In this document: positions 1 to 54,738 of the stretch, in pieces | Position numbering within the stretch: position 1 is the first letter of the stretch | Layout: each line of letters opens with the position of its first letter | Source: Bacteroidales bacterium | Lineage (GTDB): Bacteria > Bacteroidota > Bacteroidia > Bacteroidales > Bacteroidaceae | Assembly (NCBI GenBank): GCA_012729225.1 | Contig: JAAYDO010000179.1 | Coordinates: forward strand, 1 to 54,738 | Reading direction: 5' to 3' | DNA length: 54,738 nucleotides | The notes under the pieces: generated by a model | The model's input: only the letters and a program-made list of their open reading frames with translations | Told to the model about the DNA's origin: nothing | Database searches by the model: none | Made by a program: the position numbers and the translations under genes

Positions 1-82
1 TTACAAACCATATAGTCTGAGAGAAGAATGATGCGCTTTTAGGAAAAAGGAATAATGCGTTATAAGCACAACAAGTATGTCT

Positions 83-206
83 GTTCGGGATGATTTTTCA
101 GAAGAGAACTTATCCCGAACTGGCGTATTAGGATGTTCTCTTAACTGTCCTACAAGGCTTTTTTATTTTTCCTCCGATGAAAAACTTTTACCTCTGGAGG
201 AAAAAT
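83..206. other. Structured non-coding region with interleaved inverted repeats
   Basis: No convincing gene is visible in the first 323 bases. The sequence instead holds perfect inverted repeats: GTTCGGGAT at 83-91 with its complement at 112-120 (20-nt gap), and ATTTTTCCTCC at 165-175 with its complement at 196-206 (20-nt gap). In addition, AAGAGAAC at 102-109, inside the first gap, is complementary to GTTCTCTT at 135-142, so the first and this third pairing would interlock as an H-type pseudoknot or compete. It may be the tail of a non-coding RNA or the 3' region of a gene to the left. Function unknown. Confidence 0.4.
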
Positions 207-266
207 CATTCGTGTTTCCCTATGAGAGGTGATGGAAGAGGTGCATGGAGACTCGTGTTGCATGGA

Positions 267-302
267 AAAAGGGGAAAGACTGTCATGAGTCTTTCCCCTT
301 TT
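267..302 (-). terminator. Rho-independent terminator of the beta-glucuronidase gene
   Basis: A perfect 15-bp stem (267-281 with 288-302) encloses a 6-nt loop. Read on the minus strand it ends in a run of T, and it begins about 20 nt after the stop of the minus-strand GH2 gene. The plus-strand side also ends in TTTT, so it could act in both directions. Confidence 0.85.
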
Positions 303-323
303 CTGTGTCAAGTGTTGGTTGGA

Positions 324-2144
324 TTATTTGGTCTTATACCAGTTTTGCATGATGTAGAAGGCTTTCTTCTTCTCGCCTTTATCGCTGAAGAGACCCTTCA
401 TGTTGTAGTAGTCTTGCACGCCAGGAAGCACACGGCGGGGAGAACGGAAGTCTTTCAGAATCCATGGCGTGGTGCCAGATAGTCCCTCGATTTTGTCGAG
501 CATGGCTATGTTCTGTTCGTAGAGGTTCTCTTGGAACTCTTCCGTCCAGCGTTGATTCTTTTCTCCACGATTGCCATACTTTGCTCCGCCACCAAATTCG
601 CTGACGATGACGGGCTTGTCGTATGGAATTTCCCATTTCATCTTAGGAGCGTCGTTCACGTCACGATACCAGCCGATGTATTGATTGAAGCTGATGACAT
701 CCACGTATTTGTTCATGGCGTCGTTCAGACGGTTCACGTAGTTGGAAGCACCAGTCACCTCCATTGCCATTGAGATGAGACGAGTGTTGTCCTGTGTGCG
801 TGCATAGGTTGCCAGTTTACCGAGGAATGCTTCTCGCTCTGCGGAATGTGGTGTCTCGTTGGCAATACTCCAGATGATGATGTTGGCGCGGTTTTGGTCG
901 CGTGCAATCATGTCACGGAGTTGGTCTTGGGCATTCTGGTATGTTTGGGGGTTGGTCCATGCAATGGTCCAATATACTGGAATCTCAGACCATACAAGTA
1001 TGCCCATGCGTTCTGCTTCCCTAATGGCATATTCGTTGTGTGGATAATGAGCCAGACGAACAAAGTTGCATCCCAGTTCCTTTGCCCATGAGAGCAGGGT
1101 GTGGGCATCTGCTGTGGAGTTGGCTCGTCCGCCTCCGTTGGGTTTCTCTTCATGCATGCTGATACCTTTGAGGAAGATGGGCTTTCCGTTGAGGAGTATC
1201 TGCTTCTCTTTTGTCTCGATAGAGCGGAATCCAATTTTGTCGCTGAGGTTTTCTCCGTTGATGGTAAGGTTCACCTCGTACAGTTTGGGCGATTCGGGCG
1301 ACCACAACTGAGGTTTTGCTGTGAAACTAAGTGTGGCTTTGCCTTCCTTGTCTGTGGTGAGCACTTTCTTGATTTTCAGTTCAGGGATGTTGAGTGTGAT
1401 TTGCTGATTGGCTTCTGCCTTGCTGAGTTGGACGGAGCATTGCAGTTGCTGGTTGGCTATTGGTTGTCCCTGCTTCATCAAGAGGGGCTTCTGGAGCTGT
1501 AGGGAGTAGTTCTCAATATAGAGAGGGGCTACATCCACAAGCAGCACATCACGAGTGATGCCGCCGTAGTTCCACCAGTCAAAGATCTGTGTTGGCACAT
1601 CTTCTGCGTGTCGCTTGTTGTCCACTTTGACAATGACAACGTTCTCTCCTTCCTTCAGCGACTCTGTCACATCGAAATTGAAAGGGGTGAATCCGCCAAT
1701 ATGATGCCCTGCCTTCTTGCCATTCACCCACACGTAGGTGTCGTAGTTGGCTGCTCCAAAATAGAGGAGAGTTCTTCTGCCTTCCTTCTGCTTCCAGTCG
1801 AAACTCTTCTTGAACCAAACTGTTCCTTCGTAGAAGAACAGTCGCTCGTCGCGTGTGTTCCAGTCGGAAGGGATAGGCATTGTGGGCGATTTGTCAAAGT
1901 CATACTCCACAAGATCCTCAGGGCGTTGTGGCTTGGCATTTCGGAAGAAACCCCATTGGGTGGGATTCATGCGATAGTCATAGTAGCCCTCTTCTTGCAC
2001 ATCGACGATGTAGTTCCAGTTGCCATTGAGTGATGTGGTTTGTCTGTTCAAGACATTCCCGATCAGTGGAGTGCCTTGGGCATTGGCAAATGTGGAAAAG
2101 AGCAATCCCATAGCCATCATGAAAAGACTTAGTGTTTTCTTCAT
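324..2144 (-). CDS. Secreted beta-glucuronidase, glycoside hydrolase family 2
   Basis: A 606-residue GH2 enzyme with a signal peptide at residues 1-22 (cleavage after ANA), so probably periplasmic or exported. The order is the GH2 family order: N-terminal jelly-roll sugar-binding domain (about 30-210), immunoglobulin-like sandwich (about 215-310) and TIM barrel (about 315-600). The general acid/base is E430 in the SIANETP motif and the nucleophile is E516 in VSEFGGG. N581 and K583 in YNMKG match the N-x-K pair by which beta-glucuronidases bind the uronate carboxylate, which favours glucuronidase over galactosidase or mannosidase. It is a single gene with its own promoter and terminator, and no SusCD partner is adjacent. 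Substrate could be plant glucuronides or host glycosaminoglycan fragments. Confidence 0.9.
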   Translation of the reverse strand: MKKTLSLFMMAMGLLFSTFANAQGTPLIGNVLNRQTTSLNGNWNYIVDVQEEGYYDYRMNPTQWGFFRNAKPQRPEDLVEYDFDKSPTMPIPSDWNTRDERLFFYEGTVWFKKSFDWKQKEGRRTLLYFGAANYDTYVWVNGKKAGHHIGGFTPFNFDVTESLKEGENVVIVKVDNKRHAEDVPTQIFDWWNYGGITRDVLLVDVAPLYIENYSLQLQKPLLMKQGQPIANQQLQCSVQLSKAEANQQITLNIPELKIKKVLTTDKEGKATLSFTAKPQLWSPESPKLYEVNLTINGENLSDKIGFRSIETKEKQILLNGKPIFLKGISMHEEKPNGGGRANSTADAHTLLSWAKELGCNFVRLAHYPHNEYAIREAERMGILVWSEIPVYWTIAWTNPQTYQNAQDQLRDMIARDQNRANIIIWSIANETPHSAEREAFLGKLATYARTQDNTRLISMAMEVTGASNYVNRLNDAMNKYVDVISFNQYIGWYRDVNDAPKMKWEIPYDKPVIVSEFGGGAKYGNRGEKNQRWTEEFQENLYEQNIAMLDKIEGLSGTTPWILKDFRSPRRVLPGVQDYYNMKGLFSDKGEKKKAFYIMQNWYKTK

Positions 2145-2204
2145 AAAGTAAAAAATGATTGTGATGTTAGTTTCTTTAATTAGTTTTCCGTTTTATTCAG
2201 TGGG

Positions 2205-2236
2205 CAAAGTTAATGATTTCTTTTTGAAAAAGCAAG
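2205..2236 (-). promoter_or_regulatory. Promoter of the beta-glucuronidase gene
   Basis: On the minus strand TAACTTTG (2205-2212) matches the Bacteroidetes -7 element TAnnTTTG. CTTG (2233-2236) lies 20 nt upstream at the -33 position, one base from TTTG. This gives a leader of roughly 55 nt before the start at 2144. Confidence 0.65.
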
Positions 2237-2580
2237 CACATGGTTGTTTTAATGCACTTCTCCATTTCCTGTATTCCCTTTTGAGGACTTTCAATGTGAG
2301 TGTTTGGTTGCCTTTTCTGTAAAAAAACTCTTTTCTTCATCGAAGTTTCCTTCTTTTTGCGTATCTTTGTGCATGGATTCAGAACCAGAGGAGAAAGCAG
2401 GCAGGATCTGCTGGCTGTGGGGTGTCCTTCTCCCCTTTGCTTTAGGCTTGCTATTTTCACAAGAAAACGTGCAAAACGATGCTCGGAAATCTGTGAGAAG
2501 CGTCCCGAAGGCATCTCGAAGGCATGCCGAACAAATTCTGGATGGTTGCTTCCTGAATAGGGAAGGGAATGCGGGGGGAG
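2237..2580. other. Intergenic region between divergent genes
   Basis: About 340 bases between the two divergent promoters. A -7-like TATCTTTG is present at 2362-2369 on the plus strand but has no TTTG 20 nt upstream. A 70-codon frame starts at 2373, only 3 nt after that box, and contains one hydrophobic segment. Its composition and start position give little support for a real gene. Nothing else is recognised. Confidence 0.4.
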
Positions 2581-2612
2581 TTTGAGCACTGGAATGAGAG
2601 GTCTTAATTTTG
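2581..2612 (+). promoter_or_regulatory. Promoter of the DUF3467 gene
   Basis: TTTG at 2581-2584, a 20-nt spacer and TAATTTTG at 2605-2612 match the Bacteroidetes sigma-ABfr consensus exactly. Transcription should start near 2619, which rules out any translation start upstream of that and supports the ATG at 2655. Confidence 0.8.
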
Positions 2613-2654
2613 ACGGATGTTTACATGCATTGCAGTCATAAAAAATATATCTAT

Positions 2655-2978
2655 ATGAACGAAAATGAAAATCAGCAGCTTCAGATTGAACTGAAGCCCG
2701 AAGTGGCAGAGGGTGTTTATGCTAACCTTGCCATCCTTACCCATTCAAGTAGTGAATTTGTGGCAGACTTCATTCAGATGTTGCCAGGATTGCAGAAGGC
2801 ACAGGTGAGAAGCCGCATCATCATGGCTCCAGAACATGCAAAGCGCCTTCTGATGGCTTTGAATGACAATGTGATGAAGTACGAGCAACTGTTTGGAACA
2901 ATTAAATTGAACCAGCCTCAGGATCAGAGCGAGGGGCGCACGATTGCTCCTTTTGCTGTGAAGAAGGGCGAAGCATAA
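2655..2978 (+). CDS. DUF3467 family protein
   Basis: A 107-residue acidic protein starting MNENENQQLQIELKPEVAEG, without signal peptide or membrane segment. It matches the DUF3467 family, a small domain of unknown function. The family pattern is visible as an acidic opening, an ANLAILTHSSSEFVADF strand-helix stretch (about 22-38) and a middle section with RIIMAPEHAKRLLMALNDNV (about 53-72). The start is placed after the mapped promoter; an earlier in-frame TTG at 2610 would lie inside the promoter. From memory, this gene sits between rpoC and rpsL in many Bacteroidales; here rpoC is missing upstream but the rpsL side is kept. Role unknown; it may be tied to transcription or translation. Confidence 0.85.
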   Translation: MNENENQQLQIELKPEVAEGVYANLAILTHSSSEFVADFIQMLPGLQKAQVRSRIIMAPEHAKRLLMALNDNVMKYEQLFGTIKLNQPQDQSEGRTIAPFAVKKGEA

Positions 2979-3262
2979 GTGAAAAGGAAAGGAAGATATT
3001 TATAAATAGAATCTCGCGCGCATATTATATAATATGTGTAATCACTCATCATAGGGGCGTTTCATGATTTTGAATGATGCGCCCCTGTTTCATGAAATTG
3101 AAGAAGTCTTTGTTGAAGGTTGGGATGATTTTCGGTTCTTGTGCTCTCTAAAAAACTTGCTTGTGAATCAAAAACGGCATAAAAAATGTTAAATATCTAT
3201 TTTTTCAGGTGCTTTGTCAAAAAAAGATAGCATGTAAAACATGTTGTTTGGCAGAAAATCCG
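2979..3262 (+). other. Intergenic region before the rpsL promoter, with terminator-like hairpin and palindrome
   Basis: A hairpin at 3053-3086 pairs AGGGGCG with CGCCCCT and is followed by GTTTC, so it is a plausible but weak terminator for the DUF3467 gene. Just before it lies a perfect 16-bp AT-rich palindrome at 3021-3036. A small CATGT-AAA-ACATG hairpin lies at 3231-3243, immediately upstream of the rpsL -7 box. No gene is seen. Confidence 0.5.
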
Positions 3263-3270
3263 TAACTTTG
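3263..3270 (+). promoter_or_regulatory. -7 element of the rpsL operon promoter
   Basis: TAACTTTG fits the TAnnTTTG consensus. No TTTG occurs 20 nt upstream (TTTG at 3247-3250 is too close), so only the -7 element is well supported. A start near 3277 gives a leader of about 230 nt before rpsL. Confidence 0.55.
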
Positions 3271-3276
3271 CACCAC

Positions 3277-3504
3277 TTTTTGGAGTAGTGCGTGCCTAAT
3301 TTAGGCGCATTGTATATCGTGTGAAGTGATTTTCTTGCCAAGAAAGTCAGAAGATGAGGGGCGGAGCGATATGCGAACTTAGCACGAAGCAAAGCGAGTC
3401 GCTGACCATAAAGCAATGGTTTCCCTCCTGCAGGAGGAAGGGCTATGGTAGGCACTCGAATGAAATTGTAATTCATTAAATAATAACAATAAAAAATTAG
3501 AAAA
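3277..3504 (+). promoter_or_regulatory. Structured 5' leader of rpsL, candidate autoregulatory RNA
   Basis: This leader of about 228 nt contains several foldable elements. GTGCCTA (3292-3298) can pair locally with TAGGC (3302-3306) or at long range with TAGGCAC (3449-3455), which would close the whole leader. Inside are TTTCTTG-C-CAAGAAA, AGCGA-G-TCGCT and a perfect 14-bp palindrome at 3424-3437 (CCTCCTGCAGGAGG). Such a leader before a ribosomal-protein operon suggests feedback control by S12 or S7; that is inference. Confidence 0.45.
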
Positions 3505-3885
3505 ATGCCTACTATTCAACAATTGGTAAGAAAAGGCCGTAAGGTGTTGGTAGAGAAGAGCAAGTCTCCAGCCTTGGATTCATGCCCTCAGCGTCGCGGT
3601 GTTTGCGTTCGCGTTTACACAACAACTCCTAAGAAGCCTAACTCAGCGATGAGAAAGGTCGCACGTGTACGTTTGACAAACAAGAAGGAAGTGAACTCCT
3701 ACATTCCAGGAGAAGGCCACAACCTTCAGGAGCACTCTATCGTGCTTGTGCGCGGTGGTCGTGTGAAGGACCTCCCAGGTGTGCGCTACCACATCGTTCG
3801 TGGTGCGCTCGATACATCAGGTGTGGCAAGCCGCACCCAGCGCCGTTCTAAGTATGGTGCAAAGCGTCCAAAGGCTAAGAAGTAA
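3505..3885 (+). CDS. rpsL: 30S ribosomal protein S12
   Basis: A 126-residue S12 (124 in E. coli), part of the 30S decoding centre. The [13 protein letters not shown] loop carries K43 and the [11 protein letters not shown] loop carries K88. Both are the wild-type lysines whose changes give streptomycin resistance, so the allele looks sensitive. First gene of the str block, followed by rpsG after a 159-nt spacer. Confidence 0.98.
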
Positions 3886-4044
3886 TCCTTTTACTTACAC
3901 AAAAAAAGAAAACAAAAAAGTTTTTTCACAAGGTTTGGTTTGACGGAAGTGCTTGAAGGGTTGAGTAAATGCCCTTGGGTGGGCGTTGAAGATACACACA
4001 CAAATGCAGCCTCAGACTAAAGAAAGATTAAATCAAACAAAAAA
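3886..4044 (+). other. rpsL-rpsG intercistronic spacer with competing hairpins
   Basis: The spacer is longer than most in this cluster. AAGGG can pair with CCCTT (around 3956-3980), and the overlapping GCCC with GGGC just downstream, so two small stems compete. In E. coli the rpsL-rpsG spacer is the S7 target site for translational repression. A similar role here is inferred only from position. Confidence 0.3.
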
Positions 4045-4521
4045 ATGAGAAAAGCTAAACCAAAGAAGCGTGTGGTGCTTCCAGATCCAGTTTATGGTGA
4101 TGTGAAGGTGACAAAGTTCGTTAACAACCTCATGTACGATGGAAAGAAGAGTGTTGCATACACTATCTTCTACACAGCATTGAAGAACGTAGAGAACAAG
4201 ATGAAGAATGAAGAGAAGTCCTCTCTGGAAATCTGGAAGAAGGCACTCGACAACATCACTCCTCAGGTGGAGGTGAAGAGCCGTCGTATAGGTGGCGCTA
4301 CATTCCAGGTGCCAAGAGAGATCCGTGCTGACCGCAAGGAAGCCATCTCTATGAAGAACCTCATCTCTTTCGCACGCAAGCGCTCAGGAAAGAGCATGGC
4401 TGACAAGCTCTCCGCTGAAATCATGGATGCTTTCAACGAGCAGGGTGGTGCGTTCAAGCGCAAGGAGGATATGCATCGTATGGCTGAGGCAAACCGTGCA
4501 TTCGCACACTTCCGCTTCTAA
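4045..4521 (+). CDS. rpsG: 30S ribosomal protein S7
   Basis: A 158-residue S7, which nucleates assembly of the 30S head and contacts the E-site tRNA. The start [15 protein letters not shown] and the central [12 protein letters not shown] segment are typical. It lies between rpsL and fusA, 34 nt before fusA. S7 is the autoregulator of the str operon in E. coli. Confidence 0.98.
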
Positions 4522-4555
4522 TAACTCATTCGTTAAACATTAAGGTAAAAAGGAA

Positions 4556-6673
4556 ATGACTAATCGCGATTCACATTTGACACGTAACATCGGTATTATG
4601 GCTCACATCGATGCTGGTAAGACAACAACTTCTGAGCGTATCCTGTTCTACACAGGTAAGACTCATGAGATTGGTGAGGTACACGATGGTGCAGCTACAA
4701 TGGACTGGATGGCACAGGAGCAGGAGCGTGGTATCACAATCACATCTGCTGCAACCACCTGTAACTGGAAGTATGATAATAACACATTCAAGATTAACTT
4801 GATAGATACTCCAGGACACGTGGACTTCACTGCAGAGGTGGAGCGTTCACTTCGTGTGCTTGACGGCGCTGTCGCAACTTATTCAGCTGCTGACGGTGTT
4901 CAGCCACAGTCTGAGACCGTATGGCGTCAGGCAGATAAATATAACGTGCCACGTATTGGTTACGTAAACAAGATGGACCGTTCTGGTGCAGACTTCTTCG
5001 AGACTGTACAGCAGATGATTGACATCTTGGGTGCTAAGCCAGTCGTTCTTCAGGTGCCAATCGGTGCTGAGGAGACTTTCAAGGGTGTAGTAGACCTCAT
5101 CAAGATGAAGGCTTACTTCTGGCATGATGAGACTATGGGTGCTGACTATGATGTAGAGGAAATCCCTGCAGACTTGATGGACGAGTGTGAGGAGTGGAGA
5201 AACAAATTGCTTGAGGCAGTTGCTGACTTTGACGAGGCACTGATGGAGAAGTACTTTGATGATCCAAGCACAATCACTGAGGAGGAAATCATTGCTGCTG
5301 TGCGTAAGGGCACAATCGCTATGGAGTGCACTCCAATGTGCTGTGGCTCTTCTTACAAGAACAAGGGTGTTCAGCCTTTGCTCGACTACGTTTGTGCATT
5401 CCTCCCTTCACCACAGGATGCCGTGTCTGTAGTAGGTACAAATCCTGACACGGACGAGGAAGAGGAGCGCAAGCCTTCTGACGATGCACCAACATCTGCT
5501 CTCGCATTTAAGATTGCTACTGACCCATACATGGGACGCCTCGTGTTCTTCCGCGTTTACTCTGGTAAGATTCAGGCAGGTTCTTACGTTTACAACGCTC
5601 GTTCAGGCAAGAAGGAACGTATCAGCCGCTTGTTCCAGATGAACTCAAACAAGGAAATCCCAATGGATTCTATCGACGCTGGTGACATCGGTGCTGGTGT
5701 GGGTTTCAAGGATATCCGTACAGGTGACACTCTCTGCGACGAGGAGCACCCAATCATTCTTGAGTCAATGTCATTCCCTGACACCGTGATTTCTATTGCG
5801 GTTGAGCCAAAGAGCCAGGCTGACATCACTAAGCTTGACAATGGTCTTGCTAAGTTGGCTGAAGAGGACCCAACATTCACAGTTCGTACTGATGAGCAGA
5901 GTGGTCAGACCATCATCTCTGGTATGGGTGAGCTTCACCTCGACATCATTATCGACCGTTTGAAGCGTGAATTCAAGGTTGAATGTAATCAGGGCAAGCC
6001 TCAGGTGAACTACAAGGAGGCAATCACTAAGACTGTTAATCTCCGCGAGGTTTACAAGAAGCAGTCTGGTGGTCGTGGTAAGTTCGCTGATATTATCGTA
6101 AACGTAGGTCCTGTTGATGAGGATTTCGAGGGTACAGGTCTTCAGTTCGTTAATGAGGTGAAGGGCGGTAATGTGCCAAAGGAATTCATCCCATCAGTAC
6201 AGAAGGGCTTTGAAGAGGCAATGAAGAACGGTGTCCTCGGTGGCTACCCATTGGATTCTTTGAAGGTGACTCTCGTCGATGGTTCTTTCCACCCAGTCGA
6301 TTCAGATCAGTTGTCATTCGAAATCGCTGCTCGCAACGCATACAAAAATGCATGTTCACAGGCTAAGCCAGTTTTGATGGAGCCTATCATGAGACTTGAG
6401 GTGATCACACCTGAAGAGAACATGGGTGACGTGATTGGTGACTTGAACAAGCGTCGTGGTCAGGTTGAGGGTATGGATAACGCTCGTTCTGGTGCACGTG
6501 TTGTGAAGGCAATGGTTCCACTGAGCGAAATGTTCGGATATGTAACGGCTCTCCGTACCATTACTTCTGGTCGTGCAACAAGTTCTATGGAGTATGACCA
6601 CCACTCTCCAGTGTCAAGTGCAATTGCTAAGGCAGTGCTTGCTGAGTGCAACGGTCGTATTGACCTCGTATAA
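4556..6673 (+). CDS. fusA: Elongation factor G
   Basis: A 705-residue translational GTPase that drives tRNA-mRNA translocation (704 in E. coli). The GTP-binding motifs are intact: P-loop AHIDAGKTT (16-24), switch [10 protein letters not shown] and NKMD. Domains II-V follow, with the RGQVEGMD and PLSEMFGY segments of domain V near the end. The acidic [16 protein letters not shown] stretch before domain II is usual variation. tuf, which follows fusA in many bacteria, is absent; rpsJ comes next. Confidence 0.98.
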
Positions 6674-6684
6674 TAAGAAAGTGT

Positions 6685-6728
6685 AGGGGGTGCAGACAAG
6701 CAAACGACTCTTTGTCTGCATACCCTCT
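6685..6728 (+). promoter_or_regulatory. Strong intercistronic hairpin between fusA and rpsJ
   Basis: TGCAGACAA (6691-6699) pairs perfectly with TTGTCTGCA (6712-6720) across a 12-nt loop. After a 2-nt bulge the stem extends by five more pairs (6686-6690 with 6723-6727). There is no T-run after it, so a simple terminator is unlikely. It marks the boundary of the str and S10 blocks and could be an attenuator, processing site or ribosomal-protein target. Confidence 0.6.
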
Positions 6729-6764
6729 TACTTGTATATATTAATTTATAAAATAATTAAAACA

Positions 6765-7073
6765 ATGAGTCAGCAAAAAATTCGTATCAAGCTGAAATCT
6801 TACGACCACAATCTCGTTGACAAGTCAGCAGAGAAGATCGTGAAGGCAGTGAAGGCTACTGATGCTATTGTGAGCGGTCCTATTCCACTCCCAACACACA
6901 AGCGCATCTTCACAGTGAACCGTTCAACATTCGTGAACAAGAAGTCTCGTGAGCAATTTGAACTTTGCACATACAAGAGACTGATTGACATCTACAGTTC
7001 TACAACTAAGACTGTGGACGCTCTCATGAAACTCGAACTCCCCAGCGGTGTGGAAGTAGAGATCAAGGTTTGA
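6765..7073 (+). CDS. rpsJ: 30S ribosomal protein S10
   Basis: A 102-residue S10 (103 in E. coli) starting [15 protein letters not shown], which matches the family start. An upstream in-frame start at 6690 would add 25 unrelated residues and translate through the fusA-rpsJ hairpin, so it is rejected. S10 is a 30S head protein that also serves as NusE in transcription antitermination. First gene of the S10 block. Confidence 0.98.
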
Positions 7074-7103
7074 TAGTAGGGAACAATTTAAAGTATTATT
7101 GAA

Positions 7104-7718
7104 ATGCCAGGATTAATTGGAAAAAAAATCGGAATGACATCCGTTTTCAGTGCTGATGGTAAGAATCTTCCATGCACTGTTATCGAAGTAGGTCCTTGTG
7201 TTGTAACTCAAGTAAAGACTGTTGAGAAGGACGGTTATGCTGCTGTGCAGGTGGGCTTCCAGGACAAGAAGGAAAAGCACACTACAAAGCAGATGATGGG
7301 TCACTTCAAGAAGGCAGGTACAACACCTAAGAGACACTTGGCCGAGTTCATTTTTGACGAGGAACACAACCTCGGTGATGTAATCACAGTAGAACTGTTC
7401 AACGAAACTTCTTACGTTGATGTGGTTGGTACATCTAAAGGTAAAGGATTCCAGGGCGTTGTCAAGCGTCACGGTTTTGGTGGTGTAGGTCAGGCTACTC
7501 ACGGACAGGATGACCGTCTGCGCAAGCCAGGTTCTATCGGCGCATGTGCCACTCCTTCTCGTGTGTTCAAGAACGTTCCTATGGGCGGTCAGATGGGTAA
7601 CGAGCAGGTTACAACACACAACCTTCAGGTAATTAAAGTAGTTCCAGAACACAATCTCCTTCTTCTGAAGGGTAGCGTTCCAGGCTGCAAAGGTTCAATC
7701 GTAATAATCAAGAAGTAA
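7104..7718 (+). CDS. rplC: 50S ribosomal protein L3
   Basis: A 204-residue L3, an early-assembly 50S protein whose central loop reaches toward the peptidyl-transferase centre. The start [15 protein letters not shown] and the [20 protein letters not shown] loop are recognisable. The E. coli loop reads GSIGQNQTP, so its methylated Gln is not conserved here. It is followed after 3 nt by rplD. Confidence 0.97.
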
Positions 7719-7721
7719 GCA

Positions 7722-8351
7722 ATGGAAGTTTCAGTATTAAATATCAAAGGTGAGGATACTGGCAAGAAGGTCGTTCTGAACGATGCAATCTTCGGAATTG
7801 AACCTAATGACCACGTTATTTACCTTGCAGTAAACCAGTATCTTGCTGCTCAGCGACAGGGTACTCACAAGTCAAAGGAAAGAAGCGAAATAACCGGCTC
7901 TACTCGTAAGTTGATCCGCCAGAAGGGCGGTGGTGGCGCACGTCGTGGCGACATCAAGTCTCCACTTCTTCGTGGTGGAGGTCGTGTGTTCGGTCCTCGT
8001 CCTCGTGACTACTGGTTCAAGTTGAACAAAAAGGTGAAGGCTCTTGCTCGTAAGAGCGCTCTCTCATACAAGGCACAGCAGAATGCCATCGTTGTTGTTG
8101 AGGACTTCGATTTCGAGGCTCCAAAGACAAAAGAAGCCACGAGTATGTTAAAAAACCTTAAAGTTGAGGGCAAGAAGACACTCGTCGTTTTGCCAGAAGT
8201 TAAAAAGAACGTAAATTTGTCAGTCCGTAACATACAGCGTGTTGAAGTTATGACGGCTAGTGCACTCAATACATACAAGGTAATGAATGCAAATGTGCTT
8301 GTTGTGACCGAAAATGCGCTTAAACTTGTGGATGAGACTTTTAACAAGTAA
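7722..8351 (+). CDS. rplD: 50S ribosomal protein L4
   Basis: A 209-residue L4 (201 in E. coli). The exit-tunnel loop is visible in the [22 protein letters not shown] region (about 68-88). In E. coli L4 also represses the S10 operon. The gene starts 3 nt after rplC and its stop overlaps the ribosome-binding site of rplW. Confidence 0.97.
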
Positions 8352-8356
8352 GGAGG
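8351..8356 (+). promoter_or_regulatory. Canonical Shine-Dalgarno site of rplW
   Basis: AGGAGG lies 6 nt before the rplW ATG and overlaps the rplD stop codon. A full match is unusual here because most genes in the window have no such site. Confidence 0.7.
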
Positions 8357-8362
8357 TACAAC

Positions 8363-8656
8363 ATGGCATATATCGTAAAACCATTGGTTACAGAGAAGAT
8401 GACAGCTATTTCAGAGAAGCAGAACAACAAGTTCGGCTTCATTGTGCTTCCTTCTGCCAATAAGATCGAAATTAAAAAAGAGATAGAGGCTAAGTATAAC
8501 GTTAATGTAGTTTCGGTTAACACTATGAACTACGCTGGTAAGCGTAAGAGCCGTTACACAAAGGCTGGTGTTATCAAGGGTCGTACCAAGGCTTTCAAGA
8601 AGGCTATAGTAACCCTCAAGGAAGGCGAAACTATCGATTTCTATAGTAACATTTAA
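8363..8656 (+). CDS. rplW: 50S ribosomal protein L23
   Basis: A 97-residue L23 at the tunnel exit, where it is the docking point for trigger factor and the signal recognition particle. The [13 protein letters not shown] start and the [20 protein letters not shown] segment are typical. It has one of the few strong Shine-Dalgarno sites in the window and is 8 nt before rplB. Confidence 0.97.
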
Positions 8657-8664
8657 TTAAACAA

Positions 8665-9489
8665 ATGGGTATTCGTAAATTTAGACCAGTAACTCCTGGT
8701 CAAAGACACAAAGCTATTGGTACTTTCGATGATGTTACTACATCAGTACCAGAGAAAACTCTTGTTTTCGGTAAGCGCAGCACAGGTGGTCGTAACAACT
8801 CAGGTCAGACCACTGTTCGTTACAGAGGTGGCGGCCATAAGCGTTTGATCCGTATTGTCGATTTCAAGAGAGAAAAGGACGGAATTCCTGCAGTAGTGAA
8901 GACTATTGAGTACGATCCAAACCGCTCTGCGCGTATCGCACTCCTCTTCTATGCTGACGGTGAAAAACGTTACATTGTTGCTCCTAACGGATTACAGGTA
9001 GGCACAACCATCATGTCTGGTCCAGAGGCGACTCCAGACCTCGGCAACTCACTCCCACTTGAGAAGATTCCAGTCGGTGCTGTAATTCACAATATCGAAC
9101 TTCGTCCAGGTCAGGGTGCTAAGATGGTTCGTTCTGCAGGTAATTTTGCTCAGTTAACTTCACGTGAAGGTCGCTACTGTGTGATCAAGCTTCCTTCAGG
9201 CGAAATTCGTAAGGTGCTTTCAGTTTGCCGCGCAACTATCGGTAGCGTAAGCAACTCAGACCACGCACTTGAATCTTCTGGTAAGGCTGGTCGTAGCCGC
9301 TGGCTCGGTCGTCGTCCACACAACCGTGGTGTTGTTATGAACCCAATCGATCACCCAATGGGTGGTGGTGAAGGACGTCACACTGGTGGACACCCACGCT
9401 CACGCAACGGTCTTTATGCTAAGGGTCTTAAGACACGCGCACCTAAGAAGTTGTCAAATAAGTACATTATTGAAAGACGTAACAAATAA
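8665..9489 (+). CDS. rplB: 50S ribosomal protein L2
   Basis: A 274-residue L2 (273 in E. coli), needed for subunit joining and peptidyl transfer. The conserved [13 protein letters not shown] loop contains H230, equivalent to E. coli H229. Full length, with the usual SH3-like and OB-like domains. rpsS follows after 12 nt. Confidence 0.98.
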
Positions 9490-9501
9490 AGTTAGCTGAA
9501 T

Positions 9502-9771
9502 ATGAGTCGTTCATTAAAAAAAGGTCCATACATCAATGTGAAGCTCGAAAAGAAAGTTCTCGCTATGAACGAGAGCGGTAAGAAGAGTGTTATCAAGTCA
9601 TGGGCTCGCGCTTCAATGATATCTCCAGACTTCGTAGGTCATACTATTGCAGTGCATAACGGTAATAAATTTATCCCTGTCTACATTACTGAAAATATGG
9701 TAGGTCACAAGCTCGGCGAGTTTGCTCTTACTCGTACTTTCCGCGGTCACGCAGGTAATAAGAAGAAGTAA
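9502..9771 (+). CDS. rpsS: 30S ribosomal protein S19
   Basis: An 89-residue S19 of the 30S head, partner of S13. The start [12 protein letters not shown] and the [17 protein letters not shown] segment are diagnostic. It is followed by a 42-nt spacer and rplV. Confidence 0.97.
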
Positions 9772-9813
9772 TTGTAGAACAGGCTTCAACCAAGTAAAAA
9801 AGACTATTATATA

Positions 9814-10218
9814 ATGGGAGCAAGAAAAAGATTAATGGCCGAAAAGATTAAAGAGGCCAAAAAGACTGTTTACTTCGCCAGTCTTCGCAATGTTCCTTCT
9901 TCACCACGCAAGATGCGCTATGTTGCAGACCTTGTTCGTGGAATGGAGGTGAGCAAGGCTCTTGCAACACTCAAGTTCAACAGCAAGGATGCTGCTAAGG
10001 ACATCGAAAAGGTGCTTCGTTCTGCCATCGCTAGTTGGGAACAGAAGAATGAGCGCAAGGCTGAGAACGGAGAACTCTATATCTCTAAGATTTTTGTTGA
10101 CGAAGGCGCTACTCTCAAGCGTATGAGACCAGCACCTCAGGGACGTGGTTACAGAATCCGCAAGCGTTCTAACCACATCACCATCTTCGTGGATGCTAAA
10201 ACTAATGAAGAAAAGTAA
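9814..10218 (+). CDS. rplV: 50S ribosomal protein L22
   Basis: A 134-residue L22, which lines the exit tunnel with its beta-hairpin ([15 protein letters not shown], about 109-123). It is longer than the 110 residues of E. coli because of an N-terminal extension, [17 protein letters not shown], typical of Bacteroidetes. The start at 9814 is kept because relatives begin MGARKK. rpsC begins 2 nt after the stop. Confidence 0.96.
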
Positions 10219-10220
10219 TT

Positions 10221-10952
10221 ATGGGACAAAAATGTAATCCAATAAGCAACCGCCTCGGTATCGTGAGAGGCTGGGATTCTAACTGGTTCGGCGGAAATGA
10301 TTTTGGTGACAACCTCCTTGAGGACAGCAAAATCCGCAAGTACCTCAACGCACGCCTTTCTAAGGCAAGCGTTTCTAAGATTGTCATTGAGCGTACTTTG
10401 AAGCTCGTCACTATCACTATTTGCACAGCTCGTCCTGGTTTCATTATCGGTAAGGGTGGTGAGCAGGTAGAAGCCCTTAAGAAGGAACTTAAGAAGGTGA
10501 CTGACAAAGAGGTACAGATCAATATTTTTGAGATCAAGCGTCCAGAACTTGATGCTGTTATTGTGGCTAACAACATTGCGCGCCAGATTGAAGGTAAGAT
10601 AGCTTACCGCCGTGCGATCAAGACTGCTATTGCAAATACAATGCGCTCTGGTGCTGAAGGTATTAAGATTCAGATTTCTGGTCGTCTTAACGGTGCTGAA
10701 ATGAGCCGTTCTGAGATGTATAAGGAAGGTCGTACTCCACTTCACACTCTTCGTGCAGATATCGACTATTGTTTGGCTGAGGCACTTACTAAGGTAGGTC
10801 TTCTTGGCATCAAGGTTTGGATTTGCCGTGGCGAGAAATTTGGCAAGCAGGATCTTACTCCAAACTTCTCTCAGCAGAAAGATTCTGCTCGTGGTGGCAA
10901 TAACGGTGGTGGACGTCGTTTTAGAAACAGAAAGTCTAACAACCGCAATTAA
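10221..10952 (+). CDS. rpsC: 30S ribosomal protein S3
   Basis: A 243-residue S3 at the mRNA entry site. The type II KH domain has its loop at [17 protein letters not shown] (about 72-88), and the C-terminal domain follows. The tail ends in a basic Gly/Asn-rich stretch ([19 protein letters not shown]). Spaced 2 nt from rplV. Confidence 0.98.
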
Positions 10953-10972
10953 TTAATCTGATTGTTTTCCGA

Positions 10973-10991
10973 TGCATGGTTTCTCCATGCA
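10973..10991 (+). promoter_or_regulatory. Small hairpin ahead of rplP
   Basis: TGCATGG pairs with CCATGCA around a 5-nt loop in the 67-nt spacer between rpsC and rplP, 28 nt before the rplP start. It may influence rplP translation or mRNA stability. Confidence 0.4.
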
Positions 10992-11019
10992 GAGGAGCAG
11001 TTTTAAGAAGCAATTAACT

Positions 11020-11451
11020 ATGTTACAGCCAAAAAGACAAAAATATAGAAGACCGCAAAAAGGTCGCGGTCGTTGGAAAGGTGTCTCTCACAGAGGTACT
11101 GAACTCGCATTCGGTAGCTTTGGCATAAAGGCACTTGAGACAAAGTGGATTTCTGCTCGTCAGATTGAGGCTGCTCGTGTTGCTATAACACGTTACATGC
11201 AGCGTCAAGGTCAGGTTTGGATTCGTATCTTCCCTGACAAGCCAATCACTAAGAAGCCTGCTGACGTCCGAATGGGTAAGGGTAAGGGTGATCCATACCA
11301 GTATGTGTTCCCTGCTAAACCAGGACGTATCCTCTTCGAGATTGAAGGTGTTTCTTATGACATCGCTAAGGAGGCTCTCCGACTCGGTGCTCAGAAACTT
11401 CCTACTACTACAAAGTTTGTTGTACGTCGTGATTACGATAAAAACGCTTAA
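11020..11451 (+). CDS. rplP: 50S ribosomal protein L16
   Basis: A 143-residue L16 that helps shape the A site of the 50S subunit. The start is placed at [17 protein letters not shown], the universal L16 opening. An upstream ATG at 10972 would add 16 residues encoded across the hairpin and is rejected. rpmC begins 2 nt after the stop. Confidence 0.96.
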
Positions 11452-11453
11452 TT

Positions 11454-11642
11454 ATGAAAATTTCAGAAATTAGAGAACTTACTACAGAAGAGCTCGCTGA
11501 GCGCATCGAAACGGAAGTGGCGAATTTGAACAACATGAAGTTCAATAACACCATCTCTCCGCTTGCCGACAATTCTCAGATTAAGAAGTTGCGTCACGAC
11601 ATCGCACGCATGAAGGGCGAACTCAGCCAGCGTAATAAATAA
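11454..11642 (+). CDS. rpmC: 50S ribosomal protein L29
   Basis: A 62-residue two-helix protein near the tunnel exit (63 in E. coli). MKISEIRELTTEELAERI and the C-terminal IKKLRHDIARMKGEL helix fit the family. Located between rplP and rpsQ as expected. Confidence 0.96.
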   Translation: MKISEIRELTTEELAERIETEVANLNNMKFNNTISPLADNSQIKKLRHDIARMKGELSQRNK

Positions 11643-11652
11643 AGTATAGAGA

Positions 11653-11910
11653 ATGGAAGCAAGAAATTTAAGAAAGCAAAGACAGGGTGTCGTTACCAGC
11701 GACAAGATGGACAAGACCATCGTTGTGTCTGCCAAGTTTAAGGAGAAGCACCCTATATATGGTAAGTTTGTCCAGAAGACAAAGAAGTACCACGCTCACG
11801 ATGAGAAGAATGATGCTCACATTGGTGACACGGTTCTGATCATGGAGACTCGTCCATTGAGCAAAACAAAGAGATGGAGATTAGTACAAATCGTTGAAAG
11901 AGCTAAATAA
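11653..11910 (+). CDS. rpsQ: 30S ribosomal protein S17
   Basis: An 85-residue OB-fold S17 (84 in E. coli). It opens with [20 protein letters not shown] and contains [10 protein letters not shown] and the [11 protein letters not shown] end. It closes the S10 block and is 2 nt from rplN. Confidence 0.97.
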
Positions 11911-11912
11911 TT

Positions 11913-12278
11913 ATGATACAGGTAGAATCAAGATTGCAAGTCGCTGACAACAGCGGTGCTCGCGAAGTCCTTTGTATTCGTGTTTTGGGCGGTACAAGAC
12001 GTCGCTATGCTACTGTAGGAGACGTCATCGTCGTAGCAGTAAAGAGCGCAATTCCTACGAGTGAAGTAAAGAAGGGTTCTGTCTCTAAGGCTCTGATTGT
12101 ACGTACTAAGAAGGAGGTGCGTCGTCCAGATGGCTCTTACATCCGTTTCGATGACAATGCATGTGTTCTCTTGAACAATGCAGGCGAAATGAGAGGTAGC
12201 CGTATCTTTGGCCCTGTAGCCCGTGAGCTCCGTGCTGCTAACATGAAGGTGGTCTCTTTGGCTACCGAGGTACTTTAA
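11913..12278 (+). CDS. rplN: 50S ribosomal protein L14
   Basis: A 121-residue L14 (123 in E. coli), which forms inter-subunit bridges. [19 protein letters not shown] and the [13 protein letters not shown] segment are diagnostic. First gene of the spc block. Confidence 0.98.
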
Positions 12279-12300
12279 TCATTAAAAGTGAATTACAGCA

Positions 12301-12618
12301 ATGAGTAAATTACATATCAAAAAAGGCGACATGGTTTACGTGAATGCCGGCGATGAAAAGGGTAAGACTGGTAAGGTCACCAAGGTTCTCGTTGAGAAGA
12401 AGCGTGCCATAGTCGAGGGTGTGAACATGATCAAGAAGAGCACTAAGCCAAGTGCTGCACACCCACAGGGAGGTTTCATCGAGCAAGAGGCTCCAATCCA
12501 TATTTCTAACCTCAACGTTGTTGATCCTAAGAGTGGCAAGCCTACTCGCATTGGTCGCCGTACAGGTGAGAATGGCAAGTTGGTTCGTTACGCTAAAAAG
12601 TCAGGGGAGGAAATTTAA
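12301..12618 (+). CDS. rplX: 50S ribosomal protein L24
   Basis: A 105-residue L24, an assembly initiator with an N-terminal KOW motif ([20 protein letters not shown], about 6-25). Its stop overlaps the rplE ATG by one base (TAATG), which suggests translational coupling. Confidence 0.97.
12606..12610 (+). promoter_or_regulatory. Shine-Dalgarno site of rplE
   Basis: GGAGG lies inside the last codons of rplX, 7 nt before the rplE ATG. Together with the TAATG overlap it points to coupled reinitiation. Confidence 0.55.
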
Positions 12619-13172
12619 TGAGTACTACTGCACAACTTAAGAATGTATATGCTGAGCAGATTGCTCCAGCACTCATGAAGCAGTTCAACTACTCTTCACC
12701 TATGCAGATTCCTGTGTTGGAGAAGATTGTGGTAAACCAAGGTCTTGGTATGGCAACTGCGGATAAGAAGGTTATAGAAGTTGCAATGAAAGAGATTGCT
12801 ACAATCACAGGTCAGAAGCCAGTTGCAACTAAGTCAAAGAAGGACATTTCTAACTTCCGTCTTCGTAAGCAGATGCCTATCGGTGTGATGGTTACACTTC
12901 GTCGTGAGCGTATGTACGAGTTCCTTGAGAAACTGATTCGTGTGTCATTACCACGTATTCGTGACTTCAAGGGTATAGAGTCTAAGTTTGATGGTCGTGG
13001 TAACTATACACTTGGTATCACAGAACAGATCGTCTTCCCTGAGATTAACATTGACCAGGTTGATAAGATTACAGGTATGAATATTACCTTCGTAACTTCT
13101 GCCAAGACTGACGAAGAGGGTTACGCACTTCTCAAGGCATTCGGTCTTCCATTTAAGGACGCTAAAAAGTAA
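12618..13172 (+). CDS. rplE: 50S ribosomal protein L5
   Basis: A 184-residue L5 that binds 5S rRNA and contacts P-site tRNA (179 in E. coli). [14 protein letters not shown] and the FPEINIDQV stretch fit the family. Coupled to rplX and followed by rpsN after 8 nt. Confidence 0.98.
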
Positions 13173-13180
13173 TATAGAAA

Positions 13181-13483
13181 ATGGCAAAGGAATCAATGAA
13201 GGCACGCGAGGTAAAGCGTGCAAAACTCATGGCTAAGTATGCTGCTAAGCGTGCAGCTTTGAAGAAGGTTATTGCCACTGCAGAAGATCCAATGGAGGCT
13301 TACGAGGCTGCTCGTGCTCTTCAGGCAATCCCTGCTAATGCAAACCCAATCCGTCTTCATAACCGCTGCAAAATCACTGGTCGTCCAAGAGGTTTCATGC
13401 GTCAGTTTGGACTCTCTCGTATCCAGTTCCGCGAGATGGCATCTTCAGGCCTGATCCCAGGTGTAAAGAAGGCAAGCTGGTAA
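13181..13483 (+). CDS. rpsN: 30S ribosomal protein S14, zinc-free type
   Basis: A 100-residue S14 with the long form's N-terminal region ([20 protein letters not shown]). The CxxC pairs of the short zinc-binding form are absent, as expected for the zinc-independent class. The [23 protein letters not shown] core is intact. It is followed by an unusually long spacer before rpsH. Confidence 0.97.
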
Positions 13484-13692
13484 ATTGCGGTATCAGTTTC
13501 CTATTAGTAAACAAAAATCTGATGGTTACCAGTTCGGGGGTAACCTGAAGATACTTTGCTTCTAAAAAACGGTGGAGGAAAACAGTGCTATACTAAGTTC
13601 TTTCGCTGGTAAAGCTAAGTAAAGAAAGTTTTAATTTAAGTTTAAATATTGTCGGGATAAACCCAAACAATCCCGATTAATTTAATTCTATT
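13484..13692 (+). promoter_or_regulatory. Structured rpsN-rpsH spacer, candidate ribosomal-protein regulatory RNA
   Basis: This 209-nt gap is the longest within the S10-spc-alpha run. GGTTACC (13524-13530) pairs with GGTAACC (13539-13545). CTTTC near 13600 can pair with GAAAG near 13624. TCGGGAT (13652-13658) pairs with ATCCCGA (13670-13676) around an 11-nt loop, ending 16 nt before the rpsH ATG. No promoter consensus is evident. S8 is the spc repressor in E. coli, so a leader controlling rpsH onward is a reasonable inference. Confidence 0.45.
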
Positions 13693-14088
13693 ATGACAGA
13701 TCCAATAGCTGATTATCTCACGAGACTGAGAAATGCAATCATGGCTAAGCACAAGGTTGTAGAAATTCCAGCCTCAAACCTCAAGAAAGAAATCACTAAG
13801 ATTCTCTTCGACAAGGGTTACATTTTGAACTATAAGTTCATGGAAGAAGGTCCTCAGGGTTCAATTAAGATTGCACTCAAGTATGACCCTCAAACAAAAG
13901 TAAGCGCTATTCAGTGCTTGAAGCGTGTGTCTCGTCCAGGTCTTCGTAAATATACAGGATACAAGGACATGCCACGTGTAATCAATGGATTAGGTATCGC
14001 AGTGGTATCTACATCTAAAGGTGTAATGACAGACAAAGAAGCATCTGAACTCAAAGTGGGTGGCGAGGTTCTTTGCTATGTTTATTAA
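13693..14088 (+). CDS. rpsH: 30S ribosomal protein S8
   Basis: A 131-residue S8 (130 in E. coli), a primary 16S rRNA binder in the platform. MTDPIADYLTRLRNA and the C-terminal STSKGVMTDKEA motif are diagnostic. It begins the part of the spc block downstream of the structured spacer. Confidence 0.98.
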   Translation: MTDPIADYLTRLRNAIMAKHKVVEIPASNLKKEITKILFDKGYILNYKFMEEGPQGSIKIALKYDPQTKVSAIQCLKRVSRPGLRKYTGYKDMPRVINGLGIAVVSTSKGVMTDKEASELKVGGEVLCYVY

Positions 14089-14091
14089 TTA

Positions 14092-14097
14092 AGGAGG
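14092..14097 (+). promoter_or_regulatory. Canonical Shine-Dalgarno site of rplF
   Basis: AGGAGG lies 7 nt before the rplF ATG in the short rpsH-rplF gap, a full consensus match. Confidence 0.7.
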
Positions 14098-14104
14098 ATT
14101 TATA

Positions 14105-14674
14105 ATGTCTAGAATTGGTAAATTACCTATTATTATTCCTGCTGGAGTTACTATTACTCATAAGGATGACATTGTAACTGTAAAAGGTCCTAAAGGCGAA
14201 CTCAGCCAATATGTAAACCCTGCTATCAAGGTTTCTATCGAGGACGGTAAGTTGACAATGGAGGAGAATGTAGAACTGATGCAGGATAATACAAAGCAGC
14301 GCCATGCATTCCATGGTTTGTATCGCTCACTTGTGAACAACATGGTTGTCGGTGTTTCTGAAGGTTATAAGAAGACTCTTCAGATTGTTGGTGTTGGTTA
14401 TCGCGTTTCCAATCAGGGAAATGTTCTTGAATTCGCACTCGGATTCTCTCACGCTATAATCCTTGAACTTCCTAAAGAAATCAAGGTTGAGACTAAGTCT
14501 GAAAGAAATCAGGATCCTCTCATCATGCTCGAGTCATGCGACAAGCAGTTGCTCGGACTCGTATGCGCTAAGATTCGCTCTTTCCGCAAGCCTGAACCAT
14601 ACAAGGGTAAGGGTATTCGCTTCCAGGGCGAGGTGATTAGAAGAAAGTCTGGTAAATCTGCAAGTGCAAAATAA
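14105..14674 (+). CDS. rplF: 50S ribosomal protein L6
   Basis: A 189-residue L6 (177 in E. coli) near the GTPase-associated centre, with two repeated alpha/beta domains. MSRIGKLPIIIPAGVTI and the KPEPYKGKGIRFQGEVIRRK end are typical. Strong ribosome-binding site; rplR follows after 16 nt. Confidence 0.98.
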   Translation: MSRIGKLPIIIPAGVTITHKDDIVTVKGPKGELSQYVNPAIKVSIEDGKLTMEENVELMQDNTKQRHAFHGLYRSLVNNMVVGVSEGYKKTLQIVGVGYRVSNQGNVLEFALGFSHAIILELPKEIKVETKSERNQDPLIMLESCDKQLLGLVCAKIRSFRKPEPYKGKGIRFQGEVIRRKSGKSASAK

Positions 14675-14690
14675 TTAAATTGACAAGAGT

Positions 14691-15032
14691 ATGATTACAA
14701 AGATTGAAAGACGTATCAAAATTAAATATAGAGTACGCAACAAGATTTCTGGTACTGCTGAACGCCCACGTATGAGCGTTTTTAGAAGCAACAAGCAGAT
14801 CTATGTTCAGGTGATTGACGACGATGCACAGAAGACCTTGGTTTCTGCTTCGTCACTTGGTCTTGAGAAGATGAACAAATCAGAACAGGCCGAGAAGGTT
14901 GGTGAAATGGCTGCAAAGAAGGCTCTTGAGGCTGGTATTTCTGCTGTTGTCTTTGACCGTAACGGTTACCTGTATCACGGTAGAGTTAAAAAGGTAGCAG
15001 ATGCTGCTCGTAATGCTGGACTTAAATTTTAA
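14691..15032 (+). CDS. rplR: 50S ribosomal protein L18
   Basis: A 113-residue L18 that binds 5S rRNA. The [20 protein letters not shown] strand and the [20 protein letters not shown] end are diagnostic. Located between rplF and rpsE. Confidence 0.97.
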
Positions 15033-15041
15033 AATGCGATT

Positions 15042-15551
15042 ATGGTAAATAGAGTTAAAGTACAAAACGACGCCGAGCTCAAAGATCGCTTGGTTGCTAT
15101 TAATCGTGTTACTAAGGTTACTAAGGGTGGTCGTACATTCACATTCGCAGCCATCGTTGTTGTAGGTGATGGTAACGGAGTTATTGGCTACGGTCTTGGT
15201 AAGGCTGGTGAAGTTACAGCTGCTATTGCAAAAGGAGTAGAGGCTGCTAAAAAGAATTTGGTGAAGGTTCCTGTGCTCAAAGGTACTGTTCCACATGAGG
15301 CATACGCTAAGTTTGGTGGTGCACGTGTTCTCATCATGCCTGCTTCAGAAGGTACTGGAGTAGTGGCTGGTGGTGCTATGCGTGCTGTGCTTGAGAGTGT
15401 TGGTATTACTGACGTGCTTGCAAAGTCTAAGGGTTCATCTAACCCTCACAACCTTGTGAAGGCTACTATTGAGGCTCTTGCTAACATGCGTGACGCTAAG
15501 ACTGTTGCACAGAACCGTGGTGTTAATTTGACAAAAGTATTCAAAGGATAA
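15042..15551 (+). CDS. rpsE: 30S ribosomal protein S5
   Basis: A 169-residue S5 (167 in E. coli) at the mRNA entry channel, important for decoding fidelity. The double-stranded RNA-binding N-terminal part includes the [20 protein letters not shown] loop. The C-terminal part contains [15 protein letters not shown]. rpmD follows after 12 nt. Confidence 0.98.
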
Positions 15552-15555
15552 GGAG
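15550..15555 (+). promoter_or_regulatory. Shine-Dalgarno site of rpmD
   Basis: AAGGAG lies 8 nt before the rpmD ATG and overlaps the rpsE stop. Confidence 0.55.
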
Positions 15556-15563
15556 AAACGATC

Positions 15564-15740
15564 ATGGCAACAATCAAGATTAAGCAAATAAAGGGCCAGG
15601 CTGGCCGTCCTATCGATCAGAAGAGCACTCTTGAGTCTCTTGGTCTCGGTAAGATTAACAAGGTCGTTGAGCGTGAGGATTCTCCATCTTTGCGTGGTAT
15701 GATTCGCAAGGTGGCTCACCTTGTAGAGGTTATTGACTAA
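15564..15740 (+). CDS. rpmD: 50S ribosomal protein L30
   Basis: A 58-residue L30 (59 in E. coli) starting MATIKIKQIKGQAGRPIDQK, with the family's LESLGLGKINKVV and RGMIRKVAHLVEV segments. It lies between rpsE and rplO in the conserved order. Confidence 0.97.
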   Translation: MATIKIKQIKGQAGRPIDQKSTLESLGLGKINKVVEREDSPSLRGMIRKVAHLVEVID

Positions 15741-15770
15741 CGTATTTAATACATTAAAATCAGATTAAAA

Positions 15771-16217
15771 ATGGAATTATATAATTTACAACCAGCTGCA
15801 GGCTCTACTCACAATGGTAAGCGTGTAGGTCGTGGATACGGTTCTGGTAAGGGCCGCACTTCTACTCGCGGACATAAGGGTGCTAAGGCACGTTCTGGTT
15901 ATAAGAAGAAGATTGGTTTCGAAGGTGGTCAGATGCCTCTTCAGCGTCGTGTTCCAAAGTTCGGTTTCAAGAACATCAACCGTGTTGAGTACAAGGCTGT
16001 GAATCTTGCCCTTATTCAGGAACTGGCTGAAAAGAACAACCTTGCAAAGATTGGTATCGAAGAACTTATTGCAGCAGGTTGGGCAAAAAAGGGTCAGCTT
16101 GTAAAGATTCTCGGTAACGGTGAATTGACCTTAAAAGTTGATGTGGAGGCACACGCTTTCTCAGCAACAGCAGAAGCTGCAATCAAAGAAAAGGGCGGAA
16201 ACGCTGTAAAACTCTAA
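15771..16217 (+). CDS. rplO: 50S ribosomal protein L15
   Basis: A 148-residue L15 (144 in E. coli), a late-assembly 50S protein. The Gly/Arg/Lys-rich N-terminal arm (GKRVGRGYGSGKGRTSTRG) and FEGGQMPLQRRVPKFGF are diagnostic. Its last codons and stop lie in the first copy of an 18-bp tandem duplication. Confidence 0.97.
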   Translation: MELYNLQPAAGSTHNGKRVGRGYGSGKGRTSTRGHKGAKARSGYKKKIGFEGGQMPLQRRVPKFGFKNINRVEYKAVNLALIQELAEKNNLAKIGIEELIAAGWAKKGQLVKILGNGELTLKVDVEAHAFSATAEAAIKEKGGNAVKL

Positions 16218-16238
16218 ACTGCTGTAAAACTCTAAACT
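16203..16238 (+). repeat. Perfect 18-bp tandem duplication at the rplO stop
   Basis: GCTGTAAAACTCTAAACT occurs twice in direct succession. The first copy contains the final codons and stop of rplO; the second fills the gap up to the secY ATG at 16240. It looks like a recent replication-slippage duplication. Confidence 0.9.
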
Positions 16239-16239
16239 A

Positions 16240-17589
16240 ATGAGCAATACTATTGATAAACTTAAGGATATCAAGCTTGTTAAGACATTGACAAACATTT
16301 GGCGTATTGAGGATTTGCGTTCGCGCATCCTCATCACGCTGCTGTTTGTTGCTATCTATCGTCTTGGATCTTATGTGGTGCTTCCAGGTATTGATACTGA
16401 AGCATTGCAAGGACTGAAAAATCAGACAGAGGGTGGTTTGATGTCTCTTCTTGATATGTTCTCGGGTGGTGCCTTCTCTAATGCCTCTATCTTCGCGCTT
16501 GGTATCATGCCATACATCTCTGCTTCCATCGTGATGCAGTTGTTGGGTATCGCTGTGCCATACTTCCAAAAGATGCAACGCGAAGGAGAGAGTGGCCGTC
16601 GCAAGATGAGCCAGTACACTCGTTATTTAACAGTGCCTATCCTTGTATTCCAGGGCATCTTTTACCTAATCAACCTTCAGACTCAAACTGGCGGTACTGC
16701 CATTTATTCATCATTGGATTGGAACATGTTCGTTCTTTATGCAACTATTATTTTAGCTGCAGGCAGTATGTTCGTGCTCTGGTTGGGTGAAAGAATCACT
16801 GATAAAGGTATTGGAAATGGTGTGTCTATCATCATTATGATAGGTATCATTGCACGTTTCCCTGCTGCTGTTATTCAGGAATATGATTCTTGTCTGAAAG
16901 GTCAGGGAGGTCTTGTGATGTTCCTTGTTGAGATTGTATTATTCCTTGCTGTGATTGCAGCAGCAATCCTTCTCGTACAGGGTGTTCGTCAGGTTCCTGT
17001 TAACTATGCGAAGAAGATTGCGGGCGCTCGTCAAATTGGTGGTGCTCGTCAGTACATTCCTCTCAAGCCTTATGCAGCAAATGTGATGCCTATCATTTTT
17101 GCTCAGGCTATCATGTTCATTCCTGTTACATTGGCGCAGTTCTCTGGCAGCAAGTTGAACTCTGTTGTTATGCAGTTGGTAGATAACAATAGCTTAGTGT
17201 ATAATTTGATCTTCGCTATTTTGATTATCTTGTTTACATATTTGTATACAGCAATCACTATCAACCCTGTTCAGATGGCAGAAGATATGAAGCGAAATAA
17301 TGGTTTCATTCCAGGAATTAAGCCTGGTAAGGATACTGCAGACTTTATTGATAAGATCATGTCTCGTATCACTTTCCCTGGCTCTTTGTTCTTGGCTTTG
17401 ATTGCCATTCTTCCTGCTTTTGCCAGCCTCTTCGGTGTGCAGAGAGAATTTGCCGCATTCTTCGGTGGAACATCTCTTCTCATTCTTGTAGGTGTTGTTC
17501 TTGACACATTGATGCAGATTGAGTCACACTTGATGATGCGCCATTACGATGGATTGCTCGAAACAGGACGTGTTCGTGGCGAACATTAA
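16240..17589 (+). CDS. secY: Preprotein translocase subunit SecY
   Basis: A 449-residue inner-membrane channel subunit with about ten transmembrane segments (443 in E. coli). Visible hallmarks are SGGAFSNASIFALGIMPYIS near TM2, the GERITDKGIGNGVSIII loop and the cytoplasmic NNGFIPGIKPG loop. With SecE and SecG it moves unfolded proteins, including the many signal-peptide proteins in this window. adk does not follow; map does, after 17 nt. Confidence 0.98.
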   Translation: MSNTIDKLKDIKLVKTLTNIWRIEDLRSRILITLLFVAIYRLGSYVVLPGIDTEALQGLKNQTEGGLMSLLDMFSGGAFSNASIFALGIMPYISASIVMQLLGIAVPYFQKMQREGESGRRKMSQYTRYLTVPILVFQGIFYLINLQTQTGGTAIYSSLDWNMFVLYATIILAAGSMFVLWLGERITDKGIGNGVSIIIMIGIIARFPAAVIQEYDSCLKGQGGLVMFLVEIVLFLAVIAAAILLVQGVRQVPVNYAKKIAGARQIGGARQYIPLKPYAANVMPIIFAQAIMFIPVTLAQFSGSKLNSVVMQLVDNNSLVYNLIFAILIILFTYLYTAITINPVQMAEDMKRNNGFIPGIKPGKDTADFIDKIMSRITFPGSLFLALIAILPAFASLFGVQREFAAFFGGTSLLILVGVVLDTLMQIESHLMMRHYDGLLETGRVRGEH

Positions 17590-17606
17590 GCATCGCTTTA
17601 CACAAG

Positions 17607-18404
17607 ATGGTATATCTTAAGACAGACGACGAGGTAGAACTTCTCCGAAAGGCAAATCTGCTTGTAGGAGACACATTGGCAGAATTGGCAAAGGTGATTG
17701 CACCAGGTGTCACAACAAAGCAACTCGATAAGATCGCATACACTTTTATCTGTGACCATGGAGCCGTTCCCACTTTCTTGGGATTTCCCAATCCTTACGG
17801 AGAGCCATTTCCAGCAAGTATTTGTACTTCTGTCAACCATCAGGTTGTTCACGGCATACCCAATGACACCCCACTGCGTGAGGGAGATATTGTTTCAATA
17901 GATTGTGGCACAAAGTTAAATGGATATTGTGGAGATTCTTGCTACACATTTGCTGTTGGTGAGATTTCAGAAGAGATCCTGAAACTTCTAACAACAACAA
18001 AGGAGTCTTTATATAAAGCTATCGAACAAGCTGTTGTTGGTCATCGTCTTGGAGACATCTCGAATGCAGTCCAGACACATTGCGAAGCTCAAGGCTACGG
18101 TGTAGTTCGACAGTTCGTAGGTCATGGTATAGGGAAGGAAATGCATGAGGACCCTCAGATTCCTAATTATGGAAGAAGAGGGAACGGCATGTTACTCAAA
18201 AATGGTTTATGCATCGCTATCGAGCCGATGATAACCATGGGTACAAAAGAAATCTTCATGCAAGAAGATCGTTGGGGTATCGTAACAAGAGATAAAAAAC
18301 CTGCTGCACACTTTGAACATTCAATTTGTGTTCGTAAGGATAAGGCTGACGTGTTGTCGTCGTTTGAAAAAATAGAAAAAGTATTAAGAGAAAAATCTTT
18401 ATAA
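17607..18404 (+). CDS. map: Methionine aminopeptidase, type I
   Basis: A 265-residue cytosolic metalloprotease that removes initiator methionine (264 in E. coli). The metal ligands are in place: DCGTKLNGYCGD supplies the two Asp, GHGIGKEMHEDP a His, AIEPMI a Glu and HFEHSICV the last Glu. The substrate His lies in NHQVVHGIP. infA follows after 3 nt. Confidence 0.97.
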   Translation: MVYLKTDDEVELLRKANLLVGDTLAELAKVIAPGVTTKQLDKIAYTFICDHGAVPTFLGFPNPYGEPFPASICTSVNHQVVHGIPNDTPLREGDIVSIDCGTKLNGYCGDSCYTFAVGEISEEILKLLTTTKESLYKAIEQAVVGHRLGDISNAVQTHCEAQGYGVVRQFVGHGIGKEMHEDPQIPNYGRRGNGMLLKNGLCIAIEPMITMGTKEIFMQEDRWGIVTRDKKPAAHFEHSICVRKDKADVLSSFEKIEKVLREKSL

Positions 18405-18407
18405 AGT

Positions 18408-18626
18408 ATGGCTAAGCAGTCTGCTATAGAACAGGACGGAACTATTGTCGAGGCATTGTCAAACGCAATGTTTAGAGTCGAATTGGAAAATGGTCATGAG
18501 ATCATCGCTCATATTTCAGGTAAGATGAGAATGCATTACATTAAGATTCTTCCAGGAGATAAGATTCGAGTAGAAATGTCTCCTTATGACTTATCCAAGG
18601 GACGTATAGTATTCAGATATAAATAA
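18408..18626 (+). CDS. infA: Translation initiation factor IF-1
   Basis: A 72-residue OB-fold protein, exactly the usual length. It binds the 30S A site during initiation. [17 protein letters not shown] and [18 protein letters not shown] are diagnostic. Confidence 0.98.
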
Positions 18627-18635
18627 AATTACAAT

Positions 18636-18752
18636 ATGAAAACAAGAGCTTCATTGAAGAAACGTACACCTGATTGCGTAATCGTAAGACGTAAAGGTCG
18701 TCTATTTGTTATTAACAAGAAGAACCCTAAGTATAAGTTACGTCAGGGATAA
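18636..18752 (+). CDS. rpmJ: 50S ribosomal protein L36, zinc-free type
   Basis: A 38-residue L36 starting [20 protein letters not shown] and ending [10 protein letters not shown]. Only one cysteine is present, so the zinc ribbon of the classical form is absent. It sits between infA and rpsM, the conserved position. Confidence 0.95.
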
Positions 18753-18785
18753 TTCTTATGTAAGAAATTGAAATAAAAGTAAGAT

Positions 18786-19166
18786 ATGGCAATAAGAATT
18801 GTAGGTGTAGACCTCCCACAGAACAAGAGAGGTGAAATTGCGCTCACATACATCTTTGGTGTAGGACGCAGTAGCGCTGGTAAAATCCTTGAAAAGGCTG
18901 GCGTGGACAAAGACATTAAGGTTAAAGACTGGAGCGATGAGCAGGCTGGTAAGATCCGTTCTGTGATTGCAGCCGAATACAAGGTAGAAGGTGACCTCCG
19001 TTCAGAAATCCAGTTGAATATTAAGCGTTTGATGGATATTGGTTGCTACCGTGGTATTCGTCATCGTATTGGTCTTCCAGTTCGTGGTCAGAGCACCAAG
19101 AACAACGCTCGTACTCGTAAGGGTAAGAAGAAAACAGTTGCAAACAAGAAAAAGGCTACTAAATAA
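18786..19166 (+). CDS. rpsM: 30S ribosomal protein S13
   Basis: A 126-residue S13 (118 in E. coli) of the 30S head that bridges to L5 and contacts t[23 protein letters not shown] and [20 protein letters not shown] are diagnostic. First gene of the alpha block; 9 nt before rpsK. Confidence 0.98.
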
Positions 19167-19175
19167 TCATTAGAT

Positions 19176-19565
19176 ATGGCAAAGAAAACAACTTCTGCAA
19201 AGAAGAGAAACGTCAAGGTTACCGCTGAGGGTCAGCTTCATGTACACTCTTCTTTCAACAACATCATTGTTACTTTGGCTAACAGTGAAGGTAATGTTAT
19301 CTCTTGGTCAGCTGCCGGTAAGATGGGTTTCCGTGGTTCTAAGAAGAACACCCCATATGCTGCTCAGATGGCTGCACAGGATTGTGCCAAGGTTGCTTTT
19401 GATCTCGGTCTCCGCAAGGTGAAGGCTTATATCAAGGGTCCAGGTAATGGACGTGAGGCTGCAGTCCGTGGTTGTCATGCAGCAGGCATCGAAGTTACAG
19501 AGATTATTGACGTTACTCCACTTCCACACAACGGTTGCCGTCCTCCAAAGAGAAGAAGAGTTTAA
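19176..19565 (+). CDS. rpsK: 30S ribosomal protein S11
   Basis: A 129-residue S11 of the 30S platform. [20 protein letters not shown] and the [16 protein letters not shown] terminus are diagnostic. It is followed by a 102-nt structured spacer before rpsD, in contrast to the 9-nt gap before it. Confidence 0.98.
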
Positions 19566-19576
19566 TCATTACAATT

Positions 19577-19675
19577 ATGTCATTTGCCAAATGGCTCGTT
19601 TTTGTCGCATCTTTCCTTTCTGCGACTGCTGCTGAGAGTCGCATGGCATTAAATATTAAGAAAATATATGGCTAG
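19577..19675 (+). CDS. Possible 32-residue leader peptide upstream of and overlapping rpsD
   Basis: An ATG 11 nt after the rpsK stop opens a frame of 32 codons ([20 protein letters not shown] at the start) that ends in TAG just past the rpsD ATG, overlapping it by 8 nt in another frame. The peptide has a hydrophobic segment like a small signal peptide. Ribosomes finishing it would end at the rpsD start, so it could couple or gate rpsD translation. It may equally be chance; there is no family match. Confidence 0.3.
19604..19643 (+). promoter_or_regulatory. Mutually exclusive hairpins before rpsD
   Basis: TGCGAC at 19621-19626 can pair with GTCGCA upstream (19604-19609, 11-nt loop). Extended by one base (19621-19627) it can pair with AGTCGCA downstream (19637-19643, 9-nt loop). 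The two structures cannot coexist. A further short hairpin (CATTTGCCAAATG, 19581-19593) precedes them. S4 represses the alpha operon in E. coli through a structured RNA, so this is a reasonable candidate site; no direct evidence. Confidence 0.45.
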
Positions 19676-20273
19676 ATATATTGGACCAAAATCAAGAATT
19701 GCACGTCGTTTTGGCGAGGCAATCTTTGGACCGGACAAAGTTTTGTCTAAAAAGAATTATGCTCCAGGTCAGCATGGCAACAACCGTCGTAAGAAGACTT
19801 CCGAGTACGGTTTGATGCTTGCTGAGAAGCAGAAGGCTAAGTACACTTACGGTGTTCTTGAGCGTCAGTTCCGCAATCTCTTCGAGAAGGCTTCTAAGAA
19901 GTCAGGCGTTACTGGTGAAATTCTTCTTCAGTTCCTTGAGTCACGTCTTGATAACGTGGTGTTCCGTCTTGGTTTAGCACCAACTCGTGCGGCTGCTCGT
20001 CAGCTCGTCAGCCACAAGCATATTATAGTAGATGGTCAGGTTCTGAACATCCCATCTTATTCTGTTAAACCAGGTCAGATTGTTTCTGTACGTGAGAAGT
20101 CTAAGAGCCTTGAGGTGGTTGATGCTGCACTTGCAGGTTTCAATCACAGCAAGTATCCTTGGATTGAATGGGATGAGAGCGTAAAGGGTGGTAAGTTCCT
20201 CCACATGCCTGAGCGTGCTGACATTCCTGAGAATATCAAGGAGCAGATGATTGTCGAGTTGTACTCTAAATAA
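19668..20273 (+). CDS. rpsD: 30S ribosomal protein S4
   Basis: A 201-residue S4 (206 in E. coli) that initiates 30S assembly. The S4 RNA-binding domain lies at about 93-155 ([20 protein letters not shown] and following). The N-terminal part lacks a zinc cysteine cluster. rpoA follows after 12 nt. Confidence 0.98.
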
Positions 20274-20285
20274 AAAATAAATCAA

Positions 20286-21272
20286 ATGGCGATATTAGCA
20301 TTTCAAAAACCAGAAAAAGTCGTAATGTTGGAGGCTGATGACAAGTACGGAAAATTCGAATTCCGTCCTTTGGAGCCAGGTTATGGTATTACTATCGGTA
20401 ATCCACTCCGTCGCATTCTTCTTTCTTCACTTGAGGGTTATGCTATCAACACCGTGCGCATCACTGGTGTTGAACATGAATTTTCAACCATTCCAGGTGT
20501 AAAGGAAGACGTCACCAACATTATCTTGAATCTGAAGCAAGTTCGATTCAAGCAAGTCGCTGATGGTTATGAGTCAGAAAAGGTCTCAATTACCATCGAG
20601 AATTCAACCGAGTTTAAGGCTGGAGATATCAACAAAAGCCTGAATGGATTTGGAGTGTTAAATCCAGATTTGGTGATTTGTCATTTGGATCCTCAAGCAA
20701 CATTGGAGATTGAGTTGAGCATCAATAAGGGTCGTGGATACGTCCCTGCAGATGAGAATCGTGAATTCTGCAAGGAAATCAATGACATTGCTATTGACTC
20801 GATTTATACTCCTATTCGCAACGTCAAGTTCGCAGTAGAGAACTATCGTGTGGCTCAGAAGACCGACTACGAAAAGTTGATTCTTGAAATCACGACAGAT
20901 GGTTCTATTCATCCCAAGGATGCTTTGAAAGAGGCATCAAAGATTCTTATATATCACTTCATGTTGTTCTCTGATGAGAAGATCACTATTGAGAATGACA
21001 GTTTTAATGAGGAATTCGATGAGGAAGTATTGCGTATGCGTCAGTTGCTGAAGACCAAATTAGTCGATATGAATCTCTCTGTTCGTGCCCTCAACTGTCT
21101 GAAGGCAGCAGATGTAGAGACTCTCGGCGACCTCGTGCAATTCAACAAGACCGACTTGCTCAAGTTCCGCAACTTTGGTAAGAAGTCACTCACAGAGCTT
21201 GACGACTTGCTTGAGAGCTTGAACCTTTCGTTCGGAACAGACATTTCCAAGTATAAATTAGACAAAGACTAA
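20286..21272 (+). CDS. rpoA: DNA-directed RNA polymerase subunit alpha
   Basis: A 328-residue alpha subunit (329 in E. coli). The assembly domain at about 1-235 includes [20 protein letters not shown]. After a short linker the C-terminal DNA- and activator-binding domain (about 255-315) has the [20 protein letters not shown] and [11 protein letters not shown] helices. Located between rpsD and rplQ as expected. Confidence 0.98.
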
Positions 21273-21278
21273 GCAAAA

Positions 21279-21770
21279 ATGAGACATAATAAGAAATTCA
21301 ATCACCTTGGTCGTAAGCATTCTCACCGTGCTGCTATGCTTGCCAATATGGCAACTTCGCTCATCATGCACAAGAGAATCACTACAACACTTCCAAAGGC
21401 AAAGGCTCTTCGTATGTATGTTGAGCCACTGATTACAAAGTCAAAGGAGGATACTACAGCTTCTCGTCGTGTTGTCTTTAGTTATCTCCAAAACAAGTAT
21501 GCCATCACCGAACTTTTCAGCATTATCGCTACAAAGGTGGCTGATCGTTCAGGTGGCTACACACGTATCATTAAGTTGGGCCGTCGTCCTTCCGATGATG
21601 CAGAGATGGCTTTCATCGAACTTGTTGATTTCGATGAGAACATGGCTAAGACAGAAGCAAAGAAGACTCGTACTCGTCGTTCTCGCAAGGCTGCTCCTAA
21701 GGCTGAAGCACCAGTCGAGACACCAGCAGAAACATCTGCTGAAGCACCAGCCGAGACTCCTGCAGAGTAA
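21279..21770 (+). CDS. rplQ: 50S ribosomal protein L17 with Ala/Pro/Glu-rich tail
   Basis: A 163-residue L17 whose first 120 or so residues are the normal fold ([20 protein letters not shown] and [20 protein letters not shown]). It is about 36 residues longer than E. coli L17. After a basic linker ([18 protein letters not shown]) it ends in repeats of the type ETPAE/ETSAE/EAPAE. Last gene of the cluster, before a strong terminator. Confidence 0.96.
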
Positions 21771-21794
21771 TATTGCCTCAATTCATATCTTGCA

Positions 21795-21828
21795 GACCGT
21801 ACACATCCTTGTGTGCGGTCTTTTTTTT
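21795..21828 (+). terminator. Rho-independent terminator of the ribosomal cluster
   Basis: GACCGTACAC pairs with GTGTGCGGTC (one G-T pair) around a 6-nt loop and is followed by eight T. It lies 25 nt after the rplQ stop. Confidence 0.9.
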
Positions 21829-21856
21829 GTGTAAGCATTCATTTCAATATAGAAGA

Positions 21857-21888
21857 TTTGCTGTAACCAAATAAAATTCGTAAGTTTG
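21857..21888 (+). promoter_or_regulatory. Promoter of the GH43-LamG gene
   Basis: TTTG (21857-21860), a 20-nt spacer and TAAGTTTG (21881-21888) match the Bacteroidetes consensus exactly. The predicted leader is about 20 nt. Confidence 0.8.
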
Positions 21889-21913
21889 CATCAATTATTG
21901 AAGATTAACCTAT

Positions 21914-24832
21914 ATGAATAAGCTTTTACTGACAGTATTTTTATCTATGGTCATCTCTGTTTCCATTCAGGCGCAGAATGTTAAGACCCAGCTAACAACA
22001 ACAGAACTCACATCACTCTATCAACAACAGACCCGTGGATGGAAAAGCGTCCACGACCCTTCCGTTGTTTGGGATGCCCCCTCTCAAACATTCTATATCT
22101 ATGGCTCTCACTATTATGGGGTGAAAACCAAAGATTTCCAAACTTATACCGACATCCAGCAATACTATGCAGGAGGTTATGATTCCCCTCAGGCATACAA
22201 AGCTTTTCAGTCTCATCCAAGCAGACAGGTCAAACGTGTTCTTCCAGGAGGAATGGCCGAGGAGACAGTCACTCTGGCCTCCCATGATGCGAGTGCCTTT
22301 GCTTCCACATACGCATCCATCAAAGTGGGAGACCGTGAATCCACATCCGTATCCGATTGGGTGTCCGGTTGCCAATGGGCTCCCGACATCGTGTATAACC
22401 CCAATCTGAAGAAGTGGTGCTATTATCTCAGTATTAATGGAGATTACTGGGCATCCGTTATAGTGCTGATGACCAGCGACAGTCCCGAAGGTCCATTCAA
22501 ATATGAAGCCCCAATCGTGTTTGGAGGATTTGATGGACAATCCCGCTCAGGCAAGAGTGTAGATTTCAGAGAGACCGACCTTCAACTTGTGTTAGGCAAC
22601 CTTCCTTCTTTGCCCACACGCTATCAAACCAGCAAATGGGGCGATTTCTACCCTAATTGCATCGATCCATGCGCTTTCTTTGATGAAGAAGGAGAACTGT
22701 GGTTAGCATACGGATCTTGGTCTGGCGGTATATATATGTTAAGGCTGGACAAGAACACAGGATTGAGAGACTACACTTACACATATCAAAACACAGGGAA
22801 TCCAGCCACTAATACCCCAGTGACCAGCGATGCCTATTTCGGTCAGAAGATAGCAGGAGGCAGATATGTCAGTGGCGAAGGCCCATACATCCAACACATC
22901 GGTCAATACTATTATTTATTCATGAGCTATGGAGGCTTCGCTCCAGATGGTGGGTATGACATGCGTGTGTTCCGCTCCGAGCGTCCCGATGGTCCATATA
23001 CAGATGCCTCAGGTCAATCAGCCATCTATTCGTCCTATCAACTCAACTATGGCATCAACGCCACCACATCTACAGGCATGAGACTGATGGGAGCCATGAA
23101 CCATTGGGGCTTGATGACGGTAGGAGAGTGCGCACAAGGACACAACTCCGCTTGTCAGGATGACATGGGACGCACCTTCCTTGTTTGTCACACCAAGTTC
23201 AACGATGGAACATTAAGACACCAGATGCGTGCCTATCAACTCTATCTCAATCAGCCAGGCTGGCTATGTTCAGCCCCCTTCCAGTTCAATGGCGAGACCG
23301 TGACAGACAAGACCCTCGCTTCCTCCCAGCCATATTCACATGAAGAAGTGCAAGGCTACTATCATGTGATGATTCATCCTGCAAAGTTAGACCACTCATC
23401 CATGCAAGAGACCACACCTGCAGTCATCCATCTTTCATCAGATGGAAAAGTGACAGGAGCATACACCGGAACATGGAAATACCAGGAAGAAGGCAAGTCC
23501 TATCTTCAGATCATACTTGCTTCCACCAGCTATGACGGCGTGATTGTGGAGCAGACCCTTGAAGGCTCAACCGCCAAAGCACTCTGCTTTACGGCTGTTT
23601 GCACATCGGGCACTCATTGTGGCGAACCCTGTTGGGGCTACAAACTTCAGCCGCCCTATGCCTTGTCCTACAACTATCAGAAAGCAAGTGCAGACTACTT
23701 CAGGAGTTCACTTTATAGAAGCATTTCAAGCAATAAGGAGATTCTGTTCAGTCCAGAAGAAAACGTTAGCCTCATCTGGAACTCCTCCAACCCTGATGTG
23801 TTCTCCAACACAGGCAAATACACCGCTCCTTCAGAAAACACCCCGTTCACGCTCACCGCTCGTCTCGAAAGTTCCCACTATTATTGGGAGCAAACTTATC
23901 AAGCGACAGCGTTAGCCCCATCATCAGAAATCCCAGGCGATCAAACAACAGGCTTGTTGGCGTATTACAATTTTGATGAGAAGCCAGCCTATAACATGTT
24001 GAACGAAGAGCAGTTCGTAAGTTACGGACATCTCGGCACATCCACACAAGACCCCTCCCTCGAAACAGACCATGCACGTTTTGGTCAGGTTGTGCATCAG
24101 TATGCAGGAGCGAAAGACAACAACAGCCTCTCCCGAATGCCCAATCCTCTTTTTGGAGAGACCCATCTTCAGGGATTCACGGTCAGTCTTTGGGTCAAAC
24201 GTTTAGACGACACAGATGACTATAACGCATTGTGGGGCTTCTTTAATAGCCGTTCTGTCACGGCAGAAGGAGCACGCCTTTATCTGACAGGCAATAGCTA
24301 TATCGGTTTCAACGACAATCAGGGAAACTGGTTCGACATCAATCATCCAAACACGAAGCGCATCAACAAAATCAAAAAGGACAAGTGGCATCTTGCCACC
24401 CTCACCTTCTCAAAGGAAACCGGTTGCACATTCTATCTGGATGGCGTGAAATACCTTACCTCGCAGATGAATCACACAGGCAGTGCAGATGAAAGCACCT
24501 TCAATCGCGATCTGGTGCTGGATTTTGTCTCCACGGCCAAGTATTTCTATCTGGGCGCAGGCTCATTCTGGGGCTCAGCCGAAGCCCTCTTCGACGATTT
24601 GATGATATACAATCGCCCGCTCTCTGCCGATGATGTGAAAGGACTCCACACCATGCTCAATCGTGTCAATAGCTTTAACGACGGAACAATCGTCGGTGTT
24701 CACGATTTGACTCTGCCCACCCAAAGTTCCCCCATCTCAATGCAAGGCATGTTCGACTTGATGGGACGCCCCGTTGCCCAACCTTCCAAGGGCCTGTACA
24801 TCGTCAATGGAAGGAAAGTTCTGTTCAAATAG
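21914..24832 (+). CDS. Secreted GH43 endo-arabinanase-like enzyme with LamG domain
   Basis: A 972-residue protein with a signal peptide (1-20). The five-bladed GH43 propeller spans about 40-460. The expected catalytic residues are D48 (VHDPSVVWD), D251 in CIDPCAFFDEEGELWLAYGS and E322 in SGEGPYI. The DPC..WLAYGSWSGGI pattern is that of endo-alpha-1,5-L-arabinanases. A beta-sandwich follows (about 470-580). The region at about 680-905 (LLAYYNFDE to LFDDLMIYNRPLS) is a LamG/concanavalin-like domain for sugar binding. The last 25 residues (LMGRPVAQPSKGLYIVNGRK) form a tail common at the ends of secreted Bacteroidetes proteins and resembling part of a type IX sorting signal. It is monocistronic. 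Arabinan is the likeliest substrate; exact specificity is not proven. Confidence 0.88.
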   Translation: MNKLLLTVFLSMVISVSIQAQNVKTQLTTTELTSLYQQQTRGWKSVHDPSVVWDAPSQTFYIYGSHYYGVKTKDFQTYTDIQQYYAGGYDSPQAYKAFQSHPSRQVKRVLPGGMAEETVTLASHDASAFASTYASIKVGDRESTSVSDWVSGCQWAPDIVYNPNLKKWCYYLSINGDYWASVIVLMTSDSPEGPFKYEAPIVFGGFDGQSRSGKSVDFRETDLQLVLGNLPSLPTRYQTSKWGDFYPNCIDPCAFFDEEGELWLAYGSWSGGIYMLRLDKNTGLRDYTYTYQNTGNPATNTPVTSDAYFGQKIAGGRYVSGEGPYIQHIGQYYYLFMSYGGFAPDGGYDMRVFRSERPDGPYTDASGQSAIYSSYQLNYGINATTSTGMRLMGAMNHWGLMTVGECAQGHNSACQDDMGRTFLVCHTKFNDGTLRHQMRAYQLYLNQPGWLCSAPFQFNGETVTDKTLASSQPYSHEEVQGYYHVMIHPAKLDHSSMQETTPAVIHLSSDGKVTGAYTGTWKYQEEGKSYLQIILASTSYDGVIVEQTLEGSTAKALCFTAVCTSGTHCGEPCWGYKLQPPYALSYNYQKASADYFRSSLYRSISSNKEILFSPEENVSLIWNSSNPDVFSNTGKYTAPSENTPFTLTARLESSHYYWEQTYQATALAPSSEIPGDQTTGLLAYYNFDEKPAYNMLNEEQFVSYGHLGTSTQDPSLETDHARFGQVVHQYAGAKDNNSLSRMPNPLFGETHLQGFTVSLWVKRLDDTDDYNALWGFFNSRSVTAEGARLYLTGNSYIGFNDNQGNWFDINHPNTKRINKIKKDKWHLATLTFSKETGCTFYLDGVKYLTSQMNHTGSADESTFNRDLVLDFVSTAKYFYLGAGSFWGSAEALFDDLMIYNRPLSADDVKGLHTMLNRVNSFNDGTIVGVHDLTLPTQSSPISMQGMFDLMGRPVAQPSKGLYIVNGRKVLFK

Positions 24833-24861
24833 GGGAGAAAGCCACCCTCATCCTTGTCTCC

Positions 24862-24886
24862 ATGCTCACCTCTCCTTCGTGAGCAT
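24862..24886 (+). terminator. Possible terminator hairpin after the GH43-LamG gene
   Basis: ATGCTCAC pairs with GTGAGCAT around a 9-nt loop, 29 nt after the stop codon. No T-run follows, so termination is uncertain. Confidence 0.4.
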
Positions 24887-24945
24887 CCTCTTGGTGTCTT
24901 CAAGTTCGAAAAAATCACATCTGGTTCCCTGCCCAAACCTTGTTG

Positions 24946-25057
24946 AAAAATGAAGCATTGTGCGTTGTCCAACGCACAATGCTTCGTTGTCCAATGAACA
25001 ATGTTTCGATGCCCAACGCACAATGCTTCAATGCCCAATGAACAATGCTTCATTTTT
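24946..25057. repeat. Intergenic 22-bp tandem repeat with inverted flanks (copy A)
   Basis: Four direct 22-bp units run at 24970-24991, 24992-25013, 25014-25035 and 25036-25057, with consensus CAAYGMACAATGCTTCRATG plus CC. An inverted copy precedes them, so GAAGCATTGTGCGTTG (24952-24967) and its exact complement (24970-24985) form a 16-bp palindrome with a 2-nt centre. AAAAATGAAGCATTGT opens the element and its complement closes it. A related array lies at 46505-46614. Confidence 0.85.
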
Positions 25058-25404
25058 GCTCCAACAAAGGCTCTTTTTCGGGTTCTCCATAAAACATTGT
25101 AAATCAGAAAAGTATGTCAGCCCTTAGCAGGCGTCCTGCCAGAAATCCCCCATGGAGCAGAAAATATGGACTCATAAGCCTCGGCAACTTTGTTGAACCC
25201 ATTTTATTCGCATCACACACAACAAAGAAGTCCCTGCAATCAGCATGCAACCTCCTCCTCCTTTCAGAATCCTTCAAACTCACTTTAATTATCTCTTCTT
25301 AACGTTTTACAGCAAAAAAACACTCCTAATTAACCTGTTTTGACTCAAAAGTATCGCTGAATTGTTAAAAAACGGGCTGATTGAAATTCTTTTGTTTTTT
25401 TTTG

Positions 25405-25435
25405 TTGTTTATATCTTGAAAAATGTGTTTCTTTG
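25405..25435 (+). promoter_or_regulatory. Putative promoter of the FAS1-SusCD operon
   Basis: TTTCTTTG at 25428-25435 is one base from TAnnTTTG, and GTTG (25404-25407) lies 20 nt upstream, one base from TTTG. It would give a leader of about 130 nt. A perfect 12-bp palindrome (ATTTGGCCAAAT, 25460-25471) lies about 20 nt into that leader and could be an operator. Confidence 0.45.
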
Positions 25436-25569
25436 CAAAAGTTATTAGTCCGAGTGGGAATTTGGCCAAATATGACCACAAAGACCAGATAACTAAGAAT
25501 TGAATAATACTTTTTACTTAAAACATTCACAAAATTTTAGAAGGAAATCAATCTATTCTAATTAATATT

Positions 25570-28425
25570 ATGTTGTATAACTTTCAGAGGAAAAAACTGT
25601 GCAGTCATCTCTTGGTAGGAGGTGCACTGTGTGCTGCAGCCTTTGGCTTGTTCTCTTGTTCTGACCGTTATAACTTAGATGAAGACCAGCCTTCCAACTT
25701 GGACAACATCTATGGTTATATGCAGCGCATGGGTAACTTCACCAATTATCTGCATCTGATCGACGACCTTGGACAGAAAGAGATTCTTTCCAAGACCGGT
25801 AGTAAGACAATGTTTATCGCTGACGATGATGCATTCGCTGCTTTCTATGCGTCAAATCCTTGGGGTGTGAAGAACTATTCAGACCTCTCTTTGGCACAGA
25901 AGACACTGTTGCTCAACACGTCAATGATCGACAACCCGTATTCTACGACGATGATTTCATCGGCGCAGTCTCCAGGTACAGGTCGTCCAGCCAAAGGTGA
26001 AGTGTGCCGTCGTGCCACTTCCATGTCTTTGCTCGACTCTGTAACAGTGGTCACTGCTCAGAATGCGGACAAGGTGCTTCCCAACAATGCTGCTTTCAAT
26101 GAGCTTCGTGCCAACTACAGCAATCAGGATAAGCCTTTCGTCCTTTACACCGATGCGTCAAACCCATCCCCAATGCTTCATTTCACGGGTAAGTTTGTTA
26201 CATCAAACCAGTTGAGCTTTAGCGACATCGACTTCATCTACAATCAGAGTGAAGGCACATTCAAGTCTGACGACATCTATGTCAATAACTCTCGTGTGAT
26301 TGCAGCAAACGTTTTCTGTAAGAACGGTTTCGTTCATCAAGTGGACAAGGTGCTCATGCCGCTGGACAACATGTCTGAAATCATCCGAAAGAATCCTAAG
26401 ATGTCCACATTCAGTAGCATCATTGAGCGTTTTGCTGCTCCAAAGGATTCTATCGCATTGCGTGAAACATACAACAGAGCAAAGGGTACAGACTATGACT
26501 CAGTGTTTGTCAAGAGATATTTCTCTGACCGTTCCTTCGGCTCAACCATGGCTACCAGTGTACCGTTCACATATGACAAGAACGGCAACACATACGACGG
26601 TGCGCTGAAGTTCGACCCAGGATGGAATGGTTATATTCCAGAGGTGGCCAACGACCGTCAGCCTATGATGGAGGATATGGCTATCATGCTCGTACCTTCA
26701 GACCAGGCATTCAACGAGTGGTGGACTGGTGGTGTCATCGAGAAGTACTATCGCACAGTGGAGAATACCCCAAGTTCTGTGCTTGACGACCTTGTCCGTG
26801 TCAATCAGATTCAGGCCTTCACCTCATCCGCTCCTTCCAAGTTCGGCGCAGTGCTCAACGATGCCAATGAGCCTCTTGGAATCACAGCAGAAGATGTGGA
26901 TAGCGTTTATCTCGGTTGCAACGGTCTTGTCTTCTTGACCAATAAGGTATTTGCACCAGCATCTTACTCTTCAGTTCTCTTCCCAGCAGTTGTGGACAAG
27001 GATCGCTTCACAGTGATGGACAATGTCATCACTCCGATGAACTACAACTACTACCTCAACTCAATGGTTTCTCGTTTCGTGTTCCTGCTCCCAACCAACA
27101 ACGGTCTCTTGACTTACATCGACCCTGTTTCTTATGGACAGACAGTAAAGAGAATGTGGGAATTCAAACTCGACGAGAAGCAGCAACTCATTGCTGACGT
27201 TTACGAGTGCGACGAGAATGAAGACGGCACATTCACAAAGAGATCTGGAACACCATTCCAGATTAAGGGTGGTGTAAATAACAGCATTCTGAAGAATCGT
27301 ATGACAGACCTTCTCGACAACATTATTGTTGTAGAGCCTTATCAGGAAGGAAAGAAGTACTATAAGACAAAGGGCCGCACATTCGTGAGGATTGAGAAGA
27401 AGGCTGCCAAGACCTATGATGTTTATGGTTCTTATCAAGAAAATATCGGACAGCCACTTCAGTCAAATGATGCTTACGATGGTTCTGATATCCGCAACGG
27501 TATCACCATTCCATTGGACGGCATTGTGATGGGCACTCCAAATTCAGTTGCCAAGACACTCTACGATGCAGTGGTTGATGGCGACTCCATCTTCAAGGAG
27601 TTCTATGGTATTGTCGAGGCTTGTGCTGTAAGCAAGACCAACTCAAAGAACAAGTGGCAGGCTGCTGATCAGATTCACGGCAACCTCTTCAACGAGAAAG
27701 AGCCTGGTCTGATTGGTTCTCAAGACGCCAAGACCATCAAGGCTACATACTTGCTCAACAACTATCATTATACTGTATATGCTCCAACAAACGAGGCAAT
27801 GCAGGAAGCCTATGCAGCAGGTCTTCCAACATTGGCAGACCTTGAGGCAGCCGAATTGTATGATGAAGAAATGGGCTACACTTCTGGTGCAACAGCAGAA
27901 GAAAGAAGAAAGTCTCGTGCAGACTCTCTCCGTGAGGTGATGCTCGACTTCGTGAAATATCATATTCAGGACAACTCTATCTTCGTTGATGTAGATACCG
28001 CAGGTAATTTTGAGACAGCAAAGACTGAGATGATCAAGTCTATGGTTGTTGATGAATCTACTGGCGAAGCAACTTGGGGCGGTAAATATGCTCCAGGACG
28101 TCCTTACAAACTGAAGGTTCAGGTTGCTGGTGGTCAGATGACCGTGACAGACTGTCGTGACGGAAGTTCATCCAACCCACAGGGAAATACCGCAAACGTT
28201 GTGATAAAGGAAGGTGCTTACAACTTGATGGCTCGTGAGTATTGGCTTGATAGCGGAAGCACAATCACTAATCCAAACAGTGTCAATCTCAACAACTCTT
28301 CAGCAGTTGTCGTTCATGGAATCAATCATCCATTGATTTTTGCTGATGGTAAACATCAGGATTCTAATGGACAGTTGATTGAATCTCAGTTCACTTATTC
28401 TTACAAGCAGCTCACATCAGAATAA
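25570..28425 (+). CDS. Large FAS1 (fasciclin)-repeat lipoprotein, first gene of the FAS1-SusCD operon
   Basis: A 951-residue lipoprotein; the lipobox ends at C30 (AAFGLFSC). Four FAS1-like units can be traced by their TxFxxxDxAF-type strand and the closing NGxVHxVD-type strand: about 55-265 (TMFIADDDAFAAF; NGFVHQVDKVL), 275-460 (IMLVPSDQAFNEW; NGLVFLTNKVF), 480-590 (FVFLLPTNNGLL; LLDNIIVVEP) and 690-930 (YTVYAPTNEAMQEA; VVVHGINHPLIF). FAS1 domains are protein- or sugar-adhesion modules; in this setting the protein probably works on the cell surface with the SusCD pair. The next gene, SusC, begins 11 nt after its stop. Ligand unknown. Confidence 0.85.
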   Translation: MLYNFQRKKLCSHLLVGGALCAAAFGLFSCSDRYNLDEDQPSNLDNIYGYMQRMGNFTNYLHLIDDLGQKEILSKTGSKTMFIADDDAFAAFYASNPWGVKNYSDLSLAQKTLLLNTSMIDNPYSTTMISSAQSPGTGRPAKGEVCRRATSMSLLDSVTVVTAQNADKVLPNNAAFNELRANYSNQDKPFVLYTDASNPSPMLHFTGKFVTSNQLSFSDIDFIYNQSEGTFKSDDIYVNNSRVIAANVFCKNGFVHQVDKVLMPLDNMSEIIRKNPKMSTFSSIIERFAAPKDSIALRETYNRAKGTDYDSVFVKRYFSDRSFGSTMATSVPFTYDKNGNTYDGALKFDPGWNGYIPEVANDRQPMMEDMAIMLVPSDQAFNEWWTGGVIEKYYRTVENTPSSVLDDLVRVNQIQAFTSSAPSKFGAVLNDANEPLGITAEDVDSVYLGCNGLVFLTNKVFAPASYSSVLFPAVVDKDRFTVMDNVITPMNYNYYLNSMVSRFVFLLPTNNGLLTYIDPVSYGQTVKRMWEFKLDEKQQLIADVYECDENEDGTFTKRSGTPFQIKGGVNNSILKNRMTDLLDNIIVVEPYQEGKKYYKTKGRTFVRIEKKAAKTYDVYGSYQENIGQPLQSNDAYDGSDIRNGITIPLDGIVMGTPNSVAKTLYDAVVDGDSIFKEFYGIVEACAVSKTNSKNKWQAADQIHGNLFNEKEPGLIGSQDAKTIKATYLLNNYHYTVYAPTNEAMQEAYAAGLPTLADLEAAELYDEEMGYTSGATAEERRKSRADSLREVMLDFVKYHIQDNSIFVDVDTAGNFETAKTEMIKSMVVDESTGEATWGGKYAPGRPYKLKVQVAGGQMTVTDCRDGSSSNPQGNTANVVIKEGAYNLMAREYWLDSGSTITNPNSVNLNNSSAVVVHGINHPLIFADGKHQDSNGQLIESQFTYSYKQLTSE

Positions 28426-28436
28426 TCGTTCAGAAT

Positions 28437-31400
28437 ATGAAAAAAATAATATCAATCTTCATGCTTTTAGTGTGCTTCTGCATTCAGGCAAGTGCACAAG
28501 TAAAGGCGGGCGACGTGGTCAGCGGTCAGGTTTGGGATGAACTTGAGCCTCTGATGATGGTTAATGTTGTGGAAGTTGACCATAATGGACGTATCGTTGC
28601 CCATGGTACTACCGATATCAATGGTAACTTCTCTTTCAAGATCGTTAATCCAAAAAACAATATCCGAATTTCCTATGTCGGTTGTCAGACCGTGAATCTG
28701 CCCATCACAAAGCGTGCCTTTGGCAAAATCACCTTGAGGAGCGCTAACACGATTCCAGCAGTCGTTGTGAAAGCAGTACGCAAGAGTCAAAGTACAGGTC
28801 TTTCCATCCCTATGACGGAGATTTCTACAGCATCTCAGACCATCGACATGAAGGAGTTTGAGGGTATTGGAATGACATCGGTCGATGAAGCCCTTCAGGG
28901 TCGTATTGCTGGTTTGGACATCGTAGCCAATTCTGGTGACCTTGGAGCAGGAACATCTATCCGTCTCCGTGGTGTATCAACCATTCATGGCAACCAGAAC
29001 CCTCTGATTGTTGTCAATGGAAACCCTATCAAGTCTCCAGGTTCAGACGAATTTGACTACAACAATGCCAACGATGAGCGTTTTGCCGAACTCTTGCAGG
29101 TAAACCCAGAAGACATCGAGTCTATCACTGTCCTCAAGGATGCTGCCGCTCAGGCTATCTGGGGCTCTCAGGGTTCTAATGGTGTCATTGAGATCAAGAC
29201 AAAGCGTGGTGCTAGGGGTAAGACCAGAGTAAGCTACAAATACACTCTTAATGGCAACTGGATATACAAGCGCTATAAGCTGTTGAATGGTGATGACTAT
29301 ACCATGTATATGAAGGAGGCATACTTCAATCCTCGTCAGGAGTCAAGTTTTGCTGACAAGTCATCCAATAGCTTTATTCCAGAAATTGCCTATGCACCTG
29401 AATGGGCAGAATATCACATGTATAACGACAACACCGACTGGGTGGATGCCGTTACCAAGTTTGGTGTTCAGCATTCACACACTGTGAACCTTTCTGGTGG
29501 TGGTGAAAAGGCTCTGTTCCGTGTGTCTGGTCGATATGACACTCAGAACAACTACATCATCAAGCAAGGCATGGATCGTCTTACTACAAATGTTGCGCTC
29601 GACTACAAAATCTCAGACCGTATCAAGGTTACTACCAACTTCGACTTCAACTATACCAACCGTGACCTCCACAACACTGGAGATGCCATCGGTGTGGCAC
29701 AGCGTAAGATGCCTAACCTCTCTATCTATCGTGAGGATGCCAATGGCAATGACACTGGCGAGTTCTACACCATGAACAGGTGGATTACCAAACAAACAGG
29801 TGTTTATGCTGCCAGCAGTTATTTGGATGACCAGTATGACTTGAAGAATCCTGTGGCTGTGGCTTACAACTCTGAGCAAAAGACAAAGCAGTTGGTTGTT
29901 CGTCCTGAATTCCTTTTTGATTATAAAATCTTGGGAACTCAGCCCAACCAGCACCAATTGGACTATAAAGGCCAGATTCGTTTCGACATCAATGACAGTG
30001 AGAACAGCAGTTATATGCCAGGCTGGCTGTCTTCTGTCAGCATGTTCGCCTATGTTGGTTCGAATAATCTGAATAGAGATGCCTATAATACATCAAGTGC
30101 CAGCAGTAGTAAGTCTCACAACATGACAACCTATCACCAGCTGACTTTTATTCCTCATTTCAAGAATGAAGGACATTCTTTGATGCTGATGGGTCGTTAT
30201 GACTACGGAACAAGCAATAGTTCCAGCAATAGCACTGGTAAGCACATGATGCCTACTACTGCCGACATCACTTCAACACTTGCTGGTGGTGTCATCCGTA
30301 CATTCGATTCGGGTGCTGGTCATGGAAAAAGCCAGAACCTCACTTTCCAGGCTCACTACTCTTACAAGAGCCGCTACACTTTGACTGGTGTGCTTCGTGG
30401 TGACTGTACTACCGCTTTCGGTCCTTCACGTCCTTGGGGATTCTTCCCTGCATTGTCTGGTCGTTGGAACATTTCTAACGAGCCATTCATGGAGAGAGTG
30501 AAATGGATTTCCATGCTGTCAATTCGTCCATCTTGGGGTTATGCAGGAAACGCACCTGGTGGAGACCTTTGGCGTTCTAAGTATGGCAACGGTCCAAGCT
30601 ACATGGGCGGTGCTTCTGTGGCTCCAGGCAACATTCGTCTTGCAGGTCTGAGATATGAAAAGAAAGTCTCTTATCAGGTTGGTTTCGACTTCGGATTCTT
30701 TGACGATATGCTGACTGCTAACATCGACTTCTACACAGCCAAGGTGACGGATCTGCTGCAGAGAAACTACGGCATCCCATCATCTTCTGGTTATTCTTCT
30801 TTGAGTTACTACAATGATGGCTCTATGCGAAATGAAGGTTTTGAGTTTAATATCAATGCTCGACAACTCTTCAAGAAGGGTGATTTCTGGGTGGATCTCA
30901 ATGCGTCATTCGCTAACAACCGCAACCGCATATTGTCTATGGACCCTACTTGTCTTGAGACTTTTAATAATGAATACAACTACAGGAATGGAACATATCT
31001 TTCACGTGTTCAGATCAATAACCCATTGAACTCTATCTATGGATTCCGTTACAAGGGTGTTTACGCTTACTCAGAGTATTCAGAAGAAGAGGTGGAAGGC
31101 TTGAGCGGTCCAAACTCTCCAATTGTCCGCAATGCCAAGGGCGAGCCTATCTTCGACTCAACAGGTGCTCCTAAGATGATGTACTTCAACTATGGCGGTG
31201 CTAACCAATATGCATTTGTTGGTGGTGATGCCATCTATGACGACATCAACCATGATGGTCAGATCAATGAGTTGGATATTGTTTATCTCGGTTCTTCTCT
31301 TCCAAAGATTACGGGTGGATTCGGTACGAGATTCCATTATAAGGGTTGGGAACTCAACCTCCAGTGGAACTTCCGTACAGGATTCAAGGTGATGAACACG

Positions 31401-31802
31401 GCTCGTATGAATCTGGAGAACATGTCGAACAACAACAACCAGTCAATTGCAGTGAACTGGCGTTGGCACAATGAAGGTGATATCGCACCACTTCCACGTG
31501 CTGCTACAACAAGGACACAGTTTGACACTTACAACTATTTGGGTTCTGACCGATTTGTGGAAGATGCTTCTTTCCTTCGTCTGAATTACTGCCAGTTCTC
31601 TTATTCTTTCCAGAGAAAGCAACTTCAGAAGATTGGTCTGAGTTCCGTTCGTCTCAATCTTACCCTCAACAACATTCTCTGTCTGACTAAGTATTCAGGT
31701 CTTGACCCAGAGCATGCTGCTAACGGTTATGCGGGAGCTACGGATGGTAATACAAACCCACGTTCACGTTCGTTCACGTTCGGTTTAAATGTTTCATTCT
31801 AA
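28437..31802 (+). CDS. SusC/RagA-type TonB-dependent outer-membrane transporter (first copy)
   Basis: A 1121-residue outer-membrane protein with a signal peptide (1-20, QASA|Q). A carboxypeptidase-regulatory-like domain (about 25-105) precedes the TonB plug (about 125-260), which has the SusC signature VNPEDIESITVLKDAAAQAI and GSNGVIEIKTKRG. The 22-strand barrel runs to the C-terminal FTFGLNVSF, ending in Phe as usual. It should import a ligand too large for porins, delivered by the SusD partner, using energy from an ExbBD-TonB system. No TonB-box anti-sigma extension is seen. SusD follows 19 nt after its stop. Confidence 0.95.
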   Translation: MKKIISIFMLLVCFCIQASAQVKAGDVVSGQVWDELEPLMMVNVVEVDHNGRIVAHGTTDINGNFSFKIVNPKNNIRISYVGCQTVNLPITKRAFGKITLRSANTIPAVVVKAVRKSQSTGLSIPMTEISTASQTIDMKEFEGIGMTSVDEALQGRIAGLDIVANSGDLGAGTSIRLRGVSTIHGNQNPLIVVNGNPIKSPGSDEFDYNNANDERFAELLQVNPEDIESITVLKDAAAQAIWGSQGSNGVIEIKTKRGARGKTRVSYKYTLNGNWIYKRYKLLNGDDYTMYMKEAYFNPRQESSFADKSSNSFIPEIAYAPEWAEYHMYNDNTDWVDAVTKFGVQHSHTVNLSGGGEKALFRVSGRYDTQNNYIIKQGMDRLTTNVALDYKISDRIKVTTNFDFNYTNRDLHNTGDAIGVAQRKMPNLSIYREDANGNDTGEFYTMNRWITKQTGVYAASSYLDDQYDLKNPVAVAYNSEQKTKQLVVRPEFLFDYKILGTQPNQHQLDYKGQIRFDINDSENSSYMPGWLSSVSMFAYVGSNNLNRDAYNTSSASSSKSHNMTTYHQLTFIPHFKNEGHSLMLMGRYDYGTSNSSSNSTGKHMMPTTADITSTLAGGVIRTFDSGAGHGKSQNLTFQAHYSYKSRYTLTGVLRGDCTTAFGPSRPWGFFPALSGRWNISNEPFMERVKWISMLSIRPSWGYAGNAPGGDLWRSKYGNGPSYMGGASVAPGNIRLAGLRYEKKVSYQVGFDFGFFDDMLTANIDFYTAKVTDLLQRNYGIPSSSGYSSLSYYNDGSMRNEGFEFNINARQLFKKGDFWVDLNASFANNRNRILSMDPTCLETFNNEYNYRNGTYLSRVQINNPLNSIYGFRYKGVYAYSEYSEEEVEGLSGPNSPIVRNAKGEPIFDSTGAPKMMYFNYGGANQYAFVGGDAIYDDINHDGQINELDIVYLGSSLPKITGGFGTRFHYKGWELNLQWNFRTGFKVMNTARMNLENMSNNNNQSIAVNWRWHNEGDIAPLPRAATTRTQFDTYNYLGSDRFVEDASFLRLNYCQFSYSFQRKQLQKIGLSSVRLNLTLNNILCLTKYSGLDPEHAANGYAGATDGNTNPRSRSFTFGLNVSF

Positions 31803-31821
31803 TTTTATAAGGCTTAAAGTC

Positions 31822-33738
31822 ATGAAAAATATTAAAAATAAAATATTCTCGGCTGTTGCAATTGTGGCTGCGGGATTTGGCTTCAGCTCTTGCGATATTG
31901 ACTTGCTTCCACTGAACGAAGTTGTGTATGAAAACTTCTGGACGGACAAGAGCGATGTTGAGAGTGTGGTGTCCGCATGCTATGGTTCTTTCCAAGATGA
32001 CAATTATGTGACCCGCTTGATTGTATGGGGCGAAGACCGTTCAGATAATGTGACGGCTGGTCAAGAACTATCTAACGACTTGCGTTTCTTGCTGAAGGGT
32101 AGTGTGAAAACCACCAACTCATTCTGTGACTGGAGTTCTATCTATCAGACAATCAATTATTGTAATGTGTTGTTGTTTGAAGCTCCAAAGGTGAAGGAAA
32201 AAGACCCTAACTATACGGAGTCAGATTATCGAATCAATGTGGCGGAGTGTTCATTCATTCGTGCATTCTCTTATCTCACATTGATCAAGACGTTCCGTGA
32301 TGTTCCTTTCTCCTTCGAACCATCATTGGATGACACTCAGACTTACCGTCTTCCACAGACCAAGTTCGAGGTTATTCTTGACACTTTGATTCAGGACATC
32401 GAAGCATGCAAGAGTTATGCTCCTCTTCGTATCAATAACCAGACATTGAAGAAGAACATTGATAATACCCAGAACACGGGGCGTGTGACTCGACCTGCCA
32501 TGTATGCATTGCTGGCAGAACTTTATTTGTGGCGTGCATCTGACTATAGACTGTCAAAGGCCGAGCAGAATGAGTACTATAAGAAATGTATCGAATGCTG
32601 CGACTGGATTGTCGCTTACAAGGTGCAGCGTTATAACGAGGGTGATGTAAAGGAAGACATTGACCAGGAAGTATATAGGGAATATGGCTACCCATTGTTG
32701 GCTGAAGAAGTCACTGTAGGTCAGAATGAATCTGGTCCGGCGGCTTACAATGCTATCTTTGGCGATGGTGCTTCTTTTGAATCTCTCTTTGAACTTTGCT
32801 ACTATAACAATGTGAGAAATGTACAATACAAGGAGAATAAAGCTGTTCGTACTATGTATGGTAAGGATTCACGTACTCAGAACGTGAAAGCACATGAGAG
32901 TTTGTTTGAGTCAAAACCACAATCTACAGATAAATATTCTGATAGCAAATTGTTCTCTGTGCCTTCAGACTACCGTATGCTCACTTCTTTCTACTATAAT
33001 GAGGAAAATGGTGTGTCTTACATCTACAAGTATGCAATCCGTGAAAACGAAGCAGGTGCATCATCTTATACATCGTATTACGGAAGTGTTGGTTCTGCTT
33101 TTGTGGCGCCAAGAGAAACTCAGTCTTATTCAAGCATAAGTCCAAACTGGATTATTTATCGCTTGACCGAAATCATGCTGTTCCGTGCTGAAGCAGAAAT
33201 AGAATTGGCTTTCAATATGGACGCTGCTGAAAGTGAGCAGAGTGCTGAAGGGTCTTCTTCTGAAGAAGATGAATCTGGCATACAGCCAGCACCCGTGAAG
33301 AAGCAGGCTAAGGCTCTTCAGCTTCGTGGTGCTTCTCTTGCTTCTGCACAGGAATTGAAGGATGATGCTTTCAACCTCATTTCAGCGGTTTACCGCCGTT
33401 CTAATCCTGCGGTGAAGACAAGGACACAGTATGCTCCAGAACAGCCTTCTACTTATGCAGGTTACCACACTCTTTTGATGAATGAGCGCAGACGTGAGTT
33501 CCTCTTTGAGGGTAAGCGTTTCTACGATTTGGTTCGTTCTGCAAGACGTGTTGGTAATACTCAGGAACTGCGTCAGGCATTGGCTACCAAGTACAGTGAG
33601 GCTGGTCCAGCTGTTTCTATTAAGCTTTACCAGATGGGTTTCATGTACATGCCTGTTGCAAGAAGAGAAATAAAGATAAACCCTGCTCTTGTCCAGAACG
33701 AAAGTTATTTGGATGAAGACGAAAACAAAAAACAATAA
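31822..33738 (+). CDS. SusD/RagB-type surface lipoprotein (first copy)
   Basis: A 638-residue lipoprotein starting MKNIKNKIFSAVAIVAAGFG, with a lipobox at GFSSC (C24). The start at 31822 is preferred to 31789, which overlaps the SusC end and adds 11 residues before the signal. TPR-type helices of the SusD fold appear at FIRAFSYLTLIKTF and ALLAELYLWRASDY. The C-terminal LLMNERRREFLFEGKRFYDL motif is diagnostic. Residues about 460-510 are an acidic, Ser/Glu-rich low-complexity insertion before the last helices. Partner of the SusC just upstream as the lid of the transporter. Confidence 0.95.
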   Translation: MKNIKNKIFSAVAIVAAGFGFSSCDIDLLPLNEVVYENFWTDKSDVESVVSACYGSFQDDNYVTRLIVWGEDRSDNVTAGQELSNDLRFLLKGSVKTTNSFCDWSSIYQTINYCNVLLFEAPKVKEKDPNYTESDYRINVAECSFIRAFSYLTLIKTFRDVPFSFEPSLDDTQTYRLPQTKFEVILDTLIQDIEACKSYAPLRINNQTLKKNIDNTQNTGRVTRPAMYALLAELYLWRASDYRLSKAEQNEYYKKCIECCDWIVAYKVQRYNEGDVKEDIDQEVYREYGYPLLAEEVTVGQNESGPAAYNAIFGDGASFESLFELCYYNNVRNVQYKENKAVRTMYGKDSRTQNVKAHESLFESKPQSTDKYSDSKLFSVPSDYRMLTSFYYNEENGVSYIYKYAIRENEAGASSYTSYYGSVGSAFVAPRETQSYSSISPNWIIYRLTEIMLFRAEAEIELAFNMDAAESEQSAEGSSSEEDESGIQPAPVKKQAKALQLRGASLASAQELKDDAFNLISAVYRRSNPAVKTRTQYAPEQPSTYAGYHTLLMNERRREFLFEGKRFYDLVRSARRVGNTQELRQALATKYSEAGPAVSIKLYQMGFMYMPVARREIKINPALVQNESYLDEDENKKQ

Positions 33739-33744
33739 CGTGTT

Positions 33745-35865
33745 ATGAAACTTTCAGGAATTAAATTTTGGGCTATGGCCCTGTTTATGATTTCCGCCAT
33801 ACAGGTAGCTGTTGTGAGTTGTAAGGATGACCCTGGTGTGGAGAACTACTATACACAGTCAAGAGAGTATGCAGCGGACTACTTGAAGAATCGTTCGCAG
33901 TATTCTGAATACTTGAAGATTCTTGAGCGTGCAAGAGGTGAGTACGATCTTCGTCTTGTTGATATGCTCGGCACTTATGGCTCTTACACGGTCTTTGCAC
34001 CTACCAATGATGCGGTGGATAAGTATCTGCTTTCACGTGGTTTGAGTTCTGTGGATGAACTGACCAGAGAAGACTGTGATACGATTGCTTTGAACTCTAT
34101 CATTGAGGCGGCTTATTTCACCACTGACGTCAATCAGGGTCAATATGGTAAGAACAATATGTTGGACCACATTGTCAGTGTGACTTCAGAAATGGTGTGG
34201 AGTGAGGAAAAGATGGACTCTGTATTGGCGATGCACATCAATGGTGATGCATTGGTTACTCATGCGGACGACTCTGTTTCTAATGGTGTGGTTCACACAG
34301 TGAACAATGTTGTGGGTTCTCCAAACCTCCTTTTGAGTGACATCATCGCAAAGGACTCTGTCTGCACGCTCTATAGCGCAGCATTTGCAGCGACAGGTAT
34401 TCTTGATACAATTAGAGACCACTATATAGACCCAACTTATGGCTGGGCAAGCGACAAGGATCGCATTGACTCTTGTACTTGGACCAACTCTAAGCTTTGT
34501 ATTCCAACCGCTAAGCAGTTGGACGGTAGTGGTGGAGAGTATGACAATGTTGCATATCCAACGAAGCGTGTGTTCAACTACACGGTGTTCATGTGTCCTG
34601 ACTCTGTTCTTGAAAAGAAGTATGGTATCAAGACGCTTGACGATCTTCGCAGGAAGGCTCATGAGTTGTATGATGACATGTATCCAGAAGATGCGCACAT
34701 CACTGATGAGACGAACCGCAAGAATGCGTTGAACCGCTTCATCTCTTACCATGTGTTGGATCGCTATGGTGATTACTACAGCTTGACATCTATGGATAAT
34801 GATGCGTTGCAGTATAACTTCAACCGTATGAAGTATGACATTTGTGACTGGTATGGAACTTTGATGCCACAGTCTCTGATGAAGTTCTCGTTCCCTTCTG
34901 GTCCTCAGGTGGGTCTCTACATCAACCGTCGTGGTGTGCGTCACCGTGCTGATGAACGTGGTGGCTATAGCCGTGGTGCGAAGATTTACACTCCAAAAGA
35001 GTATAAGGGCAAGACACAGACTTCTTTGAATGGTATTTTCCATTACATTGATGATGTTGTGGCTTATGACCGCACGATGCAGGAAATTGTCATGAACGAT
35101 TGTATCCGTCTTGACTGTACAACTCTTTCTCCTGACTTCATGACGAAGCTTCCTGGTGATGGAGAAGTTGCTCGTGGTCACACATGGGGTGGCAACAAGA
35201 AGTATGACTCTGCTAAGAACACCAACAACCCTGCTGATAACAACAACCGAAGTGTAGGTTTCAAGCCTGGTTACGCTCGTAACTTCCAGATGACTGCTAA
35301 TACACACATGCATGTTCGTGGTCGTTCATTGTGGTTCTGGTCTTACGAAGGCGATGAGGTCATCTTCAAGGGACGTTATGACTTCACTTTGAAGTTGCCT
35401 GCTGTGCCAGCTGGTACTTATGAGGTTCGTATGATGACTTGTGTTGGATTCGGTACTCGTGGTATCGTTCAGTACTATATCGACGGTGAGCCTCAGGGCA
35501 TTCCATTTGATATGCGTCCAGGTGGTGTTTCACTCTTCGGATGGAAGAATGACACAGAGCTTGGCGATGAAGATGCTATCAATGCTTTTGACAAGTCAAT
35601 CCACAATATTGGTTGGATGAAGGGTCCTAAGTGTTATCACACAGGATGGCGCAGTAGTTTCGATGCGGGTTCAGACCCAATGCGTGCTCTGCCTAACACC
35701 ATCCGTAAGGTGATTGGTACTTTCACTACTGATGGCAAGTCTGATCACTATCTGAGAATCCAGCAGAAGATGGAATCAGAGAACAATGAGTTGAACTTTG
35801 ACTTTATCGAGCTCTGCCCAAGTTCAGTTTATAACAACGAGTACTTTGCAGAACCTCAATGGTAA
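33745..35865 (+). CDS. FAS1-domain lipoprotein with C-terminal beta-sandwich-like domain
   Basis: A 706-residue lipoprotein with C26 in VVSCKDD. The Lys-Asp-Asp after the cysteine fits the reported surface-export signal for Bacteroidetes lipoproteins, K-(D/E)2. Two FAS1 units are visible: about 40-195 (YTVFAPTNDAVDKY; GVVHTVNNVV) and 200-440 (YTVFMCPDSVLEKK; NGIFHYIDDVVAY). Residues about 450-700 form another domain (YDFTLKLPAVPAGTYEVRMM, FDFIELCPSS) that resembles a carbohydrate-binding beta-sandwich but is not matched to a named family here. It begins 6 nt after SusD. Confidence 0.82.
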   Translation: MKLSGIKFWAMALFMISAIQVAVVSCKDDPGVENYYTQSREYAADYLKNRSQYSEYLKILERARGEYDLRLVDMLGTYGSYTVFAPTNDAVDKYLLSRGLSSVDELTREDCDTIALNSIIEAAYFTTDVNQGQYGKNNMLDHIVSVTSEMVWSEEKMDSVLAMHINGDALVTHADDSVSNGVVHTVNNVVGSPNLLLSDIIAKDSVCTLYSAAFAATGILDTIRDHYIDPTYGWASDKDRIDSCTWTNSKLCIPTAKQLDGSGGEYDNVAYPTKRVFNYTVFMCPDSVLEKKYGIKTLDDLRRKAHELYDDMYPEDAHITDETNRKNALNRFISYHVLDRYGDYYSLTSMDNDALQYNFNRMKYDICDWYGTLMPQSLMKFSFPSGPQVGLYINRRGVRHRADERGGYSRGAKIYTPKEYKGKTQTSLNGIFHYIDDVVAYDRTMQEIVMNDCIRLDCTTLSPDFMTKLPGDGEVARGHTWGGNKKYDSAKNTNNPADNNNRSVGFKPGYARNFQMTANTHMHVRGRSLWFWSYEGDEVIFKGRYDFTLKLPAVPAGTYEVRMMTCVGFGTRGIVQYYIDGEPQGIPFDMRPGGVSLFGWKNDTELGDEDAINAFDKSIHNIGWMKGPKCYHTGWRSSFDAGSDPMRALPNTIRKVIGTFTTDGKSDHYLRIQQKMESENNELNFDFIELCPSSVYNNEYFAEPQW

Positions 35866-35874
35866 TATAATCAT

Positions 35875-35910
35875 TTAGCTTATCTTGCCACTTTCGGCAA
35901 GATAAGCTAA
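35875..35910 (+). promoter_or_regulatory. Perfect 15-bp hairpin between the two halves of the FAS1-SusCD operon
   Basis: TTAGCTTATCTTGCC (35875-35889) pairs without mismatch with 35896-35910 around ACTTTC. It begins 10 nt after one gene's stop and ends 17 nt before the next ATG. No T-run follows on the plus strand. It may be an RNA-stability or processing element setting different levels of the two modules. Confidence 0.7.
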
Positions 35911-35927
35911 CAACAAAAGAAAGAATT

Positions 35928-37853
35928 ATGAATAACATCAAAAATACATTCCGTGCGGGATTTGTGATGGCAGCAGGACTTATTGCGATGTTCTCATGTA
36001 CTGATACATGGGACGATCACTACAGCTCAAGCTTAGGCTCACTCAAATTCAATGGCACAACGATGCAGGCATTGGAAGAAAACGCTCCCGACTTTGCTAA
36101 GGTTGTGAAGGCTTACGGATTTGACCGCGAACTTTCTTCTGACAACACCTATACTGTATGGGCTCCTGCAGATGGCTCTTTCGATCTCTCTGAATATGTT
36201 GGTCAGAATGGTGAAAGAGTGGCTGATTCCACAGAAGTGGTGACCCAGTTCATCAAGAATCATATTGCACTTTATTCCATGTCGCTCACACCCAACGACC
36301 AGAAGTTCAGTTTGCTGAATAAAAAAGTGGGAATTATGTCGGCAAGTGGTGAGTTTGGTCATGTCAAGATAGATGCAGAAAAGCATAATATCTCTTGTTT
36401 AAATGGTATTATCCACATGGTTGATGCACCATCTCCTTATTCTTACAATCTCTTTGAGATGATTGCGAAGCAGTATAAGGATGACACGACTGAGGGCAAA
36501 GATACTCTTTCGCTTTATGCTTATCTTTATGACGATAGAGTGAACAAGGATACACTGATTGAAAACAAGTCTGTTAGCCGTGGTGTGGATGAAGACGGTA
36601 ACAAGATTTGGGTGAGCAAATACTTCGAGAAGAACAATACAGTGCTGAAGAACTTTGATGCTCGTCTCTATGAGGAAGACTCACTCTTTATCGCTATCAT
36701 CCCATCTGCAAAGGCTTGGGCAGAGCGTTATAAGAAGGCTTTGAGTTTGGTGAAGTTCAATCCATCAGAGGATACTCGTGCTGCGGGTACTGTCGATTCT
36801 TTGACTCGTCACTATGCTAACTCTTTTGCAATGACAGACTTGTTCTACAACAAGAATGCCAATGAGTACTGGCAAGACTCTTTGAAATCAACGAATTATT
36901 ATACTTCTTGGCATAGTGCGGCAGATTGGCCAAACCATCTCTATTACAGTGTAATGCCTAAGTATTTGCCTCGTGACAAGGAAATTAATGATATTCTTGC
37001 AAAATGTGGTGAGCCTATAGAATGTTCAAATGGTACTGCTTATATCGTGGATGAATATCCATTCACTGCCATAGAGCAATTTTTCTATAAAATGACATAT
37101 TATGTAACAGAAAGTCTTGTTAATAAGTTGGGCTCAGGCGATACTTGGACTTATACCAAGGGTGTGTCAAAGACATTTGCTTACAGGGGCGGTACTTTCT
37201 CTCATCGACTTCCTGTCTATGATGAGGATGGAATAGCAATAGGTGACACTGTTCGTCGTCAGACATACAATTATGTGGATTTCATTCCAACCAGTGGTAA
37301 CATCACTGTTGCCTTCAATTTAGCAAACACCCTTTCCGGTACTTATGACATTTATCTTGTAGTAGCTCCTATGTGGATGAAGCAAGACTACAACAATCTT
37401 TCTGTTGCTGATTGGGATGCTCGTCCTTATCGTTTCACCGCTTCCATCTTTGAGCGTGCAAATGATCCTTCAAAACCAAAGGAGTTGGGACAGTTCCCTA
37501 CAAAGGGTGAAGTTCTCAACAATCCTACTCCTGTAGCAGGAGAGAAGGAGAACATTTTCCTTTCAAAGGGTTTGTTCACTGATGATTATGGATTCCTTGG
37601 CGTAAATGATACAATCAGTTTGGGCTCTTATACTTTCAAGAACGCATACTATGGACGTCCTGAATATGGAGCAATGCTTCAGATCCAGTCTTCAGTGCTT
37701 TCAAGCAAAAGAAAAGAGTTCTCTAACGAAATGCTCATTGGTTCCATCATCTTGAAACCACGTGACGGAGAAGCAAAAGAGGTTGTTGCAGCACCTGCTG
37801 CAGCTAAAATGAGAAAAGGTAACGAGTTGACAACTTCTAATAAAAGTAAATGA
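35928..37853 (+). CDS. FAS1-domain lipoprotein opening the second module
   Basis: A 641-residue lipoprotein with C24 in IAMFSC. Two FAS1 units: about 40-165 (YTVWAPADGSFDLSEY; LNGIIHMVD) and 170-380 (LFIAIIPSAKAWAERY; NGTAYIVDEYP). The remaining 260 residues form a further beta-rich region (YVDFIPTSGNITVAFNLANT; GTYDIYLVVAPMW; EMLIGSIILKPR). The C-terminal end is basic and Ala-rich. Its stop overlaps the next SusC start (ATGA), which suggests translational coupling. The FAS1-SusC-SusD order repeats that of the first module. Confidence 0.82.
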   Translation: MNNIKNTFRAGFVMAAGLIAMFSCTDTWDDHYSSSLGSLKFNGTTMQALEENAPDFAKVVKAYGFDRELSSDNTYTVWAPADGSFDLSEYVGQNGERVADSTEVVTQFIKNHIALYSMSLTPNDQKFSLLNKKVGIMSASGEFGHVKIDAEKHNISCLNGIIHMVDAPSPYSYNLFEMIAKQYKDDTTEGKDTLSLYAYLYDDRVNKDTLIENKSVSRGVDEDGNKIWVSKYFEKNNTVLKNFDARLYEEDSLFIAIIPSAKAWAERYKKALSLVKFNPSEDTRAAGTVDSLTRHYANSFAMTDLFYNKNANEYWQDSLKSTNYYTSWHSAADWPNHLYYSVMPKYLPRDKEINDILAKCGEPIECSNGTAYIVDEYPFTAIEQFFYKMTYYVTESLVNKLGSGDTWTYTKGVSKTFAYRGGTFSHRLPVYDEDGIAIGDTVRRQTYNYVDFIPTSGNITVAFNLANTLSGTYDIYLVVAPMWMKQDYNNLSVADWDARPYRFTASIFERANDPSKPKELGQFPTKGEVLNNPTPVAGEKENIFLSKGLFTDDYGFLGVNDTISLGSYTFKNAYYGRPEYGAMLQIQSSVLSSKRKEFSNEMLIGSIILKPRDGEAKEVVAAPAAAKMRKGNELTTSNKSK

Positions 37854-40800
37854 TTATGCAGCACTTCAATAAATACGGAATCGCAGCACTCATGTTCTTC
37901 CTTGGAACAGCACTTCCAGCCGTTGCACAGGATGAGGTGGAAGATGAGGTAGTAGAGGAGGAGGTACTTGCTCCTGTAAAGAAAATCAAGCCAGCGAAGA
38001 CTTATCCTACTATTGATGTGAAGGGTAAAGTTGTTGATGCAGTCACAGGTGAACCACTTTCTGGTGTTCAGTTGCAGGCTTTCAACAATAGATATTATAC
38101 AGCCATGACAGATGAGAACGGTGAATACACCATTCAGGTGCCTAAGTTCATCACTGCTCTTTCTGCCAGACTGCAAGGCTACAATCTGAATAATGTGTCC
38201 ATCAATGGTCGTGCTACTGGAGTGAACATAAGTTTGTATCCAGACATGCTTAAAGTGGATTACACAGAGGATGCTTCCGCAAGAAAGAATATCAAAACAG
38301 AAGACTTCGGCACTTCAACAGCACTGACTATTGATCAGGAAATTCAAAACCGCTTTGGTGCTGATGTGAGAAGTGTTCAGCGTTCAGCCAATCCAGGACA
38401 GGGCGTTGCCATGTTCATCAATGGTTTGAATTCTCTGAATTCCAATGCCATGCCTATGATTGTGTTGGATGGAGTGATCTATGATCCATTGTATGACGCC
38501 AAGATGATTCACACAGGTTACTTCAACAACTTGTTGCAGGCAATTAATCTCAATGATATTGAATCGGTAGAGGTACTGAAGAATGGTACGGCAATCTATG
38601 GCTCAAAAGCAGCGAATGGTGTCATCTTGATCAAGACCAAGCGCTGTCGCTCTATGGCTACTCGCATTGATGTGGATGTCAATGTAGGCTTAGAGGCTGC
38701 ACCTAAGACGATAGATCTGATGAATGCAGGCCAGTATCGTTCTTATGCATCAAACCTCCTTCAGACAACCAATACGACCTTGACAGAGTTCAAGTTCTTA
38801 AACTCTGATCCAGACTTCTATTATTATAATGTATATCATAATAATACTGATTGGAACAAGGAAATATCCAGAACAGCACTTACTCAGAACTATGGCATCT
38901 CTATTCAAGGTGGTGATGATATTGCTCAGTACAACCTTTCTGTAGGTTATGGTGATGCGAAATCAACCTTGAAGAAGAATGACATGCAGCGTTTCAATAT
39001 CCGATTCAATACAGATATTGTGCTCAACAAGTGGTTTTACACCAAGTTTGATGCAAGTTATGCAAACGTGACCCGCGACTTGAGAAGTGATGGATGGGCT
39101 AATGGCCAATATCTTCAGGCATTGGCTTCTCCATCGGCTTTGGCCAATATCAAGGCTCCATTCTTGAGTCCTTTTGATTTTGCAACGAATCGTCAGGTGA
39201 CCAATTACATTGCTGATGCAGATGACTACCTGAACGAAGTTTGGGGTAACATCAACACAAACCGTGCTCAGCTTGCCAATCCTATGGCTATTCTGGAGTA
39301 TGGCGAGGCAAAGAACAAGAACCACACCGACTGTACAATGTTGAATGTGTCTATTGCTCCAACTTGGGAACCAACAAAAGATTTCTCTTTGACAGAATCT
39401 TTCAGCTACACAATCCAAAGTTTGGATGAATCCTACTTCACTCCAATCGTTGGTATGCCAACTTACACTCTTCCTGGCAACCTTGATGAGACACAAAACT
39501 CTAAGTACTCCATGTTCTCAAGACACAATTCTGTGTTCTCTGACACACGTGCCAATTGGAACATCCTTCCTAATGGTGCACATCGCCTTGGAGTGTTTGG
39601 TGGTATTCGTTTCATGAATGACACTTATAGAGCTTCTTTCCTTTACGCAGATGGTACAGGTAGTGATAAGACTCCTAACACGGGTAGCAGAAACCGTAAG
39701 ATTGATGGCTCTGACACCAGTTGGAATTCTCTCTCTTACTATGCCAATGCAGACTATAACTATCAGGAGAAGTATTATCTCACTGGTCAGCTGACTGTGG
39801 AAACTTCTTCACGTTTTGGTAAGAACGCAGGTAATCTTCACATGTTTGGTGTGGCTTGGGGCGTCTTCCCTTCCATTCAGGGTGCTTGGGTTCTTTCAAA
39901 TGAGAACTGGTTCAAGGCAAACAACTATGTGAACATGCTGAAGATCAGTGGTGGTTTTGAGTCTGTGGGCAACGATGCAATAGACAACTCTGCAACCCTT
40001 ACTTACATGGCTTCAGAGATGATGTTTGGTCAAGGAGTATCTTCTGTTGGCTTGTCCAACATCGGTAGTTCTTCTCTTCAGTGGGAAACAACCAATCGCT
40101 TCAATGTAGGTCTGGAGGGTAACTTCTTCAACAACCACTTGAACTTGAGAGGTAATGTGTTCTTCTCAAAGACCAACAACCTGATCACTATGGGTAGTTT
40201 GGCATACGTGGCAGGTCTTCCATCTACATACACCAACGATGGTTCTTTGAAGAACAATGGTTTTGATGCTGCTTTCAATGCAAAGGTAATCAACAACAAA
40301 AACTTCAAGATGGAAGTGGGTGCCAGCATTGGTCACTACAAGAACCAATTGACTCGTCTGCCTGAGGGTAGAGAATCTTTTGAGACCACACTCTATGGTG
40401 GCACAGTCCTCTCCAAGGTTGGTGAGAGCGCAGGTGTTTTCTACGGCTACAAGACTGATGGTGTTTACAAAGACACCGAAGAAGCTAATGCAGCTGCTCT
40501 GTACTACCTTGACCAATCCAACAATAAAGTTTACTTCGGTGCTGGTGACATGAAGTTCGTTGATATGGATGGAAATAACGAAATCAATGCCAACGACCGT
40601 ACCGTGATTGGTAATCCTAATCCAGACATCTTTGGTAATGTAAACCTGAACTTCCATATTGGTCAAGAGTGGACATTGTCCACTAACTTCAACTATTCTG
40701 TAGGTAACGATATTTACAACTACCAGCGTTCTGTGCTTGAGGGTGGTTCAAACTTCCTCAACCAGACTACTGCTGTAACACGTCGTTGGACAACAGAAGG

Positions 40801-41113
40801 TCAGGAGACAGACATGCCTAAGGCTGTATATGGTGACCCTATGGGCAACAGCCGTTTCTCTGATCGTTGGATTGAGGATGGTTCTTTCTTCAAACTGAAG
40901 AATGTCACCCTTTCATACAAGGTGCCAATCCGCAACGAGTATATTCAGGGCATGACAATTTGGGCTGCTGCTAACAATCTCTTTACTTTGACCAAGTATC
41001 TGGGTACAGATCCAGAAGTGTCTTGTGGCAACTCTGTCCTTCTTCAGGGTATTGATGCTGGCTACCGCACTTCAGGTCGCAGTTTCCACCTTGGTGTTAA
41101 GATTAACCTCTAA
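37850..41113 (+). CDS. SusC/RagA-type TonB-dependent outer-membrane transporter (second copy)
   Basis: A 1087-residue outer-membrane protein with a signal peptide (PAVA|Q, about 1-26). A short, very acidic stretch (EVEDEVVEEEV) comes next, then a carboxypeptidase-like domain (about 55-130) with VKGKVVDAVTGEPLSGVQLQ. The plug (about 150-275) contains INLNDIESVEVLKNGTAIYG and ANGVILIKTKR. The barrel ends in FHLGVKINL, Leu-terminated rather than Phe-terminated. Start ATG overlaps the upstream stop; an ATG at 37856 is also possible. It differs clearly from the first SusC, so this is not a recent duplication. Confidence 0.95.
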   Translation: MIMQHFNKYGIAALMFFLGTALPAVAQDEVEDEVVEEEVLAPVKKIKPAKTYPTIDVKGKVVDAVTGEPLSGVQLQAFNNRYYTAMTDENGEYTIQVPKFITALSARLQGYNLNNVSINGRATGVNISLYPDMLKVDYTEDASARKNIKTEDFGTSTALTIDQEIQNRFGADVRSVQRSANPGQGVAMFINGLNSLNSNAMPMIVLDGVIYDPLYDAKMIHTGYFNNLLQAINLNDIESVEVLKNGTAIYGSKAANGVILIKTKRCRSMATRIDVDVNVGLEAAPKTIDLMNAGQYRSYASNLLQTTNTTLTEFKFLNSDPDFYYYNVYHNNTDWNKEISRTALTQNYGISIQGGDDIAQYNLSVGYGDAKSTLKKNDMQRFNIRFNTDIVLNKWFYTKFDASYANVTRDLRSDGWANGQYLQALASPSALANIKAPFLSPFDFATNRQVTNYIADADDYLNEVWGNINTNRAQLANPMAILEYGEAKNKNHTDCTMLNVSIAPTWEPTKDFSLTESFSYTIQSLDESYFTPIVGMPTYTLPGNLDETQNSKYSMFSRHNSVFSDTRANWNILPNGAHRLGVFGGIRFMNDTYRASFLYADGTGSDKTPNTGSRNRKIDGSDTSWNSLSYYANADYNYQEKYYLTGQLTVETSSRFGKNAGNLHMFGVAWGVFPSIQGAWVLSNENWFKANNYVNMLKISGGFESVGNDAIDNSATLTYMASEMMFGQGVSSVGLSNIGSSSLQWETTNRFNVGLEGNFFNNHLNLRGNVFFSKTNNLITMGSLAYVAGLPSTYTNDGSLKNNGFDAAFNAKVINNKNFKMEVGASIGHYKNQLTRLPEGRESFETTLYGGTVLSKVGESAGVFYGYKTDGVYKDTEEANAAALYYLDQSNNKVYFGAGDMKFVDMDGNNEINANDRTVIGNPNPDIFGNVNLNFHIGQEWTLSTNFNYSVGNDIYNYQRSVLEGGSNFLNQTTAVTRRWTTEGQETDMPKAVYGDPMGNSRFSDRWIEDGSFFKLKNVTLSYKVPIRNEYIQGMTIWAAANNLFTLTKYLGTDPEVSCGNSVLLQGIDAGYRTSGRSFHLGVKINL

Positions 41114-41125
41114 TTTGTATCAATC

Positions 41126-43231
41126 ATGAAAATGAAATCTATTATAAAATGTGGTTTGCTCCTGCTTGCAATTGGAGCATCCACAGTGTCATGCGAGGAC
41201 ATGTTTACAGCAGACAATACGTTGGTGACCACCAACCTCGCACCACAGGATACCCTTTATCAGATGATGGGCATCATTAAGCGTATGCAGAAATTGGCAG
41301 ACCGCACAGTGCTGTTGGGTGAGGTGAGAGCAGACCTTGTTGATGTGGACCCTATCCATTCAACAGTTGATCTTCAGGAACTCGCTGCCAACAATGTTTC
41401 TTTAGAGAACATCTACAATCAGCCAGATGACTACTATGGAGTAATCAACAGCTGTAATATCTATTTGGCGAATGTGGATTCAATGCGCAATTCTCAGGGT
41501 ACTCGCAAGTACTTTGAGAAGGAAATCCTTGCAGTGAAGAGTTTTCGTGCGTGGTGCTATCTTGAACTGCTGAAGCACTATGGCGAAGTTCCTTACGTGA
41601 GAGAACCCGTCTTGACCTCTGATCAGGCAAAGAACATTGTTGCTTCAGGCAAGAAAGAGAACATGGCTACTATCTTGACAGACATGATTAATGATCTCAA
41701 GAACTTCCGCGCAACCGAGAACAATGATTTAATTCATACTTATGGTAACGGTTTGACGTTTAGGAGTATTAAACTTAGCCAAATGTTCATCCCTGTTCGT
41801 GCGCTGCTTGCCGAACTCTATTTGTGGCGTGGGTCTTATACAAATAGCCAAGAGGATTATATCAATGCCATTCGCATGTATCACGACTTCTTCACATTCC
41901 CTGGTGAGGAGATTGCGACAGGCGACTACCGTGTTGAGTGGACTTCTCGCACCGCTTCTCGCCCAACTTATACATCAATATACAATGGACTCTTCACTGC
42001 TTCCACTCTCTGTGCGGGTGTTTTGCCAATGGAAAGCTCTGCTTTCTATGGAACAGTTTCAAACCTGAAGAACATTTTCTGTTCTACAGACTCCAACAAC
42101 TACTATCCTGCAGTTATGGCTTCAAAACGTGCTAAAGACATCTCTAATGCTCAGGATTATTGCCAGTTGATCTTAGGAAGTGGTGGTCTACCAGAGGTCT
42201 ATATGCGTGAACATGATGCCAATCTCTATTCAGACTATCCAACCATGGAAGGTGACTTGCGCCTCTATTCCGTTTCTGATGGAACTGAGAATGTAGGAGA
42301 CAACTCTTCCAACAGTCGTGAGAATAGTAGTTACAATAGAATGTACTACTTGAATCAAAAATATGGAGACAACACCAATGGTAACGCCTATCCGTCTTAT
42401 ATCCCATACTTCCGCTACAATATTCTGTACCTGCATTTTGCAGAGGCACTCAATCGTGGTGGTTTCCCAGAGACGGCTTTCGCAGTCCTGAAGTATGGTT
42501 TGTCTCACTACATCATGAGCAACCGTAACATCATCTCTCAGGATGAGTTCGATCGTCTTTGCCTCATCACTTCTTTGGGCTTCACGGTTCAGGAGCCTAA
42601 GTACACAGGCGAGTTGTTGAGCAAGACTACAGGTACTGCAGTCATTTGGAGTTCTGACGTGTTCGCTACTCGTACATTGATTTCTATGGATCAGGTGAAT
42701 CCAAGCATACAGAATGAAGGTGGCAATAGATTGCAGGTAGGTATTCATTCTTTAGGTTGTGGCAACACAGAGTATGATGAAAACTACTACCTTGATGATG
42801 CCGAAACCAAGGCAGGTCTGAAGGTTCATGTGGATTCTATCGAATGGGAAGAAGTTCCAAGATTGTCCAGAACATCTACTCATGAGGATTCTGTAGAATA
42901 TGACCGTGTCGTTGCTTACAACAAATGGGCTGCTGCTGAGAATATTCAGAAGAGAGACAGTGTTGATTCCTACAATGTAGCATATCTCGCATCTGACAAT
43001 ATTCGTGCAAAGCGTCAGGCTCGTGTGGCTCAGTTGATTCTTGAGGAAGAGGCTTTGGAGGGAGTGTTTGAGGGTCACCGCTTCTACGACATCATGCGTT
43101 ATCAGATGCAGGAGAAGGGTGGTGCGGCTCTTGGTTCAACCATCACAATGCCTGCATACATTGAGGATAAGTATGGCGCAACAACCAAGATGGTTGGCAA
43201 ACCATGGTTCTTGCCATTGCCCACAAGGTAA
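41126..43231 (+). CDS. SusD/RagB-type surface lipoprotein (second copy)
   Basis: A 701-residue lipoprotein with C23 in ASTVSC. SusD-type helices are visible at EILAVKSFRAWCYLELLKHY and PVRALLAELYLWRGSY, with YNILYLHFAEALNRGG farther on. The C-terminal EEEALEGVFEGHRFYDIMRY motif is diagnostic. It is longer than typical SusD proteins because of extra sequence at about 480-640. It follows SusC by 12 nt and ends the operon, before a strong terminator. Confidence 0.94.
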   Translation: MKMKSIIKCGLLLLAIGASTVSCEDMFTADNTLVTTNLAPQDTLYQMMGIIKRMQKLADRTVLLGEVRADLVDVDPIHSTVDLQELAANNVSLENIYNQPDDYYGVINSCNIYLANVDSMRNSQGTRKYFEKEILAVKSFRAWCYLELLKHYGEVPYVREPVLTSDQAKNIVASGKKENMATILTDMINDLKNFRATENNDLIHTYGNGLTFRSIKLSQMFIPVRALLAELYLWRGSYTNSQEDYINAIRMYHDFFTFPGEEIATGDYRVEWTSRTASRPTYTSIYNGLFTASTLCAGVLPMESSAFYGTVSNLKNIFCSTDSNNYYPAVMASKRAKDISNAQDYCQLILGSGGLPEVYMREHDANLYSDYPTMEGDLRLYSVSDGTENVGDNSSNSRENSSYNRMYYLNQKYGDNTNGNAYPSYIPYFRYNILYLHFAEALNRGGFPETAFAVLKYGLSHYIMSNRNIISQDEFDRLCLITSLGFTVQEPKYTGELLSKTTGTAVIWSSDVFATRTLISMDQVNPSIQNEGGNRLQVGIHSLGCGNTEYDENYYLDDAETKAGLKVHVDSIEWEEVPRLSRTSTHEDSVEYDRVVAYNKWAAAENIQKRDSVDSYNVAYLASDNIRAKRQARVAQLILEEEALEGVFEGHRFYDIMRYQMQEKGGAALGSTITMPAYIEDKYGATTKMVGKPWFLPLPTR

Positions 43232-43270
43232 GTTTTTGCCTCCTTCGAGGCTGTTAAATCAGTAAAGAAA

Positions 43271-43306
43271 GGAAGTCTGGAGCAGAAATGCTTTAGACTT
43301 CCTTTT
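43271..43306 (+). terminator. Rho-independent terminator of the FAS1-SusCD operon
   Basis: A 14-bp stem (two G-T pairs) closes on a GAAA tetraloop (43285-43288) and is followed directly by a run of T. It begins 39 nt after the last SusD stop. Confidence 0.92.
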
Positions 43307-43325
43307 TTAGTTCAACTATTTTATC

Positions 43326-43333
43326 TAACTTTG
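43326..43333 (+). promoter_or_regulatory. -7 element of the ATP-grasp gene
   Basis: TAACTTTG matches TAnnTTTG, 24 nt before the chosen ATG. The -33 position falls in the terminator T-run and lacks TTTG, so only the -7 element is supported. Confidence 0.5.
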
Positions 43334-43357
43334 TGCCATAATCCAATTAGCAGATAT

Positions 43358-46342
43358 ATGTCTTATTCTTATAAATACCCTCACTTGAGGGAAACGAAAT
43401 TTGTGGATTTGATGCAGAAACGTGTGTTCAATGTGTTGATCATTGCAAATCCCTATGATGCATTCATGCTTGAAGATGATGGACGTGTGGATGAGAAAAT
43501 CTTTGACGAATATGCCAAATTGGGTTTACGCTATCCCCCTCGTTTCTTTCGCACAGCATCCCAAGAGGGTGCTGCCCGCCTGATAGAGATCAACTCTTTT
43601 GATTTGATCATCTGTATGCCAGGAACAGATAATAATGATGTGTTTGACATAGCCCGTGGCATCAAGAAAGAGTTCCCAACCATTCCAATTGTGGTTCTTA
43701 CCCCATTCTCCCATGGCATCACACGTCGAATGGAAAATGAGGATCTCAGTGCCTTTGAATATGTGTTCTGTTGGTTGGGCAACACAGAACTCTTGCTCTC
43801 CATCATCAAACTGATAGAAGACAAGATGAATCTTGTCAATGACCTGGCAGCAGGTGTGCAGATGATATTGGTGGTGGAGGACAGCATCCGTTTCTACTCC
43901 TCCTTGCTTCCCAATCTCTATCGCTTCGTGTTACAGCAAAGTCTGGAATTTGCCTCGGAAGCCTTGAATTCACAGTTAGAGATGCTTAGGATGCGTGGCC
44001 GTTCCAAGATTGTGCTTGCACGCTCATACGAGGAGGCGTGGGCACTCTATTCCCAGTTTAGTGAGAACATGTTGGGCGTGATCAGCGATTGTCGTTTCCC
44101 GATGCTTGCTGATAGCAAGGAGAAGGATGAGTTGGCAGGCTTCAAACTGCTCAGTGCCATCCGTGAAGTGGACGAATATGTGCCCTTGGTGCTGGACTCC
44201 AGCGAGGTGGACAAGAAGCCCTATGCCGATCAGTGCCGTGCTGCTTTTATTGACAAAAATTCCAAGAAGATCAATCGAGACCTCAAAGATGTATTGACCA
44301 AGCATTTTGGCTTTGGAGATTTCATCTTCCGCGATCCAAGCACCATGCAAGAGGTGGCTCGTGTGCGCAATCTGAAGGAGTTGCAGGATAACATATTCTC
44401 CATTCCAGCCGATTCTTTGAGTTATCACTTGCGTCACAACAATGTGTCTCGTTGGCTTTCCTCCCGTGCCCTCTTTCCTGTGGCAGAGTTCCTGAAGAAG
44501 ATCACTTGGAAGGTGGAGAATGATGTGAATGCTCATCGCCAGTATATCTTCGATGCGATTGTCAGTTACCGAAAGATGAAAAACCGAGGTGTGGTTGCTG
44601 TCTTCCATCGTGACCGCTTTGACAGTTATAGCCAGTTTGCTCGTATTGGCGAGGGTTCGTTGGGCGGAAAGGGAAGAGGTCTTGCTTTTCTCGATCATAT
44701 CATCAAACGGCGCACAGATTTGAATGAGTATGAGAATGCCACAGTGCAGATACCAAAGACGGTGGTGCTGTGTACAGACATCTTCGATGAATTTATGGAG
44801 ACGAATGGGCTCTATGAAGTGGCATTGTCTGATATTTCTGATGAGGAAATCCTGGCACACTTTCTCCACGGGCGTTTGCCAGAGAATCTGGCGGATGATC
44901 TCATGTCGTTTATGGATGTGGTGAATGGACCTGTGGCCATCCGTTCCTCCTCTCTTTTGGAAGACAGCCACTACCAGCCCTTTGCCGGAATCTATTCCAC
45001 CTATATGATTCCTCGTGCCAGTGACAAGTATGTGCGCCTTGAGATGCTGTCTAATGCGATTAAGAGTGTTTATGCAAGCGTCTTCTACCGTGCATCCAAA
45101 GATTACATGGTGGCCACTTCCAATGTCATTGACCAGGAGAAGATGGCAGTCATCTTGCAGGAGGTCGTGGGGCAGAAATACCCCAGTGGCTTCTATCCAA
45201 CCATTTCTGGTGTAGGGCGCAGCATCAACTACTATCCTATTGGAGATGAAACGGCAGAAGAAGGTGTTGTGGAGTTGGCTCTTGGACTGGGCAAGTATAT
45301 AGTGGATGGAGGCCTTTGCTTGCGGGTGTGCCCTTATCATCCCACCAAGGTCTTGCAGACCAGCGAGATGGAGATAGCCCTGCGGGAAACCCAGACAAAG
45401 TTCTATGCGCTTGAGGTGGATGAGAGTGCCACAGGAGAAAGAGACGGGATGTTTAGCGGGTTGCAGTTTCAGGTGAATGATGCTTTCAACCTGAAGACGG
45501 TGACAGTTCGCGACGCCGACCATGATGGCTCGTTGAAGTGGATTGTCTCTACTTTTGATCCTTGTGACCAGCGTATATACGATGGCTACTATGAAGGGAA
45601 AAACCGTAAGATCATCTCCTTCTCGGGTGTCTTGAATCATGATGTGTTCCCTCTGCCAGAACTGTTGCAGAAGGTACTCCATTATGCTCAGAAAGAGATG
45701 GCTCGTCCTGTGGAAATAGAGTTTGCCGCCAACCTTCATGAGGGCCGTTCGGGCGACTTCTATCTCTTGCAGATACGTCCGATGGTTGATAATCAGATGC
45801 AGTTGGATGAAGACCTCACGCTCATCTCTGATGATGCCAGTCTCCTTCGAAGCCATCATGCCATAGGTCATGGTGTCATCAACGATGTGTTTGATGTTGT
45901 TTATGTGAAGACAGAGAACTTCAATGCCTACAACAATCCAGTGGTGGCAGAAGAAGTGGAGCGCATCAATCGTGGTTTCTTGCAGAGAGGCGAGAACTAT
46001 GTGTTGGTGGGGCCTGGTCGTTGGGGCTCAAGCGATGCCTGGCTGGGCATTCCTGTCAGGTGGCCTCACATCTCTGGTGCGAAGGTCATTGTCGAGGCAG
46101 GTCTCTCCGATTTTCATGTAGATCCCAGTCAAGGCACTCATTTCTTCCAGAACCTCACGAGCATGGGTGTTGGTTACTTCACCATCAATGATTTTGAGGG
46201 AGATGGCATTTATCGTCAAGATGTGCTCAATGCGATGCCGGCAGTGGAAGAGACTGAGCATGTGCGACATGTCCGCTTCGACAAGCCGATTGTCATTAAG
46301 ATTGATGGCATGAAGAAAGAAGGTATTGTGATGATGTCTTGA
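43358..46342 (+). CDS. Receiver-receiver-PEP/pyruvate-binding (PPDK N-terminal) protein
   Basis: A 994-residue soluble protein. Residues about 20-145 look like a receiver domain (VFNVLIIANPYDAF; FDLIICMPGTDNND; IPIVVLTPFS), and about 160-310 like a second (MILVVEDSIRFYSS; MLGVISDCRFPML; VPLVLDSSE). Residues about 430-810 are the ATP-grasp PEP/pyruvate-binding domain of PPDK and PEP synthase, with GSLGGKGRGLAFL (about 434), GPVAIRSSSLLEDS (about 524) and FYLLQIRPM (about 803). The swivelling phosphohistidine domain and the PEP-binding barrel are absent. A unique C-terminal part contains VLVGPGRWGSSDAWLGIPV. The start is placed at the ATG after the -7 element; an upstream TTG overlaps that element. 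It probably senses a signal and binds or transfers phosphate; substrate unknown. Confidence 0.82.
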   Translation: MSYSYKYPHLRETKFVDLMQKRVFNVLIIANPYDAFMLEDDGRVDEKIFDEYAKLGLRYPPRFFRTASQEGAARLIEINSFDLIICMPGTDNNDVFDIARGIKKEFPTIPIVVLTPFSHGITRRMENEDLSAFEYVFCWLGNTELLLSIIKLIEDKMNLVNDLAAGVQMILVVEDSIRFYSSLLPNLYRFVLQQSLEFASEALNSQLEMLRMRGRSKIVLARSYEEAWALYSQFSENMLGVISDCRFPMLADSKEKDELAGFKLLSAIREVDEYVPLVLDSSEVDKKPYADQCRAAFIDKNSKKINRDLKDVLTKHFGFGDFIFRDPSTMQEVARVRNLKELQDNIFSIPADSLSYHLRHNNVSRWLSSRALFPVAEFLKKITWKVENDVNAHRQYIFDAIVSYRKMKNRGVVAVFHRDRFDSYSQFARIGEGSLGGKGRGLAFLDHIIKRRTDLNEYENATVQIPKTVVLCTDIFDEFMETNGLYEVALSDISDEEILAHFLHGRLPENLADDLMSFMDVVNGPVAIRSSSLLEDSHYQPFAGIYSTYMIPRASDKYVRLEMLSNAIKSVYASVFYRASKDYMVATSNVIDQEKMAVILQEVVGQKYPSGFYPTISGVGRSINYYPIGDETAEEGVVELALGLGKYIVDGGLCLRVCPYHPTKVLQTSEMEIALRETQTKFYALEVDESATGERDGMFSGLQFQVNDAFNLKTVTVRDADHDGSLKWIVSTFDPCDQRIYDGYYEGKNRKIISFSGVLNHDVFPLPELLQKVLHYAQKEMARPVEIEFAANLHEGRSGDFYLLQIRPMVDNQMQLDEDLTLISDDASLLRSHHAIGHGVINDVFDVVYVKTENFNAYNNPVVAEEVERINRGFLQRGENYVLVGPGRWGSSDAWLGIPVRWPHISGAKVIVEAGLSDFHVDPSQGTHFFQNLTSMGVGYFTINDFEGDGIYRQDVLNAMPAVEETEHVRHVRFDKPIVIKIDGMKKEGIVMMS

Positions 46343-46850
46343 TGGATGAATTGCCTGTCATCAATGGATGCGTGGCGATGCCTGTCCATGTCCTGATGCA
46401 GATTGTCTTTGGAAAGAGAAGAGAATCTCCATGCGGACAGGGACAAAGTTGTAGGCTTTTCCTGCCATTTGACACCTCCTGCGATTGAAGCATTCTTCAT
46501 TTTCCAACGAACAATGGTGCAAGTGCCAACACACCATTGTTCAATGACCATCGAACAATGGTTCAATCGCCAATGAACAATGGTGCGATGCCCCATGAAC
46601 CATGCGTGCGTTTTTGACCTCACAAGCATGGAGCGTTAGCATCAACACAAATGATTGAGAATAAAGAAGATGTGACATTCTTTTATGACAGGGGCAACAC
46701 CTCCTGCTGTTGCAGAAGAACTGTCTGGCGGCAAATGCTGTCGGAATCGCTTTGCCCCGCTTCCTCTACACCCAGATTCCCGTTGAAATCCCATTGAGTT
46801 TGGCTGAAAATAGAAGGGAAAGAAAGATGGTCAAAGGAAGAATGTTTTCT
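46343..46850. other. Intergenic region between convergent genes, with the second 22-bp repeat
   Basis: No gene is supported. It contains the repeat array at 46505-46614. A 91-codon frame from 46710 runs antisense into the ABC transporter gene and has no gene-like features. No clear rho-independent terminator was found for either flanking gene. Confidence 0.45.
46505..46614. repeat. Intergenic 22-bp tandem repeat (copy B)
   Basis: Five consecutive 22-bp units (starting 46505, 46527, 46549, 46571, 46593) share the framework CAAYGAACAATGGTKCRATG with copy A at 24946-25057. The second unit is partly inverted, so CACCATTGTTC (46532-46542) pairs with GAACAATGGTG (46509-46519), or as CCATTGTTC with GAACAATGG (46553-46561). 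It lies between two convergent genes. Confidence 0.82.
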
Positions 46851-48509
46851 TTAATGGCGAACCATCTTGACGACATTGCTGGTGAAGTCCACTACTGCCA
46901 TGCGATGAGTGACGAAGATGACAGTGCTCTTCTGGAAACGTTGCTGAAGATTCTTCAGCAGTTCCTTTTCTGTTTCCGCATCTAATGCCGAGGTGGCTTC
47001 GTCAAGCAACAGAATCTTGCATGGATGGAGAATGGCTCGTGCAATGGCAATGCGTTGGGCTTGCCCTTCCGAAAGCCCTCCTCCTTGCTCCGAACACCGT
47101 GTTTCAAGTCCGTCAGGCAGCGTCAGTACAAAGTCTGCCAAGGCAATATGGAGTGCTTCTTCCATGTCTTCTGTTGTGGCGTCGGGGTTGCCCATGAGTA
47201 GATTCTCGCGGATGGTGCCAGAAAAGAGTGTGTTGCCTTGCGGGATGTATGAGAAATTGCCACGCAGGGCAGGAGACAGTGGCAGTGCCTGTTGGGTTTC
47301 GGTATATGCCTCGGCAGTTCCTTCAGTAGGGCTGATCAGGGCGAGGATGAGCCGGATGAGCGTGGTCTTGCCTGCGCCGGTCTCTCCCAGGATGGCTGTG
47401 AAACTGCCTGGGCTGAAATCGTGTGAGAAATGCTGGATGATGGCTCTTCCTTCCTCTGAATAGGAATATGATACATCGTTGAATCTGATGCCTGCGCCTC
47501 CCTCCAGTTCGACAGGTTCACTGTCTTCTTCAAGCGGCAACTCCTCCAGTTCCATGAGGCGTTCGCAAGAAGTTGTGCTATTGATGAAGATGGGTAGAAG
47601 CTTTGCCACATCGAGCATCGGCCGCTGGATGCGATTGATGAGTTGTGTGAATGCCATGAGCACACCCATTGTGATCAGTCCAGCATGAAGTTGGAAGAGT
47701 CCCCACACCAATGCTGTCAAGAATGCTCCCAAGAAGCCTATGTTGATGAGTGTGCTTGAGAAGATGTGGAACTTGGTGCGGCTCTTGATCTGATGACGCA
47801 AGAGGCTTTGGCGCAGTTCCAGTTTCTCTATCATCGTGTTTTCTCGTCCCAGCACCTTGATGACCATCTTGTGCTGTATGCTTTCCTGGATGATGGCTTG
47901 AATGGCGGAGTTGCTGTCTTTGATGGCACGCACGATGCGTCTCATCTTTCTGAAGTAGATGCGTGAGAGAATGATGAAGACAGGGGAGGTGGTCACCACA
48001 ATGAGAGCCAAGGTGCTGTCCATGAGGTAGAGGTAGGTGAACGAGGCAATGAACTGTGTGAGGGTGACAACGGCAGTGGGAAGCACATCGGTCATTAATT
48101 GTACGATGTCGCCCACATCGCCAAACAATCGGTTGATGACATCTCCGCTATGGTATTTCTCTATGCCTCTCCATTTTCCCTTGATGAGTTGCCTGAAAAA
48201 GAACTGTTGCATCTGGTTTTGGGTCTTGACGCCCAACACTGCGCTGATCCAGGTGGATGATATGTGCATGAATACCTCCAGCGCAAACACGGTAGCCAGC
48301 AATACGGCTGTCCAGATGATGCTTCCTTCTTTGGCATGAGTGGCAATATCTGTGAGGGAACGGATGGTGTCCACTCCCAATAGCCCTAAGCCTACCACCG
48401 ATAAGCCAATGAACATGTTCAGAAAAGCCTGCAGGCGACAGCTTTTGTGGTGTCGCCAGAGCCATGCTGCAATCTGTCTTATGCTGTATTGCGTCTTGTT
48501 GAACTTCAT
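46851..48509 (-). CDS. ABC exporter half-transporter (membrane domain fused to ATPase)
   Basis: A 552-residue protein from the ATG at 48509. A TTG at 48569 would add 20 basic residues and overlap the nadK stop; it is less likely. Six transmembrane segments occupy about 20-300. The ATPase domain has Walker A GETGAGKT, Q-loop YIPQGNTLF, signature LSEGQAQRIAIARA, Walker B ILLLDEATSALD and switch VTHR. All catalytic motifs are intact, so it should be active as a homodimer or with a partner. This is the lipid, peptide or drug exporter class; substrate not predictable. It follows nadK on the same strand after 56 nt. Confidence 0.9.
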   Translation of the reverse strand: MKFNKTQYSIRQIAAWLWRHHKSCRLQAFLNMFIGLSVVGLGLLGVDTIRSLTDIATHAKEGSIIWTAVLLATVFALEVFMHISSTWISAVLGVKTQNQMQQFFFRQLIKGKWRGIEKYHSGDVINRLFGDVGDIVQLMTDVLPTAVVTLTQFIASFTYLYLMDSTLALIVVTTSPVFIILSRIYFRKMRRIVRAIKDSNSAIQAIIQESIQHKMVIKVLGRENTMIEKLELRQSLLRHQIKSRTKFHIFSSTLINIGFLGAFLTALVWGLFQLHAGLITMGVLMAFTQLINRIQRPMLDVAKLLPIFINSTTSCERLMELEELPLEEDSEPVELEGGAGIRFNDVSYSYSEEGRAIIQHFSHDFSPGSFTAILGETGAGKTTLIRLILALISPTEGTAEAYTETQQALPLSPALRGNFSYIPQGNTLFSGTIRENLLMGNPDATTEDMEEALHIALADFVLTLPDGLETRCSEQGGGLSEGQAQRIAIARAILHPCKILLLDEATSALDAETEKELLKNLQQRFQKSTVIFVTHRMAVVDFTSNVVKMVRH

Positions 48510-48565
48510 CTGCTTCAACTTCAGTCCTGTTCTTGATCTGTTTTTGATTCTTCCTTGGGGCAGGC

Positions 48566-49450
48566 TCAACCTCTGCTGTCAGTTCCCCACATCATCTTCT
48601 TCCGCAAGGTGGAGAAGAAGTTTTGACCTCGATGGGTGACCACCTTGATGCTGTAAGGTGCTTTTCTGATGCGCAAGTGGATGTTGTCTGGGTAGCTTTG
48701 GCTTCGTCCGTCCAATGAAATGAGGAAACTGTTGCTACGGCTCTCCACGCGCAAACAGATTTCGCTGTTGTCGCACAGCACGATGGGGCGCATGTTCAGG
48801 CTGTGAGGTGCAACAGGCGTTAAGCAGATGGTGTCGCTCTGGGTAACGATGATAGGACCGCCCACACTGAGCGAGTAGGCTGTGCTGCCTGTTGGGGTGC
48901 TCAAGATGAGTCCGTCTGCCTGATAGGTGGTCAGATATTCATCATTGATGTCGGTGTGGATGGAAATCATGGATGAGATGTCATGTTTCAAGATGGCAAT
49001 CTCATTCAGTGCATGAGGCTCTCCTTTCAGTTCCATCTCGTCGCAGGAGAGGTTCAGCACGCTATGCGCTTCCGTGTTGAAGTTTCCATCATAAATATCT
49101 GCAATCGTTTCTTCAATATGGTCGGGTGAGAAGCTTGCCAGAAACCCTAATCGGCCAGTGTTGATGCCGATGATGGGAATCTCCTTGTCTGCAACACGGC
49201 TTGCCACATCAAGGAAAGTGCCATCACCGCCCATACACACCACATAGTCTGCCGCAAACTGATTGTCCTTGATGAGTTCGCATTCGGGCACTTGAATCTT
49301 CAAACAGTCTCTCATAAAGAGATAGAAGGGCTCGGATATGGCGAGTTCTGCTTTGCGTTCGGTTGCTATAGCAAGGAATTTCTGCACAGCGGCACTCTTG
49401 CGCTCCTGACGCACATTGCCAAACAGAGCAAACTTCAGCCTTTTAGTCAT
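48566..49450 (-). CDS. nadK: NAD kinase
   Basis: A 294-residue cytosolic kinase that makes NADP from NAD and ATP. The GGDG motif is at 74-77 with catalytic D76 (CMGGDGTFLDVA). LNEIAILK supplies the conserved Asn-Glu, and LILSTPTGSTAYSLSVGGPI is the NAD-binding loop. Normal family length. Divergent from exbB, with which it shares a compact promoter region. Confidence 0.97.
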   Translation of the reverse strand: MTKRLKFALFGNVRQERKSAAVQKFLAIATERKAELAISEPFYLFMRDCLKIQVPECELIKDNQFAADYVVCMGGDGTFLDVASRVADKEIPIIGINTGRLGFLASFSPDHIEETIADIYDGNFNTEAHSVLNLSCDEMELKGEPHALNEIAILKHDISSMISIHTDINDEYLTTYQADGLILSTPTGSTAYSLSVGGPIIVTQSDTICLTPVAPHSLNMRPIVLCDNSEICLRVESRSNSFLISLDGRSQSYPDNIHLRIRKAPYSIKVVTHRGQNFFSTLRKKMMWGTDSRG

Positions 49451-49465
49451 ATTTAAGATTATTTA

Positions 49466-49497
49466 TTTGTCTTGTATTACAGAAAACCGTACTTTTG
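49466..49497 (+). promoter_or_regulatory. Promoter of the exbB operon
   Basis: TTTG (49466-49469), a 20-nt spacer and TACTTTTG (49490-49497) match the consensus exactly. The leader to the exbB ATG is about 100 nt. Confidence 0.8.
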
Positions 49498-49512
49498 CAT
49501 TGTAAATATATG

Positions 49513-49520
49513 CAAAGATA
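49513..49520 (-). promoter_or_regulatory. -7 element of the nadK promoter
   Basis: On the minus strand TATCTTTG fits TAnnTTTG. The -33 region is poor. It lies only 15 nt from the facing exbB -7 element, so the two polymerases would compete for the same DNA. Confidence 0.55.
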
Positions 49521-49601
49521 GAGATTTTAATTAAGATATATCTTGCTGTATATAGAAAACATAACTTCTAACTGATAATTTATACCAATTTTTAACTCAT
49601 T

Positions 49602-50228
49602 ATGGAAGAACTCAGTATTCTTGAGCTCGCGGAGAGAGGTGGATGGATCATGATTGTCCTTGCAGTCCTTTCTGTCATAGCAGTGTATATTTTTGTAGAA
49701 CGTTTCATCGCTATCCGCAATGCGGGCAAGGATGATAAACTCTTCATGGATCGTATTCGTGACTACATCAAGAATGACGACATCAAGTCAGCCATCAATT
49801 TCTGCCGTGTCACCAATACTGCCGCGGCTCGCATGATTGAGCGTGGAATCAGCCGTATGGGCAAGCCTGCGACAGAAATCCAGACAGCCATAGAGAATAC
49901 GGGCAATCTGGAGATTGCAACCATGGAAAAGCGTTTGCCTGTGTTGGCAACCATTGCTGGTGGAGCTCCCATGATAGGTTTCCTGGGCACTGTGATTGGT
50001 ATGGTGGAGGCTTTCTGGCAGATGAGCAATGCTGGTGGCAATGTTGATATCAGTGTTCTTTCTGGTGGCATTTACCAGGCAATGATCACGACTGTGGGTG
50101 GATTGATTGTGGGTATTGTCGCTTTGTTCGCCTACAACTATCTTGTGGCAAAAGTGGATAGCGTGGTGAATGAGATTGAAGCGAAGTCGCTCACATTTAT
50201 GGACATTGTTAGCGAAGAAGAGCAGTAG
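49602..50228 (+). CDS. exbB: ExbB/TolQ-family proton channel protein
   Basis: A 208-residue inner-membrane protein of the MotA/TolQ/ExbB family. Three transmembrane helices are visible: about 14-33, 120-145 (IAGGAPMIGFLGTVIGMVEA) and 160-185 (AMITTVGGLIVGIVALFAYN). With ExbD it uses the proton-motive force to drive a TonB-type protein. First of a three-gene set; exbD follows after 3 nt. Confidence 0.93.
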   Translation: MEELSILELAERGGWIMIVLAVLSVIAVYIFVERFIAIRNAGKDDKLFMDRIRDYIKNDDIKSAINFCRVTNTAAARMIERGISRMGKPATEIQTAIENTGNLEIATMEKRLPVLATIAGGAPMIGFLGTVIGMVEAFWQMSNAGGNVDISVLSGGIYQAMITTVGGLIVGIVALFAYNYLVAKVDSVVNEIEAKSLTFMDIVSEEEQ

Positions 50229-50231
50229 CCT

Positions 50232-50669
50232 ATGTTTAAGAGACGTACAAAGGTCACCCCGACATTTAATATGGCGTCCATGACCGACATCATCTTTTTG
50301 CTGCTCATCTTCTTCATGATCACGAGCACAATGGTGTCGCCTAATGCCATCAAGGTATTGCTTCCTCAGGGCAAGAAACAGACGACGGTCAAGGCTGTGG
50401 CAAGAGTGGTTATCGACAAAGACCTCAATCTCTATGCGGCGGCAGGTAGTGAGAAAGAAGAGCCTGTCACCTTGGAGGAACTTCCTGGTGTGCTCAATGC
50501 GCAGCTGACAGACTCCACAGAACTCTTTGTTTCTCTTTATGCCGACGAGGCTGTTCCCTACCGACATATTGTGGAAATCTTAAGTATCGCCAACGAGAAC
50601 CACTTCAAGATGGTTCTTGCCACGCGACCACCATCTCAGCATGAAAGATTACAACAAGAAACAAGATAA
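50232..50669 (+). CDS. exbD: ExbD/TolR-family protein
   Basis: A 145-residue protein with one N-terminal transmembrane helix (about 15-36). It contains D19, the conserved protonatable Asp (NMASMTDIIFLLLIFFMI). The rest is a periplasmic domain ending in IANENHFKMVLATRPP. The C-terminal codons overlap the next gene by 29 nt. Confidence 0.93.
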   Translation: MFKRRTKVTPTFNMASMTDIIFLLLIFFMITSTMVSPNAIKVLLPQGKKQTTVKAVARVVIDKDLNLYAAAGSEKEEPVTLEELPGVLNAQLTDSTELFVSLYADEAVPYRHIVEILSIANENHFKMVLATRPPSQHERLQQETR

Positions 50670-51630
50670 GGTTAAAGCGGCAGTCGCCACCATCTTGGTG
50701 CATGTCGCCATCATACTGCTCCTTGCCTTTTTGACCATTTCAGCGGATCGACCAGACAAGGATCGTGAGGATGGTGTGCCTGTGTTGCTGGGTATGGTGG
50801 AAGATGCAGGAGGTGAAGACCTGGAGGGACTTCCTGCCGAGGCTTCATCAGAATCTGTTCCGGAAGAGGAGATGCAGACATCTCCAGAAATGGAGGAAGT
50901 GCCTGTTGCCCCTCCATCAACTACACCTCAAAAGCCACAACCTGCCACACCTGCAAAGCCTCTCATCACTCAGGACAACGAAAGGTCTATCGCCGCAGAG
51001 AAGGCAAAGCGACAAGCCGAGGAGTCTGCACGCAAGAAGGCTGCCGAGGAGGTGGCCAAGAGAAGGGCGGAGGAGGAAGCGGCACGCAAGAAGGCAGCGG
51101 AGGAGACAGCCAGAAGAAAAGCTGCGGAAGAGGCCGCACGCAAAAAAGCGGAAGAGGAAGCAGCCAAGAAACGTGCGGCAGAAGAAGCTGCTCGCAAGAA
51201 GATGGAGGCTGACCGACAGGCTGCTGCGGCTGCCAACAATCGTGTGGTCGGTGCTTTTGGCAGCGGAAATAAGGGTGGCAGCGGAAACACACAAGGCGAG
51301 GGTGCGCAAGGTTCTCCTACAGGAAACAGTAATACTGGCGAGTCCAGTGGAGTGGGAGGATTAGGCACAGGCACTTCTGCCCGCGTGGCCAATCGTACAG
51401 TTGTCTATTTGGCAAAGCCAGCATATGCTGATCAAAACAGTGAGGGAACAGTGGTTGTGTCTATTCAGGTGAGCGAGTCGGGGTCTGTGGTCAGTGCTCA
51501 GGTGACGAGCAGCACAACGTCGTCTTCCGCATTGAAAAATGCTGCCATCGCTGCCGCTCGACAGTCGAGGTTCTCTCAAGGCGAGAAGACTGAAGGTGGC
51601 TCTATTACTTATCGATTTAAACTCAGATAA
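50641..51630 (+). CDS. TonB-family energy transducer with TolA-like Lys/Ala/Glu-rich linker
   Basis: A 329-residue protein with an N-terminal anchor (about 12-33, VAAVATILVHVAIILLLAF-like). An acidic Pro-rich stretch is followed at about 115-195 by a long Ala/Glu/Lys/Arg-rich coiled-coil-like segment made of AARKKAEEE-type repeats, as in TolA. After a Gly/Ser-rich linker, residues about 250-329 are a TonB C-terminal domain (EGTVVVSIQVSESGSVVSAQ; AAIAAARQSRF). The ATG at 50641 is used; the upstream TTG lies inside exbD. It should link ExbBD to TonB-dependent receptors such as the SusC proteins here. The linker leaves a Tol-Pal-type role open. Confidence 0.88.
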   Translation: MKDYNKKQDKVKAAVATILVHVAIILLLAFLTISADRPDKDREDGVPVLLGMVEDAGGEDLEGLPAEASSESVPEEEMQTSPEMEEVPVAPPSTTPQKPQPATPAKPLITQDNERSIAAEKAKRQAEESARKKAAEEVAKRRAEEEAARKKAAEETARRKAAEEAARKKAEEEAAKKRAAEEAARKKMEADRQAAAAANNRVVGAFGSGNKGGSGNTQGEGAQGSPTGNSNTGESSGVGGLGTGTSARVANRTVVYLAKPAYADQNSEGTVVVSIQVSESGSVVSAQVTSSTTSSSALKNAAIAAARQSRFSQGEKTEGGSITYRFKLR

Positions 51631-51632
51631 CT

Positions 51633-52175
51633 ATGATATATGTATTCTTAGCAACTGGATTTGAAGAGATTGAAGCAATCTCTCCTATTGATGTGTGCCG
51701 TCGTGCAGGCTTGACAGTGAAGACTGTTTCCATCACCAATGAACTGACAGTCAAGGGTGCTCATGGTGTTGGTGTTGAGGCAGATTCTTTATTTGCCGAC
51801 AATGACTATAGCGATGCCGACATGCTTTTCTTGCCAGGTGGATTGCCTGGTTCAACCAATCTTGATGCTCACGAGGGATTGCGTCAGGTGATTCTTGCTC
51901 ATCACAAGGCAGGGAAGGCACTTGCAGCCATCTGCGCCGCTCCTCTTGTATATGGTCATTTGGGCTTGGCAAAGGGAAAGAGGATGACTTGCTATCCTGG
52001 CACTGAGCAAAATCTTGTGGGTGCAGATTACACGGCAGCCCAAGTGGAACAGGATGGGCTGATGTTTACAGGAAATGGACCGGGGGCTGCTTTGGCTTTG
52101 GGCTATCTTTTTGTAGAGCATTTCTGTGGAAAGGAAAAGGCGGACCAACTTCGCCAGGGCATGATGTATAAGTAA
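51633..52175 (+). CDS. DJ-1/PfpI family protein
   Basis: A 180-residue cytosolic protein of the DJ-1/ThiJ subfamily. The nucleophile-elbow cysteine is C101 in LAAICAAPLVYG, and the partner glutamate is E14 in TGFEEIEA. LPGG at 67-70 and GNGPGAALALGY near the end complete the pattern. Roles in the family include deglycase, chaperone and redox protection; the function here is not certain. It starts 2 nt after the tonB-like gene. Confidence 0.9.
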   Translation: MIYVFLATGFEEIEAISPIDVCRRAGLTVKTVSITNELTVKGAHGVGVEADSLFADNDYSDADMLFLPGGLPGSTNLDAHEGLRQVILAHHKAGKALAAICAAPLVYGHLGLAKGKRMTCYPGTEQNLVGADYTAAQVEQDGLMFTGNGPGAALALGYLFVEHFCGKEKADQLRQGMMYK

Positions 52176-52202
52176 TCATTCAGAGAATATTTGAGAAGAA
52201 CC

Positions 52203-52868
52203 ATGAATGCGGTCATTATTGTTGCTGGAGGAAAGGGGCTTCGCATGGGAGGCGAAATACCTAAGCAGTTTTTGCCTTTGGGTGGAAAAACCATTCTGAT
52301 GCGCACGATCAATCGCTTTCTTGAGTTTGACTCATCCATGCAGGTGATTCTGGTCTTGCCTGAAAGCCAGCAGGATTACTGGTACTCCTTGTGTGAAGAG
52401 TACCGTTTTCAGCAACCTTATGTCATTGCTAATGGAGGAGAAACACGCTTCCACTCCGTTAAGAATGGGCTTGCTAAAGTGTCGAAAGCCGTTGAACTGA
52501 TTGGTGTGCACGATGGGGTTCGCCCTTTTGTGTCTATTGAGACCATTCGTGCAGCCTATGAAGAGGCTTCACGCTCTGGAGCGGCTGTGCCTGTGATTGA
52601 TGTGGTGGAGACGATTCGACACCTTGTTGATGAAAGTGGGTCTGTCACAGTTCCTCGTGGTGATTATCGTTTGGTGCAAACCCCTCAGGTTTTCTCTTCA
52701 GAACTTCTCCTTTCAGCTTATGCTCAGCCCTATACAGATTTCTTTACGGACGACGCATCAGTAGTGGAACGCTTCGGTCATGCAGTAAGACTCGTTGCTG
52801 GTAATAGGGAGAATATCAAGATTACCACGCCTTTCGACCTAAAGGTGGCTGAAGTCCTGAAAGATTGA
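52203..52868 (+). CDS. ispD: 2-C-methyl-D-erythritol 4-phosphate cytidylyltransferase
   Basis: A 221-residue enzyme of the MEP isoprenoid pathway that forms CDP-methylerythritol from MEP and CTP. The nucleotide-binding loop [19 protein letters not shown] has R14 and K21. [17 protein letters not shown] and DDASVVE are also conserved. The ATG at 52203 matches the family start; a TTG 12 nt upstream is rejected. Last gene of the exbB run by spacing (27 nt from the DJ-1 gene). Confidence 0.95.
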
Positions 52869-52994
52869 TGCTTTCATGTGGATGGAATGATGGACAACAG
52901 GATTTGCCTTTTTAGAGTGGCATCTTGTTCATAATAATTAATTATCGAACTCTCGTTGTTTACTGCATCAATAATTGATCATGAGAGGAATGAC

Positions 52995-53002
52995 TATCTT
53001 TG
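52995..53002 (+). promoter_or_regulatory. -7 element of the second GH43-like gene
   Basis: TATCTTTG matches TAnnTTTG, 26 nt before the ATG at 53029. Only TTG at a 17-nt spacing is found for the -33 element. Confidence 0.5.
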
Positions 53003-53028
53003 TCTTTCGCAAACTCAACTATTAACCT

Positions 53029-54084
53029 ATGAATATGAAAATGAAAACTTTTTTGACGAGCCTGTCTTTGGTTTTGTCAATAATGACACTTTCTGCACAA
53101 AACCTGCAGAAGGGAACGTATGGTTATCTCTATTGTCACATGAGCGACCATGGTGAATTTACCGCTTATGCCTTGAGCCGTGACGGGCTGAACTACCATG
53201 ACCTGAATGAGGGAAAGGCAGTGATGAACCCAGAAGAACTTGCCCTGATTGAGGGTGGACAGCGTGATGCTTATGTGTGTCGCAAGTCTGACTCGGGCAA
53301 GGGCTACCTGATGGTGACCACGGATATGTGTGTGCGCAAAAGTAGAGTCTGGTTCAATTATGGAATCAATCTCCTGAAGAGCGATGACCTCATTCATTGG
53401 ACATCCACTACTTTCGATTTCCGCAAGGGCAATGAGATTTTCTGTGATCCAGAGAGCCCCGATGTGGTGAGCGACTGGAGCAAGATTAATCGAGTGTGGG
53501 CTCCTCAAATATTTTGGGATCCTCATTACAAATGGTCTAACGGAGAAAAGGGTGGTTACTTCATCTACTATTCTATTTGGAGTTCTAACGAGAATGACCC
53601 GTATGACCGCATGGTTTACAGCTATGCTGACAAGTCCTTCACGAAACTGACCAAGCCCCAGATCCTTTTTGACTGGGGCTATGCCACCATCGACGCAGAC
53701 ATCAACTACCTGGAGAGTGACCGCCAATACCACATGCTCATCAAGAAGGAAGGTGGTCATCCAGGAATATTTCATACCAAAGCAAGCGGACTGACAGGAC
53801 CTTGGCCAGAACCAGATGAACATGATTTTGTGAACTTTGAGGGCAACAAGAAATGCGAGGGTAGCAGCGCCTTCCAGATTGTGGGAGAGAAGGGATGGCG
53901 AGTGGCATACATTCAATATAGCGACCAACCCAAGCACTATCGCATCTGTCAGGCAGACGAACACCTCACCAACTTCCGCAATCCTGTGGACATCAAAGGC
54001 GTCACCGCCCCTCAGCACGGCAGTTTCATGCGACTGACCAAGAAGGAATACAAACGACTGGAGAAACACTTCAACAAGAAGTGA
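53029..54084 (+). CDS. Secreted GH43-like glycoside hydrolase
   Basis: A 351-residue protein with a signal peptide (about 1-23, MTLSA|Q), almost entirely one five-bladed propeller. Clan GH-F features include NRVWAPQIFWDPHYKWSNGE, YFIYYSIWSSNEND, ATIDADINYLESDRQYHMLI and KCEGSSAFQI, whose Glu may be the general acid. The Asp/Glu assignment is less clear than for the larger GH43 enzyme, so substrate (arabinose, xylose or related side chains) is open. It is monocistronic and not next to a SusCD pair. Confidence 0.8.
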   Translation: MNMKMKTFLTSLSLVLSIMTLSAQNLQKGTYGYLYCHMSDHGEFTAYALSRDGLNYHDLNEGKAVMNPEELALIEGGQRDAYVCRKSDSGKGYLMVTTDMCVRKSRVWFNYGINLLKSDDLIHWTSTTFDFRKGNEIFCDPESPDVVSDWSKINRVWAPQIFWDPHYKWSNGEKGGYFIYYSIWSSNENDPYDRMVYSYADKSFTKLTKPQILFDWGYATIDADINYLESDRQYHMLIKKEGGHPGIFHTKASGLTGPWPEPDEHDFVNFEGNKKCEGSSAFQIVGEKGWRVAYIQYSDQPKHYRICQADEHLTNFRNPVDIKGVTAPQHGSFMRLTKKEYKRLEKHFNKK

Positions 54085-54128
54085 AAAAGATTCAGACTTC
54101 CTATACATACGGACTCATGTCTCAAATA

Positions 54129-54162
54129 AGAGAGGAGCAGATCACACGACCTGCTCCTCTCT
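54129..54162 (+). terminator. Terminator-like hairpin after the second GH43-like gene
   Basis: A perfect 12-bp stem (54129-54140 with 54151-54162) has a 10-nt loop, 44 nt after the stop. There is only a weak T-run after it. Confidence 0.6.
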
Positions 54163-54196
54163 CATTGTCCGAAACCTCTATCTTACAGTATCTCGT

Positions 54197-54250
54197 TCCC
54201 ACCTTCACCTACTTTCTCACCTTCCCCTACCTTCCCGCCTTCACCGCCTC
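54197..54250. repeat. Low-complexity pyrimidine-rich tract
   Basis: CACCTTC/TACCTTCCC-type motifs recur about every 10 nt. The minus strand is G-rich, with many GGTGAAGG- and GGGAAGG-like runs that could form a two-tetrad quadruplex. It lies between the terminator hairpin and the next gene. Confidence 0.6.
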
Positions 54251-54328
54251 TGGCAGTTGTGCCACGCTAAAGGTTCTTGATAAGATATTTAAAGGGAGAT
54301 TAGTCGAAGACGTTAGATGCCATGTCTT

Positions 54329-54601
54329 TCACTTATTTTTGCAGGGTATCTTCTTATAGAAAATATAAGTGTCTCCATTCAGGTACTTATACAGAACGAG
54401 TCCTTTTGACTTGCTCAAAACGAAGTATTCACAATTGGTTGATGATTCACCAGAAAGATGAGAGCATTTGTCATCTATTAAATATACATCAGTTAGCATC
54501 TCTCCGTCAATTTCCAGACTCGTGGAGTCGGATACAAGAACACCATCTACATTAAACCTACGATCAAAATTAACTGTAAAAGACAAGTGATCGTCTTTCA
54601 T
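54329..54601 (-). CDS. Hypothetical protein, AT-rich orphan
   Basis: A 90-residue protein starting MKDDHLSFTVNFDRRF, with no signal peptide or membrane segment and no recognised family. The pattern of short strands (SLEIDGEMLTDVYLIDD; NCEYFVLSKSKGLVLYKYLN) suggests a small all-beta protein. Its codon use is more AT-rich than the neighbours. No consensus promoter was found upstream on its strand. It could be a recently acquired or fast-evolving gene. Confidence 0.5.
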   Translation of the reverse strand: MKDDHLSFTVNFDRRFNVDGVLVSDSTSLEIDGEMLTDVYLIDDKCSHLSGESSTNCEYFVLSKSKGLVLYKYLNGDTYIFYKKIPCKNK

Positions 54602-54681
54602 TTTGTATATAATTAAAGTTTCGCAAGTGAGTAATCACATGCATAAATTATCGAAAATTGTGAATAAAAAAGGCTTCTAAG

Positions 54682-54713
54682 TTTGTGTAACTCATTAAAA
54701 ATGAGTATCTTTA
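54682..54713 (+). promoter_or_regulatory. Promoter reading out of the window
   Basis: TTTG (54682-54685), a 20-nt spacer and TATCTTTA (54706-54713) match the consensus except for the last base. The gene it serves lies beyond the right edge. A second TAnnTTTG match, TAAGTTTG at 54678-54685, overlaps the -33 element. Confidence 0.55.
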
Positions 54714-54738
54714 AAGTGACCAAACGATAAAGATAAAA

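Follow-up and report, generated by a model that had tools for sequence, protein, structure and literature searches.

A conserved cassette of three FAS1 lipoproteins and two SusCD pairs in Bacteroidales, probably the transport and binding core of a glycan uptake system

The window, the whole stretch of DNA that was analysed, comprises 54,738 nucleotides of a Bacteroidales genome. Between positions 25570 and 43231, seven open reading frames were called on the plus strand in the order F1-C1-D1-F2-F3-C2-D2, encoding FAS1, SusC, SusD, FAS1, FAS1, SusC and SusD proteins. The cassette and its adjoining features are:

21914..24832, plus strand: protein with GH43, GH43_C and LamG domains, between rplQ and F1
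25570..28425, plus strand: F1, FAS1 lipoprotein of 951 aa (PF02469 at 1.8e-13, residues 170-264)
28437..31802, plus strand: C1, SusC-type TonB-dependent transporter of 1121 aa (TIGR04056, 660 bits; Plug domain)
31789..33738, plus strand: D1, SusD-type lipoprotein of 649 aa in the longest ORF (PF07980 at 2e-16, PF14322 at 1.4e-10)
33745..35865, plus strand: F2, lipoprotein of 706 aa (PF02469 at 3e-12), predicted FAS1 pair and C-terminal CBM6/35-like beta-sandwich
35875..35910, plus strand: hairpin between F2 and F3, 15-bp stem and 6-nt loop with no T tract behind (-23.6 kcal/mol, z -7.4)
35928..37853, plus strand: F3, lipoprotein of 641 aa (PF02469 at 1.7e-6), predicted FAS1 pair and C-terminal CBM6/35-like beta-sandwich
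37850..41113, plus strand: C2, SusC-type transporter of 1087 aa (TIGR04056, 562 bits)
41126..43231, plus strand: D2, SusD-type lipoprotein of 701 aa (PF07980 at 1.9e-11, PF14322 at 6e-6)
43265..43308, plus strand: intrinsic terminator after D2, a hairpin running into a U tract, read by eye (-28.6 kcal/mol, z -8.3)

The gaps between the genes, from F1 to D2, are 11, -14, 6, 62, -4 and 12 nt. The tightly spaced seven-gene unit proposed in the first-pass annotation was borne out, since no gap exceeds 62 nt and the gene order is kept in relatives. This conserved order rules out a chance cluster of ORFs. The cassette has the adjacent SusC and SusD genes of a polysaccharide utilisation locus (PUL), and no glycan enzyme was found within 25570-43231. 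The absence of enzymes that had been noted therefore holds inside the unit, but the gene for the GH43/LamG protein lies 737 bp ahead of F1, also on the plus strand. A linked sensor-regulator (HTCS or ECF sigma/anti-sigma) was not detected among the 17 window proteins scanned between 16240 and 50225. Downstream of D2, the terminator is followed by a gene for a PPDK_N protein.

The FAS1 family PF02469 was found in F1, F2 and F3 with 51.2, 47.3 and 28.7 bits at a gathering score of 22. Pfam detected a single FAS1 domain per protein, but the models of F2 and F3 matched FAS1 pairs, which partly bears out the term fasciclin-repeat proteins. A FAS1 match was present in all 35 rows of the F1 alignment A4 (window plus 34 of the 42 complete cassettes), and the lipobox cysteine in 34 of them with one gap. 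Cys26 of F2 was kept in 42/42 rows and Cys24 of F3 in 41/41. The other alignments were A1 with 26 F2 rows, A2 with the window, 32/42 cassette F2s and 9/31 orphans (without L065 and L073, whose F2 ORFs are short or split), and A3 with the window and 40/42 cassettes.

AlphaFold2 modelled F2 and F3 with pLDDT values of 84.3 and 82.9. Foldseek matched the F2 model to TGFBIp, periostin, MiXBM and CBM35. The C-terminal beta-sandwich of F2 resembled CBM35 2w1w (E 7.5e-4) and 4qb2 (1.3e-3), that of F3 the GH26-CBM35 3zm8 (6.6e-4) and the CBM6 5fui (4.9e-3), so that both predicted domains have a CBM6/CBM35-type fold. Whole-query TM-scores were low because the domains match one by one. The Pfam scan of the cassette proteins gave no CBM match at E 0.01, and the Pfam and NCBIfam models of surface glycan-binding proteins (SGBPs) gave none to F2 or F3 at the same threshold. 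With a FAS1 pair and a CBM6/35-like beta-sandwich in their models, F2 and F3 look like surface glycan-binding lipoproteins, presumably exposed on the cell. The earlier idea that the FAS1 proteins capture the ligand appears likely. SGBPs in the SusE position are multi-domain lipoproteins adjoining SusD with a carbohydrate-binding-like last domain; F2 and F3 are alike in this but are built on a FAS1 pair. In the literature searched, FAS1 proteins were nowhere described as PUL components.

The two SusCD pairs are strongly diverged and old, as had been suggested. C1 and C2 share 25.7% identity over 1053 columns, D1 and D2 27% over 185 columns, and in 20 Bacteroidales stretches the C1 and C2 genes, wherever present, each matched their own profile with much better scores than that of the other. 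SusD profiles detect unrelated SusDs weakly, at 12-45 bits. The solved SusC sequences nearest to C1 and C2 are 8aa4, the SusC homolog of a dextran system, 5t3r, that of a levan system, RagA and BT_2264. All four are distant in sequence, and we know of no FAS1 protein in their complexes.

The first-pass annotation had made its proposal depend on finding the FAS1-SusC-SusD order in other Bacteroidales. This check came out in favour of the proposal: among 80 related named-genome loci (80 of 519 stretches were retained), 42 keep the complete order, as do 12 of 20 stretches sampled from the Bacteroidales at large. At the phylum level, F1 matched 8 of 395 genomes at E 1e-10; one was the window's own genome, and in the other seven no single piece of the match covered more than about one third of the profile. 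Downstream of rplQ is the usual place of the cassette in the window's lineage: of 12 upstream stretches that were informative, 11 show it behind rpoA/rplQ (the exception is G044; L131 and L124 were uninformative). This position, and the lack of any relative in the viral-contig scan, spoke against a mobile or phage origin. Trees were built from cassette rows of at least 600 aa, orphan F2 proteins of at least 550 aa and distant matches of at least 150 bits and 500 aa. The F2 tree joined the window's lineage to a second cassette lineage with a support of 1.0; in the C1 tree, this grouping received 0.38 only. The flanks read of this second lineage contained GH67, GH115, GH30 or GH43 in 5 of 6 assigned cassettes. 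The locus L193, with no xylan enzyme in view, was placed differently by the two trees, with the second lineage by F2 and with the window's lineage by C1.

The slot beside F1 varies among the loci. A GH43-like ORF was the best match upstream of F1 in 22 of the 42 complete loci, some with only 25-34% identity, and CotH/DUF4859 proteins fill the slot in others. Since the GH43/LamG gene is common but not constant, it was not counted in the unit, and the surroundings of the cassette are therefore often not wholly enzyme-free. In the window, a strong hairpin separates it from F1. Cassettes of other families were surrounded by glycoside hydrolases, polysaccharide lyases and HTCS regulators, as seen with flank proteins picked by hand for Pfam (sets of 10, 9 and 8, plus 59 of 112 listed). 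One HTCS was confirmed in one flank set, and 4/59 flank proteins were HTCS in another. PL11, GH39, GH28, GH51 or PL-like genes adjoined further cassettes, which indicates that the cargo varies. Given these neighbours, and xylan enzymes elsewhere in the window genome, the first-pass proposal that the FAS1 proteins replace the enzymes for a cargo that needs no cleavage is not supported.

Genes of glycan enzymes were counted around F1 and around lone F2 paralogs. Among the rows listed, GH67 lay within 5 kb of F1 in 8/54, against about 0.37 expected, and this co-localisation stems from two genera (g19, g22) other than the window's. The control GH28 was within 25 kb in 0/50 rows listed; a weaker GH28 adjoins one distant cassette (L152). 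GH115 was rejected as a cargo marker because its co-localisation was weak (3/94 rows listed at 5 kb, p 0.03; 6/94 at 25 kb, p 0.13). Lone F2 paralogs stood divergent from GH8 in 9 of 31 orphan loci, and the GH8 tested matches reducing-end exo-oligoxylanases. GH30 occurred in 4 of these 31 loci, with the tested member matching glucuronoxylanases. The GH8 gene of the window genome has no lone F2 next to it.

The xylan enzymes of the window genome lie away from the cassette, and the GH10, GH67, GH115 and GH43 stretches read there had no SusC or SusD matches. Detected SusC genes were scarce in this genome and in its closest relatives, numbering only 4-5, and the cassette accounts for two of these. 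In 13 related genomes of the genus, more F1 genes go along with more SusC genes (Spearman 0.95). In G155, of the window's genus, a SusC adjoins GH67.

Taken together, these results suggest, with a probability of roughly 0.62, that the cassette is the detached transport-and-binding core of an enzyme-less Sus-like glycan uptake system, with a cargo that is probably glucuronic acid-xylan or a similar acidic plant cell-wall glycan and with enzymes acting mainly in trans. F1, F2 and F3 are lipoproteins, and the FAS1 pair and CBM-like beta-sandwich of F2 and F3 would hold the polysaccharide at the cell surface. The substrate would be cleaved for the most part by enzymes whose genes lie in other parts of the genome. 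Each SusD lid would then hand oligosaccharides to its SusC barrel, which would import them with TonB energy.

The same kind of importer could serve another plant glycan (pectin/RG-I, arabinan or arabinogalactan) or several glycans, which is possible though clearly the lesser prospect. The GH43 that immediately precedes F1 in the window comes closest to arabinanase models of NCBIfam, though below their cut-offs, and would fit such a cargo, as would the PL11, GH28, GH39 and GH51 genes near related cassettes and the variable slot. The evidence from the second cassette lineage and from the lone F2 paralogs, however, favours xylan enzymes, and GH28 was missing around F1 in the rows listed, apart from the weaker one at L152. 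A rather doubtful extension of the xylan reading is that glycan SusCD transport in the window's clade collapsed to one rplQ-side FAS1 cassette. This shared gate would serve several SusCD-less xylan loci in trans, and in sister genomes the F2 copies that lie at enzyme loci would be plug-in adaptors that bring products to it. If true, it would break the rule of one PUL, one SusCD.

It is unlikely that the cassette is a fibre-attachment machine with the FAS1 proteins as adhesins and the SusCDs as secondary parts. In its favour, TGFBIp, periostin and fasciclin I are among the matches of the FAS1 pairs, and one report infers adhesion from a transcribed FAS1 gene of a Bacteroidota symbiont (PMC10199937). 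Against this stand the strict linkage of the FAS1 genes to two SusCD pairs and the parallel rise of SusC and F1 counts. Least probable is a RagAB-like peptide or protein uptake in which the FAS1 proteins would capture protein: the SusC matches include RagA structures, and FAS1 domains in animals are protein-interaction domains, but the idea is weakened by the CBM-like folds predicted for F2 and F3, by the carbohydrate enzymes that recur beside cassettes and by a Met-zincin peptidase that lies next to another SusC of the same genome (L221).

The proposed glycan importer was compared with known xylan systems. The Xus system of Prevotella and Bacteroides xylan users (xusABCD-xusE-xyn10C) has, according to two reports, two SusCD pairs and surface binding proteins (PMC7848910, PMC8002723). 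The cassette resembles it in its two pairs and its predicted surface binding proteins. Unlike in Xus, the FAS1 genes flank and split the pairs with two FAS1 genes in between, so that xusA to xusD are not contiguous, no xusE-xyn10C follows, and the unit has no enzyme or regulator. In B. ovatus, PUL-XylL contains GH30, GH95 and GH115 and PUL-XylS contains GH67 (PMC4491172). All four families are repeatedly found close to related cassettes or lone F2 paralogs; unlike the cassette, both PULs have enzymes and SusCD in one locus. The main text of this paper mentions neither fasciclin nor FAS1.

The substrate of a PUL is usually predicted from the enzymes that adjoin SusCD. Here transporters and most enzymes are seemingly apart, and such a prediction therefore fails. 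An ancient class of FAS1-CBM surface proteins tied to two SusCD pairs across the Bacteroidales would add a new component to the PUL toolkit. In fibre degraders with few SusC genes, the import range of the cassette is directly testable. The window bacterium is related to rumen fibre degraders. In the relative G014, one of three other SusC loci lies near a fucosidase.

The one strong terminator announced by the first-pass annotation was confirmed after D2; a simple scan missed it because its loop limit was 8. The upstream promoter candidate did not stand, as sigma-70-like matches were about as frequent as in shuffled sequence (37 against 35.4 expected), and the upstream regions are too divergent among relatives to claim a conserved promoter. 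Folding of 28 of the 43 F2-F3 gaps (the others were shorter than 25 or longer than 300 nt) gave z < -3 in 15, with differing stem sequences. A possible role of the F2-F3 hairpin is to adjust how much of each half-operon is made relative to the other.

The seven genes form a system of the Sus/Xus kind (Xus, xylan utilization system) that has a FAS1-CBM scaffold and a genome layout with detached transporters. The unit was read from the ORFs, and its labels are backed by Pfam and NCBIfam:

25570-43231, one strand: cassette F1-C1-D1-F2-F3-C2-D2 (FAS1, SusC, SusD, FAS1, FAS1, SusC, SusD), where F is a FAS1 lipoprotein, C a SusC-type transporter and D a SusD-type lipoprotein

The intergenic gaps range from -14 to +62 nt, and a strong terminator lies downstream of D2. 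C1 and C2 are 25.7% identical. F1, F2 and F3 were the only PF02469 matches found in the window genome (2.89 Mb, 213 contigs, 88.8% completeness). The seven-gene observation of the first-pass annotation was right and even stronger than claimed, and its interpretation, an enzyme-free machine capturing a cargo that needs no cleavage, was half right. Some 6 kb beyond D2, at 49602-52868, is a MotA/TolQ/ExbB gene with more ORFs after it, possibly a TonB energiser cluster.

A hairpin in the F2-F3 gap (15-bp stem, z -7.4), which no T tract follows, splits the operon into F1-C1-D1-F2 and F3-C2-D2. When 28 F2-F3 gaps were folded and compared with mononucleotide shuffles, z was below -3 in 15, with differing stem sequences, and not in the other 13; one of the 28, L065, is actually the tail of a truncated F2 ORF. 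Since these 15 gaps fold with different stems, the comparison points to conservation of the structure, not of the sequence. A possible role of the hairpin is to tune or protect the transcript upstream of it.

Conservation was followed within the family and beyond it. F1 relatives (E 1e-40) were found in 129 of the 201 genomes of the family, spread over 16 of its 30 genera, and F2 relatives (E 0.001), which include weak FAS1-only matches, in 144 of the 201 and 18 of the 30. The named-genome loci were the best 80 of 519 F2-encoding stretches, titled Bacteroidales, Prevotellaceae or Bacteroidaceae and mostly metagenome bins, many from rumen or herbivore gut. Among these best 80, the complete cassette in identical order was present in 42, with median gaps between the genes of 6 to 31 nt, a lone F2-like gene in 31, and a partial cassette in seven, of which six reach contig ends and L113 is without the second half. 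In the window's genus, a genome carries up to three F1 copies. Of 12 stretches read at additional F1 genes of the family, seven showed the full order, two the canonical order cut short, one three F2-like genes in a row within one cassette and a cut (L194:2736-9076), and two no F2 (L191, L192). The lone F2 genes of L090, L092 and L075 align to F2 only from about residue 196, and each is followed by a related protein of 715-730 aa; that of L090 was scanned and had no Pfam match.

At the order level, F1 matches were found in 47 of 393 genomes, those with E <1e-60 under ten family labels including the window's. We sampled 20 stretches, around such matches plus one weak match, two of them (L135, L136) from the window's own family. 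The canonical order was observed in 12, under eight family labels and once with an extra F2. F2 stood ahead of F1 in three, one was without F2 within the stretch, one was a tandem double cassette with a displaced F2, two were cut but consistent, and the weak match was an F1-like gene alone. The FAS1-SusC-SusD order, which had been proposed for checking in other Bacteroidales, is conserved in both sets of loci. The C1 and C2 genes each stay with their own profile throughout the order-level stretches, and for this reason the two SusCD pairs are an old and fixed duet. A search of 395 phylum genomes gave no other full-length F1.

The chromosomal seat was read in 12 informative upstream stretches. 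Eleven of these (genera g1, g19, g21 and g29) place the cassette on the downstream side of rpoA/rplQ, separated from it by zero to four ORFs, the sole exception being G044 (g17); rpoA is also upstream in five named loci (L039, L073, L082, L085, L089). The slot between rplQ and F1 is variable and was empty or filled with differing kinds of GH43 proteins or with CotH/DUF4859 proteins. The commonest filling in view was a GH43-like ORF, the best hit in 22 of the 42 loci with all seven genes, in some of them at just 25-34% identity; therefore "no enzyme" is true of the cassette itself and less so of its surroundings. CotH kinase and DUF4859 proteins occupy the slot in L076, L095 and L112. Between the GH43 gene and F1 of the window lies a cluster of related AACGCACAATGCTTC-like repeat units (24952-25060; fold -40 kcal/mol, z -5.2).

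The AlphaFold2 models of F2 (pLDDT 84.3) and F3 (pLDDT 82.9) matched the tandem-FAS1 proteins TGFBIp, periostin and fasciclin I and, at lower rank, beta-sandwiches of CBM35, CBM6 and MiXBM, placed in the C-terminal third by the models' strand pattern, not by printed alignment ranges. One match is the Xyn30D CBM35, which has a glucuronic acid complex. The F2 and F3 profiles align over 456 columns. The lipobox cysteine is kept in 42/42 rows of F2, 41/41 of F3 and 34/35 of F1. In F2 it is followed mostly by S-D-D or D-D-D, and by K-D-D in the window, a motif that resembles the Bacteroidetes surface-export signal. Because of these fold matches, the kept cysteine and the export-like motif, the FAS1 proteins resemble surface proteins that would bind glycans, built on an unusual scaffold. 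No description of fasciclin/FAS1 proteins as components of polysaccharide utilization loci (PULs) was found among the matches listed in the open-access literature searched, and the FAS1-CBM scaffold was found undescribed there. The sole paper found with fasciclin/FAS1 plus SusC and SusD treats them separately (PMC10199937).

The transporters and the enzymes were then compared in the window genome, which has four GH115 matches, one GH67 and six GH10 match rows over four contigs. Its GH8 is 82% identical to the GH8 linked to lone F2, and its GH43 76% identical to that beside the lone F2 of L083. With the cassette profiles, which score at least 187 bits on unrelated SusCs elsewhere but pick up unrelated SusDs only weakly, no SusC or SusD was detected in the enzyme stretches C212 1-40000, C108 16100-95700, C18 1-20000 and C113 1-8000; two GH10-bearing contigs (C86, C2) and a GH30-bearing one (C62) lie outside these stretches. 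At least five SusC matches were counted in the window genome (23 of 24 candidates scored), five in G014, four in G081, at least four in G063 and at least five in G141. With at most 23 candidates scored per genome, all were covered in four of the 13 genus genomes (G014, G042, G081, G098); the counts of the other nine are lower bounds, perhaps slightly low because a few candidates were unscored, and those of SusC-rich genomes are also lower bounds. If each F1 marks a whole cassette, two SusC per F1 account for 52 of at least 91 SusC genes in the 13 genomes. After this subtraction, with some totals being minima, two to three were left in eleven genomes, four in G197 and six in G155. Outside the cassette, G014 has three SusC loci: one lies by a Met-zincin peptidase, one by an Na+/H+ antiporter, and one by an antiporter plus serine dehydratase, with a fucosidase on the opposite side. 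G155 is a counter-example, where a SusC adjoins the GH67. A Met-zincin (DUF4953/5117/5118) peptidase lies directly beside SusC in a relative (L218:4893-7502) and in the window genome (L221:4047-6623), a candidate peptide SusCD.

The cargo was approached through neighbours and trees. In the F2 tree, the window lineage comprises 71 tips including its lone F2 offshoots (support 0.97) and is joined to a second cassette lineage (support 1.0); in the C1 tree this grouping has a support of only 0.38, and L193 switches lineage between the two trees.

Enzyme genes in the flanks read of second-lineage cassettes
L186: GH115 and GH67
L187: GH115
L134: GH43, GH115, GH67 and a GH30-like gene
L136: GH30 and GH115
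L138: GH67

The flanks read of L185, also of this lineage, held no GH67/GH115/GH30/GH43-type neighbour. Among the listed matches in F1-bearing genomes, GH67 was within 5 kb of F1 in 8 of 54 cases against about 0.37 expected, GH115 in 3 of 94 and GH28 in 0 of 50. The eight GH67 genes are all from two genera and so are not eight independent events. In the window's genus, 9 of the 31 orphan loci have the lone F2 and a GH8 in divergent orientation, and the one GH8 tested best matched reducing-end xylose-releasing exo-oligoxylanases. GH30 is present in 4 of the 31, and the one tested best matched xylan and glucurono(arabino)xylan xylanases. The lone F2 of G014 is flanked by both GH30 and GH8; the GH30 beside lone F2 is 53-59% identical to a gene adjoining D2 in G033. 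Xylan loci of B. ovatus include GH30, GH95, GH115, GH67 and GH10 (PMC4491172). In other families the cassette neighbours are glycoside hydrolases, polysaccharide lyases and HTCS regulators. Because other cassettes adjoin PL11, GH39, GH28, GH51 or PL-like genes, we hold xylan as the cargo at roughly even odds. Near the lone F2 and HTCS of L083, a Bacteroidaceae bin, an 1100-aa protein with a dockerin type I domain is encoded (17297-20599), possibly a cellulosome-like part.
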